Below the pieces are notes generated by a model. The model saw only the letters and a list, made by a program, of their open reading frames with translations. It made no database searches and was not told where the DNA came from. Of a stretch of DNA of 64,000 bases, positions 1 through 64,000 are shown piece after piece. The stretch lies in contig NZ_JOAN01000002.1 in NCBI RefSeq assembly GCF_000718555.1, positions 372,001 through 436,000 of the forward strand, in the 5' to 3' direction. Source of the DNA: Micromonospora chokoriensis. GTDB taxonomy: Bacteria; Actinomycetota; Actinomycetes; Mycobacteriales; Micromonosporaceae. Position 1 is the first letter of the stretch, and each line of letters starts with the position of its first letter. The position numbers were made by a program, and so were the translations under genes.

Positions 1-13
1 GCGCCTAGAAGCG

Positions 14-46
14 ACCGGCCGTGCCCCTTCTTGGGGCACGGCCGGT
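14..46 (-). terminator. Strong hairpin, putative terminator of the sulfotransferase operon
   Basis: A perfect 14-bp stem (14-27 pairing with 33-46) encloses a 5-nt loop. It lies just past the stop codon of the minus-strand sulfotransferase gene. There is no clear U tract, which is common for actinomycete terminators. It is compatible with transcript ending in either direction and may mark the left border of the cluster. Confidence 0.7.
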
Positions 47-59
47 GCACGTCGGGCGG

Positions 60-755
60 TCAGGGGGTTGCGCTGGCGGCGGTCAGCGGCACGGATGCCG
101 CCAGCGGCGGCAGCCCGCAGGCGCGCCGGAAATCGTCGGTGTCGTGCAGGTGCGGGAACGGCTCCGCCGGCACGGGCACGCCGAGCGCCTCGGCCAGCGG
201 CTCCCAGCCATCGACGCCGAGGGTCCAGACCACGAGACGGTCGGCCGGCACGGTCGCCTTGATCTCGGCGATCCGGTCCTCGTACATCCGGCGAACCCAC
301 TCCTTGTCCTCGAAGCGGCCGCCGAAGTCGCCCTGCCAGACGAGACGCTCTATCACCTCCCACGTCTCCCGCGGCGGCATCCGGTCGGCGTCGGCGGGCA
401 GCAGGCCGGCGTGCGCCGCCTGCCGTACCGCGTGCAGCGTGTTCTGGCAGCTGCGGTAGAAGCCGTCGAAGTCACGGACGTTGAGCAGGACCGTCGCCTC
501 GGGGAACGCCTCGACCAGCTCCCGCCACACGGCGCAGCCAGGCCAGTCCACGGTGGACTCCCAGCGGGCAAGGGCGGACCGCCAGTCGACCGTTTCGCCG
601 CGGGCGGAAGCCACCCAGGGCGGCAGGTCACGCAGGCGGTGCTCGCCGCTGATGATGTCGAGCATGTGGAAACAGGGGCCCGCACCGAGCCGTTCGATCG
701 CGGCCCGCAGCGATAGTGTGCCGGACCGGCCGAAGCCGACACCGATGATCTTCAT
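60..755 (-). CDS. Sulfotransferase family protein
   Basis: A 231-aa protein opening with a P-loop-like PAPS-binding segment, GVGFGRSGTLSLRAAIERLG (residues about 5-24). This is characteristic of the small bacterial sulfotransferase family that transfers sulfate from PAPS to a hydroxyl. Later segments (VLLNVRDFDGFYRS, about 90-103) resemble the 3'-phosphate-binding region of these enzymes. It lies 49 nt downstream of the P450 stop and is probably co-transcribed with it, so the two may act in sequence, hydroxylating then sulfating. The substrate is not visible from sequence. Length is at the short end but typical for this family. The start ATG at 755 is the first one giving an intact P-loop. 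Confidence 0.75.
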   Translation of the reverse strand: MKIIGVGFGRSGTLSLRAAIERLGAGPCFHMLDIISGEHRLRDLPPWVASARGETVDWRSALARWESTVDWPGCAVWRELVEAFPEATVLLNVRDFDGFYRSCQNTLHAVRQAAHAGLLPADADRMPPRETWEVIERLVWQGDFGGRFEDKEWVRRMYEDRIAEIKATVPADRLVVWTLGVDGWEPLAEALGVPVPAEPFPHLHDTDDFRRACGLPPLAASVPLTAASATP

Positions 756-804
756 GGCGCTGCTCCTTCTCTGAGGGGGTGTGCGTGGTGGTGGGTGAGC
801 ACCG

Positions 805-2046
805 CTATCGGTGGCTCAGGGCCAGCGACAACGACCGGTAACCGCGGAAGAAGTTCGACTCCAGCCGGACCGGCTCGGCCCGCAGCTCGGCGGTCCGCAC
901 GAGACCGGCCAGCGCCCGGACCACCGCGCCGACCTCGATCCGGGCGAGCAGCGCCGCGACGCAGTAGTGCGCGCCGTGCCCGAAGCCCAAATGCGGGTTG
1001 GGCCGCCGGGCGGCGCGGAGTTCCTCGGGTGCGTCGAAGATGTCCTCGTCACGGTTCGCCGAGCGCAGCCAGAGCGTGACGAACTCACCCGCACGCATCG
1101 GCACACCGGCGATCGTCAGATCGCCGACCAGGACCCGCATGATGTGGTTGACCGGTGTCTCCCGACGCAGGATCTCCTCGGTCGCGACGTCCGGATCGGC
1201 TTCGCCGCCGCGCAGCTGCCGCCAGAACTCCGGCTCGGTGACGAGGGTGAGCGCCGCCGCGCCGGACGAGTGTCGGGCGGTCTCGTTGCCGCCAGCGATC
1301 AGGTCGTGACAGTTCATCACCGCCATGGTTCGGCTCATCGGCCGGCCCATGAACTGCGCCTGGGCGAGCACGGTCGCCACGTCCTCACCGGGCGTCCGGC
1401 GCTTCTCGGTGATCAGCCGGTGGCAATAGGAGAACAACTCGGTGTGCGCGGCCATCTGCGCGCCGGACGTGGCGTGCCCGGACCCGCCGAACGCCGTCTG
1501 GGTCAGCCGCACCACCTCCGGCCGGTCGGCCTCGGGCACGCCGAGCAGGTCGCAGATGACGAAGGCGGGCAGCGGCGCCGCGACGGCCTGCACGAAGTCG
1601 GCCGAGGGCTGCTCCATCGCCTCGGTCACCAGCCGCCGGGCGAGCTCCCGGGTGCTGTCGGTGACCCGCCGCATCAGCCGCGGGGTGAAGGCGGCACCCA
1701 GCACCCGCCGCATTTCCGCGTGCGCCTCGCCGTCGCTGACCAGCAGCGACATCCCGCCGGCGGCAGCGCTGGCCACCACGTCGGATGGCTTCTCCCCCAG
1801 GTGGTTGCCCTTCGCGGAGGAGATCCGGTCGCTGTGCCGGAGCACCTCGCGGATCTGCGCGTGCCGGGTGATCGCCCAGTGGTCGCGCAGACCGTGCGAG
1901 CGCACCGGGCCGCCGGCGCGGCGCAACGTCCGCCAGATCCGCTCGGGTCGCTCGCTCGCGTAGAGCCGGGGATCGGTGAGGTCGACCTTTCGCGCCTCGG
2001 CGAGCAGGTCGTCGGGGTGGGTCGGCTCGTCGACTCGGCTCAGCAT
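805..2046 (-). CDS. Cytochrome P450
   Basis: A 413-aa soluble P450. The heme loop is FGHGAHYCVAALLAR (Cys about residue 352). The I helix carries the normal acid-alcohol pair, AGGNETAR (about 252-259), and the K helix has EEILRRE. The C-terminus (SNFFRGYRSLSL) resembles the ends of the three P450s at 8032-12093, so all four belong to one subfamily related to P450s that hydroxylate amino acids or carrier-bound substrates. Unlike those three, this one keeps the canonical oxygen-activation residues. It is the first gene of a minus-strand unit with the sulfotransferase. Its promoter carries the cluster box at 2103-2120 with a TAGCGT hexamer 23 nt away. Confidence 0.9.
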   Translation of the reverse strand: MLSRVDEPTHPDDLLAEARKVDLTDPRLYASERPERIWRTLRRAGGPVRSHGLRDHWAITRHAQIREVLRHSDRISSAKGNHLGEKPSDVVASAAAGGMSLLVSDGEAHAEMRRVLGAAFTPRLMRRVTDSTRELARRLVTEAMEQPSADFVQAVAAPLPAFVICDLLGVPEADRPEVVRLTQTAFGGSGHATSGAQMAAHTELFSYCHRLITEKRRTPGEDVATVLAQAQFMGRPMSRTMAVMNCHDLIAGGNETARHSSGAAALTLVTEPEFWRQLRGGEADPDVATEEILRRETPVNHIMRVLVGDLTIAGVPMRAGEFVTLWLRSANRDEDIFDAPEELRAARRPNPHLGFGHGAHYCVAALLARIEVGAVVRALAGLVRTAELRAEPVRLESNFFRGYRSLSLALSHR

Positions 2047-2102
2047 GCTCCTCCCAGCGAAGGCGTTGGCCCGACGCTACGGCGAGCCGGAGCGGGGAGG
2101 GT

Positions 2103-2120
2103 GTCACGTAAAGGAGTGGC
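2103..2120 (-). promoter_or_regulatory. Cluster box 1 with -10 for the P450/sulfotransferase unit
   Basis: GTCACGTAAAGGAGTGGC matches the repeated inverted-repeat box of this cluster. On the minus strand a TAGCGT -10-like hexamer occupies 2079-2074, separated by 23 nt, placing transcription start near 2067, about 20 nt before the P450 ATG. Confidence 0.6.
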
Positions 2121-2144
2121 CATCGCCGAGCTGGTGAGACGGCT

Positions 2145-2162
2145 GTCCCCTAAAGCGGGGAA
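2145..2162 (+). promoter_or_regulatory. Cluster box 2, upstream of the VOC/Tyr-hydroxylase operon
   Basis: GTCCCCTAAAGCGGGGAA is one of the best copies of the repeated box. A weak GACCAT hexamer lies 24 nt downstream (2187-2192). It would drive the operon beginning at 2233. The -10 here is poorer than at the other sites. Confidence 0.5.
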
Positions 2163-2232
2163 GCGCTGCGCGCGCGGTCACTGAACGACCATGGAGGCCA
2201 GGTGACGCCTGGGACGTATGGAGTGATGCACG

Positions 2233-2706
2233 ATGGCAGAAGCACACGGCCGACGGGACCCCCGGTTCCACCACGTCGGGATCCAGACGAACGACCTGGG
2301 CAACAGCGTGTCCTGGTACGAGGAGTTTCTCGGCTGCAAGCCCTCCTGGACCCTGGAGCAGTTCTCCGACCTGACCCGCAGCCGACTGCCGGGCATCCGC
2401 ACGCTCACCGAGCTGACCCTCGGCGACCTTCGCCTGCACCTGTTCGAGCGGCCCGGCAGCGCCACCGACCCGGCCATCAGCGACGTGCGCTTCCAGCATT
2501 TCTGCCTCTCCGTCGACGACCCTGAGGAGCTCGTCCGGTTGCGTGACCGCTGGATCGCCCTGCACGCGTCGGGCCGCTACACGTTCGCCGTGGACGAGCC
2601 CCCCACCGACGTGGTGGTGGACGCGGACGGGGTCCAGAGCTTCTACGCGTACGACGTCAACGGGCTCGAGTTCGAGTTCACGCACGTGCCGGCTCCAGCC
2701 TCATGA
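2233..2706 (+). CDS. VOC-family dioxygenase, L-DOPA 2,3-dioxygenase-like (LmbB1 type)
   Basis: A 157-aa vicinal-oxygen-chelate protein with the expected metal ligands: His in FHHVGIQTND (about residue 14), His in QHFCLSVDD (about 86) and Glu in GLEFEFTHV near the C-terminus. Extradiol L-DOPA 2,3-dioxygenases of 4-alkyl-L-proline pathways (lincomycin LmbB1 and its pyrrolobenzodiazepine and hormaomycin counterparts) are VOC proteins of this size. The generic family alone would not settle function, but the next two genes are homologues of the other two core enzymes of that pathway, and all are translationally coupled. The likely reaction is ring opening of L-DOPA followed by cyclisation to a pyrroline. 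A GGAG lies 10 nt before the ATG. Confidence 0.72.
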   Translation: MAEAHGRRDPRFHHVGIQTNDLGNSVSWYEEFLGCKPSWTLEQFSDLTRSRLPGIRTLTELTLGDLRLHLFERPGSATDPAISDVRFQHFCLSVDDPEELVRLRDRWIALHASGRYTFAVDEPPTDVVVDADGVQSFYAYDVNGLEFEFTHVPAPAS

Positions 2707-3659
2707 TGCGTGGACCGGCCACGCCGATCGCCGACCCGCCGGCCGAGGAGGCCTGGGACTTCGGCGGGTATCCGTACGCCCTGGAACCGCTGTTGCTGCC
2801 TCCGGTGGACGCGACCAGCGCGCTGGCGGGCCCGGACGTGCCGGCGGAGCACGTCGAGGCGAGCCGGTTAATCGGCGCCCTGGCCGAGGGCGGGCCGACG
2901 GTGTACCGCGGCGAGCCCGAGGAGCTGTTCTGGTTCCGCTGGATCACCGGCCACCAGGTGTGCTTCCTGCTCTGGCGACTGATGCGTCAGCTCCTCGAGG
3001 AGGTCGCGGAGGACAAGGCGACCACCGACGAGGCGATCGGGCCGCTGAGCCGTTACGTCGACGGCTACTCGGCCATGCTGCTCTACACCGGGTCGTGCAC
3101 CCACCAGATCTACAACGACCTGATCCGGCCCAGCATGCGGCTGCGGCACCGCGCGTTCAGCGGGAGCTGGGCGCCGGACTACCCGCACGTCCGCGCGCTG
3201 CTGCGCGGCCGTCCGCAGGCCCGGCTGACCAACGGCCCGAGCGAGTTGGACGACGCGGTGCGGCTGCACGGCCGGGTGCACGACGGCGTGGCGGCGCGGC
3301 TGGTGCCGGACGGCCACTCACTGCTCAATCAGGCGCCGGTGCGCCGGCTGAACCACGGGCTGCTGGGCATCGCCTACGACAGCTACTTCGTGACCGTGCG
3401 CACCCGGGTCAACCGCGCGCAGGCGGTGGGCCAGCTGATGCGCCGGCTCACCGCGATCGTCCGCGACCTGAGCGCTAACGGCCTCTACCCCTTCCCCGAC
3501 GACGGCGTGCTCCCCGACGAGCTGCGGCTCGACGAGGTGGTGTCGTGCGCGGCCGGGATGCGGCGCATCCTCGCCGACGTGGCCCGGGCCGCCGCGGGTG
3601 GCCCGGCGCATCGGCCGCACCCGATGGGCAGCGGCGTGGCGAAGGCGGCCCGCGCATGA
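2703..3659 (+). CDS. Heme-dependent L-tyrosine 3-hydroxylase-like protein (TDO superfamily)
   Basis: A 318-aa, mostly helical protein of the tryptophan 2,3-dioxygenase-like heme superfamily. Recognisable segments are ELFWFRWITGHQVCFLLW (about 79-96) and TGSCTHQIYNDLIRPSMRLR (about 137-156), which contain candidate heme-ligand histidines. In lincomycin, anthramycin, tomaymycin and hormaomycin clusters such proteins (LmbB2 type) convert tyrosine to L-DOPA using peroxide. The preceding VOC gene overlaps it by 4 nt (ATGA), as does the following gamma-glutamyltransferase gene. The trio reproduces the Tyr to DOPA to pyrroline to C-C cleavage sequence. A true tryptophan dioxygenase (kynurenine route) is the alternative but fits the neighbours less well. 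Confidence 0.72.
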   Translation: MMRGPATPIADPPAEEAWDFGGYPYALEPLLLPPVDATSALAGPDVPAEHVEASRLIGALAEGGPTVYRGEPEELFWFRWITGHQVCFLLWRLMRQLLEEVAEDKATTDEAIGPLSRYVDGYSAMLLYTGSCTHQIYNDLIRPSMRLRHRAFSGSWAPDYPHVRALLRGRPQARLTNGPSELDDAVRLHGRVHDGVAARLVPDGHSLLNQAPVRRLNHGLLGIAYDSYFVTVRTRVNRAQAVGQLMRRLTAIVRDLSANGLYPFPDDGVLPDELRLDEVVSCAAGMRRILADVARAAAGGPAHRPHPMGSGVAKAARA

Positions 3660-5461
3660 GTGTCCAGCGACCCGAGCTGAGCGGGACCTTCGGCGCCGTG
3701 TCCGCTACCCACTGGCTCGCCTCGTCCGCCGGCATGGCCGCGCTGGAGCGGGGCGGCAACGCGGTGGACGCCGCGGTGGCAGCCGGTTTCGTGCTGCAGG
3801 TCGTCGAGCCACACTCCAACGGGCTGGGCGGCGACGTGGCGATCGCGGTCTACTCCCGAGCAACCGGAAAGGTACGCATCGTCTGCGGTCAGGGCCCCAC
3901 GCCGGAAGCGGCGACGATCGAGGCCTTCACCGGCCTGGGCCTCGACCGGGTACCCGCCTCCGGCCTGCTACCGGCCTGTGTGCCCGGCGCCTTCGGCGCC
4001 TGGATGCGGCTGCTGGCCGAGTTCGGCACGACGACGCCGGCGGACGCGCTTGCCGCCGCGATCGGCTATGCGGAGCACGGCTTCCCGCTGCTGCCCGCCA
4101 CGGCCCGCACCATCGAGGTGATGGCGCCGCTCTTCCGCGAGCACTGGACCGAGTCGGCCCGCACCTATCTGACCGGCGACGCCGCCCCGGCGGCCGGCTC
4201 GCGGATGCGCAACCCCGTGCTGGCGGAGACCTATCGGCGTCTCGTCGACGAGACGCGGTGGGCCGGCAGCCGGGAAGCTCGGATCGAGGCCGCACACGCC
4301 GCCTTCTACCGCGGTTTCGTCGCCGAGGGCATCGACCGGTTCCTGGCCACGGCCGAGGCGCTGGACGAGACCGGCCGGCAGCACCGCGGCCTGCTGCGCG
4401 GCAATGACCTCGCGGGCTGGCAGGCCGGGGTCGAGGAGCCCGCGACCATCGCCTACCGCGGATTCACCGTCCACAAGCCGGGGCCCTGGTCACAAGGGCC
4501 GGTCTTCCTCCAGCAGCTCGCCATCCTGGCCGGCTGCGATCTGGCCAGCCTGCGACCGGGCAGCGCCGAGTACGTCCATCTGCTGACCGAGGCCGCGAAG
4601 CTGGCGTTCGCCGACCGGGAGGCCTGGTACGGCGACCCTGAGCACACCCCGGTGCCGATGGCGGCGCTGCTCACCGAGGAGTACGCGGCGCAGCAGCGGG
4701 CGCTGATCGGCGCCCGAGCCGCGACTGACCCACAGCCGGGCACGCCGGAGGGCCGCAAGTCCTGGTTCCCGTGGCCCACCCCGGAACCCCTGCCGCCGGA
4801 CGCCCCCGACTGGCTGGTGCAGTTGAGCAGCGGCATCCCGACGGTGGTCGGGCCGGCCACCCCCCGCACCGGGGCCGGCAACACGTGCACCGTCGCGGTG
4901 GTGGACCGAGCGGGCAACATGGTCGTGGCCGTGCCGAGCGGTGGCTGGCTGAAGAGCTCGCCGGTGGTGCCCGGGCTCGGCTTCGCCCTCGGCACCCGCG
5001 CGCAGACCATGTGGCTGACCGAGGGTCACCCCAACTCGCTGGCACCGGGCCGACGCCCGCGCACCACGCTGAGCCCGGGCATCGTGCTGCGCGACGGCGA
5101 GCCGTTCCTGGCGCTCGGCACGCCCGGGGGCGACCAGCAGGACCAGTGGACGCTGCAGACCTTCCTCGCGGTCGCCGAACACGGCCGGGACCTGCAGGCG
5201 TCCACCGAGCAACCGATGTTCCACATCGACCACTTCCCGCAGTCGTTCGCGCCACGCACGTCCCGACCGGGCGTGGTGGTGGTCGAGTCGTCCTTCGGCC
5301 CCGAGGTCATCGCCGAGCTGCGTGAGCGGGGGCACGAGGTGGACGCGGTGCCGGCGCACACCCTCGGCAAGGTGTGCGCGGTCGGGGTGGACCCGGCAAG
5401 CGGGTTCGTCCGGGCCGCCGCCGGCCCGCGCGGACGTCAGGCGTACGCGGTATGTCGCTGA
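3656..5461 (+). CDS. Gamma-glutamyltransferase homologue (LmbA type, 4-alkylproline pathway)
   Basis: A 601-aa N-terminal-nucleophile hydrolase of the gamma-glutamyltransferase fold. The N-terminal region (ASSAGMAALERGGNAVDAAV) and the glycine-rich SNGLGGD segment are typical of the family. The self-processing nucleophile is Thr410 in GAGNTCTVAV. The usual TTHxSV motif is altered after the first Thr, as expected for a homologue with another substrate. No signal peptide is seen, so it is probably cytoplasmic, unlike glutathione-degrading GGTs. In 4-alkylproline pathways this family (LmbA, TomL, SibY, Orf6) removes an oxalyl unit by C-C cleavage from the DOPA-derived pyrroline. The ATG overlaps the preceding stop (ATGA). 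The role is inferred from context, while the family is clear. Confidence 0.8.
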   Translation: MSVQRPELSGTFGAVSATHWLASSAGMAALERGGNAVDAAVAAGFVLQVVEPHSNGLGGDVAIAVYSRATGKVRIVCGQGPTPEAATIEAFTGLGLDRVPASGLLPACVPGAFGAWMRLLAEFGTTTPADALAAAIGYAEHGFPLLPATARTIEVMAPLFREHWTESARTYLTGDAAPAAGSRMRNPVLAETYRRLVDETRWAGSREARIEAAHAAFYRGFVAEGIDRFLATAEALDETGRQHRGLLRGNDLAGWQAGVEEPATIAYRGFTVHKPGPWSQGPVFLQQLAILAGCDLASLRPGSAEYVHLLTEAAKLAFADREAWYGDPEHTPVPMAALLTEEYAAQQRALIGARAATDPQPGTPEGRKSWFPWPTPEPLPPDAPDWLVQLSSGIPTVVGPATPRTGAGNTCTVAVVDRAGNMVVAVPSGGWLKSSPVVPGLGFALGTRAQTMWLTEGHPNSLAPGRRPRTTLSPGIVLRDGEPFLALGTPGGDQQDQWTLQTFLAVAEHGRDLQASTEQPMFHIDHFPQSFAPRTSRPGVVVVESSFGPEVIAELRERGHEVDAVPAHTLGKVCAVGVDPASGFVRAAAGPRGRQAYAVCR

Positions 5462-5483
5462 AGGTACGGAGAGGACTGGTGAC

Positions 5484-6254
5484 ATGAGCGCCGCAGTGAA
5501 CGCCTCGGCGCGGCGGTGGCTGATGCCGCCACCGTCCGTGGACACACCCATCCTTTTCTGCTTCCCCTACGCCGGGGCCGGCGCCTCCTCCTACCGGCAA
5601 TGGCCGCGGCAGATCGGTGGCCACCAGGTCTGCGCCCTGCAACCGCCGGGCCGGGAGAACCGGATGCGGGAGGAACCCCACCGCACCCACGCCGCGTTCG
5701 CCACCGACCTCGCCGACGTGCTCGAGCCCTTCGTGCGCGGCGAATACTCGTTCGCCGCGCACTGCGGCGGGGTGCCGTTCGCGCTGGACACGATCGCCGA
5801 GCTGGACCGGCGCGGATTGCCGTTGCCGACCCGGCTGATCAGCTCTTCGTGGGGTGCGCCGGACCGCGGCCTCTACGGCCGGCTCAACTTCGCCGATCTG
5901 GCGACGCTGGACCTGGTCGCCGAGACCACCGCGTTGTTCGAGCGGTCCGGCTCGCCGGTTCGGGCCGACTTCGTCGAGCTGGCCGCGCGGGTGCTGCGCA
6001 CCGACCTGGAGGTGCAGCGCGGCTATCGCTTCGAGCCCAGTCGCCGGGTGCCGTGCCCGGTGATCGTCGTCGCCTGGACCCGCGACGACGTCGTCCCGCC
6101 GGAGACGGTGTTCCCCGGCTGGGCGGACCGCGCCGAGGTCACCGAGGAACTGCTGGACGGTGAGCATCTCGACTTCCTGCACTGCCCGGACGTCCTGCGC
6201 GAGGCGCTGGGCCGATGGCTGAAGACAAACGACGTCGTTCGAAAGGACGGGTAA
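5484..6254 (+). CDS. Type II thioesterase with Cys nucleophile
   Basis: A 256-aa alpha/beta hydrolase of the NRPS/PKS external thioesterase family. It has the family opening CFPYAGAGASSYRQW (about 31-45) and LQPPGRENR. The nucleophile elbow reads AHCGG (about residue 94) where GHSxG is expected, so Cys replaces Ser. The catalytic Asp region (WTRDDVV) and a His (GEHLDFL) remain. It precedes the A-T didomain and three P450s, as in carrier-tethered amino-acid oxidation systems where a thioesterase releases the modified amino acid from the carrier. It may perform that release or proofreading. The start is ATG 5484 with GAGAGGA upstream. Confidence 0.85.
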   Translation: MSAAVNASARRWLMPPPSVDTPILFCFPYAGAGASSYRQWPRQIGGHQVCALQPPGRENRMREEPHRTHAAFATDLADVLEPFVRGEYSFAAHCGGVPFALDTIAELDRRGLPLPTRLISSSWGAPDRGLYGRLNFADLATLDLVAETTALFERSGSPVRADFVELAARVLRTDLEVQRGYRFEPSRRVPCPVIVVAWTRDDVVPPETVFPGWADRAEVTEELLDGEHLDFLHCPDVLREALGRWLKTNDVVRKDG

Positions 6255-6259
6255 CCACC

Positions 6260-8035
6260 GTGACGGAGAAGACGGCCACGATCCACGAGCTCGTCGCGCG
6301 GTGGGCCCGGGAACAACCGGACGCGTCGGCGGTCGTGGGTGACGACGAGACGCTTACCTATGCGGAGCTGGACGCCCGGGCCGATCGGCTGGCCGGGCAC
6401 CTGGCAGCGCGCGGAGTGGGCCTGGAGACCAGGGTCGCGGTGTCGCTGCCGCGGGGGCCGGCGATGGTGGTGGCCTTTCTGGCCACGCTGAAGGCCGGTG
6501 GGACCTATGTGCCGTTGGACAGCGACTATCCCGAGCAGCGGCGCGCCTTCGTGCTGGCCGACGCAGGCATCGCCGTGCTGGTGACCGACAAGGCAGGCAC
6601 GCCGGCCGAGCCGGGCGGCGACCCGGTCGAGGTGGTGGTGCTGGAGGACCTACCCGCCACCGAGGTCGAGGCCCCCCGCGTACGGGTGGGACCTGACGCT
6701 GCCGCGTACGTCGTCTATACCTCCGGGTCGACCGGCCAGCCCAAGGGTGTGGTGGTCCCGCACGCTGGCGTGGTGCGGCTGACCACCGATCCGCGGATCG
6801 CGGTCCGCTCCGGCCAGACGGTCGCCCAGCTCGCCCCGGCCGCGTTCGACGCGTCGGTGTTCGAGATCTGGGGTGCGCTGTGCTCCGGCGGACAAGTGGT
6901 GATCATGGACGCCCGCAGCACCGTCGCCCAGCTCGGCGCGGAGCTGCGCCGGTGGCGGCCGGACTGGCTGTTCCTCACCACCGGGCTGTTCCACCTGCTG
7001 GCCCAGCACGACGCGGCCGCGCTCGACGCGGTCGGCTGCCTGCTGACCGGCGGCGACGTGCTGTCGCCCCGGCACATTCGCACCGCCGCGGCGACCCAGG
7101 CCCGGGTCTATGCCGCCTACGGCCCGACCGAGACGACCGTCTACGCCTCGCTGCACCACGTGCCGCCGGGCGGCGACGAGCCGGCCCGGGTGCCGATCGG
7201 CACGCCGCTGACTGGCAAGACGATGTATGTGCTGGGGCCGGACCTGCGGCCGGTGCCGGCCGGGGAGGTCGGCGAGATCTATCTCGGCGGCACCGGCGTG
7301 GCCCGCGGCTATCACGGCCGGCCTGTGCTGACCGCGGAACGCTTTCTCCCCGACCCGTTCGGCGGGGAGCCCGGCGCCCGGATGTACCGCACCGGCGACC
7401 TCGGCTGCGTGCTGCCGGACGGCTCGGTGGACTTCCGCGGCCGGGTGGACCGGCAGGTCAAGGTCCGCGGCTTCCGGATCGAGCTGGGCGAGATCGAGAG
7501 CACCCTGCTGAGCCATCCCGACCTCGGCGCCGCGGTGGTGGTCGCGGTCGCCGACGACACCGCCGACAAGCGCCTGGCCGCGCACGTGGTGCCGGCGCCC
7601 GGCCGGCGGATCACCGTCGCGGCGGTACGCGACTGGCTTGGCCAGCGCCTGCCGGCCTACATGATCCCGGCGACCTTCGTGACGCTGGACGAGCTGCCGC
7701 TCGACCCGAACGGCAAACCGGACCGCAGCCGGCTGCCCAACCCGTTCGCGGCGCGGGCCGAGCTCACCTTCCTGCCGCCCTACGTGCCGCCGAAGAACGA
7801 GATCGAGCAGGTCTTCGCGCGCGCCTGGGCCGATGTGCTCACGATGGACGTCGTCGGTATCGACGACGACTTCTATCTGCTGGGCGGGGACTCGCTGCGC
7901 AGCGTGGCGATGCTCGAACAGTTACGCACGCACGGCATCGAGCTGGACGCGGTGCAGTTCTTCAACAACCCCACGATCCGGGAGCTGGCCGCGGTCGTCG
8001 ACCCGCAGCTCACGGCCGGCCGGGCGGGTGGGTGA
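6260..8035 (+). CDS. Stand-alone NRPS adenylation-thiolation didomain (A-T)
   Basis: A 591-aa two-domain protein. The A domain (about 10-500) is complete: VVYTSGSTGQPKG at about 152, YGPTET at about 290, YRTGD, and the catalytic Lys in LDPNGKPDR near 485. Aligning by eye to GrsA gives the specificity residues D-A-F-F-L-G-A-V-Y-K. They resemble codes for branched aliphatic residues such as Ile/Val, but the substrate should be treated as unknown. The T domain carries GGDSLRSV (Ser about 546). With no condensation domain, it loads an amino acid for modification in trans. Three P450s and a second carrier follow directly, and a downstream GTGA overlap couples it to the first. The start is GTG 6260, preceded by AAAGGA. 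Confidence 0.92.
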   Translation: MTEKTATIHELVARWAREQPDASAVVGDDETLTYAELDARADRLAGHLAARGVGLETRVAVSLPRGPAMVVAFLATLKAGGTYVPLDSDYPEQRRAFVLADAGIAVLVTDKAGTPAEPGGDPVEVVVLEDLPATEVEAPRVRVGPDAAAYVVYTSGSTGQPKGVVVPHAGVVRLTTDPRIAVRSGQTVAQLAPAAFDASVFEIWGALCSGGQVVIMDARSTVAQLGAELRRWRPDWLFLTTGLFHLLAQHDAAALDAVGCLLTGGDVLSPRHIRTAAATQARVYAAYGPTETTVYASLHHVPPGGDEPARVPIGTPLTGKTMYVLGPDLRPVPAGEVGEIYLGGTGVARGYHGRPVLTAERFLPDPFGGEPGARMYRTGDLGCVLPDGSVDFRGRVDRQVKVRGFRIELGEIESTLLSHPDLGAAVVVAVADDTADKRLAAHVVPAPGRRITVAAVRDWLGQRLPAYMIPATFVTLDELPLDPNGKPDRSRLPNPFAARAELTFLPPYVPPKNEIEQVFARAWADVLTMDVVGIDDDFYLLGGDSLRSVAMLEQLRTHGIELDAVQFFNNPTIRELAAVVDPQLTAGRAGG

Positions 8036-9297
8036 CCGTGGAGCTGACGCTGCCGCCGTTCGACATGCCGGTCGAGCTGTCCGACGTGGACCTCTACGAC
8101 CCGCAGACGTACGTGCTGGCCGACCAGCACCCCACCTGGCGGACCATGCGCGCCAAGGCGCCGGTGTGGTGGCAGGAGCGGGCGGACGCCACCGGGTTCT
8201 GGTGCGTCACCCGGCACGCCGACTGCGAGAAGGTGGTGAAGGACTACCGCACGTTCAGCTCGCAGGAGGGCACCATCCTGGCGTCGGTGGGCGTCGGCGA
8301 CACGGCCGGCGGGCAGACCATCACGCTGACCGACCCGCCCGAGCACGCCGCGATCCGGGTGCCGTCGATGCGGGCCCTCGGGCACGCGGTCGTGCAGGAG
8401 CGGACGCCGTTCATCCGGGCCCGGGTCACCGAGCTGGTCGAGCCGTGTGACGACGGCGAGGTCGACTTCGCCCGGCTGATGCGGCGCCTACCGATGGTGC
8501 TGGCCGGCGAGTTCATGGGCATCCCACCGGAGCACTGGGACGACATCGCGCTGTGGGCGGCCGCCTGCGTGGCGCCCGACGACCCGGCCTACGCCCTCGG
8601 CGCCAACCCGGCGCAGACCCTGCGGCTGGCCCACCACCAACTCTTCGCGGTCTTCCGTGACCTGGTGCGGCACCGCCGTGCGCATCCCGGCAAGGACCTC
8701 ATCTCGGTGCTCATCGAGATCACCGACGCGATGAGCGGGCGGGACAAGCCGCTCGGCGAGTGGCAGGTGCTGCTGAACTGCTACAGCTTCATCCTCGGGG
8801 CCAACACCACCACGCCGAACGTCGCGAGCCACACGCTGCTGGCGCTGACCCAGCGACCCGAGCTGTGGCCCCGGCTGCGCGACGACCGCGGCGCCGTCGA
8901 GGGCCTGGTGGAGGAGGGCGTCCGCTGGTCCTCGCCCACCCACCACCTGGTGCGGCGGGCCACCGCTGACGTCGAGCTCGGCGGGGCCACGATCCGGGCC
9001 GGCGACTGGGTGTCGGCGTGGGTGGCCTCGGCGAACCGGGACGAGGCGGTGTTCGACGATCCCTACACCTTCGACATCGACCGACGCCCGAACCGGCACC
9101 TGGGTTTCGGCGGCGGCCCGCACTACTGCATCGGCGCGCCGATGTCCCGGCTCGCGCTGACCCTGCTCTTCGAAGAGCTGGTCCGCCGCTACGCGGGCTT
9201 CGAACTGACCGGGCCGCCGACGCACCTGCGGTCCAACTGGATCAACGGGCTGGTGTCGCTGCCGGTCCGGCAGGTGGGAAGGAACGCACCATGCTGA
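8032..9297 (+). CDS. Cytochrome P450 (tandem paralogue 1)
   Basis: A 421-aa P450 with heme loop FGGGPHYCIGAPMSR (Cys about 366). It is related to P450s that oxidise carrier-bound amino acids. The I helix reads LNCYSFILGANTTTPNVA (around residue 256), so the conserved acidic residue of the acid-alcohol pair is Asn. It is coupled to the A-T gene by a GTGA overlap and overlaps the next P450 gene. Its C-terminal block (RSNWINGLVSLPVR) is shared with the other two P450s, pointing to tandem duplication. The likely substrate is the amino acid bound to the A-T carrier or the stand-alone T protein. The reaction cannot be read from the sequence. Confidence 0.92.
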   Translation: MTVELTLPPFDMPVELSDVDLYDPQTYVLADQHPTWRTMRAKAPVWWQERADATGFWCVTRHADCEKVVKDYRTFSSQEGTILASVGVGDTAGGQTITLTDPPEHAAIRVPSMRALGHAVVQERTPFIRARVTELVEPCDDGEVDFARLMRRLPMVLAGEFMGIPPEHWDDIALWAAACVAPDDPAYALGANPAQTLRLAHHQLFAVFRDLVRHRRAHPGKDLISVLIEITDAMSGRDKPLGEWQVLLNCYSFILGANTTTPNVASHTLLALTQRPELWPRLRDDRGAVEGLVEEGVRWSSPTHHLVRRATADVELGGATIRAGDWVSAWVASANRDEAVFDDPYTFDIDRRPNRHLGFGGGPHYCIGAPMSRLALTLLFEELVRRYAGFELTGPPTHLRSNWINGLVSLPVRQVGRNAPC

Positions 9298-10556
9298 TGA
9301 CCGGACCGGCCGCCGACGAGCTCGCCGACCCGGTGGGCGAGATCGACCTCTACGACCCAGCGCGGTACGCCGCACGGTCCCAGCACGGCGCCTGGCACCG
9401 GCTGCGGCGCGACCACCCGATCTGGCCGCAGGAAACCCCGGACGGCATCCGGTTCTGGTCGGTGACCCGCTATCGGGACGTGGCCGCGGTGCTGATGGAC
9501 GACAAGAACTTCAGCTCCGAGCACGGCACCATCCTGGCCGTGGCGGCCGGCGACAGCGCGGGCGGCAAGACCATCAACCTGATGGACCAGCCCAAGCACG
9601 CCGACGTTCGACTGCCGACGATGCGGCTGATGTCCACCCACACCGTGCGCAACCGCGCCGACCAGGTGCGGGCCCGGGTGCGACGGCTGGTGGCGGACGT
9701 CTTCGACGCGGGCGGGACGGTGGACGTCGCGGAGCTCATGCTGCACCTGCCGATGTGCGCGGTCGGCGAGACCATCGGCCTGCCGGAATCGATCTTCGAT
9801 GATCTACCACGGTGGGCGATGGCCGGGGTCGCGCCGGAGGACCCGCAGTACGCCGAGGGCAGCCCCGCCGAGACCCTGCGCAAGGCACACCACAACCTGA
9901 TCGCCGTCTTCTCCGAGCTGATCCGATACAAGCAGGCGCACCCCGCCGACGACGTGGTCTCGGTGCTGCTCGGGTTGCGCCCGGACGGCCGGCCGATGGA
10001 CGCGCACGAGGTGCTGCTGAACTGCTACAGCTTCGCGATGGGCTCGGTGACGACCACCGCCCAGGTGGCCTCGCACCTGATCCTGGCGCTGGCCGAGCAG
10101 CCGGAGGCGTGGCAGCGGCTGCGCAGCACGCCGGGGCTGGTGCCGGCCGCCGTCGAGGAGAGCCTGCGCTGGGCCTCGCCGACCAACCACCTGCTGCGGC
10201 GCACCAACGCCCCGGTGGAGATCGCCGGCACCCGCTTGGAGGCCGGGGAGCTGGTCGCGGCCTGGGTGGCGTCGGCGGATCGGGACGACGCGATCTTCGC
10301 CGACCCGTACACCTTCGACCCCGGCCGCAACCCCAACCCGCACCTCGCCTTCGGCCTGGGCCCGCACCGCTGCATCGGTGGCCCGCCGGCCCAGCAGGTG
10401 CTCGGCGTGCTGCTGGAGGAGATGATCGACCGGCTGAGCGAGTTCCACGTCGCCGGGCCGGTCACCCATCTGACCTCGAACTTCATCAACGGCATCACCA
10501 GTCTGCCGGTGGACTTCCAGCCGGTGTCGGCCCGCCGGGCGGCGGTGATCACGTGA
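9291..10556 (+). CDS. Cytochrome P450 (tandem paralogue 2)
   Basis: A 421-aa P450 with heme loop FGLGPHRCIGGPPAQ (Cys about 361). The I helix is LNCYSFAMGSVTTTAQVA, where Val occupies the place of the conserved acidic residue. It is clearly paralogous to its two neighbours along the whole length (shared SLRWASPTNHLLRR and SNFINGITSLPV blocks). The gene starts at ATG 9291, inside the end of the previous gene, and its own stop overlaps the GTG of the carrier-protein gene. This order of P450, P450, carrier, P450 suggests sequential or complex-bound oxidation of one carrier-tethered substrate. Confidence 0.92.
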   Translation: MLMTGPAADELADPVGEIDLYDPARYAARSQHGAWHRLRRDHPIWPQETPDGIRFWSVTRYRDVAAVLMDDKNFSSEHGTILAVAAGDSAGGKTINLMDQPKHADVRLPTMRLMSTHTVRNRADQVRARVRRLVADVFDAGGTVDVAELMLHLPMCAVGETIGLPESIFDDLPRWAMAGVAPEDPQYAEGSPAETLRKAHHNLIAVFSELIRYKQAHPADDVVSVLLGLRPDGRPMDAHEVLLNCYSFAMGSVTTTAQVASHLILALAEQPEAWQRLRSTPGLVPAAVEESLRWASPTNHLLRRTNAPVEIAGTRLEAGELVAAWVASADRDDAIFADPYTFDPGRNPNPHLAFGLGPHRCIGGPPAQQVLGVLLEEMIDRLSEFHVAGPVTHLTSNFINGITSLPVDFQPVSARRAAVIT

Positions 10557-10861
10557 ACGACCCGCAACAGGACACCGTGGTGCGGCGGGAGGAGCGGGAG
10601 CTCTCGTCGGACTACCGGGCGCCGGGCAGCCCGCTCGAACAGGAACTGGCCCGGATGTGGAGCGAATACCTCAAGGTCGACCGGATCGGGGTGGACGACG
10701 ACTTCTTCGAGCTCGGCGGCCACTCGCTGCGGGCCGCGGACCTGCTAGTGGCCACCGAGCGCGCGATGGGCGTGCATGTGCCGGCCACCACGCTCTACCT
10801 GCAGCCCACCATCGCCGAGCTGGCCGAGGCGATCGAGCAGCTCCGGGACGGTGGATCGTGA
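10553..10861 (+). CDS. Stand-alone thiolation (peptidyl carrier) protein
   Basis: A 102-aa protein consisting of one T domain. After an N-terminal extension of about 25 residues comes LEQELARMWSEYLKVDRIGV and the phosphopantetheine site FFELGGHSLRAADLL (Ser about 60). It overlaps both flanking P450 genes by 4 nt. A free carrier among three P450s implies that one oxidation substrate is held here rather than on the A-T didomain. It has no adenylation domain of its own and must be charged by the A-T protein or another A domain. Confidence 0.93.
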   Translation: MNDPQQDTVVRREERELSSDYRAPGSPLEQELARMWSEYLKVDRIGVDDDFFELGGHSLRAADLLVATERAMGVHVPATTLYLQPTIAELAEAIEQLRDGGS

Positions 10862-12093
10862 GGCTGACCCCACCCGATCCGGGCCGGCCGGTGGACCTCG
10901 GCGCCGACCTGACCGATCCGGCGTATTACGTCGACGGCGACCCGCACGCGGTGTGGCGCGAGCTGCGCCGCACGGCGCCGGTGTCGCTGCGGCAGACCGG
11001 CGCCGGGATCGAATACTGGTCGGTCACCCGACACCCCGACGTCGATCGGGTGCTGCGCGACCACCGGTCGTTCACCTCCACCCGCGGCACCTTCCTCAAC
11101 GTGCTCGGCCGACCCGACCCGGCGGCCGGCCGGCAGCTCGCCGCCACCGACCCGCCGCGCCACACGGCGATGCGCAGCCCGCTGCACCAGACCCTGTCGC
11201 TGCGCTCCACGGCCGGCGAGGACCCGATGATCCGGGAACGCGTACGGGCGCTGCTGATGCCCTCCGTCGAGGCCGGCGAGATGGACGTCGCCACGGTGAT
11301 GTCCGGCCTGCCGGTCGCGGTGCTCGGCAGCATGATGGCGCTGCCCGCCGACGACTGGCAGCAGCTCACCGACCTGGCCGCGATGGCTGTCGCCCCGGAC
11401 GAGCCGGCCCGCATGCTGCCCAAGGGCCCACAGGCGACGCTGCAACGCGCGCATCGCGCGCTGTTCGCCTATTTTCAGGACAAGGCCCACGAGCGGCGCG
11501 AGAACCCGGGATCCGATCTGATGAGCGCGCTGCTCGACCTGCGGATCGACGACCAGCCCGACCCGGGCAGCATGGTGTCCAACTGCTACAGCCTGATGGT
11601 GGGTGCCGCCACCTGGCCGCACGCCGCCACGGCTGGCCTCTACCAACTGGCGGAGAGCGGGCGGTACGCCGAATACGCCGGCCGGCCCGAGCTGCTCGAC
11701 CCGCTGATCGAGGAGGCTTTCCGGTGGGCCTCGCCGGCCAACCACTTCCTGCGACATGCCACGACAGAGGTCGAGCTGGGCGGGGTACGGCTGCCGGCCG
11801 GCGCGCCGGTGGTGGTCTGGTTGGGCTCGGCCAACCGGGACGAGGCAGTCTTCACCGACCCGTACGCCTTCGACCCGGCCCGGTGGCCCAACCGGCATCT
11901 GGCCTTCGGCAGCGGCCCGCACAACTGCCTCGGCGCACCCCTCGCTCGCCGCATGATCCGGCACGTGTTCACCGAGATGTTCGAGCTGGTCACCGACGTC
12001 GCGCCGGCCGGGCCGCCGAGCCACGTGGCGTCCAACTTCGTGGCCGGCTACCGGCACGCCCCAGTAAAGCTTGAGGTGGCTCAGCATGGCTGA
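10858..12093 (+). CDS. Cytochrome P450 (tandem paralogue 3)
   Basis: A 411-aa P450 with heme loop FGSGPHNCLGAPLAR (Cys about 356). It is the most diverged of the tandem trio. The I helix is SNCYSLMVGAATWPHAA (around 249), lacking the acidic residue and the usual TT pair. This is unusual for a monooxygenase and could indicate non-hydroxylating chemistry. The family blocks FRWASPANHFLRH and SNFVAGYRH are kept. It starts at GTG 10858, overlapping the carrier-protein stop. The ferredoxin gene begins 8 nt before its stop, so the likely redox partner is co-translated. Confidence 0.9.
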   Translation: MRLTPPDPGRPVDLGADLTDPAYYVDGDPHAVWRELRRTAPVSLRQTGAGIEYWSVTRHPDVDRVLRDHRSFTSTRGTFLNVLGRPDPAAGRQLAATDPPRHTAMRSPLHQTLSLRSTAGEDPMIRERVRALLMPSVEAGEMDVATVMSGLPVAVLGSMMALPADDWQQLTDLAAMAVAPDEPARMLPKGPQATLQRAHRALFAYFQDKAHERRENPGSDLMSALLDLRIDDQPDPGSMVSNCYSLMVGAATWPHAATAGLYQLAESGRYAEYAGRPELLDPLIEEAFRWASPANHFLRHATTEVELGGVRLPAGAPVVVWLGSANRDEAVFTDPYAFDPARWPNRHLAFGSGPHNCLGAPLARRMIRHVFTEMFELVTDVAPAGPPSHVASNFVAGYRHAPVKLEVAQHG

Positions 12094-12289
12094 CCAGGTG
12101 CGCGTGACGGTCGACCGGGAACGCTGTGTCGGGTCGGCGACCTGCACGGTGGTCGCGGCCGGCCTCTTCGAGCTGGACGAGCACGACCGCGCGGTGCCGC
12201 TGACCGAGGTGGTCAGCGACGCCGACGTGGTCGACCAGGCGGCCCAACTCTGCCCGACCGCGGCGATCCACCTGAGCCCGGCGGACTAG
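12086..12289 (+). CDS. Ferredoxin (P450 redox partner)
   Basis: A 67-aa single-cluster ferredoxin. Cysteines lie in RCVGSATCTVVA (about 13 and 19) and LCPTAAI near the C-terminus. This is the pattern of small actinomycete [3Fe-4S]-type ferredoxins encoded beside P450s. It is the last gene of the operon starting at 2233 and would feed electrons to the P450s just upstream. Its TAG stop lies within the left end of the palindromic element at 12286. Confidence 0.93.
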   Translation: MADQVRVTVDRERCVGSATCTVVAAGLFELDEHDRAVPLTEVVSDADVVDQAAQLCPTAAIHLSPAD

Positions 12290-12454
12290 CGCCTGTTTCA
12301 TAAGGGCGGTCGAGCCGAGGCGGAGTCCGGGCGGCGGTCCGGCAAGGCGCGGTTTCGTTCGGATACCGGTGTTGTATCTGGACGAAACCGCAACGCCGCC
12401 GGTCGTCGTCCGGGCCCGCCGCAGGCCGGCCAGTTCTTATGAAACAGGCGCTAG
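12286..12454. repeat. 169-bp nested palindrome with 19-bp perfect inverted ends (MITE-like or bidirectional terminator)
   Basis: The ends are perfect inverted repeats: CTAGCGCCTGTTTCATAAG at 12286-12304 and its reverse complement at 12436-12454. The interior is also symmetric about position 12370: GCGGTTTCGT at 12349-12358 pairs with 12382-12391, and GATAC at 12362-12366 pairs with 12374-12378. The terminal CTAG supplies the stop codon of both flanking convergent genes (ferredoxin and DinB). The long terminal repeats and CTAG borders resemble a non-autonomous insertion element. A very large bidirectional terminator is the alternative. No ORF is supported inside. Confidence 0.7.
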
Positions 12455-12990
12455 TCGCCGGTCACCCCGTCGTACGCCTCGCGCAGCAGGTCGGCGTGGC
12501 CGAGGTGCCGGGCGTACTCCTCGATCAGGTGCACCACGATCCAGCGCAGCGTCGGCCCCTCGCGGTCCGGCCAGGGCCGGCCGGACAGCTGGTCGAGCCC
12601 GCCGGTCGCCAACGCGGCGGCGGTGAGCTCACGGCCTCGGGCGACCCAGTGCTCCCACAGGGCGGTCAACTCCTCGGGGCTGTCGTCGGCGGCCGACTCC
12701 CAGGGCCAGTCGCCGTCGGTCGACCAGTTGACCGCCGCCCACGGCGGCTGCTCCTCGTGGGCGTGCAGGTTGTAGGAGAGCCAGAAATACTCCACCCAGG
12801 CCAGGTGCTTGAGCACCCCGCCGAGGCTGATCGGGGAGGCCACCAGGCGGGCCCGCAGGCCGTCGGCGCCGACCCCGGCGGTCTTCCAGGCGAGCGTGGC
12901 CCGCTGGAAGTCGAGGAAACCGAGCAGCGTCTCGACCTCGGTGCCGGCGCCTGGCGGCTCGGGGCGGCCTTGATCGTCCCAAGTGGTCAT
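12451..12990 (-). CDS. DinB-family protein (DUF664-like)
   Basis: A 179-aa protein of the DinB/mycothiol-dependent four-helix-bundle superfamily. Candidate metal-ligand histidines are in VLKHLAWVEYFW (about residue 61) and in VVHLIEEYARHLGHADLLRE (near 153-166). Members act as thiol-dependent S-transferases or are uncharacterised. In actinomycetes they are often stand-alone housekeeping proteins, so a role in this pathway is uncertain. The start is ATG 12990, since the longer frame to 13086 would run into the neighbouring promoter. The gene converges on the ferredoxin across the palindromic element, which provides its TAG stop. Confidence 0.75.
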   Translation of the reverse strand: MTTWDDQGRPEPPGAGTEVETLLGFLDFQRATLAWKTAGVGADGLRARLVASPISLGGVLKHLAWVEYFWLSYNLHAHEEQPPWAAVNWSTDGDWPWESAADDSPEELTALWEHWVARGRELTAAALATGGLDQLSGRPWPDREGPTLRWIVVHLIEEYARHLGHADLLREAYDGVTGD

Positions 12991-13013
12991 GCCCTGACCG
13001 TACCGGCGGCCCA

Positions 13014-13031
13014 GTCGCAAGAACACCTGAC
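13014..13031 (+). promoter_or_regulatory. Cluster box (divergent copy) upstream of the FAAL synthetase
   Basis: GTCGCAAGAACACCTGAC keeps the outer arms of the box. A TTGGCT hexamer lies 23 nt downstream (13055-13060), and the GTG start at 13102 follows. This is one of the weaker copies, but the spacing is the same as elsewhere. Confidence 0.4.
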
Positions 13032-13101
13032 AGGCGGGACCGTGTGCCGCCGGGTTGGCTGGGAGGTGGAGCGGGTCGATCGGCACATCGGAAGGACAGC
13101 A

Positions 13102-16100
13102 GTGGGCACCCAGACCATCAGGACCATCGCCGAGCTGCTACGCCGGCGGGCCAGCGAGCTTCCCGGTCACCTCGGATACCGGTTCCTCGCCGACGGCGAG
13201 GACGAGCAGATGCTGCTCACGTACGCGGAGGCGGACGCGCGGGCCGCCGGGATCGCCGCTGCCCTACGGGATTCCGGTAGCGCTCCCGGTGATCGGGTGC
13301 TGCTCCTGCTGCCGCCGGGCCTCGACTACGTCACGGCGTTCTTCGGCTGCCTCTACGCCGGAGTCATCGCGGTGCCGGTCTATCCGCCGGACCCGTTCGC
13401 GCTGGAGCGGACCCTTCCCCGGCTCGCCGCCGTGGCCCGCGACGCCGGCCCGGCGATCGCCCTGACCACCTCGCCACTGCTGGGATTCCTCGACGACGTG
13501 GCGCGCCTCGCCCCCGAGCTGGGCGCACTGCGCTGGATCGCGGTGGACGAGACCGAGGCCGACCCGGCCGGCGACGTCTTCTCGGACGAGCCGGAGGCCA
13601 CGGCGCTGCTGCAGTACACGTCCGGCTCCACCTCGACGCCGCGCGGGGTGATGCTGTCGCACGCCAACCTGCTGCACAACTCCGGGCTGATCCGCGGCTT
13701 CTTCGACACCAGCGAGCAGGACAGCGGCGTCTCCTGGCTGCCGCCCTATCACGACATGGGCCTGATCGGCGGCCTGCTGCAGCCGCTGCACGCCGGAGCC
13801 ACCGTCACACTGATGTCGCCGCTGCACTTCCTCGAGGAACCCATGCGCTGGCTGCGGGCGGTGCACAAATACGGCGCCTCGATCAGCGGCGGCCCGAACT
13901 TCGCCTATGAGCTGTGCGTCCGTAAGTCCGACCCGGCTCAGGTCGCACAGCTCGACCTGAGCGGCTGGCGGGTGGCCTTCAACGGGGCCGAGCCGATTCG
14001 CCCGGACACGCTGCGCCGGTTCGCCCGCACGTTCGCCCCGGCCGGCTTCCGGGCGGAGGCGTTTCTGCCCTGCTACGGCCTGGCCGAGGCGACGCTCATC
14101 GTCTCCGCCGCCCGGGGCGCCCGCGAGGTGACCGCCGACGGCCTGCCGGCTCCCCTGGTCAGCTGCGGGCGACCGGCCGACGACCAGCGGGTCGCCGTCG
14201 TCGACCCGGCCACCGCCGAGCCCGTCCCGGACGGCACGGTGGGCGAGATCTTGGTGGCCGGCCCCAGCGTGGCGAAGGGCTATTGGAATCAGCCCGACCA
14301 GACCGCGCGGGTCTTCGGCACCGGCTTCCTGCGCACCGGCGACCTGGGCTTCCTCGACGGCGGCGAGCTCGTCGTGACCGGCCGGCTCAAGGACCTGCTG
14401 ATCGTGCGCGGCCGCAACCACTACCCGCAGGACATCGAGCACACCGTGGAGCGCACCGACCCGGTGGTGCGGCCCGGCTGCGCGGCGGCTTTCCTGGTGC
14501 CGGGCGACGACGAGGACCGGCTGGTCGTGGTGCTGGAGGCGCGGCGCGGCGCGGCGGAACTGGACGTCGGTGACCTCGCGGGTCGGATCCGCCGGGCGAT
14601 CGCCGAGGAGCACGGCGTGCAGGTGCACACGGTGGCGCTGGTGCGGGCCGGCGGTCTACCCAAGACGTCCAGCGGCAAGATCCAGCGGTGGCGGTGCCGC
14701 GAGCTGTTCTGCGACGGCGAGCTGCCCGAGCTGGGCCGGGTGTCGACCTCCGAAGACGCTGCCACCGCACCGTCGGTCACGGCCGAAGAGGTGCTGTCGG
14801 CACCGGCCGGCGAACGCCACGGTCGGCTGGAGGCCTACCTGCTCGGCCACATGGCCCAGCTGGGCGGGGTCGCGCCCGACGACGTCGAGCGCGGCGAGCC
14901 GCTGCTGAACGCCGGCCTCGACTCGCTCGCCGTCGTTCAGCTCAAGCAGCGGATGGCGGTGGAGCTGGGCGTGACGCTGCCGCTCGCCCCGCTGCTCAGC
15001 GGCGCCAGCCTGACGCAGGTCGCCGGCCTGCTCGCCGAGCAGCTCGACGAGCCGGCCGCGCGGCCGGCACCGACGTCGGCGCCGGTGCACGACGATGACC
15101 AGGAGCCGACCGGCCCGCTGGCAGCCAACCAGCGGTGGATGTGGGTGCTGCAGCACCTGGAGCCGGCCAGCACCGTCTATACCATCGCGGTGGCGCTACG
15201 CCTGCTGTCGCCGGTGGACCCGGAGGTGCTGCGTCGCGCGCTGGGCGTCCTGGTGGCCCGCCATCCGATCCTGCGCACGACCTTCCCCCGCAGGGGCAGC
15301 ACGCCCGTGCAGGTGGTGCACCCGACCGGGTCGCCGGCGTTTCGCGAGCACGACGCAGACGGGCTGACCGAGGCCGAGCTGGCCGACCGGCTGTCGGACG
15401 TCGCGCACACCCCGTTCGACCTGGTGGCGGGGCCGTTGCTGCGCGCCGACCTGTTCCGGCGCCCCGGCGGCGACGTGCTGCTGCTGTCGATGCATCACAT
15501 CATCGCCGACTTCTACGCGGCGACCATCCTGGCCCGGGAACTCGCCCAGGCATACGCCGCCGAGCAGGCCGGGCGGCCGCTCGCGCTGCCGGCGCCCCGA
15601 GCCACCTATCTGGACGTGGTCGCCGATCAGCGGGCCGTCCTGAGCGACCCGGAGTCCGCCGGCCGGCTCAAGGATTACTGGGACGACCAGGTGGGCGCCG
15701 GCGTGCCGGGGTTGTCGCTGCCCGGCTCGCGGCGAGACGGCGCCGGCCGGGGCGGGTCGCACACGTTCGTGCTCTCCGCCGACCTGACCCGACGGTTGCA
15801 CGAACGGGCCGCCACCGAGAGGGTGACGCTGCAGGTACTGCTGCTCGCCGCCTACCAGACGCTGCTGCACGGACAGAGCGGCAAGGACGACGTGGCCGTC
15901 GGCGTGAGCGCGGCCGCGCGCACCCGGCTGGAGTTCACCGACGTGGTCGGTTGCTGCACCAACCCGGTCATGGTGCGCAGCCGGACCACCGAACGGGAGC
16001 CGTTCCGCGACCTGCTGGCGCGCACCCGGACCGGGGTGATCGACGCGCTGGAGCACCAGGACTACCCGATGATCGTGCTTGCCGAGCGGCACCGGACCAC

Positions 16101-16458
16101 GCACCGTGGGCGGCTGCTGTTCGAGACGATGTTCACCGTGAACCGGTCGCCGGACGGTGACGACCTGGCGCCGGCCATCTCGATCGGCCTGGGCGGGGTC
16201 CGCCGCAAGCTCGGTCCGCTCGAGGTGGAGACGATCGCGCTGCCGCCCGGCGAGGCCACCCGGCCGCTGGACCTCGCGATGGCCGAGGTCGGCGGGGTGC
16301 TGCACGGCCTGCTGCGGTACGGGGCGGGGGTGCTCGACGACATCTCGGCGGAGGCGTTCGCCGGCCGCTACACCCAGGTGCTGGAGCTGCTGGCCGCCGA
16401 CGCCGATCGCGAGGTCGGCGAGTTGGCCCGCGGCGCATCCCGGGCGACGCCGGCCTGA
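13102..16458 (+). CDS. NRPS loading protein: fatty acyl-AMP ligase - T - C
   Basis: A 1118-aa protein. Residues about 1-570 form a fatty acyl-AMP ligase: LQYTSGSTSTPRGVMLSH near 170, SWLPPYHDMGLIGG, CYGLAEATL and the C-terminal Lys in PKTSSGKIQR. The SWLPPxHDMGL block is characteristic of FAALs as opposed to amino-acid A domains. The T domain has GLDSLAVVQL (Ser about 609). The C domain (about 670-1100) has the active site MHHIIADF (near 798). The protein activates a fatty acid as the acyl adenylate, loads it and condenses it with the first amino acid. It therefore starts an N-acylated (lipo)peptide. Its start, GTG 13102, is preceded by GGAAGGA. The next plus-strand synthetase (17332) begins with a T domain, a natural acceptor. 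Confidence 0.93.
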   Translation: MGTQTIRTIAELLRRRASELPGHLGYRFLADGEDEQMLLTYAEADARAAGIAAALRDSGSAPGDRVLLLLPPGLDYVTAFFGCLYAGVIAVPVYPPDPFALERTLPRLAAVARDAGPAIALTTSPLLGFLDDVARLAPELGALRWIAVDETEADPAGDVFSDEPEATALLQYTSGSTSTPRGVMLSHANLLHNSGLIRGFFDTSEQDSGVSWLPPYHDMGLIGGLLQPLHAGATVTLMSPLHFLEEPMRWLRAVHKYGASISGGPNFAYELCVRKSDPAQVAQLDLSGWRVAFNGAEPIRPDTLRRFARTFAPAGFRAEAFLPCYGLAEATLIVSAARGAREVTADGLPAPLVSCGRPADDQRVAVVDPATAEPVPDGTVGEILVAGPSVAKGYWNQPDQTARVFGTGFLRTGDLGFLDGGELVVTGRLKDLLIVRGRNHYPQDIEHTVERTDPVVRPGCAAAFLVPGDDEDRLVVVLEARRGAAELDVGDLAGRIRRAIAEEHGVQVHTVALVRAGGLPKTSSGKIQRWRCRELFCDGELPELGRVSTSEDAATAPSVTAEEVLSAPAGERHGRLEAYLLGHMAQLGGVAPDDVERGEPLLNAGLDSLAVVQLKQRMAVELGVTLPLAPLLSGASLTQVAGLLAEQLDEPAARPAPTSAPVHDDDQEPTGPLAANQRWMWVLQHLEPASTVYTIAVALRLLSPVDPEVLRRALGVLVARHPILRTTFPRRGSTPVQVVHPTGSPAFREHDADGLTEAELADRLSDVAHTPFDLVAGPLLRADLFRRPGGDVLLLSMHHIIADFYAATILARELAQAYAAEQAGRPLALPAPRATYLDVVADQRAVLSDPESAGRLKDYWDDQVGAGVPGLSLPGSRRDGAGRGGSHTFVLSADLTRRLHERAATERVTLQVLLLAAYQTLLHGQSGKDDVAVGVSAAARTRLEFTDVVGCCTNPVMVRSRTTEREPFRDLLARTRTGVIDALEHQDYPMIVLAERHRTTHRGRLLFETMFTVNRSPDGDDLAPAISIGLGGVRRKLGPLEVETIALPPGEATRPLDLAMAEVGGVLHGLLRYGAGVLDDISAEAFAGRYTQVLELLAADADREVGELARGASRATPA

Positions 16459-16462
16459 GGGG

Positions 16463-17221
16463 TCAGCCGGTCGCCGCCAGCGCGGCCCGGATCTCGTCGG
16501 CGAGCTTGCCGGCGGCGTCGTCGGCGAGCGACCAGTGCCCGGCGCCGACCTCGGCGGTGCGGAACCCGGCGCTGGTGTGGTCGCCCCACAACGGCAGATC
16601 CGTCGCGTCCACGAACGGGTCGTCGGCGCCACGCACGGCCAGCACCGGGATCGGCAGTCGGGCCGGCCCGCGGAACACGTAGTCGTCGCCGAGCGCCCAG
16701 TCGGCGCGCAGCACCCGCTCGAGCAGCTTGCGAAAGTCGGGGTCGGCCAGCAGGCCCGGTGGCGTGCCGCCCATCGACGACGTCTGGGCCAGTAGCTCCT
16801 CGGTCGGCAGGCGGCTCATCCCAGAGTCGTACATCAGGGCCGGCGGCGGGCAGTGGCAGAACACCAGCAGCCGCGGGTTGCGGCACGGCGCGTCCACCAG
16901 CCGTCGGGCCAGCTCAAAGATGATCAGCGCGCCGAGGCAGTGCCCCATCAGCGCGTAGTCGCCCTGGAAGGCCGCGTAGCCGTCGCTTGCGGCGGCCCGG
17001 TCGAAGTCGGCGACCAGCGCGCTCATCTCCCGGTGCGGCTGCTCGCGGACCCGCCGCCCGTGCCCGGGCAGCACGGCCGCGGTCAGCGTCGTGCCGTGCG
17101 GCTCGAGGTGCCGGCGCAGCGCGTTGAAGACCGTGGACGCGGCACCGGTGTGCGGGAACGCGAAGATCTCGGTCCCCTCGGCTGGGACACGGTAGGGAAA
17201 CCACGAGTGAACACCAGACAT
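16463..17221 (-). CDS. Type II thioesterase with Cys nucleophile
   Basis: A 252-aa alpha/beta hydrolase of the external thioesterase family (FAFPHTGAASTVFNALRRHL, LPGHGRR). The nucleophile elbow is MGHCLGALI (about residue 93), Cys in place of Ser. It keeps the Asp (VRGADDPF) and His (GAGHWSL) regions. Such enzymes clear misloaded or stalled carriers or release intermediates. The start is taken as ATG 17221 because GGAGG precedes it, while the upstream in-frame ATG 17245 lacks a ribosome site. The gene lies on the strand opposite to its synthetase neighbours and ends 5 nt from the FAAL gene's stop. Confidence 0.88.
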   Translation of the reverse strand: MSGVHSWFPYRVPAEGTEIFAFPHTGAASTVFNALRRHLEPHGTTLTAAVLPGHGRRVREQPHREMSALVADFDRAAASDGYAAFQGDYALMGHCLGALIIFELARRLVDAPCRNPRLLVFCHCPPPALMYDSGMSRLPTEELLAQTSSMGGTPPGLLADPDFRKLLERVLRADWALGDDYVFRGPARLPIPVLAVRGADDPFVDATDLPLWGDHTSAGFRTAEVGAGHWSLADDAAGKLADEIRAALAATG

Positions 17222-17278
17222 GAATGAGCCTCCGAAAGACGCCATAATCAGTCAATCGGCCGTACGCCGGGGGCGGCG

Positions 17279-17296
17279 GTCCCCGCTTTCGGCGAC
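17279..17296 (+). promoter_or_regulatory. Cluster box between the thioesterase and T-C-A-T genes
   Basis: GTCCCCGCTTTCGGCGAC, whose reverse complement GTCGCCGAAAGCGGGGAC fits the consensus. On the plus strand a TAACGT hexamer lies 23 nt on (17320-17325), putting the predicted transcription start at or next to ATG 17332. The transcript would be leaderless. A weak TTGACT lies 23 nt away on the minus side. Confidence 0.6.
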
Positions 17297-17331
17297 GTCC
17301 CCGCGCCCGGTGGGTTGCCTAACGTGGCGTC

Positions 17332-20121
17332 ATGGCCCTGGAATCACACCCGCAGCCGATCGGTGACGAGGGCGCCAGAGTGCCGCCGCGCACACCGCGC
17401 GAGCAGACCATCGCCAGCATCTGGGCGACGGCTCTGGAGCGGACGGACATCGGCGTCTACGACGACTTCTTCGAGCTGGACGGCGACTCGCTGGCCGCCA
17501 TCGACGTGATCGCGAAGATCCGCGACGTCTACGGCGTCAGCATCCAGTCGATGAGCTTCTTCGAGGCTCCGACGGTCGCCGCGCTCGCCGCTGCGGTGGC
17601 CGCGGCCGCACCCTCGGAACGGCCGCCGGTCACGCCCCGTGACCCGGACTCCGAGCCGGTGCTCTCCTTCGACCAGCAGCGGCTGTGGCTGGAGAACCAA
17701 CTGGCGCCGGAGTCGGCCTACAACGTGCACGGCCGACTGCGCCTCTCCGGCCCGCTGGACGTGGCGGCGCTGAACGCCTCAATCGCCGCGATCCTGCAGC
17801 GGCACCAGGCGCTGCGGTCCCGGTTCCCGCTCGTGGACGGACGGCCCCAGCAGGCGGTCGACGAGGTCGGCGCGGATTGGCACATCGCCGTCCGCGACGT
17901 CGGCGGCGAGCCGGGCGACCAAGCCGCAGCGGCCCGCCGGGCGGCGGACGAGGACGCAGCCACGCCGTTCGACCTGGCCACCGGCCCACTCTTCCGGTGC
18001 ACGCTGATCCGGCTCAGCGACACCGAGCACGTGCTCAGCATCACCGCCCACCACATCGTCTGTGACGACTGGTCGACCGGGCTGTTCGTACGCGAGTTGT
18101 CGGCGCTCTATCTGGTCGGTGGCGACGCCACCCGGGCCGAGCTGCCGCCGCTGCCGGTGCAGTACCGCGACTTCGCGGCCTGGCAGCGCCGGTGGCTGGT
18201 CGGCGAGGCGCTCGAGGGCCAGGTGAACTACTGGCGCGACCACCTGGCCGGTGCTCCCCCGGCGCTGAACCTGCCGACCACGCGCTGGCGGGTGCAGGCC
18301 GAACAGGCGCGCGGCGACCGCATCCGTGCGGTGCTGTCCGAAGCGGACACCGAGGCGGTGCACCGGCTGTGCCGGCAATACCACGTCACCACCTTCATGG
18401 CGCTGCTCGCGTCGCTCGGCACGGTGCTGGCCCGCTGGACCGGCGACCGGGACGTGGTGATCGGGGTGCCGATCACCGGCCGCACCGACGCCGGCACGAA
18501 GAACCTCATCGGCTTCTTCGTGAACACCCTGCCGCTGCGCATCGACCTGGCCGGCCGACCGTCGTTCGCCGACCTGCTCGACCGGGTGCGCCGGGCCGCG
18601 CTTGGCGGCTACGAGCACGCCGACGCACCGCTCGACCTGCTGGCGGGCCAGCTGAAGTTCGCCCGGGTGCCCGGCCGCACCCCGCTCTTCCAGGTCGCGC
18701 TGAACGGCGTGGACGACTTCGGTGTCGAGCCGCTCTCGGGCGTGACTACCCAGCCGATGGACGCGCCGGCCCCGCCCAGCAAGTTCGACCTGACGCTGAC
18801 GGCCCGGGAGTCTGGCGGTGTGCTGCACCTGGACCTGGAGTACAACGCCGACCGCTACACCGAGCCGATGATCCGGGCGCTCTTCGAGCAGGTCCGCACC
18901 CTGCTGCTCGCCGCCGTGGCGGATTCCGACCGAGCCGTCTTCGACTATCCGCTCAGCGATGCCGAGCCGGCCGTCGCCCCCGTGCCGGCCGCGCTTCCCG
19001 ACCTGCGGTCCGAGCGCATCGCGGTGCTGTCGCCGCGGCCCGGGCACCGAGCGGCGGCGGACACCTCCGGCGGGGAGGTGGTGCCGACCACGGACGCACC
19101 CCTCGGCGACCTCGACGCCCTGCTCGTCTGGCTACGCGACGCCGGGATCAGCGTGCTGCACGTCGACCCGCCGGTGCTGCGCGCGCTGGCCGCCCGGGCC
19201 GGCGAGGCCGGGCTGCCGAGCCTGCGCCACGTCTTCGTCGGCAACCGCGGCGACTTCCTGGCGCACGACGTGGAGCTGGTACGCCAGCTGTCCGCCTCGG
19301 CCGACTGCGTCGGGCTCTACGGCGTGGACGAGCCGGGCGGGCCACTGGCCGCCTATCCGGTGCCGGACGGATGGAAGCTGGAGACCGCGCCGCTGCGCGT
19401 GCCGCTCGGCACCGAGCTGCCAGGCAGCTCCCTGCGGCTGCCGGACCGCTCCGGCCGCCCGGCCGCGGTCGGCGAGGTCGTCGAGCTGCACGCCGGCGAG
19501 CGGCGGACCGGCCACCTCGGTCGGCGCTGGGCCGACGGCACACTCGAATTCGTCGGCACCACCGATCCGACGCCGGACGTCACCGAGACGGTCGGCACAC
19601 TGCGCGACGCCCCGGACGTCCGGGAAGCTCTGGTCACCGGGCTGGTCGCGTATGTCTGCGGGCCGCAGAACGGCGCCGGCGCCGTGCACCAGCACCTGGT
19701 GACCCGGCTGCCGGAAAACCTGCTCCCCCGTCACCTGATGGTGCTCGACCGGCTGCCGCTGACCGCGGACGGCGAATACGACCTGGCCGCCCTTCCGCAG
19801 CCCGACGAGGACAGCGAGGCGCTGGGCACCTATGTGCCGCCCCGCACCCCGCTGGAACGCGAGCTGACCGCGATCCTGCACGAGCTGCTCGACGTGGAGC
19901 GGATCGGCGTCTACGACAGCTTCTTCGAGCTGGGCGGCTTCTCGCTGTTGGCCACCCGGCTCGTCGCCCGGGTCCGCGACGTCTACGGCGTGGAGCTGCC
20001 GCTGCGCGACCTGTTCGGCTCGGCGACCGTCGACCAGCTCGCCCGGCTGGTCGTGCAGGCCCAGGCCGAGCTGGCCGGCGTCGAGGACCTCGAGGCGCTG
20101 CTGGACGAGCGGATCCCGTGA
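17332..20121 (+). CDS. NRPS: T - C - degenerate A - T
   Basis: A 929-aa protein. T1 (about 20-90) has ELDGDSLAAID. The C domain (about 105-530) has AHHIVCDDWST near 240. The next segment (about 545-810) aligns only with the skeleton of an A domain. The nucleotide-binding YTSGSTG loop and FDxS block are absent, the C-terminal subdomain is short, and the invariant Lys of the NGKxDR motif is replaced (LTADGEYDL). T2 (about 835-905) has GGFSLLATRL. The module cannot activate its own amino acid, so both carriers need loading in trans or by an upstream donor. T1 probably accepts an aminoacyl group for the FAAL-T-C protein. The box at 17279 suggests a leaderless start. Confidence 0.88.
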   Translation: MALESHPQPIGDEGARVPPRTPREQTIASIWATALERTDIGVYDDFFELDGDSLAAIDVIAKIRDVYGVSIQSMSFFEAPTVAALAAAVAAAAPSERPPVTPRDPDSEPVLSFDQQRLWLENQLAPESAYNVHGRLRLSGPLDVAALNASIAAILQRHQALRSRFPLVDGRPQQAVDEVGADWHIAVRDVGGEPGDQAAAARRAADEDAATPFDLATGPLFRCTLIRLSDTEHVLSITAHHIVCDDWSTGLFVRELSALYLVGGDATRAELPPLPVQYRDFAAWQRRWLVGEALEGQVNYWRDHLAGAPPALNLPTTRWRVQAEQARGDRIRAVLSEADTEAVHRLCRQYHVTTFMALLASLGTVLARWTGDRDVVIGVPITGRTDAGTKNLIGFFVNTLPLRIDLAGRPSFADLLDRVRRAALGGYEHADAPLDLLAGQLKFARVPGRTPLFQVALNGVDDFGVEPLSGVTTQPMDAPAPPSKFDLTLTARESGGVLHLDLEYNADRYTEPMIRALFEQVRTLLLAAVADSDRAVFDYPLSDAEPAVAPVPAALPDLRSERIAVLSPRPGHRAAADTSGGEVVPTTDAPLGDLDALLVWLRDAGISVLHVDPPVLRALAARAGEAGLPSLRHVFVGNRGDFLAHDVELVRQLSASADCVGLYGVDEPGGPLAAYPVPDGWKLETAPLRVPLGTELPGSSLRLPDRSGRPAAVGEVVELHAGERRTGHLGRRWADGTLEFVGTTDPTPDVTETVGTLRDAPDVREALVTGLVAYVCGPQNGAGAVHQHLVTRLPENLLPRHLMVLDRLPLTADGEYDLAALPQPDEDSEALGTYVPPRTPLERELTAILHELLDVERIGVYDSFFELGGFSLLATRLVARVRDVYGVELPLRDLFGSATVDQLARLVVQAQAELAGVEDLEALLDERIP

Positions 20122-20933
20122 CCGCGACGGACCCGGCCACGCTCGCCGACTTCCGGGCTCGCCAGGAACGTCGGCGCGCGGAGGCGTACACCCGGTTCTT
20201 CTCGCCGGTGACCGCCCGGTTCGCCGGCGCGCTCGTCCGCCGACTCGGCCACCCCGCCGGCCCGGCCTTGGACCTCGGTTGCGGCGACGGCGTGGTCACC
20301 CGGGAGCTGCGGGCGGCCGGCTGGGCGTCGCTGGCCCTGGACATCTCCCCCGAGTTGGCCGCCGCCGCGCTGGCCGGCACCGGCGGCCCGGTCGTCATCG
20401 GCGACGCCCTGCGCCTGCCCCTGGCGAGCGCGAGCCTCGCCGCGGCGGCCAGCGCGTTCGTCCTACCCCACCTCGACGACCTGGACGCCGCGCTGACCGA
20501 GACCCGCCGGGTGCTGCGCCGCGACGGCGTGCTCGCGCTGGCCGGCTGGGCGCCCGCGGCGGTCTCGCCGTTCACCGGGCTCAGCGCCGACCTGCTGCGG
20601 GAGCGGGCCGCCGCGACCGAAGAGCGGCTGCTGGCCGAGGCCGGCCAGCGCACCGACGCCGACCACCTGGCCACCCGGCTGGCTGCGGCGGGCTTCGCCG
20701 AGGTCACCGTCGAGACCGCCACCACGGTGGTCCGCCTGCCGTCGCCGGGGCACTGGTGGAAGGGCCTGGTGGGCGGCTCCTGCGGCTTCACCGAGCTGCT
20801 GCAGGTGCAGAGCCGGGAAGTGCAGCAGGCGACCCGCGAGGCGTTCCTCGCCGAGGCCAGGGACTTCACCGTCGGCGGCGAGGAGGTCGCCGTGCCGGCC
20901 GCCGCGCTGTTGATCCGCGGCCGCGCCGCCTAG
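20118..20933 (+). CDS. SAM-dependent methyltransferase
   Basis: A 271-aa class I methyltransferase. Motif I is LDLGCGDGVVTRELRAAG (about 53-70), followed by an acidic SAM-ribose residue in LALDISPE and the FVLPHLDDLDAAL/RVLRRDGVL blocks typical of UbiE/Methyltransf_11-type enzymes. The start GTG 20118 overlaps the synthetase stop, so it is co-translated and likely methylates an O, N or C position of a bound intermediate or product. A C-methylation step in the 4-alkylproline branch (a LmbW-like role) is conceivable but unproven. The 3' end overlaps that of the convergent thioesterase by 4 nt. Confidence 0.88.
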   Translation: MTATDPATLADFRARQERRRAEAYTRFFSPVTARFAGALVRRLGHPAGPALDLGCGDGVVTRELRAAGWASLALDISPELAAAALAGTGGPVVIGDALRLPLASASLAAAASAFVLPHLDDLDAALTETRRVLRRDGVLALAGWAPAAVSPFTGLSADLLRERAAATEERLLAEAGQRTDADHLATRLAAAGFAEVTVETATTVVRLPSPGHWWKGLVGGSCGFTELLQVQSREVQQATREAFLAEARDFTVGGEEVAVPAAALLIRGRAA

Positions 20934-21697
20934 CCTTCTTTCCGGACACCCAGCACGTGATCCAGCCCCGCCCGGATCGCCGTGCCGAACTCCTCCTGCT
21001 GGTCGTGCATCGCCAGATGACCACCCATCAACCGCTGGTGCAGGGGCGGCGCGGCGCACAGGTCGTCCCAGGCCCGCAACGCGGGCTCCGGCACCAGCCA
21101 GTCGGCGTCGAAACCCACCACGCAGGCCGGGACGGGCAGCGGCGGTCGGGGCCGGAAGGCGAAGCTCTGCACCACGGTCAGGTCGGCGTGCAGCGCGGTG
21201 GCGAAGAGGTCGGCCAAGCCCGGCAGCTCCAGCATCGCCGGGGAGGCGAGACCCATCGCGACCGCCTCGCGCAGGAATGTCTCGCCGGCCGGCAGGTGCG
21301 CCACCGGCGGGTGGCCGATCCCGTGGTGCGGTGCTCGGGTGCCGCACACGATCAGGCCGGCCGGTGGGGTGCCGGCCTCGGTGAGCCGGGTGGCGATCTC
21401 GTACGCCAGCCAGCCGCCCAGGCTGTAGCCGAGCAGCACCAGCCGGCGCGACCCCAGGGTGCCGATCGCGTCGAGCACACCGTCGATCACCGCCTCGGCG
21501 TCGCGCAGGCAGGTCTCGCTCATCCGCCGCCCGTGCCCGGGCAGGTCGACCAGGGCCAGTGCGCAGCCGTCGGGCAGGTAGGGGTGCAGCGGGCGGAACG
21601 CGCGTCCGGCGGCGCCGGCGTACGGGAGGGCGACCGTCACCGCCTCGGCGCCCTCCGGGTTGAGCACGTCGTCGAACCACCGGGTAGCCGTGATCAT
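20930..21697 (-). CDS. Type II thioesterase (Ser nucleophile)
   Basis: A 255-aa alpha/beta hydrolase with the standard elbow LLGYSLGGWLAYE (Ser about 95), the Asp region GFDADWLVPEP and the terminal His MGGHLAMH. It belongs to the external thioesterase family of NRPS/PKS clusters and is the only one of the four thioesterases here that keeps Ser. It is the last gene of the minus-strand operon that starts at 38937. Its ATG overlaps the stop of the LanB-like gene (ATGA). The likely role is removal of aberrant acyl groups from the PKS/NRPS carriers encoded upstream. Confidence 0.9.
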   Translation of the reverse strand: MITATRWFDDVLNPEGAEAVTVALPYAGAAGRAFRPLHPYLPDGCALALVDLPGHGRRMSETCLRDAEAVIDGVLDAIGTLGSRRLVLLGYSLGGWLAYEIATRLTEAGTPPAGLIVCGTRAPHHGIGHPPVAHLPAGETFLREAVAMGLASPAMLELPGLADLFATALHADLTVVQSFAFRPRPPLPVPACVVGFDADWLVPEPALRAWDDLCAAPPLHQRLMGGHLAMHDQQEEFGTAIRAGLDHVLGVRKEG

Positions 21698-23988
21698 GTC
21701 CGCGTTTCCTCGTCGCCGGAGCACAGTGGCTCGTTCGTCTGCGTCTCGTCGTAGGCGACGACCCGCAGTTCGCTGGTGTAACGCTGCCCGTCCGCGTCGA
21801 CGAGCCAGAGCTCGTCCGGCGCGGGCAGCATCTCGGTGAAGGTGGCCGCCGCCGCGTCGCCGTGCTCCGCCCGGCTGCGCCGCACGCCCCGGGCCAGGTT
21901 GCGCAGCGACAGCGGCGCGTCCCGGTCGACCAGGTAGGGCTTGGGCTGGTCGGCGGTCTTCACGAAGACGAACCGTGGCATTCCCCGCTCGATCAGCCAC
22001 TGCCGCAGCTCGCGGTGCCGGTAATCGGCGTTCTCGGGCGCCGGGATGCTGGCGAGCGGCAGGTGCCAGGTCTCCCGGGCGATGATCACCTCGTCGAGCA
22101 TCAGCCGCGGCTGGTGCCCGCCCGGGTCGCGCACCCGGAACCGGTTGACCACCAGCGCGGTGAGGAACTCGCCGAGGACCTCGAGCAGCGGGGCTGGGCG
22201 GCCACCGTCCGCCGGCCGGACGACCAGCTGGCCGCCCTCCTCGGTGACCAGCAGGCCGGCCCCGGGCAGCGGGTCGACGCCCGCCGGGTGTCCCTCGTCG
22301 GCCGTGTACGACCAGTAGGTGTACCGGTCCGGCAGGTCCATCGCGGGCGGCGGGTAGGTGCGCGAGGTGACCGCCGGCGCGTCCGCTGGGTAAACCGGCA
22401 CGAAGCGCCCGCCGGTGAAGTCGGCCGCGGTGGCGTCGAGCAGTTCCGCGCGGTCGTCGGCCTGGGTGAGGAAGGCCCGGTTCTCCATCGTGTTCAGCGC
22501 GAGGTGCAGCTCGCCGAGCACCCACTGCGGCCGGCCGCCCGCCGGATCGGTGCGGAGCAGCAGGTCGGGGCTGTGCTGACGGCCAGCGCGCCAGGCCACC
22601 GGCCCGGCCGGGAAGAGCGCCCGCACCAGCGGCGCCACGGCGGCGCTGGACATCCGCGCCGGGGCGCCCCGGGCGGTGGACAGCAGCTCGCCCCAGCGTT
22701 CGCGGAAGTCGTCGCCGACCCGGTCGGCCGCCGTGCCCGGCATGCCGTTGAGCACGTCGCCAGCGGCCAGCACGAGGTCGCACAGTGCGACCGGGCCACC
22801 GGCGCGGTCCCGCAGCGACCGGTACCGCCGGGTGAGGTCACGCTCGACCTCGACGCCGGTCTCGGCGAGCAGCCAGCGCGCGGTGTCCAGCATCAGGGCC
22901 AGCGGGGTGCGCAGGTCGTCGAGCAGGTCGGCGCCGATCGTGACGTCGAGGTCCCGGCGGCAGTCCTCGTAGACCATGGCCCGGCCCAGCGGGGTGCCCG
23001 GCTTGTCGCGGTGGCCAGCCCGCCCGGTGATGGCGCTGAACGTCTCCGTCAGCCGATCGAGGGCGTCCAGCAGGGCGGGCGGGTCGCCGGCCGCGGCGGC
23101 CACCGCGGCGACTGAGCGGTCCAGCTCGTCGAGCCGCTCGGTGAACTCCGCGCGCAGGTCCGGGTCCGTGACGCCGGCGACGTGCCGGCGCAGGTCGCGT
23201 TCGGGGTGCTCCTGCACCGGAATCGGCAGGCCGGCGAGGACGACACCACGGGCGATCAGCCGGTCCAGGGCCGCAGCGGCCCCGACGCAGGTGTCGACCA
23301 GCTCACCGGCCCGGCGGGGCCGGGTCAGCGCGGCCGCGACCACGGCTTCGGCGCCGGTCAGCTCCTCCGGCCGCGACCGGGGGCGACGCAGCACGCCGCC
23401 GGTCAGGTCGCACACCGGGTTGCGGCGGACGATCAGGTGGCTGGCGGCACGCGGGTCGGCCGCGAACGCCCGGGCCACCGCGTCGACCGCCCACGTCTCC
23501 CGATAGACCGACCGGCTGCGCAGCCCGCCGGAGCCGGTCAGCGTCAGGCCGGAGCGGTCGTCGGCGAACCGCGCCCAGGCGACCGGCCCGAAGAAGCCGA
23601 TGGTCTCGTTCTTGGCGCAGTAGCGCTGGGCGAGGAAGGCGACTAACGCCTCCCGCTGGTCCCGCCGGGAGAGCCGGCCGTCCAGGTCGGCCGCGAAGCG
23701 GCCCAGCCAGTTACGCACCACAGCCGGGTTCTGCCAGGTCACCGCCTCGACGAAGACCGGCCGGGCGGCGAGCGCGCGCACCGCGGCGGCGGACACGGCG
23801 CGGGCCTGCTCCTCGCTGGCGGCATCCGGGTCCGGCGGGGCAAAGGCGTCCAGCCAGGACACCGGCATTCCGGTGCCGCGCAGGGCGCTCAGCCGCCACA
23901 GCGACCAGTCGCCGGCAAGCGGCACCCGGTGCGCTGCCGGGGCTTGGCCGGCAGGCCCCGGCAGCGTTGGTACGGCGGCGGTCCGCAT
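21694..23988 (-). CDS. LanB-like lantibiotic dehydratase family protein
   Basis: A 764-aa protein resembling the N-terminal (glutamylation) part of class I lantibiotic dehydratases. Features are the RYCAKNETIGFFGPVAWARF block (about 126-145), YRETWAVDAV, LYxR-like arginine-rich stretches and a C-terminal LPRFVFVKTADQPKPYLVD-type segment (GMPRFVFVKTADQPKPYLVD). In lanthipeptides and thiopeptides this fold uses glutamyl-tRNA to activate Ser/Thr. In PEARL systems it adds amino acids from aminoacyl-tRNA. No precursor peptide, LanC or separate elimination protein is seen. It sits between a PKS gene (6 nt downstream of its stop) and a thioesterase gene (overlap), so it is a true operon member. Its reaction here is unknown. 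tRNA-dependent acylation or dehydration of a carrier-bound or free intermediate is an inference. Confidence 0.8.
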   Translation of the reverse strand: MRTAAVPTLPGPAGQAPAAHRVPLAGDWSLWRLSALRGTGMPVSWLDAFAPPDPDAASEEQARAVSAAAVRALAARPVFVEAVTWQNPAVVRNWLGRFAADLDGRLSRRDQREALVAFLAQRYCAKNETIGFFGPVAWARFADDRSGLTLTGSGGLRSRSVYRETWAVDAVARAFAADPRAASHLIVRRNPVCDLTGGVLRRPRSRPEELTGAEAVVAAALTRPRRAGELVDTCVGAAAALDRLIARGVVLAGLPIPVQEHPERDLRRHVAGVTDPDLRAEFTERLDELDRSVAAVAAAAGDPPALLDALDRLTETFSAITGRAGHRDKPGTPLGRAMVYEDCRRDLDVTIGADLLDDLRTPLALMLDTARWLLAETGVEVERDLTRRYRSLRDRAGGPVALCDLVLAAGDVLNGMPGTAADRVGDDFRERWGELLSTARGAPARMSSAAVAPLVRALFPAGPVAWRAGRQHSPDLLLRTDPAGGRPQWVLGELHLALNTMENRAFLTQADDRAELLDATAADFTGGRFVPVYPADAPAVTSRTYPPPAMDLPDRYTYWSYTADEGHPAGVDPLPGAGLLVTEEGGQLVVRPADGGRPAPLLEVLGEFLTALVVNRFRVRDPGGHQPRLMLDEVIIARETWHLPLASIPAPENADYRHRELRQWLIERGMPRFVFVKTADQPKPYLVDRDAPLSLRNLARGVRRSRAEHGDAAAATFTEMLPAPDELWLVDADGQRYTSELRVVAYDETQTNEPLCSGDEETRT

Positions 23989-23994
23989 CGGTGC

Positions 23995-26900
23995 TCAGCC
24001 CTCCACCTGCTGCTGAAGCAGGACGGTGAGCTGCTTCAGCGTGGGCGCGTCGAAGAGCAACCCGATGTTGAGCTCGACGCCGAACACGTCGCGGACCCGC
24101 GACATCAACTCCACCGCGGACAGCGAGTTGCCGCCCAGCTCGAAGAAGTCGTCATCGACCGCGATGTCGTCGATGCCCAGCGTCTCGGCCCACAGCACGC
24201 GCAGCCGGTCGAGCATCGGGGCCTCGCCCGCGATCACCGGCACGGGTGGCGGAGCGGGCTCGGCCGCCCGCGCCACCGCAACGGGCTCGACCAGCGCCAC
24301 GGGCGCCGGAGGGAAAGCCACCGGCGCGGCGGCAGCCGCGGGAGTCGCGGCGGGTGAGAAGCCGGTGCCGCCCGGCTCGCTGAGCGGCACCGGCCGGCCG
24401 TCGACGAACGGTCGCACCAGGACCCGCTCCGGGGTCGAGGCGCAGAGCAGGGTGAAGACGAGATCGACGCCGACTGCGGGCGGAATGCCGATGGCACCGC
24501 CCGGCCGCGGCTCGGCCTCGTGGACGACTGCCTCCGCCGCGACCTCGACCTCGTCCGCGCCGACCTCCTCGTCGCCCAGCGACGGTCCGTCCACCCGCCG
24601 CATCGTGAAGCCCTCGATGTGCACCAGGACCCGGCCGTCCGGGTCGAGCAGGTCGATGTCGGCGACGAGCAGCCCGTTGGCCACCTTCCGGCGGTGGATG
24701 TGCGAAATCAGCTCTGCGGGCAGCCAGCCGTGCACGACCATCCGGCGATAGAGGAACGGGACGTGGAACGGATCGGTGTCGTCGCGCGCGGTTCCGGTCG
24801 CGCAGTCGAGCAGCGCCGGGTGCAGCGGGTGCACGTCCAGGTCGGCTTCGAAGGCCGCTGGCAGCCGCATGGTGACGAGCCGCTCCTCGCCGCGGGCGAG
24901 CAGCTCGGTGATGCCGCGCCAGCGGGGGCCGAGCTGGAACAACCGGCCTGGCCCGCCAGTGTCCGGCAACGGCTGCGGCTCGGTGTCCTGGCGCAGCGCC
25001 TCAAGATCGGCCTTGTCGGCGGCCACCGCCTGCCGGGCGATCCGGCCGACGACGTGCCGCACCCAACCGGCGCCGGCCCGATCCGCCGGCCGGGACAGCA
25101 CCGTCCACGAGTGCGCGTCGCCGTCGGCCACGAAGTCGACCCGGACCCGCCGGGCCGCCCTCGCGACGAGCGGGGCCGAGAACGCGACGTCCGAGATCAC
25201 CACGGCCAGCGACTCGTCGTCGGCCGGCAGACGCTCGCGGAAGGCGCGCAGCATCAGGTCGAGACACGCGCTACCGGGCAGCAGCGGCCGTCCCTCGAGG
25301 CGGTGCTCGTCCAGGGCCCAGGTGCCGGCGTCGTCGAGAGTGGTCTCCCAGCGGACGACGCCCTCGGGCTCGGACGGGGGCGGCGGGGCGGCCGCCATGC
25401 CCACCTCCGCCCAGCTCGGGAAGCCGATGCTGAGCACCCGGCCGGCCGGTAGACCGGCGTCGCGTGCGTAGAGGTCGAGCACCGCGTTGGCTGCGGCGTA
25501 GTCACCGCTGCCGGCCAGCCCGTCGGCTGCGGCGCGGCTGGAGAAGAGCACGGCGAAGTCGAGCTCCGGGCGGCCGGCCAGGGCCTCGGCGAGGGCGTAC
25601 GTGCCCTGCACCTTGGGCCGCAGCACCTCGGCCATCTGCTCGGGCCGGCGCACCTGCAGCATGCCGTCGCCGGCCACTCCGGCGAGGTGCAGCAGGCCGT
25701 TGACCGGGCCGAAGTGGGCGGTGACGACGTCGAGGGCCCGGCGTACCTGGCGCGGGTCGCCGACGTCGCAGCGCAGCAGCCGCACCTCGGCGCCGAGAGC
25801 CGTGGCGTCGGCCACCGCGGCCGGCTCCGCCCCCTGTTCCGGCACGTGCCGGCCCAGCAGCGCGATCCGCGGGCTCGTTCCGGTCGCGGCCAGCCCGCGC
25901 ATCATCGCCAAGCCGAGACCGCCGAGCCCTCCGGTGATGACATAGACGCCCCGGTGCCGAACGACCGATTGCGGCCCGGGGGTGACCCAGAGCGGTTCTT
26001 CGCGCGGCACCCACCGACGCCGGCCGCGCAGCGCGACCACCAGGTCGTCGCCGGCCCGGTGCAGCTCGTCGCGCAGCTGCTCGACCGGGGTGTTGCCGGC
26101 GACGTCGATCAGCCGGCAGGACAGCCAGGGCACCTCCTTGGCGAGGCTCCGCACGAGCCCGTGCAGCGTCGCCTTCACCGGTTCGAGCGGGTCGGAACCG
26201 GAGACGTCCGCTGAGCCAGTCGCCACAGTCAGCAGTTCCGGCAGCTTGCCGGAGGCGCCGGTGCGCAGGCCGTGCCGGATGAGCGCGTGCAGGGTGTTGG
26301 CCGAGCGGTCGAGCTGCTCGCCGAGGGTGTCGCCGGAGACCGGCTCCCAGGTGGCGGCGGCGCTCGCGTGCACCAGCAGGTCGGGCCGGACCCCGCGGGC
26401 GGCGAGCTCGTCGAACATCCGGGCCACGTCGTCGGCGGAGCCGTCGCGCAGGCTGAACTCGTCATCGCGGGCGTGATAGTCGCTGCCCGGCCGGGCCCGC
26501 ACGGTCCGCAGCCCAGCCTGGTGCAGGGCGAGCACGATGTCGAGCGCCCGGTTCTTGGCGGCCGGCAGCAGCACCACCGCGGTGCGGCCCCGGTTGTCGC
26601 CGGTCGCCGGGCTGCCCGGGGTGGGCCGCCATTCCACAGTGGAGAAGGGAGTGACCGGGGCCTGCGGCGATTGAACCACCGGCTCGGCCGACGCCGGCGC
26701 CGGCTCGGGGGCCAGCGGCGCGGCCTGCGGCGCCGGCGGGTCGATCCAATACCGCTTGCGGCGGTACGAATAACCGGGCACCGCCACCCGGCGGCGCATC
26801 GGTGCCTGACCGAGCGCCTCCCAGTCGATGTCGTGGCCCTCGGCCCACAGCTGGGCGGCGGCTTCGAGCATCGTGGTGGTGCCGTCCCCGTCGGTCCCGG

Positions 26901-29403
26901 CCGGCGGCAGCGTGGGCACGGCGGCGAAGGCGCCCTGACGTACCCGGGGGTGCCGGCGGGCGAGCCCGGTCAGCACCTGGCCCGGGCCGCTTTCCAGCAG
27001 CACCCCCGTGCCGGTCTCCAGCAGTCCGTCGAGGGCGGCTCCGAAGCGCACCGGGCCGACCAGTTGGCCGGCCCAGAAGGACGGGTCAGCGGCCTGCTCC
27101 GCGGTGAGCGGGCGGCCGGTGGCCGCGGAGTACACGGTGATCGCCGGGGCTGCCGGCGTGACATCGGCGAAGGCCTGCGCGAACGCGTTCGCGGCGTCGC
27201 CGAGCAGCGGCGTGTGGAAGGCGTCGGAGGTCTCCAGGCGCCGGGTGCGCAGACCTCGGTCGCCAAGCGTCGCGGCGGCGCGGTCCAGGGCGTCGTGCGG
27301 GCCGGCCAGCACCACCTGGTCGGGCCCGTTGACCACGGCGACCGTGACGCCGGCCGGCAGATCACCGACCTGCTCCTCGGCAGCGGCGACGGCGAGCATG
27401 CCGCCGCCAGCCGGGTGGTCGTGCATCGCCCGAGCCCGGGCGAGCACCAGTTTGGCGCCGTCGGCGGGTGTGAAGACGCCGGCGACGGTGGCGGCCACGA
27501 GCTCGCCGACGCTGTGCCCGAGCAGGGCGGCCGGCCGCACACCGGCGGACTGCCAGAAGTCGGCCAGCGCGGCCTCGACCGCGAACAGCAGGGGCTGGGC
27601 CTGCCGGGTGTCCGTGACGTCCAGGTCGGACTCGCCGAGCCAGCTGGCCCGCAGCTCACGGCCGGCATCGCCGAACAGGTCGAACCAGCCGTCCAGGGCT
27701 GCGGCGAAGGAGGGCACCGCGAGATGGAGGTCGTGCGCCATCCGGAGGTGCTGGGAGCCCTGGCCGGGGAGGAGCAGGCTGACCGGGCGCGCCGGGGCGG
27801 TGGTCGTGCGGCCGGTGTGGATCCGACGCGGGTTGGACTCGCGCAGCACGGTCGCGGCGTCGTGCGCGGAAGTGCACACGACGGCGGCCCGTACCGGGTG
27901 CCGGGCCCGCCCGTGCTGCAGGGTGGCCACCGCGTCCGCGAACAGCGCCTCGCCGCGTGCGGTGAAGTAGTGCGCGAGCGGTGCCCGAGCGGCTTCCTCC
28001 GCGTCGGCGGTCAGGCCCGACCACACGATGACGCGGGGCCGCTCGTCGTGCAGTTCGAACCGCTGTGCCGGCGGCTCCTCCAGGACGACGTGCACGTTGG
28101 AGCCGCCGATGCCCATTGAGCTGACCCCCGCCCGGCGCGGGCGCTGCGGGTCGCGCGGCCACGCGGTGAGGACGTCCTGCACCCGGAACGGGGTCTCCTC
28201 GATCTTCAGCCGCGGGTTGGGGGCGGTGAAGTTGATGCTCGGCGGCAGCTGCTCACGTTCCAGCGCCAGCACGGCCTTGACCAGCCCGGCAATCCCGGCC
28301 ACCGGGCCGAGATGGCCGACGTTGCCCTTCACCGAGCCGAGCGCGCACCGACCCGCCGGCAGCGCGCCGCCGGCCAGCCGGGTGTACGCCTCGGTCAGCG
28401 CTGCCACCTCGATCGGGTCACCCAGCGCTGTGCCGGTGCCGTGCGCCTCGACGTACGAGATGTCCTCGGGGCGCAGCCCGGCGAGCGCCATCGCCTCCAT
28501 GATCACCGCGGTCTGCCCGGCCTTGCTCGGCGCGCCGAAGCTGACCTTGTCTGCCCCGTCGTTGTTCAGCGCGATGCCGCGGATGACGGCACGCACCTGG
28601 TCGCCGGCCTCGATCGCGTCGTCCAGCCGCTTGACGATCACCGCGCAGGCGCCGCCGCCGAACACCGTGCCGCTGGCCGCCGCATCGAACGGCCGGCAGT
28701 GCCCATCGCGGGACCGCACGCCGCCCGGCGCCCACAGATAGCCGTGTCCATAGGGAAACTCGACGTCCGCGCCGCCCACCACAGCGACGTCGCAATCCCC
28801 GATGCGCAGCGACTGGCAGGCCAGGTGCAGCGCGACGAGGGTGCTCGAGCAGGCGGTCAGCACGGTCACGCTGGGTCCGCGCAGATCCAGCTTGTACGAC
28901 GTGGTGGTGGCGACGTAGTCACCGTGGTTGAGCGTCACGACGCCGGACAGCGCCGAGTTCGCGATCTCCGGGTGCCGCAGCAGGTGCTGCTCGGCATAGT
29001 GCGCCGGCCCGGCAGAGGCGAACACACCGACTCCGTCGCGCAGGGTGCCCGGGTCATAGCCGGCGTTCTCGATCGCCGAGTGGGCCATCTCCAGGAACAG
29101 CCGGATCTGCGGGTCGCACATCTCGGCCTCGCGCGGCGTCATCCGGAACAGCTGCGCGTCGAAGTACTCGGCCTCGGGCATCATCGACGCGGTCTTCACA
29201 TAGGCCGGGTCCGCGATCAGCTCCTCGGCGACGCCGCTGGCCCGCAACTCCTCGTCGGTGCGCTCGGTCACCGACTCCCGGCCGCGGACGAGGTTGAGCC
29301 AGAACTCCTCGACATCGCGGGCGCCAGGCACCTTGGCGGCCACCCCGACCACGGCGATCGCATCGTCCGAGTTCAGCACCGTCACCTCCTCCGAATCGGT
29401 CAT
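23995..29403 (-). CDS. Type I PKS module: KS-AT-KR-DH-ACP
   Basis: An 1802-aa single module. KS (about 15-440) has TACSSTL (Cys about 185), EAHGTGT and KGNVGH, all intact. AT (about 545-860) has [10 protein letters not shown] and an SDAFHTPL block, the AFH form that points to malonyl-CoA. KR (about 1150-1330) has ITGGLGGLG and the Ser/Tyr pair FSSRAA...GDYAAAN. DH follows the KR, with [10 protein letters not shown] (about 1367) and HPALLD (about 1532). ACP has [10 protein letters not shown] (Ser near 1759). The predicted output is extension by C2 with reduction and dehydration. The KR-before-DH order is unlike the usual DH-ER-KR of modular PKS. Its start overlaps the stop of the preceding PKS gene. 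Confidence 0.93.
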
Positions 29404-32400
29404 CGCGCGCCCTGCCCGACCAGGACCGCGGCGAGTTCGCCGAGGGTCGGCGACTCGAACAGGGCCCCGATGCTCACCTCGATCGCGAACGTGTCGCGGA
29501 TGCGGCCCACGAGCCCCACGCCCATCAGCGAGTCGCCGCCGAGGGCGAAGAAGTCGTCCTCGGGTTTGATCCCCGTTCGGCCGAGCACCTGCGTCCAGAG
29601 CTCGGCGAGCCGGTCCTGCACGTCGCCGCCGTCGGTTGCCGCCACGGTCGTGACCGCCGCCGCCACCGGCTCCGCCGCCACCGGGGCGGCCGGGACCGCG
29701 ACGGCGGACACCAGCGGCTCATCCGGCGGCACGGGCCGTCCATCACGATGCGGCAGCACCGCCACCTGGGCCGGCCCGCCGCCGGCCAGCAGCCGCAGCA
29801 GCAGCCGCACGCCGTCGTCCGGGGACAGGCCCTCGCCGGACGGTGCCTCGGCGAGAGCCGAGGTGAAATCGGCGACCGGCGGTCGCAGCCGGAAGCCGAC
29901 CACCTCGGTCACCACCGCGCCGTCGTCAGCGACGAGTTGCACGTCCGCGACGAGGTCCGCGCCGGGACGCTGCCGCAGCCGGCAGAACACCCGACCGGGC
30001 ACCGGCGCCCACCAGGTCATCCGCTCGTAGTGAAAGGGCAGCAGCAGCTCGTCCGGCCGGCGGCGGCGCAGCAGCCCGGTGCCGACGTCCATCAGCGACG
30101 GATGCACCGCCCGCCCCGCGGCCTCGCCGCGGAACGGCTCGGACAGCTCCAGCTCGGCGACGATCGTGTCGGCGGACTCCCAGAGCCGGCGCACGCACCG
30201 CCACCGCGGGCCGAACACCATCGTGCCGCCCGGCTCCGGCAGCAGGGTCGGCGGCGTGGTCTCGGCCAGCCCGGCGGGCAGCTCGGCGACGTCCGCGACC
30301 GGCGCCGGCACGTCGGCCGGGGTAATCCGGAACGTGGTGTGCTCGTACTCGTCCACGTCGTCCCCGCGCACGTGCACACGCACCCGCCAGGCCCGGTCGC
30401 CGTCCGGCTCCACCGTGGTCCGCAGTCGCCGCGGGGCGTCCGCGACCAGCGGCCGCAGGAACATGACGTCGGTCAGCGTCACCGGGCCGGCGAGCTCGGG
30501 CACCATCTCCGGCAGGGCCCGCAGCACCAGGTCGAGGGTGCCGGTGCCGGGCATCACCGCGGCGTCCTTGATGCGATGCTCGTCGAGCTCCCAATGGGTG
30601 GCGGCCGCGACGACAGTTTCGTGGGTGAGCAGAGGGGCCGCCGCGGAGGTGGCTGCGCGCAGCCGGTCGGTGAGCCGTTCGACGACGCCGGTGGCGGCCA
30701 TGCCGACCGTGGTCCAGGGCGGCCAGTCGATGCTGCGCCAGCCGGGTTGCTCGGCGCAGAAGGCGTCGAGGAAGGCATTCGCGGCGGCGTAGTCGCCGTT
30801 GCCGACCATGCCGGTCAGCGCGGCGCGGCTGGAGAAGCAGACCACGAAGTCGACCGGCGGGTGGCCGGCCAGCGCGGCGGCCAGCGCGAGCGTGCCGTGC
30901 ACCTTGGGCCGCAGCACGTCGGCGGCGTCAGCCCGGTCGCGCATCTGCAGCATGCCGCCACCGGCCACCCCGGCCAGGTGCAGCACACCGCTGATCGGCC
31001 CGAGCGTCTCGGCGACCTCGTCCAACGCCTTGCGCAGCTGCGGCCCGTCGGCCACGTCGGCGGTCACCACCATCGCCTGGGCGCCCATGGCCCCGATCTC
31101 GGCGAGGTCGTCGGCGACGTCCCGGCCGGTACGGGAGAGCAGGGCCAGCCGCGGCCGGCGGCCCGTCGCGGCGAGACCCTTGGCCACGGCCAGACCCAGC
31201 CCGCCGAGGCCACCGGTGATCAGATAGACGCCACCGCGCCGGATCGCCGGCTCGTCCTCGGGCCCCGGCCCCGGCCACGGCCGCTGCACCGGCACCCAGC
31301 GGCGGCTGCCGCGCAGCGCGACGAGCCGCTCGGAGGCGCCGGAGAGCAGCTCGGCGACCAGCATGTCCTCGGCCCGCCCCGGCCCGGTGTCGATCACTCG
31401 GCAGCCCACTCCGACGGTCTCCATCGCATAGGTGCGGGCGGCTGCCACCAGCGCAGCCCGGCACGGGATCAGCGGCTCGCCGCCCGAGACGTCCACCGCG
31501 CCGTTGGTGAGCACAATCAGCTCGGGCAGCCGGCCGTTGACCGGCTCGCGCGCGGCGGTGCGCACCAGGTCCAGCAGGGCGAAGACGGTCAGGTCCAGCT
31601 CGTCGTCGACGGCGTCCCGGTCGGCGGCCGGTAGCCCGGCGCCCCAGGCGTGCACCAGGGTGGCCGGCGCCCGGCCGCTCGCGGTCAGCCGCTCCAGCAC
31701 CCAGGCGAGGTCGTCGGCGAGGTGCCGGGGGCGCACCACGAACGCTCCGGCTCGCTCATCGCGCGCAGCGCCTGGGCGCACCCGGACCACGCGATGGCCG
31801 GCCTGCTGCAGCGCGGCGACGTAGGGCGTGGCAGCGGCCGGGTCGGCCGGAACCAGCGCCAGGGTGGTGCCGGTCGGCCGGGTCCGGCCGGCCGGCGGCG
31901 GGGTCTCGACCCAGCCGGGCACCGCGAATGGCCCGATCTCCGCCGGTTCCGGCTGTTCCGGTGGCAGAGCGGGTGCCGGCTCAGCCACGGAGGGCACCGC
32001 GGCGGCCGGGGCCGGATCAACCCAGTAGCGGGCGCGCTGGAACCGGTAGCCAGGCAGCGGGACACGTTGCGGGGCCTCGTCGCGGTAGACCCGCGGCCAG
32101 TCCACTGGTGCTCCGCTCAGCCACAGCTCGGCCAGACCGTCCAGAATGGTCCGCTCCTCCTGCCGCGGGTCCGGCTGGCTGCCCGGCCGGGGCAGCGACG
32201 CGAGGACCCGCCACGCGCCGGCGACCGCCGGGTGACGCTGGACCAGGCCGCTGAGCGTCCGGCCGGGGCCGACCTCGAGCACGAACCGCCCCTCGGTGCC
32301 GGCCACGGCAGCCTCCACGGCGTCGGCGAAGAGCACCGGCTCGGCGATCTGCCGGGCCCAGAAGGCCGGGTCGACGGCCTCGTCGTCGGTGAGCCGCCGC

Positions 32401-34667
32401 CCGGTCGCGGCGGAGAAGACCGGGATCGTCGGCGGGTGCAGCCGAACCCCCTCGAACGCGGCCAGGAACTCGTCGACCGCGGGCGTCATCGCCGGGCTGT
32501 GGAAGGCGTGCGAGGTGCGCAGCGGCTGGGTGGCGACGCCGGCCTCGGCGAACAGCGCGGCGGCCGCCGTCACCGCCTCGTCCGGACCGGCGACGACGAC
32601 CTGCTCGGCGGCGTTGACCGCAGCCACCGTCACGCCCGGGTCGTCGCCCAGCAGGCTCCGCACCCGGCCGGGTGCGGCCGCCACGACCAGCATCGAGCCA
32701 CGGGGCCGCGCCTGCATGGCCCGGCCGCGCGCGGCCACCAGCCGCAGCGCGTCCTCAAGCTCGAACACGCCTGCGACGGTGGCGGCGACGAGTTCGCCGA
32801 CGCTGTGCCCGAGCAGTCCGGCGGGCCGGATGCCCCAGTCGGTCCACTGCCGCGCCAGCGCGTACTCGATGGTGAACAGCAGCGGCTGTACGTTCGCCGT
32901 CTCGTAGAGCGTGTCTCCGGGCTGCTCGTCCTGCCACAGCGGATAGAGGTCGAGGCCGTGCCGGTCGAGCACCTCCAGACAGGTGTCCACCGTCTCGGTG
33001 AAGACCCGGTGGTTGCCGACCAGCCCGGCCGCCATCCGCACGTGTTGCGCGGCCTGCCCCGGGAAGGTGAACAGCACGCCGGGCGGCTCGTCGCCGGAGA
33101 CCTCGCCGGTGAGCACCTTTCCGTCGGCGGAGAGCTGCCGGGCGGCGTCGCGCGGGTCGATGCAGATCGCGGCCCCGCGCAGCGCGAACTCACCGCGGCT
33201 GTGCTGCAGGGTGGCCACCGCACCGGTGAACTCGTCGTCGCGGTTGGCGGCGAAGTAGTCGGCCAGGGCCTCTCGGTTGGCGGCGCGGGCGGCGGCGTCC
33301 CGGCCCGACCAGACCACGATCCGGGGGCGGAACAGGTGCGGGGTGTACACCGGCGCCGGGCCCTCCTCGAGCACCAGGTGGAAGTTGGTGCCACCGATGC
33401 CGAGCGAGGTCAGGCCGGCGCGTCGGACCCGGTTGGGCGTACGCGGCCAGGGGTTGATCGTGTCGTTGACGCGCAGCGGGCTGCGCTCGATCTCCAGCCG
33501 CGGATTGGCCCGGGTGACGTTGATGGTCGGCGGCAGTTGCTCGTTCTTCAGAGCGAGGAGCAGCTTGAGCAGGCCGGCCATGCCCGCGGCCGCCGCGGCG
33601 TGCCCGATGTTCGACTTCACCGAGCCGACCGGGATCGCGCCGTCGTCGAGCCGGCCGTCGAGCCGGCGGTACGCCTCAGCCAGCGCCTTCACCTCGATCG
33701 GGTCGCCGAGCGGGGTGCCGGTGGCGTGCATCTCGACGCAGTCGATGTCGGCCGGGCCGAAGCCGGACAGCGCCATGCCGTCGACCACCGCGTTGGTCAC
33801 CCCGCGCATGCTCGGCGCGCTGAAGCTGACCTTGTCCGAGCCGTCGTTGTTGGTGCCGATGCCCCGGATGATGCCCAGGATGTTGTCGCCGTCCGCGATC
33901 GAGTCGCCGAGCCGCTTGAGCATCACGGCGCCGGCCCCGCTGGTGAAGAGGGTGCCGGTGGCGGCCGCGTCGAAGGCTCGCACGATCCCGTCCGGCGAGC
34001 GCACGTCGCCGGGGCTCCAGCGATAGCCGACGTGATAGGGGATGACCGCGCACACCGCGCCGGCGATCGCCACGTCGCACTCGCCGATGTGCAGCGACCG
34101 GCAGCCCATCAGGATCGTGGCGAGCGAGCTGGAGCACGCGGTGAGCACGGCCATGCTCGGCCCACGGAAGTCGAACTTGTAGGAGGCCAGCGTGGCCAGG
34201 TAGTCGACGTTGTTCAGCACGGCGAGCCCGAAGATGTCGGCGCTCAGGTTGTAATCCGGGTTGCCCAGCACGTTGTAGTCGCCGTAGCGGGCCGGCGCGG
34301 ACGAGCCGTAGACGGCCACCTCGTGTCCGAGGGTGGACGGGTGATAGCCGGCGTTCTCGATCGCCTCGTAGGTCAGCTCGAGGAAGAGCCGCTGCTGCGG
34401 GTCGCAGACCGCGGCCTCGCGCGGCGTCATCCGGAAGAAGTCCGGGTCGAACTCGTCCAGGCCGGGCACCAGGCCGGCCCGCTTCACATAGGACGGGTCA
34501 GTGATCTGCTGGTGGGTAGCCCCGGCGGACAACAGCTCGTCGTCGCTCAGCGGCGAGATGCAGTCGCGGCCGGTGATCAGGTTGTCCCAGTACTCGTGCA
34601 CGTCGCGGGCGCCGGGCAGCCTCGCGGCCATCCCGACGATGGCGATCGGCTCGAACAGACCACTCAT
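29400..34667 (-). CDS. Type I PKS module: KS-AT-KR-DH-ACP
   Basis: A 1755-aa module, paralogous to the next one downstream and with the same domain order. KS has TACSSSL (Cys about 178), EMHATGT (one residue off the usual HGTGT) and KSNIGH. AT has [10 protein letters not shown] and [10 protein letters not shown], indicating malonyl-CoA. KR has ITGGLGGLG and [20 protein letters not shown]. The DH-like domain has [10 protein letters not shown] (about 1361), where the Gly of HxxxGxxxxP is Asp, and HPSLMD (about 1522), so it may be weak or inactive. ACP has [10 protein letters not shown] (Ser near 1712). It is coupled by 4-nt overlaps to the TE-T gene upstream and the second PKS downstream. Confidence 0.93.
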
Positions 34668-35802
34668 CGTTGCTCACTCTCGCCGTGGAGTCGTCGGCGC
34701 ATCTCGCGCCAGGTCTCGCCGGTCCGGCGGTGCTGGTCGACGCCGGCCGACGTACGCCCGGCGGCCAGGTGACGGCGCAGGGCGCGCAGGTTCGGGTACG
34801 CGAACATCGCGGTGACCGGAAACGGTTCGGTCATCCCCGCAGTGCTGCCGGCGTGCACCCGCACCAGGTCGGAGGAGCCCAGGCCGGCGTCGAAGAAGTT
34901 CTCGTCCTCGCCGAGCGGCCGCCCCACGGCGTCGCTCATCGCCCGCCGGATCGCCGCGAGCACGTCCCCGGCGGCGGCCGGAAGGTCCGTCCCGCCGTCC
35001 GGTGCGGCGGGCACGGTCGGGTCGGCGAGCCGCGCCGCGGGCCGCACCGGTGGAGCCTGCTCACCGGCGAGCCGGGCCGTGATGCAGGCCGCCACCCCGG
35101 CCGGGTCCTCGTCGATCAGCCAGTGGCCGGCGTTCAGCTCGCACAACGCGGGCCGCGTCCCGGTCTGCCGGCGCCAGCCGACGAGCGCGCCGGTGGTCAG
35201 CTCGGTGTCCTCGCGGCCGTAGAGCACGCTGACCGGCACGCCCAGCGGCGCGGCCCGGTCCGGCCTGTACCCGGCGTAGAGCGCGAAGTCGGCCCGGATC
35301 GCGTCCTCCAGCATCGGGCGCAGGTCGCGGCGCTCGGCCAGCTCCGGCGCGACGCCGCCCTGGGCGAGCACCACGTCCCAGAACCGATCGCTCGGCAGGG
35401 TGTGCAGGCGGCGGGGAATGCCCGCGACGTCCGGTGCGGCGTAGGAGCCGACGAACAGGTGCGTCGGCTTGCTGCGGCGGGCGGCCAGGAAGGCCAGCAG
35501 CGCGCCGCCGCAGAAGCCGAACAGCGCGTACTCCCCCGCTGTCGCGGTCAGGTCGGCGGCGATCTCGTCGAGCAACGGCTCGAGGTCGGTGCGCGGCGGC
35601 TCGGCAATACGGGCCTGACGGCCGGGCAGGTGCAACGCCCATGGCTCGACCGACGCGGGCAGCGCGGCGGCGAGCGCACCGAGCGCACCGGGTCCGCCGC
35701 CGGCATGGGGGAAGACGTACAGCCGGGTGGCGCCCTCCCGGGCCGGGCCCGGGCCGACGCGGATGAACCACCCGCCGGGGGTGGTCGCCGGCATGCTCTG
35801 GG

Positions 35803-35806
<4 letters not shown>
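34664..35806 (-). CDS. Thioesterase - carrier protein fusion (TE-T), Cys nucleophile
   Basis: A 380-aa protein. Residues about 20-240 are a type II-like thioesterase (LYVFPHAGGGPGALGALAAAL, HLPGRQARI) with the elbow FGFCGGALL, Cys instead of Ser, and a His in NAGHWLID. After a proline/alanine linker, residues about 290-360 form a carrier-like domain with FFDAGLGSSDLVRVH as its attachment region. TE followed by T is the reverse of the usual T-TE order, so this is not a conventional terminal release domain. It overlaps the C-A-T gene (GTGA, start GTG 35806; ATG 35794 is possible) and PKS (ATGA). It might hold or shuttle an intermediate between the NRPS and PKS parts. Confidence 0.82.
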
Positions 35807-38937
<3,131 letters not shown>

Positions 38938-39007
38938 GCCGATGATTACCCCCTCGCCTTCGAGTCCTGCCGCACCGACGCTACGGGCGTGGTCCGAAGG
39001 GTGTCGT

Positions 39008-39025
39008 GTCGCCGGAACCGGCGAC
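39008..39025 (-). promoter_or_regulatory. Cluster box for the minus-strand C-A-T/PKS/LanB operon
   Basis: GTCGCCGGAACCGGCGAC is an almost perfect palindrome. On the minus strand TAGCGT lies at 38983-38978, 24 nt away, giving a predicted start near 38971 and a short leader before ATG 38937. Confidence 0.6.
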
Positions 39026-39048
39026 CCGTCGACTCGCCCGGCACGTGG

Positions 39049-39066
39049 GCCACGGTTTCCGGTGAC
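39049..39066 (+). promoter_or_regulatory. Cluster box for the plus-strand C-T-C-A-T operon
   Basis: GCCACGGTTTCCGGTGAC; its reverse complement fits the consensus. TAGTGT lies 23 nt downstream at 39090-39095, predicting a start near 39102, about 45 nt before GTG 39146. Confidence 0.6.
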
Positions 39067-39145
39067 ACGACGGGCGATCGCGCGGTTCGTAGTGTCGGCC
39101 CCAGGCGAAGGGTCGCGTGTGGGCGGAGGCCGGCGAGGACAAGGG

Positions 39146-42100
39146 GTGCATGTGGGCGCCAGCAACGTCGAGGACATCTATGAGCTGTCCCCGCTGCAAC
39201 GCGGGATGCTGCTGCACAGCGCACACGACGGCGCGCCGGACATGTACCTGAGCCAGCAGACCTATCTGGTCACCGGCAAGCTCGACCTCGAGGCGCTGGT
39301 GGCGGCCTGGCAGTCGGTCTCCGACCGGCACCCGGCCCTGCGCACCTCCTTTCATTGGGAGGACCTCGACAAGCCGCTGCAGGTGGTGCACCGCGAGGTC
39401 GACCTGCCGGTGATCCACCACGACTGGCCGGACGCCGGGGACGACCTCGCCGACCGGCTGGAGCGGCTGCGCGCCTCCGACGCCGCGACCGGCTTCGACC
39501 TGACCGTGCCGCCGTTGCAGCGCCTGCACGTGGTGCGCGTTGGCGACGAACGCTTCGGCCTGGTGTGGAGCTTCCATCACCTACTGATGGACGGCTGGTC
39601 GATCCCGATCCTGCTGGGCGAACTGCTCGGCGAGTACCGCGCGCGAACCGCTGGCTGGCCGACCTCCCCGCCAGCCCCGCCCTACCGCGACTACATCGCC
39701 TGGCTGCAGCGGCAGGACCCCGAGGCGAGCCGCCGCTGGTGGACCGGCCTGCTCGACAGCTCCACCGGGAACCGGTTGCGGCCGCTCGCACCGGCCGACC
39801 CCCGGCAGGGCACCGGCCCGATCGACCGCCGCGAGGTGCAACTGCCCGCCGCCCTGCTGGACGGGCTCCGTGAGGCGGCGGTCCGGCACCGCGTCACCCT
39901 GGGCACCCTGGCGTACGCGGTGTGGGCCGCGGTGATCCGCCGGCACAGCGACCGCGCCGACGTCGTCCTCGGCTGTGTCACCTCGGGCCGCCCAGCGGAC
40001 CTGCCCGGCGTCGAGGGGATGATCGGCGTGCTGGCGAACACCCTGCCACTGCCGGTCGAGGTGCCCGACGACGGCGACCTCGGCGACTGGCTGCGCCGGG
40101 TGCAGGACACCGCCGCCCAACTGCGGCGGCACGAATACACGTCGCTCGCTGACATCAAGCGGTGGGTCGGCCGGTCCGGGCAGGAGCTCTTCGACAGCAC
40201 CCTGTCGGTCGACAACTACAGCATCACGATCGACCCGGCGATGCTCGGCGGTGACCTCACGTTCCGCCCGGACGTGCTCTTCGACAAGACCAGCACCCCG
40301 ATCGCCGCCACCTTCACCCCTGACTCCGGCGCGGTGCAGATGCTGGTGCACCGCGACCGGTTCCCGGCGGGCTTCGTCGACGACCTGGTGACCGACCTGA
40401 CCGCAGCGCTGGAGGCGGTGACCAGCGCCGACCGGGTGCAGCAGGTCGCACCGGCTCGGCCGGCGGCCGGCCCGCCGCCCGTTCCCGCGACGGTCGAGGA
40501 CAGCGCGGCCGGCCAGCCGCCGGCCACCGCCGTCGAGGAACGCATCGCCGAGGTCTACCGGCAGGTGCTGGAGCGGCCCAGCGTCGACGTCACCATGAGC
40601 TTCTTCGCGCTGGGCGGCGACTCGTTCGACGCGGTGCGCGCGGCCGGCCGCATCGAGGGTGCGTCGGTCGCGCTGATCGCGGCCCATCCCAGCGTGCGCG
40701 AGCTGGCCCGGGCCATCGCGCCGGAGGAGACGGCCGCACCCGAGCCGGACGCCGACCTCGACGACGAGATCGGCCGGCTGGAGGAGTTGCTGGCCCGCAA
40801 GCGTGCCGAGAAGGCACGCCGCGACGAGACACCGCAACTGGTGCCGGTGCCACGCGAGCCGTCGATGGTCTGCACCCACCAGCAGGAGGCCATGTGGTTC
40901 ATGCACCAGGTGGCCCCGCACTGGACGTCCTATCACGTGCCGATCCCGCTGCGGTTGCACGGCAACCTGGACGTGGCCGCGCTGGAGCGGGCGATGCACA
41001 CGCTGGTCGTGCGACACGAGTCGCTGCGCACCCGGTTCGTCGCCGAGCACGGCGTGCCCCGCCAGGTGATCGACCCGCCTCCGGCGCGGACTCGGCTGCC
41101 GGTGACCGAGCTGACCGAGGACCAGGTCGAGCCGTGGGCCCGCGGCCTCTACACCGAGCCGTTCGACCTGGCGGCCGCGCCGGCGTTCCGGGTGGGAGTG
41201 GGGCGTGTCGCCCCGGACGACTTCGTGGTGGTGATGGTCTTCCACCACATCGTCACCGACGGCTGGTCGGGCCGGATCCTCGGCGACGAGCTCTCCGCGG
41301 CATACGCGGCTGTCCGCGCCGGCGTCCCGGCGAAGCTGCCGCCGGTCCGGGTGCAACCAGCCGACCTGGCGGTCTGGCAGCGCCGCTGGCTGGCCGGCCC
41401 GGAACGCGACCGGCAGATCGGCCACTGGCGCGAGGCGCTGGCTGGACTGTCGACAGTGGACTTTTCGGCCGACCGGCCGCGGCCAGCCCGACCGAACGGC
41501 GCCGGCGCGAACGTCCTCCGCGTACTGCCCGCCGAGACCTCGGCCGCCGTCCGCGCCTATACCCGCGAGCATCGGGTCTCGCTGCTGTCGGTACTGCACG
41601 CCGGCCTGCTGTCGGTGCTGCACCGCTGGACCGGGCAGCTCGACCTGCCGGTCGGCTCGCTGCTCACCGGCCGTACCAGCGCCGAGATCGAGTCGATGGT
41701 GGGTTATCTCGGCAGCATCGTGGTGCTGCGGCCAGACCTAAGCGGCGAGCCGAGCTTCGCTGAGCTGATCGACCGCTGCAACCGCGTCGTGCTCGACGCG
41801 ACAAGTCGCCAGGACGTGCCGTTCCTGCTTGTCGTGGACGCGCTGCGTCCCGAGCGGGTGACCGGCCGTAACCCGCTCTTCCAGATCGGCCTCACGCTGC
41901 ACCCGCCGGGCATCAACGCGGCCCTGCGTCTGGGCGACGATGTCACCGGCGAGCAGTTCGGGCTGCACGACGAATACACGCTGTGGGACATGGCGGTCGA
42001 CGTCACCGACGCGCCGGACGGTGACCTCTACCTCTCCATCGACTACTCTGCCGAGCTCTACGACCCGGAGCGGATCACGCGCTTCGCCGACCACTTCGCC

Positions 42101-43822
42101 ACCGCCCTCACGGCCGGCCTGTCCGATCCCGACACCCGCGCCACGGACTTGGAGATCATGCCGGCTGCCGAACGTCGGCAGGCGCTGCCCGAGGCCGCCC
42201 CGGTCACCGCCGCTCCGCCGGTGCACGAGCAGATCTCGGCGATCGCCGCGCGGACCCCGCACGCCCCGGCGGTGTTGGCCGCCGACGGCGCCGGGCTGAC
42301 CTATCGGGAGCTCGACCGGGCCGCCGACCGGCTGGCGCACCGCCTGCGCGAGCGTGGCGCCCGGCCCGGCCTGCTGGTGGAGGCGCGCGTCGACGGGCCG
42401 CTGCGGGTAGCCGCTCTGCTCGCGGTCTGGCGGACCGGGGCCTGCCTGGTGCCGCCCGGCAGCTCCGCCGGCCCAGCGTCCGCACTTGTCGTCACGGCGG
42501 CCGACAACGCGGCCGGCACGGACACCGAGGCCCGCTTCGTCGAGCCTGACGAGGCCGCTCCCGCGGTGATCCTCGGTGACGGTCCAGAGCCGATCGTCGT
42601 CTCCTACCGCGCCGTCCGAGCCCGGATCGTCGCGCTGCGCGACGGCGTCCCGCTGGAGCCGGGCGACCGGGTGCTGAACGCCTCGCCGGAGGGCGGGCAC
42701 GCCTGGCTCACCGAGCTGTTCTGGGCGCTCACGTGCGGCGCCACCGTCGTGCTGCCGACCCCGGGCGACCGCCCCGACGCGGCGGAACTGGGCATCACCG
42801 CGCTGCGAACAGGCCCGGCCGGGCTGCGGGAGCTGATCGGCGCGGCCGCGCCGGCGAGCCTGCGCCGGGTGATCTGCGGCGGCGACGCGGTACCGGCCGA
42901 CACCGTACGCCGGTTCCACGCCACCTGGCCCGGCGCGCGACTGCACCTGGCGCTGGGCTCGACCGAGACCGGCGACGTGACCCTGTCCCCGCACCCCGGA
43001 CTTCCGGTGCCAGGGGCCCGGGCGCTGGTGCTCGACGACCGGCTGCGGCCGGCCCCGATCGGCGTGCCGGGCCGGCTCTTCGTCGCCGGCGACGCGGTCG
43101 CCGACGGCTACCTCGGTGCGCCTGCCCGCACGGCGCGCACCTTCGTGGCCGGCCCGCACGGCACCGGGCCGATGTGCGCCACCGGCGACCTGGTACGCCG
43201 GCACGCCGACGGCCACCTCGAGCTGCTCGGCGACGCTGAGCGCCGGGTCACCGTGCGCGGCGATCGGATCGATCCGCAGCGAATCGAGGAGGCGCTCGCC
43301 GATCACCCGCTGGTTCGGCACGGCGTGGTCGTGCCCGCCGGCGACGGTCTCACCGCGTACGTATGCGGCTGGCACGGTCGTCGGGAGCCGGACCCGCACG
43401 GCTTGCGTGAGTTCCTCGCCGGACGGCTGCCCGCCCACCTGCTCCCCCGCGTCCTGGTCACCGTCGCCGACCTGCCGCTCACCGCCGCCGGCACGATCGA
43501 CCGCGACCGGCTTCCACAGGCCGCGCCGCCGCCCGACTCGGTCCCGGCCTCCGAGACCACCCGGCAGTGGCTGGCGGGCACCTGGCTGGAGATCGTCGGC
43601 ACGCCGTGTGGCGGCGGCACCTTCTGGGAGCTCGGCGCGAGCTCGTTGCAGGCCACCCGCCTGGTCGCCCGGGTTCGCGCCGGTCTCGGCGTCAACCTGA
43701 CCATCGACGAACTGTTCGCCCATCCCACGCTGGACCAGCTCGCCGCCTGGATCGACCGGGCCGCGGCCGGGCCCGCCGCACCCGCCGAGGAAGCCGATGA
43801 GCACACCGCCCTGCGCCACTGA
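39146..43822 (+). CDS. NRPS: C - T - C - degenerate A - T
   Basis: A protein of 1558 aa from GTG 39146, chosen because GAGGA precedes it and the C domain (NVEDIYELSPLQRGML) begins at once. C1 has FHHLLMDGWS near 143. T1 follows directly with GGDSFDAV (about 490), with no A domain between. C2 has FHHIVTDGWSG near 700. The A-like region (about 1025-1458) keeps the fold but has lost the YTSGSTG loop (ILGDGPEPIVVSY), the substrate-binding Asp block and the catalytic Lys (TAAGTIDRDRLP). T2 has LGASSLQATRL near 1495. Both modules must therefore receive their amino acids in trans. Both C active sites are intact, so two peptide bonds are expected. Confidence 0.9.
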   Translation: MHVGASNVEDIYELSPLQRGMLLHSAHDGAPDMYLSQQTYLVTGKLDLEALVAAWQSVSDRHPALRTSFHWEDLDKPLQVVHREVDLPVIHHDWPDAGDDLADRLERLRASDAATGFDLTVPPLQRLHVVRVGDERFGLVWSFHHLLMDGWSIPILLGELLGEYRARTAGWPTSPPAPPYRDYIAWLQRQDPEASRRWWTGLLDSSTGNRLRPLAPADPRQGTGPIDRREVQLPAALLDGLREAAVRHRVTLGTLAYAVWAAVIRRHSDRADVVLGCVTSGRPADLPGVEGMIGVLANTLPLPVEVPDDGDLGDWLRRVQDTAAQLRRHEYTSLADIKRWVGRSGQELFDSTLSVDNYSITIDPAMLGGDLTFRPDVLFDKTSTPIAATFTPDSGAVQMLVHRDRFPAGFVDDLVTDLTAALEAVTSADRVQQVAPARPAAGPPPVPATVEDSAAGQPPATAVEERIAEVYRQVLERPSVDVTMSFFALGGDSFDAVRAAGRIEGASVALIAAHPSVRELARAIAPEETAAPEPDADLDDEIGRLEELLARKRAEKARRDETPQLVPVPREPSMVCTHQQEAMWFMHQVAPHWTSYHVPIPLRLHGNLDVAALERAMHTLVVRHESLRTRFVAEHGVPRQVIDPPPARTRLPVTELTEDQVEPWARGLYTEPFDLAAAPAFRVGVGRVAPDDFVVVMVFHHIVTDGWSGRILGDELSAAYAAVRAGVPAKLPPVRVQPADLAVWQRRWLAGPERDRQIGHWREALAGLSTVDFSADRPRPARPNGAGANVLRVLPAETSAAVRAYTREHRVSLLSVLHAGLLSVLHRWTGQLDLPVGSLLTGRTSAEIESMVGYLGSIVVLRPDLSGEPSFAELIDRCNRVVLDATSRQDVPFLLVVDALRPERVTGRNPLFQIGLTLHPPGINAALRLGDDVTGEQFGLHDEYTLWDMAVDVTDAPDGDLYLSIDYSAELYDPERITRFADHFATALTAGLSDPDTRATDLEIMPAAERRQALPEAAPVTAAPPVHEQISAIAARTPHAPAVLAADGAGLTYRELDRAADRLAHRLRERGARPGLLVEARVDGPLRVAALLAVWRTGACLVPPGSSAGPASALVVTAADNAAGTDTEARFVEPDEAAPAVILGDGPEPIVVSYRAVRARIVALRDGVPLEPGDRVLNASPEGGHAWLTELFWALTCGATVVLPTPGDRPDAAELGITALRTGPAGLRELIGAAAPASLRRVICGGDAVPADTVRRFHATWPGARLHLALGSTETGDVTLSPHPGLPVPGARALVLDDRLRPAPIGVPGRLFVAGDAVADGYLGAPARTARTFVAGPHGTGPMCATGDLVRRHADGHLELLGDAERRVTVRGDRIDPQRIEEALADHPLVRHGVVVPAGDGLTAYVCGWHGRREPDPHGLREFLAGRLPAHLLPRVLVTVADLPLTAAGTIDRDRLPQAAPPPDSVPASETTRQWLAGTWLEIVGTPCGGGTFWELGASSLQATRLVARVRAGLGVNLTIDELFAHPTLDQLAAWIDRAAAGPAAPAEEADEHTALRH

Positions 43823-44249
43823 GCGCTCCGACAGCTACAGCGTCTCGATCAGCGCGCCGGTCGACTTCGTCTGGGCCACGCTGGCGACCGTCGCCGACTG
43901 GCCCCGCTTCTCCCCGTTCGCGCTGCGCGTACGCCCGGAGTCGCCAGGCACCTTCACGGTCACCAGCCCCACCGGCGACGTGCGGCTGACCAGCCACTTC
44001 GACGAGGCGCTGCGGTTGCTCGACCACACCGTGACGCTCGCCGACGGCACCGACGTCTTCATCCCCTACCGGGTGACACCCAACCACCGCGGCAGCGAGC
44101 TGATCATGACGAACGTGAAGTCGCCGACGGACAGCGCGGCGGAGTACGAGGAGCAGCTCGGCTGGATGCGCACCGAGCTGGCGAACGCGAAGACATACGT
44201 CGAGGAGTGCTACGCCGCGCGAGGCGAAGGGGCGAGCCGTGCTGACTGA
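43797..44249 (+). CDS. SRPBCC (START-like / polyketide cyclase-like) protein
   Basis: A 150-aa protein of the SRPBCC fold, recognised from the opening YSVSISAPVDFVWATLATVADWPRFSPF and a C-terminal amphipathic helix (EEQLGWMRTELANAKTYVEE). These proteins form a hydrophobic cavity and include aromatase/cyclases and Pictet-Spengler-type or lipid-binding proteins. No catalytic residue can be assigned. It overlaps the synthetase stop by 26 nt and the peptidase start by 11 nt, so it is firmly in the operon. A cyclase or ligand-binding role on the assembled chain is possible. Confidence 0.8.
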   Translation: MSTPPCATERSDSYSVSISAPVDFVWATLATVADWPRFSPFALRVRPESPGTFTVTSPTGDVRLTSHFDEALRLLDHTVTLADGTDVFIPYRVTPNHRGSELIMTNVKSPTDSAAEYEEQLGWMRTELANAKTYVEECYAARGEGASRAD

Positions 44250-46572
44250 GACCGTGACCGCTCCACCGCCACGCGCTGCGGCGCCACCCCCGGGGCGGAC
44301 GAGTCCGCTGCCCGCGCTTATCGCGATCGGCGCGCTGATCCTCCTGACCGCCCTGACCCTGCTGAGCCTGCGGCCGGCCGGGCCGGAGCCGGCGTCCGCG
44401 CCGGCGACGGAGTTCTCCGCCGACCGTGCGATGGCCAAGCTCGACCGGATCGCCGCCCGCGCGCACCCCACCGGTTCGCCGACGCACCAGCAGGTCCGCG
44501 ACTATCTGGTGGCGGAGCTGCGAGCGGCCGGGCTGGAGCCCTCGGTGCAGGACCGGGTCGCGGTGCGGGCTACCGAGAACACGCTGGACGCCGGGTCGGT
44601 GTCGAATGTCTACGCCACCATCGCCGGACGGCAGTCGACCGGGCAGGTGCTGCTGGTCGCCCACTACGATTCGGTGCCGATCGGGCCCGGCGCGGCCGAC
44701 AACGGCGGCAACGTCGCCGCGCTGCTCGAGATCGTCCGGGTGCTCAAGGCCGGCGCGCAGTCCCGCAACGACATCGGCGTGCTCTTCACCGACGCGGAGG
44801 AGCAGGGGCTACTCGGCGCGAAGGCGTTCCTGGACTCGGGCGCCGCCGGCGACCCGGCCCGGGTGGTGGCGGTGAATTTCGAGGCACGCGGTTCGTCCGG
44901 GCCTGCGGTCATGTTCGAGACCGTGGGGGGAGACCTGACCCCGGCCGTACGGGCGTCGGGCGCCCTGACCACGTCGGCGGCCGTCCAGGTCTATCGGGCG
45001 ATGCCCAACGACACTGACCTGAGTGTGCTCGGCGACGCCGGCATGCGGGGCCTGAACCTCGCCCACCTGGCTGGTGCGGGCCACTATCACACGGCCCACG
45101 ACAGCGCCGACCGGTTGAGCCGGGCCAGTGTGCAGGACATGGGCGAGGCCGGGCTGGGCGCCGCCCGCGAGCTGGCCGGCGCCGACCTCGCCGACACCGG
45201 CAGCGAGGGCACCTTCTTCTCGTTCTTCGGCACGGTGATCTGGTATCCCGCCCTACTCGTGCTCCCGCTCGCGGTGCTGACCGCAGCGGGTTTCCTGGCG
45301 CTGCTGTGGTGGGGCCGGCGACGTGGGCTCTCCCCACGCGGGGTGGCGCGCACGGTCGTCACGCTGCCGCTGTGCCTGCTCGCCGCGGCCGTTCTCGGGC
45401 AGATCGGCTGGCTGATCCTGGCCGGTCGGTCGCCGGGCTCGTTCCTGCTGATGGGTGGGGTCTACCACCCGGCCCGCTACCTGATCGGCGTGGCGGCGCT
45501 GCTGCTGGTGGCCCTGCTCGTCTGGTATCGCTGGGCACGGCGACGGGCGTCCGCGCTGGACGCGATGGTCGGCGTGGCCGGCTGGTTCAGCCTGCTGGCC
45601 GTCGCCTGCGCGGTGCTGGCCCCCGGCGCGGCCTATCTGTTCACCTGGCCGGCGCTGGCCGGCCTGGCCGGCGCGTGGCTGGCGCTGCGGCGCGGCCCGG
45701 CCGATCCGCTGTGGACGGCGGTGGCCGGCGGCGTGTTCGCGGCGGTGGCCGTAGTGCTGGTGCTGCCGGTCGTGATGCTGATGGTCCCGCCGCTCGGCCT
45801 GCCGCTCACCGTGCTGCGGCTGCTGCTCGCGATCACCCTCGGCGCGGCTCTCCTGGCCGTGCTCGGCCCGCTGCCCCCGCGCCGCGCGCTCACCGCAGGG
45901 ATGCTCACGCTGACCGTCGCCGGGGTCGCCGCGATCGTGATCGTGGCCGCCGGCGACCGCTACAGCAGCCGCGACCCGCAGCCGGTCAGCCTCGGCTATC
46001 TGCTGGAGGCGGACGCCGGGCGGGCGTCGTGGATCAGCAACGGCGGACCGGCCCAGCCGGTGGTCGGGCCGCTGCTCAACGGCGGCGGCATCGTTCCCGA
46101 CCAGCGGGTGCCACACCTGGCCGGCGCCCAACTGCAGGCCGGACCGGCGGCGGTGGCGCCCGAGGTGCGCGGCGCGCAGGTGGAGCAGCCCACCACGCGG
46201 GTGCAGGACGGGGTGACCACGACCCAGGCGCGGATCCGGGTGCCCGCCGACGTCTACAGCATCATCGTCTTCGCCGACACGTCGGCGCATGAGATTCTCG
46301 GCGCCACGGTCAACGGCGGTGAGCTGCCGGGTGGGCGCAACGTCGGGGCGGCTTCGGCACCCTGGGGCTGGGGCTTCGGCTATGCCGGCCCGCCGGCCGA
46401 CGGGGTCGAGCTGACCATCCGGTCGCGCGGCACCGGAGCGCTGCGGATCCTGGTCACCACGACCACGGCCGGCCTACCCGCCTCCGCGCCGCTGCTGCCG
46501 GCGGACCTGAGCTGGGCGAACTGGCCGTCGGTCGCCGGGCAGACCTTCGTCGTGAGCACCCACCGGCTATGA
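44239..46572 (+). CDS. Membrane M28-family metallopeptidase
   Basis: A 777-aa protein. A first membrane segment (about 26-47) precedes an M28 zinc aminopeptidase domain (about 60-320). Metal ligands and catalytic residues are visible in AHYDSVPIGPGAADNGG (about 141-157), TDAEEQGLLGA (about 183) and HYHTAHDSADRL (about 283). After it come about seven hydrophobic helices (340-565) and a C-terminal extracytoplasmic-type domain. The catalytic domain is therefore anchored and probably outside the cell. Beside a lipo-initiating NRPS and an exporter, it could remove an N-terminal acyl or leader residue from an inactive precursor, as the unrelated peptidases XcnG and ClbP do. It could instead confer self-resistance. 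Start GTG 44239. Confidence 0.85.
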   Translation: MLTETVTAPPPRAAAPPPGRTSPLPALIAIGALILLTALTLLSLRPAGPEPASAPATEFSADRAMAKLDRIAARAHPTGSPTHQQVRDYLVAELRAAGLEPSVQDRVAVRATENTLDAGSVSNVYATIAGRQSTGQVLLVAHYDSVPIGPGAADNGGNVAALLEIVRVLKAGAQSRNDIGVLFTDAEEQGLLGAKAFLDSGAAGDPARVVAVNFEARGSSGPAVMFETVGGDLTPAVRASGALTTSAAVQVYRAMPNDTDLSVLGDAGMRGLNLAHLAGAGHYHTAHDSADRLSRASVQDMGEAGLGAARELAGADLADTGSEGTFFSFFGTVIWYPALLVLPLAVLTAAGFLALLWWGRRRGLSPRGVARTVVTLPLCLLAAAVLGQIGWLILAGRSPGSFLLMGGVYHPARYLIGVAALLLVALLVWYRWARRRASALDAMVGVAGWFSLLAVACAVLAPGAAYLFTWPALAGLAGAWLALRRGPADPLWTAVAGGVFAAVAVVLVLPVVMLMVPPLGLPLTVLRLLLAITLGAALLAVLGPLPPRRALTAGMLTLTVAGVAAIVIVAAGDRYSSRDPQPVSLGYLLEADAGRASWISNGGPAQPVVGPLLNGGGIVPDQRVPHLAGAQLQAGPAAVAPEVRGAQVEQPTTRVQDGVTTTQARIRVPADVYSIIVFADTSAHEILGATVNGGELPGGRNVGAASAPWGWGFGYAGPPADGVELTIRSRGTGALRILVTTTTAGLPASAPLLPADLSWANWPSVAGQTFVVSTHRL

Positions 46573-47753
46573 CCACAACCGAGCCCGTCTACGACCCGTT
46601 CTCGTACCTCCTGCACGAGGACCCCTATCCGACCTATGCCTGGATGCGCGAGCACGCGCCGCTCTATCGGAACGAGTCCCGAAACTTCTGGGCCCTGTCC
46701 CGCTATGCCGACGTGCAGGCGGCGCTGCGTAACCCGGGCCTGTTCTCCAGCCGCAACGGCATCTCACTGGAACCGGACCTGTGGGGTCCCGAGGCCGAGA
46801 AGACCAGCTTCTATCTCGCCATGGACCCGCCCCGGCACGGGCGGATGCGCCGGCTGACCGGGTCGGTCTTCAAGCCCCGGTGGGTTCAGACGATGGAGCC
46901 GCGGATCCGGGAGCTGGCCCGGGCCCGGCTGGCGCCGCTGCGCGACGGGGGCACGTTCGACCTGGCCGACTTCGGCGCCGCGCTGCCGCACGACGTGATG
47001 TGCGAGCTGATCGGCATCCCGGCGGCGGACCGCGACGCGCTACGCGTCGACAACGACCTGCTCAACCACTGCGAGGACGGCTTGGAGACGCGGTCAGCGG
47101 CGACCCTGGCCGCGGGATTCCGGCTGGCCGTCTACTACGTCAGCCTGATCAACGACCGGCGGCGTCAGCGGCGCGACGACCTGCTGTCGACCATGCTGGA
47201 CACCGAGACGGAGGAGGGCCCGCTGACCGACGGGCAGCTCGTCGCGTTCCTCTTTCTCATGGTCAGCGCCACCAACGAGTCGACGGGCAAGCAGATCGGC
47301 ATCGCGCTGCACCATGGGTGGCGGCTGCCCGAGGTGCGGCGGGCCGGGCTGAACGGCCGCGCCGCGGACTGGTGCGACGAGTCGCTGCGCTTCGACTCGC
47401 CCAGCCAGATGATGGCCCGCACGCTGACCGAGGAGACGGTGCTGCACGGCGAGCGGCTGCCGGCCGGCGCCCGGGTGGCTCTGCTGCCCGCCTCCGGCAA
47501 CCGGGACGAGCGGGTGTTCGCCGACCCGGACGTGTTCGCCCTCGACCGGGACACCAGCGCCATGATCAGTTTCGGTCTCGGGCCACATTTCTGCCCGGGT
47601 GCCGGCCTGGCCCGGCTGGAGATCACGATCGCGCTGCAAGAGTTCGGCGCGCTGGTGTCCGACTACGAGATCGACATGGACCGGGCCCGCCTGGTGCACT
47701 CGCCGCACCAGCGCGGGTTCCTCTCCCTACCGGCAACCGTCACCCGTCGCTGA
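46569..47753 (+). CDS. Cytochrome P450
   Basis: A 394-aa P450 with heme loop FGLGPHFCPGAGLAR (Cys about 342) and I helix FLMVSATNESTGKQ (about 234). The acidic Glu precedes Ser, where Thr is usual. The K helix has DESLRF. It belongs to a different subfamily from the four P450s at the left end and lacks their SNFxxG tail. It is coupled by ATGA to the membrane peptidase gene and probably performs a late oxidation. Its 3' end overlaps the convergent PLP-enzyme gene by 14 nt. Confidence 0.9.
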   Translation: MTTTEPVYDPFSYLLHEDPYPTYAWMREHAPLYRNESRNFWALSRYADVQAALRNPGLFSSRNGISLEPDLWGPEAEKTSFYLAMDPPRHGRMRRLTGSVFKPRWVQTMEPRIRELARARLAPLRDGGTFDLADFGAALPHDVMCELIGIPAADRDALRVDNDLLNHCEDGLETRSAATLAAGFRLAVYYVSLINDRRRQRRDDLLSTMLDTETEEGPLTDGQLVAFLFLMVSATNESTGKQIGIALHHGWRLPEVRRAGLNGRAADWCDESLRFDSPSQMMARTLTEETVLHGERLPAGARVALLPASGNRDERVFADPDVFALDRDTSAMISFGLGPHFCPGAGLARLEITIALQEFGALVSDYEIDMDRARLVHSPHQRGFLSLPATVTRR

Positions 47754-48855
47754 GCACCGTTTCCAGGGCCGCCAGCCCGGCGGCCAGCTCGGCGCGGGTG
47801 CCGCCGAAGCCCAGCCGGGCATAGCCCGTGAAGTCGTCGCCGAAGCACTCGCCCGGGACCAGCAGCACCCGATGCTCCTGGGCGAGTCGCCGGCACAGGT
47901 CGGTGACGTCGGCGCAGCGCGGGAACCGGACGAACGCGGCGACCCCACCGTCGGGCGGGTCGAGCCGCACCTGGTCACCCATCCGGTCCGCCCACTCGGT
48001 CAGGTAGAGCAGGTTGCCGGCGGCGTGCTCGCGCTGCATCGCGACGATCCGGTCGGCGTTGCGCACCGCCTTCTCGGCGAAGAACTCCAGCACCGGCGAG
48101 ACGTAGAGGGCGATGTAGTCGCGTAGCACCGCCATCCGGGCGAGCAACTCGTTCGGCGCCACGCACCAGCCGACCCGGATGCCAGCCAGCCCGTAGCTCT
48201 TGGAGAAGGTGCCGAACGCGATGAGCCGGTCGTACCAGATCGGCAGCGGCAGCGGGTCGGCGGCGTAGGTCAGCTCGCCGAAGGCGTGGTCCCAGACCAG
48301 CCAGGCGCCCGCCTCGTCGGCGATCTCCACCAGCTCGCGTTGCTGCTCCGGGGTGATCGAGCGGCCGGTCGGGTTGTGCGGAAAGTTGACCACGATCATG
48401 CGCGGCCGGCGCTCGGCCAGCTTGCGCAGCGCGGCCAGATCGGCGGCGAACCCGCCCTCGTCCTGCCGCAGCGGCCAGCGGGTGATCGTGCAGCCCAGCG
48501 CGCCGGCGATGTCGTAGAGCTGCTGATAGGCCGGGTCGACCACGATGATCTCGTCGCCCGGGTCGAGCACGGTGTGCATGACGATGTAGATCGCCTCGCT
48601 CGAGCCGTGCGTCACCATCATCCGGTCCGGGTCCCCGGCGAGCCAGCGGTCGGCCAGGGCCGCGCGCAGCGCCGTGCCGCCGAAGCTCTCGCTGTCGTGG
48701 AAGATCATCGGATCGAGCTCGTCGAGGTCGAAGCCACAGATCTCGCGCAGCTCCTTGATGGTCAGGTCGCGGACACCACTGCTGCCGATGTCGTGGTCGA
48801 CGTTGTGGTAGTAGAGCCGCATCCACTCCTCGAGCTTGGCCAGCGCGATCTTCAT
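47740..48855 (-). CDS. Capreomycidine synthase-like PLP enzyme (VioD type)
   Basis: A 371-aa fold-type I PLP enzyme. It matches my memory of viomycin VioD block by block: DIGSSGVRDLT (about 20), THGSSEAIYIVM (about 87), VNFPHNPTGRSIT (about 160), FGTFSKSYGLAGIRVGWC with the PLP Lys (about 224) and PGECFGDDF near the end. VioD removes the 3-hydroxyl of (3S)-hydroxyarginine and cyclises it to capreomycidine. A VioC-like hydroxylase is encoded at 53276, supplying the expected substrate. The start is ATG 48855. A GATAGT hexamer 24 nt from the box at 48893 predicts a start at or next to the ATG (leaderless). Confidence 0.87.
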   Translation of the reverse strand: MKIALAKLEEWMRLYYHNVDHDIGSSGVRDLTIKELREICGFDLDELDPMIFHDSESFGGTALRAALADRWLAGDPDRMMVTHGSSEAIYIVMHTVLDPGDEIIVVDPAYQQLYDIAGALGCTITRWPLRQDEGGFAADLAALRKLAERRPRMIVVNFPHNPTGRSITPEQQRELVEIADEAGAWLVWDHAFGELTYAADPLPLPIWYDRLIAFGTFSKSYGLAGIRVGWCVAPNELLARMAVLRDYIALYVSPVLEFFAEKAVRNADRIVAMQREHAAGNLLYLTEWADRMGDQVRLDPPDGGVAAFVRFPRCADVTDLCRRLAQEHRVLLVPGECFGDDFTGYARLGFGGTRAELAAGLAALETVLSDG

Positions 48856-48892
48856 GCGCCTCACTATCGGCGGCCGGGCCGCGTCCGGGGGC

Positions 48893-48910
48893 GTCGCGTG
48901 AAGCGGTGAC
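48893..48910. promoter_or_regulatory. Cluster box, divergent, between the VioD-like and MbtH genes
   Basis: GTCGCGTGAAGCGGTGAC. Both sides carry a -10-like hexamer at 24 nt: TACGGT (48935-48940) on the plus strand and GATAGT (48868-48863) on the minus strand. One central operator could serve both genes. Confidence 0.62.
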
Positions 48911-48972
48911 AGGTGCCGTGCCGCTCCGGATGAGTACGGTCGCGTCGAGCCGATCTGCGAGGAGCCGTGCCC

Positions 48973-49179
48973 ATGAATGTCTTCGACGACCCCGACGGAA
49001 CCTTCCTGGTGCTCGTGAACGACGAGGAGCAGCATTCCCTCTGGCCGAGTTCGCTGGACGTGCCGGCGGGCTGGCGCGTCGCCCACGGCCCGGAATCCCG
49101 GCAGGCGTGCCTGGACCACGTCGAGCAGCACTGGACTGACATCACGCCGCTGAGCGTGCGGCAGGCGTTGGCGTCATAA
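48973..49179 (+). CDS. MbtH-like protein
   Basis: A 68-aa protein with the family signature: NVFDDPDGTFLVLVNDEEQHSLWP at the N-terminus, then PAGWRV and the C-terminal WTDITPLSVRQ. MbtH proteins bind A domains and are needed for folding or activity of many of them. The window holds two complete amino-acid A domains, part of a third, and at least two remnants, so it is likely an essential partner. The gene has its own box-driven promoter (48893), and a GAGGA precedes the ATG. It overlaps the convergent SDR-like gene by 6 nt. Confidence 0.95.
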   Translation: MNVFDDPDGTFLVLVNDEEQHSLWPSSLDVPAGWRVAHGPESRQACLDHVEQHWTDITPLSVRQALAS

Positions 49180-49860
49180 CCCGCCGCTCGGGGGATCACG
49201 CAGGAGGTCGGCCAGCCATCGCGACAGGTCGACCTCGCCGGCTGCCGGCGACGGATAGGTGTCGATGACGATGCCGGTGCCGGCCAGTTCGTCGGCCACG
49301 GACCGGGTGAACTCGTTTACCCGGTCCGTGGCGGCCGCCCCCGCCGCCCTCACGCCCGGCCCGTCCAGCACATAGGCGATGCGCCCGTAGTGTTGCCGGC
49401 GCATCAGCGGCTCCACGGCGTGGATCAGCTGCCGGGTGCCGGCCAGGTTCTCCTCCAGGATCATCAACTCCGCGCCGGTGGTCACCGTCGCGTCGACCAA
49501 CACGTCGCAGCGGCCCAGCCGCATCCGCAGCCACGTCGTGAGGCGTTCGACGCTGTCCGGGTCGGTGAGGGTCAGCTGGCGTACGGCGACGCGGTCCGCG
49601 AGATCGCCGAGCAGCGCGACCGCCGCCCTTCCGCTGATCCCGGAAGGGCTCGTGAGCACAACCCGGACCGGCGACTCAGCGAGCGCGCGGGTGATCGTGA
49701 GGGTCAACGCGGGGTCGCCCTCGATCACGACGGCGACGGGCTCCTCCACCGGTTCGAACCGCGTGGCGCCCGCCTGCCCGGCCGGTGATCCGATCGCTCG
49801 CAAGGGGATCACCTTGGCCCCGTCGTCGCGTGCGATGCGTCGCGCATCGCGATTCGGCAT
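49174..49860 (-). CDS. Degenerate SDR-like Rossmann protein
   Basis: A 228-aa protein with the strand-helix pattern of short-chain dehydrogenases (VAVVIEGDPALTLTITRALA; VRVVLTSPSG; DVLVDATV; GRIAYVLDG). The glycine-rich TGxxxGxG loop is missing, and no YxxxK catalytic pair is visible after the AYVLDGPG strand. It is therefore unlikely to be an active dehydrogenase. It may bind a ligand or be a regulatory relic. A 35-residue basic N-terminal extension precedes the fold. It sits beside the LuxR-type regulator and faces away from it. Confidence 0.6.
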   Translation of the reverse strand: MPNRDARRIARDDGAKVIPLRAIGSPAGQAGATRFEPVEEPVAVVIEGDPALTLTITRALAESPVRVVLTSPSGISGRAAVALLGDLADRVAVRQLTLTDPDSVERLTTWLRMRLGRCDVLVDATVTTGAELMILEENLAGTRQLIHAVEPLMRRQHYGRIAYVLDGPGVRAAGAAATDRVNEFTRSVADELAGTGIVIDTYPSPAAGEVDLSRWLADLLRDPPSGGL

Positions 49861-50044
49861 CGTCGGTCACCTCTTTCAGGCCGTGCGGGGGCGCAGGGAG
49901 ATCATGGTCGAACGATGCACGGTGTCGCGTCACGTCGCTTGTTGCAGCTACCGACCGCCACGGGCTCCCGACCCGATAGATGACCATCGGTGCCATGGAT
50001 TACCCCAGCTCGACGACCATTACCAGGAGTTAACACTTGTCACT

Positions 50045-50062
50045 GTCCCGTGAAGCAGGGAT
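50045..50062 (+). promoter_or_regulatory. Cluster box in the promoter of the LuxR-type regulator
   Basis: GTCCCGTGAAGCAGGGAT, one of the closest copies to consensus. TACTGT lies 23 nt downstream (50086-50091), predicting a start near 50098. The position implies autoregulation. The rest of the 295-nt gap 49861-50155 shows no other gene or clear signal. Confidence 0.65.
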
Positions 50063-50155
50063 GCTTGGCCCCGGAGGGCCGCTGCTACTGTCGACCGAGT
50101 TGGTGATCGATCGGCAATCTCATCGAAAACAATCGATGCAGAGCGCACCCTGACC

Positions 50156-50815
50156 ATGGCGTTTGCGGCACACAATCCGTCGCCAACGCCACAGACACGA
50201 TTTGTAGCGGGGTACGGGGCCTTGATTCGGATCGATGTTCTCAGCAGCTCACCCATCTACCTGGTGGGCATGCTCCACACAATGGATCAGGCCGGCATCA
50301 AAGTCGTGTCCGCCCGAACGTCCTCCGACGACGAGGCTTCCTGGCTGGCCGACGCCACCCTGATCGATACCGACGCTCTACCGCCCTTCGGCGAGCTCGA
50401 GCACATCGCCGAGACGGCAAAGTGCACGCAGGTCATCGTGGTCAACGACGAGCCGCCGTGCGAGAGCGCACGCTTCCTGCGCGTCGGCGCGGCGGGTGTG
50501 ATCAACAAACGGGACCCGGCAGAGCGGGTCGTTGACGCCATCCGGTCGGTCACCTCCGGGCGCAACGTCGTGCCGGCCGACCAGGAACCACCGACGGTCA
50601 CCTGGACCGATGCCGTCGGGCGCAGCCTGAGCCAGCGGGAGATGCAGGTGCTACGGCAGATCGCCCGAGGGCTGACGCACGGCCAGATCGCCACCCGGCT
50701 CGGCATCAGCCCGCACACGGTAGACACCTATGTCAAGCGCATCCGCGCCAAGCTCGGCGTCGGCAACAAGGCCGAGCTGACGCGAGCCGCGCTGCTCGGC
50801 AGGCTGGCCGGCTGA
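50156..50815 (+). CDS. LuxR/NarL-type regulator with atypical receiver domain
   Basis: A protein of about 219 aa. The N-terminal half has a response-regulator layout, but the acidic pocket is lost: IRIDVLSSSPIYLVG replaces the usual DD pair, although an Asp in ATLIDTDAL and a Lys in INKRDP remain. Phosphorylation-independent action is likely. The C-terminal HTH is a clear NarL/LuxR type: LSQREMQVLRQIARGLTHGQ, then ISPHTVDTYVKRIRAKLGVGNKAELTRA. No sensor kinase gene adjoins it. It is the only regulator in the window, and its promoter carries the repeated box, so it is the prime candidate for binding all eleven copies. Start is uncertain: ATG 50156 has a poor ribosome site, and TTG 50221 is possible. 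Confidence 0.85.
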   Translation: MAFAAHNPSPTPQTRFVAGYGALIRIDVLSSSPIYLVGMLHTMDQAGIKVVSARTSSDDEASWLADATLIDTDALPPFGELEHIAETAKCTQVIVVNDEPPCESARFLRVGAAGVINKRDPAERVVDAIRSVTSGRNVVPADQEPPTVTWTDAVGRSLSQREMQVLRQIARGLTHGQIATRLGISPHTVDTYVKRIRAKLGVGNKAELTRAALLGRLAG

Positions 50816-50852
50816 TCGGCCGATCGGCCCCCGACCGCGACGGAGATCAAGC

Positions 50853-52019
50853 ATGCGGCTCAGCCGCCGGACACTCAGCCAGATCGACTCGCCGATCTCC
50901 GACACCTACGCGCTGCTCGACGAGCGCACGGCGGGCGGCGAGGTGCTCGACCTGGCCCAGGCGGCGCCGCGCTATCCACCCGCGCCCGAGGTCGTCGAGC
51001 ACATCGCCGCGGTGGCCCGCGACCCGCACGGTGCCGACTACGTCGAGCTTGGCGGCCTGCCGCACCTGCGGGAGGCGTTCGCGCTGGAGCTGTCGCGCGA
51101 CTACCGCGGCGCCGTCCAGCCCGAGCAGGTGCTGGTCACGGCCGGCTGCAACCAGGCGTTCTGCCTCGTCACCTCGGCCCTGGCTGGCCCCGGCGACGAG
51201 GTCGTGCTGACCGTGCCCTACTACTTCAACCACGACATGTGGCTGCGCCTGGACGGCGTGACCCCGGTCTATCTCGACCCGGGCCCCGACCTGGTGCCAA
51301 GCGCCGCCGCGGCAGAGGCGCTGATCACCGGACGCACCCGGGCGATCGTGCTGGTGTCGCCGGGCAACCCCAGCGGTGTGGTGGTACCCCCGGAGCGGAT
51401 CGCCGAGCTGGCCGCGGTGGCCCATCGGCACGGCATCGCCCTCGTGCTGGACGAGACCTACCGGTCGTTCCGCGGCACCGACGAGCCGGCACATCCGCTG
51501 TTCGCCGATCCGGGCTGGCCGGAGACCGTGGTCAGCCTGCACAGCTTCGCGAAAGACCTGGCCATCCCCGGCTATCGGGTGGGCGCCGTGGTGGCGTCGG
51601 CCCGGCTCAACCGGGAAATCATGAAGCTGCTCGACTGCGTCGCGATCTGCGCGCCGCGGATCGGCCAGGAGGCCGCCTGGGCCGGTCTTGTCCGGGCCGG
51701 CGCGTGGCGAGCCCAGCGGGCCCGCGACCTGCTGGCGAAGCGTGACCACTTCCGGTCGGTGCTGGCCGATCGCCCAGGCGGGTTCGAGCTGCTGGCCGCC
51801 GGTGGCTTCTTCGGTTGGCTACGGCACCCGTTCCGGGACCGGCCCACGACCGAGGTCGTCCGCGATCTGGTTCTACGCCACGACACCCTGGTCATTCCCG
51901 GAACGGCATTCGAACCCGGCGACCGGCACACGCTGCGCGTGAGCTTCGGCAACGCGGGCCAGGACGAGATGAGCCGGTTCGCCGACCGGCTGACCGCCAT
52001 GGCCTTAGCCCCTTCTTGA
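50853..52019 (+). CDS. Class I/II PLP-dependent aminotransferase
   Basis: A 388-aa fold-type I aminotransferase. It has LVTAGCNQAFCLVTSAL (PLP phosphate region, about 93), LVSPGNPSGVVVPPE (about 169), LDETYRSF and the Schiff-base Lys in SFAKDLAIPGYRVG (about 233). Downstream is an MppP-like arginine oxidase whose 2-keto products need transamination, the job done by MppQ in enduracididine biosynthesis. The likely role is therefore re-amination of (4-hydroxy-)2-ketoarginine, though this is inferred from context. ATG 50853 has GGAG upstream. The gene is 37 nt after the regulator and may be co-transcribed. A cluster box overlaps its stop codon. Confidence 0.85.
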   Translation: MRLSRRTLSQIDSPISDTYALLDERTAGGEVLDLAQAAPRYPPAPEVVEHIAAVARDPHGADYVELGGLPHLREAFALELSRDYRGAVQPEQVLVTAGCNQAFCLVTSALAGPGDEVVLTVPYYFNHDMWLRLDGVTPVYLDPGPDLVPSAAAAEALITGRTRAIVLVSPGNPSGVVVPPERIAELAAVAHRHGIALVLDETYRSFRGTDEPAHPLFADPGWPETVVSLHSFAKDLAIPGYRVGAVVASARLNREIMKLLDCVAICAPRIGQEAAWAGLVRAGAWRAQRARDLLAKRDHFRSVLADRPGGFELLAAGGFFGWLRHPFRDRPTTEVVRDLVLRHDTLVIPGTAFEPGDRHTLRVSFGNAGQDEMSRFADRLTAMALAPS

Positions 52020-52025
52020 TGGGAC
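52008..52025 (+). promoter_or_regulatory. Cluster box upstream of the MppP-like gene
   Basis: GCCCCTTCTTGATGGGAC; its reverse complement fits the consensus. It overlaps the stop of the aminotransferase gene. TAGGGT lies 23 nt downstream (52049-52054), giving a start near 52061 and a leader with GGGAGGA before ATG 52090. Confidence 0.55.
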
Positions 52026-52089
52026 AAGAACGCATCCGGCGCGCCGCCTAGGGTTCTTGCAGGCAGCGCTCGCAGCGGGAGGACCGACG

Positions 52090-53229
52090 ATGACCCCAGT
52101 CGCCAATCTGACCACCATGGAAGTCGACGCGTTGACCGACGTCGACGGCGGGCTCAATCTCACGGACGGCCACGCCCGATTCGTCCTCAGCGGACAGCAG
52201 GCCGAGATCATCGGGCGGCTGCCGGAGATGTTCGCCGACGCGTCCCGGCGGTCGTTCCCCGAGATCGAGCGGGAGGCGCACACCACCTTCCTGCACGCGG
52301 TGGGGCAGCACACGGCGCCGATCGGCACTGGCCGGATCCTCAGCTGCTACTCCTCCACACTGGCGACCGACATCGTGGCGCGGGCCCTGCCGGCCGGCGC
52401 GACGATCGCCGTGCTGCACCCCACGTTCGACAACATCGCGGACCTGTTCGTCACCCGCGGGCTCGAATTGGTGCCGCTGCCCGAGGAGGCGCTGCTGGCA
52501 CGCCAGTGGCCGCAATCGCCGGTGCGCGCGGTCGTGCTCACCCACCCGAACAACCCAACCGGCCTGGTGACCCCGCAGGAGCACCTGCGCTCGCTCGGCG
52601 AGCACGCCGCCCGGAACGGGCAGATCGTCATCCTCGACGCCAGCTTCCGCGGGCAGGTGCACGACGCCCAGTACGACACCTACGCGGTGCTCGACTCCAC
52701 CGGGGCCGACTGGATCACGATCGAGGACACCGGCAAGCTCTGGCCGACGCACGAGCTCAAGATCGGCCTGCTCGCGTACAGCAGCCGCCTCACCCTGCCG
52801 ATCGAGCGGGCCTTCTCCGAGTCGCTGCTCTCCGCCTCGCCGGTCGTGCTCCGACTGATCACCGAGCTGGCCCGGGACTGGACCACCGGCGGTTACGAGC
52901 GGTCGCACCGGTTCATCGAGGACAACCGCGAGATCATACGCAGCACCATCGCCGAGGTGGGGCTCTCGCTGGCCGACCCGGAGTCGCGGATCAGCGTGGC
53001 CCGCATCGAACTGCCGGCCGACGGCCCCGACTCCAACCTGCTCTACAAGGACATGCTGAACCGGGGTGTGCACGTGCTGCCCTGCGCGCCGTTCCACTGG
53101 GCGGACCCGGAGGGCGGGCTACGGTTCATCCGGCTCTCGTTGGCCCGGCCGCGAGCAACGATCATCACCGCCGCCCAGGCTCTCGCCGCCTCATATCTCG
53201 ACCTCTCGGCCGCCTCGACCAGGAAGTAG
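52090..53229 (+). CDS. MppP-like PLP-dependent L-arginine oxidase/hydroxylase
   Basis: A 379-aa PLP enzyme matching MppP/RohP-type arginine hydroxylases: LNLTDGHARFVLS near the N-terminus, RILSCYSSTLATDIVARALP (about 90), LHPTFDNIADLF, THPNNPTG, and the PLP Lys in IEDTGKLWPTHELKIG (about 218), then CAPFHWADPEGG near the C-terminus. These unusual enzymes oxidise L-arginine with O2 and no other cofactor to 4-hydroxy-2-ketoarginine and 2-ketoarginine. The MppR-like cyclase needed for enduracididine is not in the window, whereas VioC- and VioD-like genes are. The product may therefore feed a different branch, for example 4-hydroxyarginine made by the adjacent aminotransferase. Confidence 0.87.
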   Translation: MTPVANLTTMEVDALTDVDGGLNLTDGHARFVLSGQQAEIIGRLPEMFADASRRSFPEIEREAHTTFLHAVGQHTAPIGTGRILSCYSSTLATDIVARALPAGATIAVLHPTFDNIADLFVTRGLELVPLPEEALLARQWPQSPVRAVVLTHPNNPTGLVTPQEHLRSLGEHAARNGQIVILDASFRGQVHDAQYDTYAVLDSTGADWITIEDTGKLWPTHELKIGLLAYSSRLTLPIERAFSESLLSASPVVLRLITELARDWTTGGYERSHRFIEDNREIIRSTIAEVGLSLADPESRISVARIELPADGPDSNLLYKDMLNRGVHVLPCAPFHWADPEGGLRFIRLSLARPRATIITAAQALAASYLDLSAASTRK

Positions 53230-53238
53230 GCGGACAGT

Positions 53239-53268
53239 CGCGCCGGCACCCCGCGGGGCGCCGGCGCG
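53239..53268. terminator. Bidirectional hairpin terminator
   Basis: A 9-bp GC-rich stem (53239-53247 with 53260-53268) carries a further inner CCCC/GGGG pairing. It lies between the convergent MppP-like and VioC-like genes and is suited to ending transcripts from both sides. Confidence 0.65.
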
Positions 53269-53275
53269 TTCACCG

Positions 53276-54319
53276 TCACTGAATGATCCGGCTGTCCGCA
53301 GAGGTGCGCCAGGCCCGCGAACCGCGGATGTTGCGGGTGATGTTCAGCCGCTTGAGCCACCGGTCGGAGCCGTCGTAGCGCGGCTGGAACGACTTACGGC
53401 CGTGCACCGCGCGGAAGTTGTCGATGAAGACGCAGTCGCCGGGCCGCAGCGCGACCGTGGACATCCGCTCCTCGATCTGGGCGCACAATCCGTCGAACGC
53501 CTGCCGGTGGCGCTCCGGCCACCCGCTCGAATCCATGTGATAGGGGTCGAGCGCCAGGTAGGGGCTGCCCGGGTCGCCGAAGAACAGCGGCCGCTGCTCG
53601 GGCTTCTCGTTCCACTGCTCGATCAGCCGGAAACTGCGCGCCCGCAACGCGTCCAGCGCCGGATCACCAGTCGACCCGCGGGACAGCTGCGGCTGGTGCG
53701 AGTTGTCGGGCATCACGGTGAACTCGGGCTCGAACAGCGCGGCCACGTCCAGCCGCTCGACGTCCAGCAGGTCGATGCTGCAGACCATCGTCTCCACGTC
53801 GTCCGGGTTCTTCAGGCACATCAGCGCGACATAGTCGCCCCGGCACGGGTGGAACGCGTCCTCGGTGTGCCAGGACAGATGCTGCAGGCTGTTCGAGCCG
53901 ATCTCGTAGTGCTCGTGTCCCTTGATCGGCAGCACGTCGTGCATGATCCGGCCGTCCTGCTGGGTGCCCCAGCCGAAGACGTCGCCGAGCGCCGACCCGC
54001 ACAGCAGGAAGAAGATCTCCTGGCGGAAGGCCGGCGAGGCGTGCTGGCTGTCCCGCCAGTGCGTCGGGGTCGGCCCAAGTTCCTGTTCGTCGACCGCCAG
54101 GCCGGAGACCACGCAGAGCGCCGACGGCTCGCCGAGCCGGAACTCTTCGAGGAACTCCAGGAGGTGCGCGGGCAACTCCCGGGTGAGCACCGGCGACCGC
54201 CGGATCAGGTCCTCGTTCTCGATGGTGTCGTACTGGCGCGCCAAGTCGGCGAGCATCGGCGCCAGCGCCGCGTTGTCCGCGGGAGTGAGTGCCAGGTGGT
54301 GCGTCGCGATATCGGTCAC
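53276..54319 (-). CDS. VioC-like arginine beta-hydroxylase (Fe(II)/2-oxoglutarate oxygenase)
   Basis: A 347-aa TauD/clavaminate-synthase-like oxygenase. The iron-binding HxE is in WHTEDAFHPCRGDYVALM (about 150), the distal His in AVHGRKSFQPRYDGSDRWLK (about 305), followed by the 2-oxoglutarate Arg region RLNITRN. The preceding DVFGWGTQQDGRIMHDVLPI block and the C-terminus match viomycin VioC closely from memory. VioC makes (3S)-hydroxyarginine, the substrate of the VioD-like enzyme at 47740. The start is GTG 54319. The -10-like TAACCT 23 nt from the box at 54355 places transcription start at this codon, so a leaderless mRNA is predicted. Confidence 0.88.
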   Translation of the reverse strand: MTDIATHHLALTPADNAALAPMLADLARQYDTIENEDLIRRSPVLTRELPAHLLEFLEEFRLGEPSALCVVSGLAVDEQELGPTPTHWRDSQHASPAFRQEIFFLLCGSALGDVFGWGTQQDGRIMHDVLPIKGHEHYEIGSNSLQHLSWHTEDAFHPCRGDYVALMCLKNPDDVETMVCSIDLLDVERLDVAALFEPEFTVMPDNSHQPQLSRGSTGDPALDALRARSFRLIEQWNEKPEQRPLFFGDPGSPYLALDPYHMDSSGWPERHRQAFDGLCAQIEERMSTVALRPGDCVFIDNFRAVHGRKSFQPRYDGSDRWLKRLNITRNIRGSRAWRTSADSRIIQ

Positions 54320-54354
54320 TCCCCGAGGTTATGAACGTTTGCGCGGCCGCATCG

Positions 54355-54372
54355 GTCCCCGTAAGCAGGGAC
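54355..54372 (-). promoter_or_regulatory. Cluster box for the VioC-like gene
   Basis: GTCCCCGTAAGCAGGGAC, a near-perfect palindrome. TAACCT lies 23 nt away on the minus strand (54331-54326), with the predicted start at the GTG codon 54319. Confidence 0.62.
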
Positions 54373-54383
54373 ACCACCGCATC

Positions 54384-54401
54384 GCACCATCAATCGGGGA
54401 C
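54384..54401 (+). promoter_or_regulatory. Cluster box (weaker copy) for the MFS/megasynthase operon
   Basis: GCACCATCAATCGGGGAC keeps the right arm of the box. CAGGCT lies 23 nt downstream (54425-54430), placing transcription start at or next to ATG 54437. It is the second box in this divergent region. Confidence 0.45.
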
Positions 54402-54436
54402 TCCGCCCGGGCCCGGTGGTGCGGCAGGCTGGCGCA

Positions 54437-55659
54437 ATGCCAACGGAGGTTAGCTCCTCCCCACGGCGCTCCGCACGCGCCTATTTCACGCTCCTGTCTG
54501 CCACCTATGGACTGTCCACTTTCGGGAACTTTCTCAACCTGCTGGCGGTGAACCTCTACGTCCTGCACCTGACCGGCGACGCCTTCCTCACCGGGCTGCT
54601 CATGGCCGTACGGCTGACGGCGGCCTTCGCCGCCGGGCCGGTCGCCGGGCTGCTGGCGGCGAGGTTCCCGCGCCGCACGATCATGATCCGCTGCGACGTG
54701 GCGCAGGCCCTCGCGATGGTGTCGCTGCTCGTCACGCCGGCTTCGTCGCACCGGCACCTGCTGTGGCTGACGGCCGTCGTGCTCGGTGCCGGCAACACCG
54801 TCTTCATGGTGGCACTGCGCACCAGCGTGCCCGAGCTGACCGGCGCGGCGGACCGGTCCCGGGGCAACGGTTCCCTGGTGACCGCGCGGGCGTTCGGCAC
54901 CGTGCTCGGCTTCGCCGCCGCCGCACCGCTGATCGGCGCGTTCGGCTACGGCGCCGCGTTCGCCGTCAACGGTGCCACCTTCGTGGTCTCGGCGATCGTG
55001 CTGAGGTGGATGCCGCTGTCCTTCGGCGAGCGGCCCGCCCCGGTGGTCGAGCCAACTGCCCGTCCGAGCCGGGGCCCGCGCGTGCTGCTGCTGGCGTCGC
55101 CCGCAGTGGCGATGCTGCTGGCGCTGCGCGGGGTGGAAGGGCTGGCCGGTGCCTCGCACAACGTCGCCCTGCCGGTCTTCGCCGCCCAGCGGGACCCGGC
55201 CGCCCCGGCCGTGCTGCTCAGCCAGTTCTGGACCGCGTGGGCGGTGGGCAGTCTCTCGATGAACCGCCTGGTGCAGTGGTGGCTCAAGCGCGGCGACCGG
55301 CGGCTGGGCGAGCACGTGTACGCCGGTGCTACGGCGTGCGCGTCGGCCGGTTTCATCGCGGCCTTCCTCGACCTACCGGTCCTCGCGTTGGTGCTGGTCG
55401 CGGCGTTCACCGGCTTCGCCGACGGGCTGGGCGACCTCTCCTACGCCACGCTGCTGCAGGCCCGCCCGGCCGTCGAGCGGGCCCAGCTCTTCGGCACGTC
55501 GGCGGCGGTCGAGACGCTCGGACTCGCCAGCGGCTCGCTGGGCAGTGCCGTGCTGCTCGGCCAGGCCGCCCCGCTGAGCGTCGTGGCGCTCTTCCACGCT
55601 TTCGCGATCGCGGCGGCGGTCGTCTACATCATGCTCGGATCGATCACGGGAGCGAAGCA

Positions 55660-55663
<4 letters not shown>
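54437..55663 (+). CDS. MFS transporter
   Basis: A 408-aa major facilitator protein with about twelve hydrophobic segments. The family loop 2-3 motif appears as GLLAARFPRRTIMIRCDV (about 70-87). It resembles actinomycete exporters in antibiotic clusters, so product export and self-resistance are likely. ATG 54437 is preferred over an in-frame GTG at 54416, because the predicted -10 (54425) would leave the upstream codon untranscribed. Its stop overlaps the megasynthase ATG (ATGA). Confidence 0.88.

Positions 55664-64000
<8,337 letters not shown>

Follow-up and report, generated by a model that had tools for sequence, protein, structure and literature searches.

A phased inverted repeat as the putative operator of orphan NarL/LuxR-type regulators in an NRPS/PKS gene cluster of Micromonospora chokoriensis

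Many transcription units of a large gene cluster of antibiotic type, in a 64,000-nt stretch of the Micromonospora chokoriensis genome (contig NZ_JOAN01000002.1, positions 372,001 to 436,000; the window hereafter) appear to begin behind the same 18-bp inverted repeat, which raises the question of whether these boxes are one operator, which protein would read it and how far it reaches. The original prediction listed eleven boxes, each facing a -10-like hexamer. All eleven starts are correct, and each hexamer named lies at its stated place, 23 or 24 nt beyond the edge of its box. A strict TAnnnT is found at this distance for eight of the eleven (2103, 17279, 39008, 39049, 48893, 50045, 52008 and 54355); the hexamers of the other three are GACCAT (2145), TTGGCT (13014) and CAGGCT (54384). 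The features are given below in window coordinates, with matches to the composite model (box, 23–24 nt, TAnnnT) that is treated further on.

Box 2103..2120, minus strand: -10 TAGCGT at 2074-2079 (23 nt); faces a P450 gene (805-2046, minus strand); composite match.
Box 2145..2162, plus strand: strong box with a weak GACCAT at 2187-2192 (24 nt); no TAnnnT, no composite match; downstream are a glyoxalase-like gene (2233-2706) and then further genes.
Claimed box 13014..13031, plus strand: TTGGCT at 13055-13060 (23 nt); before the FAAL gene; unsupported.
Box 17279..17296, plus strand: -10 TAACGT at 17320-17325; ATG 17332 lies 6 nt beyond the -10, where a leaderless start would be expected; composite match.
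Box 39008..39025, minus strand: -10 TAGCGT at 38978-38983 (24 nt); faces the C-A-T, PKS and LanB-like genes (minus strand); composite match.
Box 39049..39066, plus strand: -10 TAGTGT at 39090-39095 (23 nt); faces the C-T-C-A-T NRPS gene; composite match.
Box 48893..48910, both directions: single box between the divergent VioD-like gene (minus strand) and MbtH gene (48967-49179, plus strand); GATAGT at 48863-48868 (24 nt) on the VioD-like side, the gene start then being at or below 48855; TACGGT at 48935-48940 (24 nt) on the MbtH side; composite match.
Box 49934..49951, minus strand: GACCAT at 49904-49909 (24 nt); faces an SDR gene (49174-49860, minus strand); no TAnnnT, no composite match.
Box 50045..50062, plus strand: -10 TACTGT at 50086-50091 (23 nt); upstream of R1; composite match.
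R1, 50156..50815, plus strand: orphan NarL/LuxR-type regulator gene, predicted receiver-like domain plus LuxR helix-turn-helix (HTH).
Box 52008..52025, plus strand: -10 TAGGGT at 52049-52054 (23 nt); faces an MppP-like gene, its start then being downstream of 52057; composite match.
Box 54355..54372, minus strand: -10 TAACCT at 54326-54331 (23 nt); GTG 54319 of the VioC-like gene is 6 nt beyond; composite match.
Box 54384..54401, plus strand: weaker box (10.5); CAGGCT at 54425-54430 (23 nt); ATG 54437 of the MFS gene is 6 nt beyond; no composite match.

Leave-one-out matrix scores range from 10.5 to 17.4 for ten of the eleven boxes, with 7.2 for box 13014. The matrix scan of the window also gives 15 unlisted places scoring at least 7: twelve at 7.0–9.7, one at 6069 (10.9, within a reading frame), one at 53275 (12.5) and box 49934 (15.1), which we added to the list. 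Against this background 13014 is in the noise and has no composite-model match, so the claim of a box before the FAAL gene is not supported, and boxes 54384 (10.5) and 2103 (11.2) are not distinguished by box score alone. The phased hexamers at 2145 and 54384 are in the predicted positions, but are not of the TAnnnT form. Place 53275 was taken as chance: it coincides with the 3' terminus of the VioC-like gene, at a convergent-gene junction, and has no phased hexamer.

The spacing is reproduced in DNA that was not part of the original prediction. Using a matrix built from the 11 window boxes only (cut-off score >14), we searched unseen DNA for the box by itself and found 70 more; a TAnnnT is found 23 nt away in 28 of them and 24 nt away in 24 (52 together), compared with 0–3 times at every other offset from 0 to 44, so the fixed spacing earlier said to argue against chance is borne out. 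Boxes above 14 are also clustered: seven are in the unseen 20 kb directly upstream of the window, none in the next 60 kb upstream, and three in two other contigs of the same genome (280 kb; 3.0 expected under a first-order Markov model). Six of the ten boxes above 12 in this genome that are outside the original eleven have a phased TAnnnT. Pattern scans of the genome point the same way: all four occurrences of box-N23-TAnnnT are within the cluster, and among the genome matches listed for the strict box pattern (exact) eight of 17 distinct matches are in the cluster while none of the nine outside has a phased TAnnnT. The composite model, trained on promoters from other genomes only (located with the window's matrix, so that its box part is not independent), has 21 matches above 12 in the cluster stretch (L016, the window and L017), some of them two sides of one box and one (3898, 12.4) not a listed box, and none in a 340-kb control from the same genome. 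The loose pattern GTCNCNNNWWNCNGNGAC with at most one mismatch was too loose to be used alone (206+195 matches versus 136+140 for the reversed control). Separately, a conserved site of the same shape is found at C7:225957 of this genome, with TAACCA at 23 nt, and also, with TAACCT, in two regulator-less genomes (G005 and G130).

The boxes continue past both ends of the window. Seven additional boxes are located at C2:355199-364992, and another is at C2:439461 (TACCGT at 23 nt), so the limits of the cluster given earlier were largely the window's own; the full range, C2:355199 to C2:439461, spreads over ∼84 kb. The composite thereby carries the regulon past the left edge of the window by ∼17 kb and past its right edge by ∼3.5 kb, adding genes and a second regulator (R2, C2:355536-356123, 16 kb left of the window). 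R2 is 57% identical to R1, and residues 184–215 of the DNA-binding domain are identical in both. R1 had been described as the window's only LuxR-type regulator, which is true, but it is not the only one in the cluster; we regard both as candidate box binders. In a tree of 31 regulators, 18 of the 28 inner branches are open, too many to tell whether R1 and R2 represent two ancient lineages.

What kind of regulator is R1? Its C-terminus has a LuxR/GerE HTH (PF00196, E-value 3.1e-18, residues 157–212), as the label LuxR-type implied; it does not belong to the quorum-sensing LuxR class, having a receiver-like fold and no Pfam match to an autoinducer-binding domain at E ≤ 0.001. Pfam gives no match for a receiver domain either, and the N-terminal receiver fold is seen in predicted structure only: a (beta-alpha)5 order followed by the HTH, with pLDDT block means of 83–91 over residues 21–140 in the best of five models (two of the five are poor, with means of 59 and 52). 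Foldseek ranks NarL-family response regulators highest (ChrA, E-value 4e-11; also LiaR, DesR, RcsB and NarL), with whole-chain TM of only 0.37–0.53 and TMt of 0.73–0.77 for the DesR receiver alone. The true start of R1 may be ∼22 codons downstream of 50156; many relatives start just one residue ahead of the position that corresponds to I24. At the acid-pair positions, which were placed by eye against NarL, D is found at 30 in three of 43 sequences and at 31 in one of 43; S/T at 97 is found in four of 43, D71 in all 43 and K118 in 39 of 43. Lacking the usual acid pair, the R1 family is classified, from its residues, as putative atypical response regulators (pseudo-receivers), a kind defined by the loss of at least one of five conserved receiver residues. 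No partner histidine kinase was found among the window proteins scanned with Pfam, in a scan that covered part of the reading frames and of the flanking genes.

The tie between the box and a LuxR-type regulator is strong on comparative evidence. There are 1,076 regulator relatives at E ≤ 0.001 (the best 120 were listed), not all of which need be of the same kind. Around 29 of them (L060–L088) we found 62 boxes above 14 in 576 kb, compared with four in 288 kb around 16 GC-rich loci, out of 50 that share little beyond the HTH; the 29 are not independent, and L077 and the G150 stretch share a box context, both being among the 94 counted below. Among 160 genomes of the same genus, nine of which have the regulator at E ≤ 1e-25, box-N23-TAnnnT has 20 matches, concentrated near the regulator: five of the nine regulator-bearing genomes hold 14 (12 boxes, two counted in both directions), and the other 151 genomes hold six, in six genomes (Fisher test by genome, p 6e-5). 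With the pattern reversed as a control, eight matches turn up in the 160 genomes, none in the nine. With the M. chokoriensis genome excluded there are still 10 matches in eight regulator genomes versus six in 151, and all 10 are at most ∼20 kb from the regulator gene. The N23 composite is absent from four of the nine; the surroundings of the regulators have no phased box above 12 in G003 and G115, one weak box in G098 and one phased box in G099.

Box and spacing are conserved unevenly among gene families. A phased TAnnnT accompanies 79 of the 144 distinct boxes above 12 in the vicinity of regulators and is missing from the other 65. The box is found upstream of all 11 MppP-like relatives (10 phased) and, with a phased TAnnnT, of all nine VioC-like relatives; it is found for six of 11 AT50853 relatives (none phased), one of five M28 relatives and none of five lanB relatives. 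A box above 11 lies upstream of 14 of 33 regulator genes examined, so that not every regulator has a box at its own gene; TAnnnT at 22–25 nt is found in 10 of the 33 (five at 23/24 nt, five at 22 nt). HTH identity was rejected as a predictor of phased-box number, as there is no clear step between loci with at least 50 of 61 residues identical (phased box at 21 of 27) and those below (seven of 10; this group includes G150, G091 and G032, which gave no HTH match, probably from wrong-strand reading). The same arrangement recurs beside regulator relatives in other soil bacteria and so looks like a single pathway-wide switch; phasing, clustering and comparative evidence together support the idea that the box marks a pathway regulon.

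The promoters themselves suggest how such a switch could work. Across 92 phased promoters, the half-site on the -10 side differs from GnGAC in only one of 368 cells and the far half-site differs from GTCnC in 22 of 368. In the spacer, A next to the box carries 0.56 bit and no other column exceeds 0.16 bit; TTGACA is matched at four or more positions in seven of the 92 (a raw count), and no -35 consensus was seen. ATG is commonest 6–7 nt past the hexamer (12 of 94), and a start codon is 6 nt past it at 17279, 54355 and 54384. The box keeps a fixed distance from the -10, over the -35 region and with no good -35, as in class II promoters, and behaves as an operator would ∼44 nt ahead of where the -10 places the start, just as predicted. 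It is very probable, in our reading of the sequences, that a family of orphan NarL/LuxR-type regulators with a degenerate receiver uses the box as its operator, acting by class II activation as a pathway-wide switch. We infer that a dimer of this family (here R1 and R2) binds GTCnC-N3-WW-N3-GnGAC from about -53 to -36 and activates rather than represses; the promoter-side subunit, on GnGAC, would stand in for the -35 element and recruit sigma and RNA polymerase to the TAnnnT beginning 23–24 nt past the box, near presumptive start sites. The box-bearing units of the NRPS/PKS cluster would then be switched on together over the whole range. Being a palindrome, one box could drive both divergent genes, and since both regulator genes carry a box, the R1/R2 pair should feed back on itself.

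Other explanations fit parts of these data. The boxes and hexamers were chosen by eye, three of the eleven hexamers are not TAnnnT and 13014 is in the noise, so the set might be chance GC-rich inverted repeats; the phasing in unseen DNA and the composite model, which finds the cluster and nothing in the control, refute this for the set as a whole, leaving it almost no probability except at 13014, where it stands. It is very unlikely that the regulator is instead a repressor that covers the -35 region and is released by a signal or end product, as RedZ and JadR1 release DNA upon end-product binding (PMC12632262). A box at -53 to -36 does touch the polymerase footprint, but a near-invariant -10-side half-site is what polymerase contact would produce, the spacing is held to 1 nt, and promoters with no -35 consensus look dependent on help.

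Very unlikely, too, is that the box is bound not by the cluster's own regulators but by some NarL-type regulator of wide distribution, for instance the developmental regulator BldM. BldM is likewise an orphan atypical response regulator, and the half-site spacing of its Group I site TCACcCgnncGgGTGA, TCnC-N8-GnGA, agrees with that of the inner 16 bases of the box (PMC4125116). However, the regulator-less genomes have no excess of N23 composites over the reversed control, the composite matches adjoin the regulator gene, the central A/T pair and outer G/C of the box are absent from the BldM consensus, and the presence of BldM in these genomes is assumed.

The preferred reading has practical uses. 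The composite marks cluster membership of genes from sequence alone and is a ready reporter promoter for pseudo-receiver regulators, whose activation is called a mystery in a 2025 review (PMC12632262); expression of their own regulator is a possible route to wake silent clusters. More tentatively, we can imagine a portable promoter code: one operator read by a large pseudo-receiver regulator family across unlike actinobacterial clusters, with two paralogues in a single cluster sharing boxes as homo- or heterodimers, a near-invariant polymerase-facing half-site, leaderless starts and two-way boxes. In that case the two dissimilar receiver domains would allow a pair of signals, such as two intermediates or products of the pathway, to be combined at a single operator.

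Among the papers searched we recognised none on this cluster, capreomycidine-related work included, and none that had already described the operator. LuxR at a lux box near -42 is a known case of a class II activator promoter. The box shares its overlap with the -35 place and its fixed distance from the -10; unlike LuxR, the regulator here has no autoinducer-binding domain, and a single box can serve two divergent promoters. JadR1 is an OmpR-type regulator. Together with RedZ, PapR6 and VmsT it is among the pseudo-receiver regulators of antibiotic clusters described in PMC12632262. MilO of the mildiomycin cluster is also a cluster-situated LuxR-family activator and a putative atypical regulator, but its target is a single promoter, where it binds at three direct repeats, TGTCNNNCGGT, located 142 bp ahead of the start site (PMC11784345), whereas the cluster here has inverted repeats around -44 in front of many units. 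BldM and BldM-WhiI of Streptomyces share the orphan atypical response regulator and a 16-bp palindrome with the inner half-site spacing of the box; BldM differs in being developmental and not tied to one gene cluster, and its consensus has no central A/T pair or outer G/C, with no fixed -10 spacing given in the sections consulted (PMC4125116). A comparison by eye with TCACcCgnncGgGTGA shows the same agreement in inner spacing and difference in the centre and outer bases. The BldM-WhiI heterodimer is a precedent for two related regulators (PMC4125116), and each ingredient of the system described here already has a precedent.

The eleven boxes found by eye (18-bp inverted repeats, GTCnC-N3-WW-N3-GnGAC) are all present in the sequence at the starts claimed for them, and every hexamer named in the original prediction lies 23 or 24 nt from its box; eight of the eleven boxes have a strict TAnnnT. 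In leave-one-out matrix scoring ten boxes reach 10.5–17.4 and the box at 13014 reaches 7.2, and 15 unlisted window sites score at least 7 (the majority <10). Spacing inside the window is an unfair test, because boxes and hexamers were possibly chosen together by eye. A box matrix was trained on the eleven boxes, ignoring the hexamers, and applied to DNA outside the window (positions 372001–436000 of contig C2 in a 6.97 Mb genome). We observed seven boxes scoring >14 in the 20 kb just upstream of the window, one in the 35 kb downstream and none in the 60 kb beyond the upstream 20 kb. Two other contigs of the same genome (280 kb) hold three such boxes against 3.0 expected from a first-order Markov model, the 576 kb surrounding 29 relatives of the regulator R1 hold 62 against 6.0, and 288 kb at 16 GC-rich loci (drawn from 50 distant ones whose resemblance to the regulator goes little beyond the HTH) hold four against 6.0.

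The claim that the spacing is not random holds outside the window: at 70 boxes from the relatives' loci and the two flanking stretches, with TAnnnT tallied on both sides, the hexamer occurs 28 times at offset 23 and 24 times at offset 24, three times at 26, twice at 22 and at 33, and at most once at any other offset from 0 to 44. With boxes near locus ends left out and a score threshold of 12, a phased hexamer (TAnnnT at 23 or 24 nt) is found at 14 out of 21 boxes in this genome, the original eleven included, and at six out of the other ten; the fractions are 44/84 in the relatives' loci, 22/40 in same-genus stretches and 1/36 in controls. A composite model of box, spacing and hexamer, trained on 76 promoters solely from relatives (themselves picked up by the window's matrix), gave 12 matches in the window, eight in the upstream stretch and one in the downstream stretch, counting both sides of one box in several cases, and none in stretch L018 or in 340 kb of control DNA. 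It recovered eight of the eleven boxes, missing those at 2145, 13014 and 54384, and added an unlisted match at 3898 (score 12.4).

The boxes also track the regulator across genomes. A relative at E <= 1e-25 is encoded in nine out of 160 same-genus genomes; box-N23-TAnnnT (23-nt spacing only) occurs 20 times, spread over 11 genomes. Fourteen of these matches are in five of the nine regulator genomes (four in this genome, all inside the cluster) and six in six of the other 151 genomes; a reversed control pattern has eight matches, none in the nine. The four other regulator genomes with matches have ten between them, none farther than ∼20 kb from the regulator gene; four of these matches represent two boxes seen from both sides. 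Among stretches at eight other same-genus regulators, G079, G032 and G091 each have several phased boxes, G150 has one two-way box, and phased boxes are few or absent in G003, G115, G098 and G099. A palindrome resembling the box, with TAACC(T/A) 23 nt away, is kept in this genome (contig C7, 225957–225974; L043) and in two genomes without the regulator (L140, L148); it is possibly the site of another NarL-type protein. It is very likely, judging from sequence, that the box is the operator of the R1/R2 family.

Features referred to here are:
50156–50815 (+), R1, NarL/LuxR-type regulator
C2:355536, R2, paralogue of R1
21694–23988, protein with a LanB-type dehydratase N-terminal domain, adjoining two PKS genes
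44239–46572, M28 peptidase (777 aa, long additional part)
47740–48864, VioD-like protein
50853–52019, second aminotransferase (AT50853)
52057–53229, MppP-like protein, scoring under the NCBIfam cut-off
53276–54319, VioC-like protein

R1 has a LuxR HTH and a receiver fold predicted by structure modelling; its nearest relative among the matches listed is from Micromonospora sp. (94% identity over 90% of the length). In 43 sequences, D occurs at the acid-pair positions in three and in one, S/T at position 97 in four, the aspartate is retained in all 43, and 39 keep the lysine; by these sequences the regulators are of the kind that PMC12632262 describes as atypical response regulators. Numerous relatives begin one residue ahead of the I24 equivalent (ATG-reading numbering; P0003 has 197 aa), and the true start of R1 may lie ∼22 codons inside the ATG reading. 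R1 is the only LuxR-type regulator of the window, as had been stated, but not of the cluster: R2 lies 16 kb left of the window, with 57% overall identity to R1 and residues 184–215 (32 in a row) identical. Both genes have phased boxes (50045 with TACTGT for R1, L016:3409 with TAGCGT for R2). Other close pairs occur in Phytohabitans (both in L060), Asanoa (L063, L069), Catellatospora (L066, L067) and Actinobacteria bin AC_7 (L061, L064); a regulator tree gave no answer on the common origin of such pairs.

The boxes, first proposed as probably marking the cluster's limits, run beyond the window on both sides, from C2:355199 to C2:439461. The leftmost units (thioesterase, AMP-binding/methyltransferase protein) and the rightmost (class-IV aminotransferase) fit a single cluster. 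The LanB-like and M28 proteins each have relatives at five searched loci (36–47% and 51–55% identity); a possible role for the peptidase is to cleave a protecting group off a prodrug. The last four genes listed are grouped, placing capreomycidine-type and enduracididine-type arginine enzymes in one cluster, and relatives of several of the four co-occur in Phytohabitans, Asanoa, Nonomuraea, Planomonospora and Streptomyces loci.

Boxes (score >11, at most 350 bp upstream) at related genes
MppP-like: box 11/11, phased 10
VioC-like: box 9/9, phased 9
VioD-like: box 4/7, phased 3
P450d: box 5/9, phased 5
AT50853: box 6/11, phased 0
Mycothiol-transferase-like: box 3/5, phased 1
Glyoxalase-like: box 1/2, phased 0
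M28: box 1/5, phased 0
lanB: box 0/5
Thioesterase: box 0/1
Regulator: box 14/33, TAnnnT at 23/24 nt in 5 and at 22 nt in 5 more

Six of the 11 relatives of AT50853 have unphased boxes 52–81 bp upstream (L062, L065, L072, L080, L081, L084), possibly with another -10 or another role. Out of nine loci holding both vioC and mppP, eight have them divergent around one common box, which in seven of the eight is flanked on each side by TAnnnT; in L064 and the window each gene has a separate box. Phased boxes also precede other types of gene, encoding a fatty acid desaturase, Na/H exchanger, methyltransferases, an NRPS protein and an SDR, as would be expected if the box goes with the regulator.

In 92 phased promoters the half-site adjoining the -10 has G14, G16 and A17 in all and C18 in 91; the far half-site is looser (G1 85, T2 81, C3 92, C5 88), and both central positions are A/T. 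The spacer shows only an A beside the box, with no other clear signal and no -35. TAGCGT (19) and TACGGT (18) are the top hexamers in 94 promoters, among which one box, in a context common to L077 and L166 (G150), is entered twice. ATG peaks 6–7 nt past the hexamer (12/94), at the expected +1, and some leaderless transcripts are therefore predicted; window start codons at this position are 17332, 54319 and 54437. TAnnnT flanks 13 out of 144 distinct boxes on both sides and none of this genome's 21 (the box at 48893 has TACGGT on one side and GATAGT on the other). Boxes 49934–49951 and 2145–2162 are alike in having the non-standard hexamer GACCAT 24 nt away on the side of their gene. This geometry makes class II activation from the box likely.

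There is precedent for proteins of this type, for the class II layout and for palindromic operators of the NarL type. The BldM site (PMC4125116) agrees by eye with the inner half-site spacing of the box and differs in the centre and outer bases. MilO (PMC11784345), which regulates a cluster and is broadly of R1's type, binds direct repeats far upstream of a single promoter. Within the searchable literature, what appears to be new is the operator itself, its tight regulon-wide geometry, the near-invariant half-site on the -10 side, the boxes that face both ways and the presence of two regulators.
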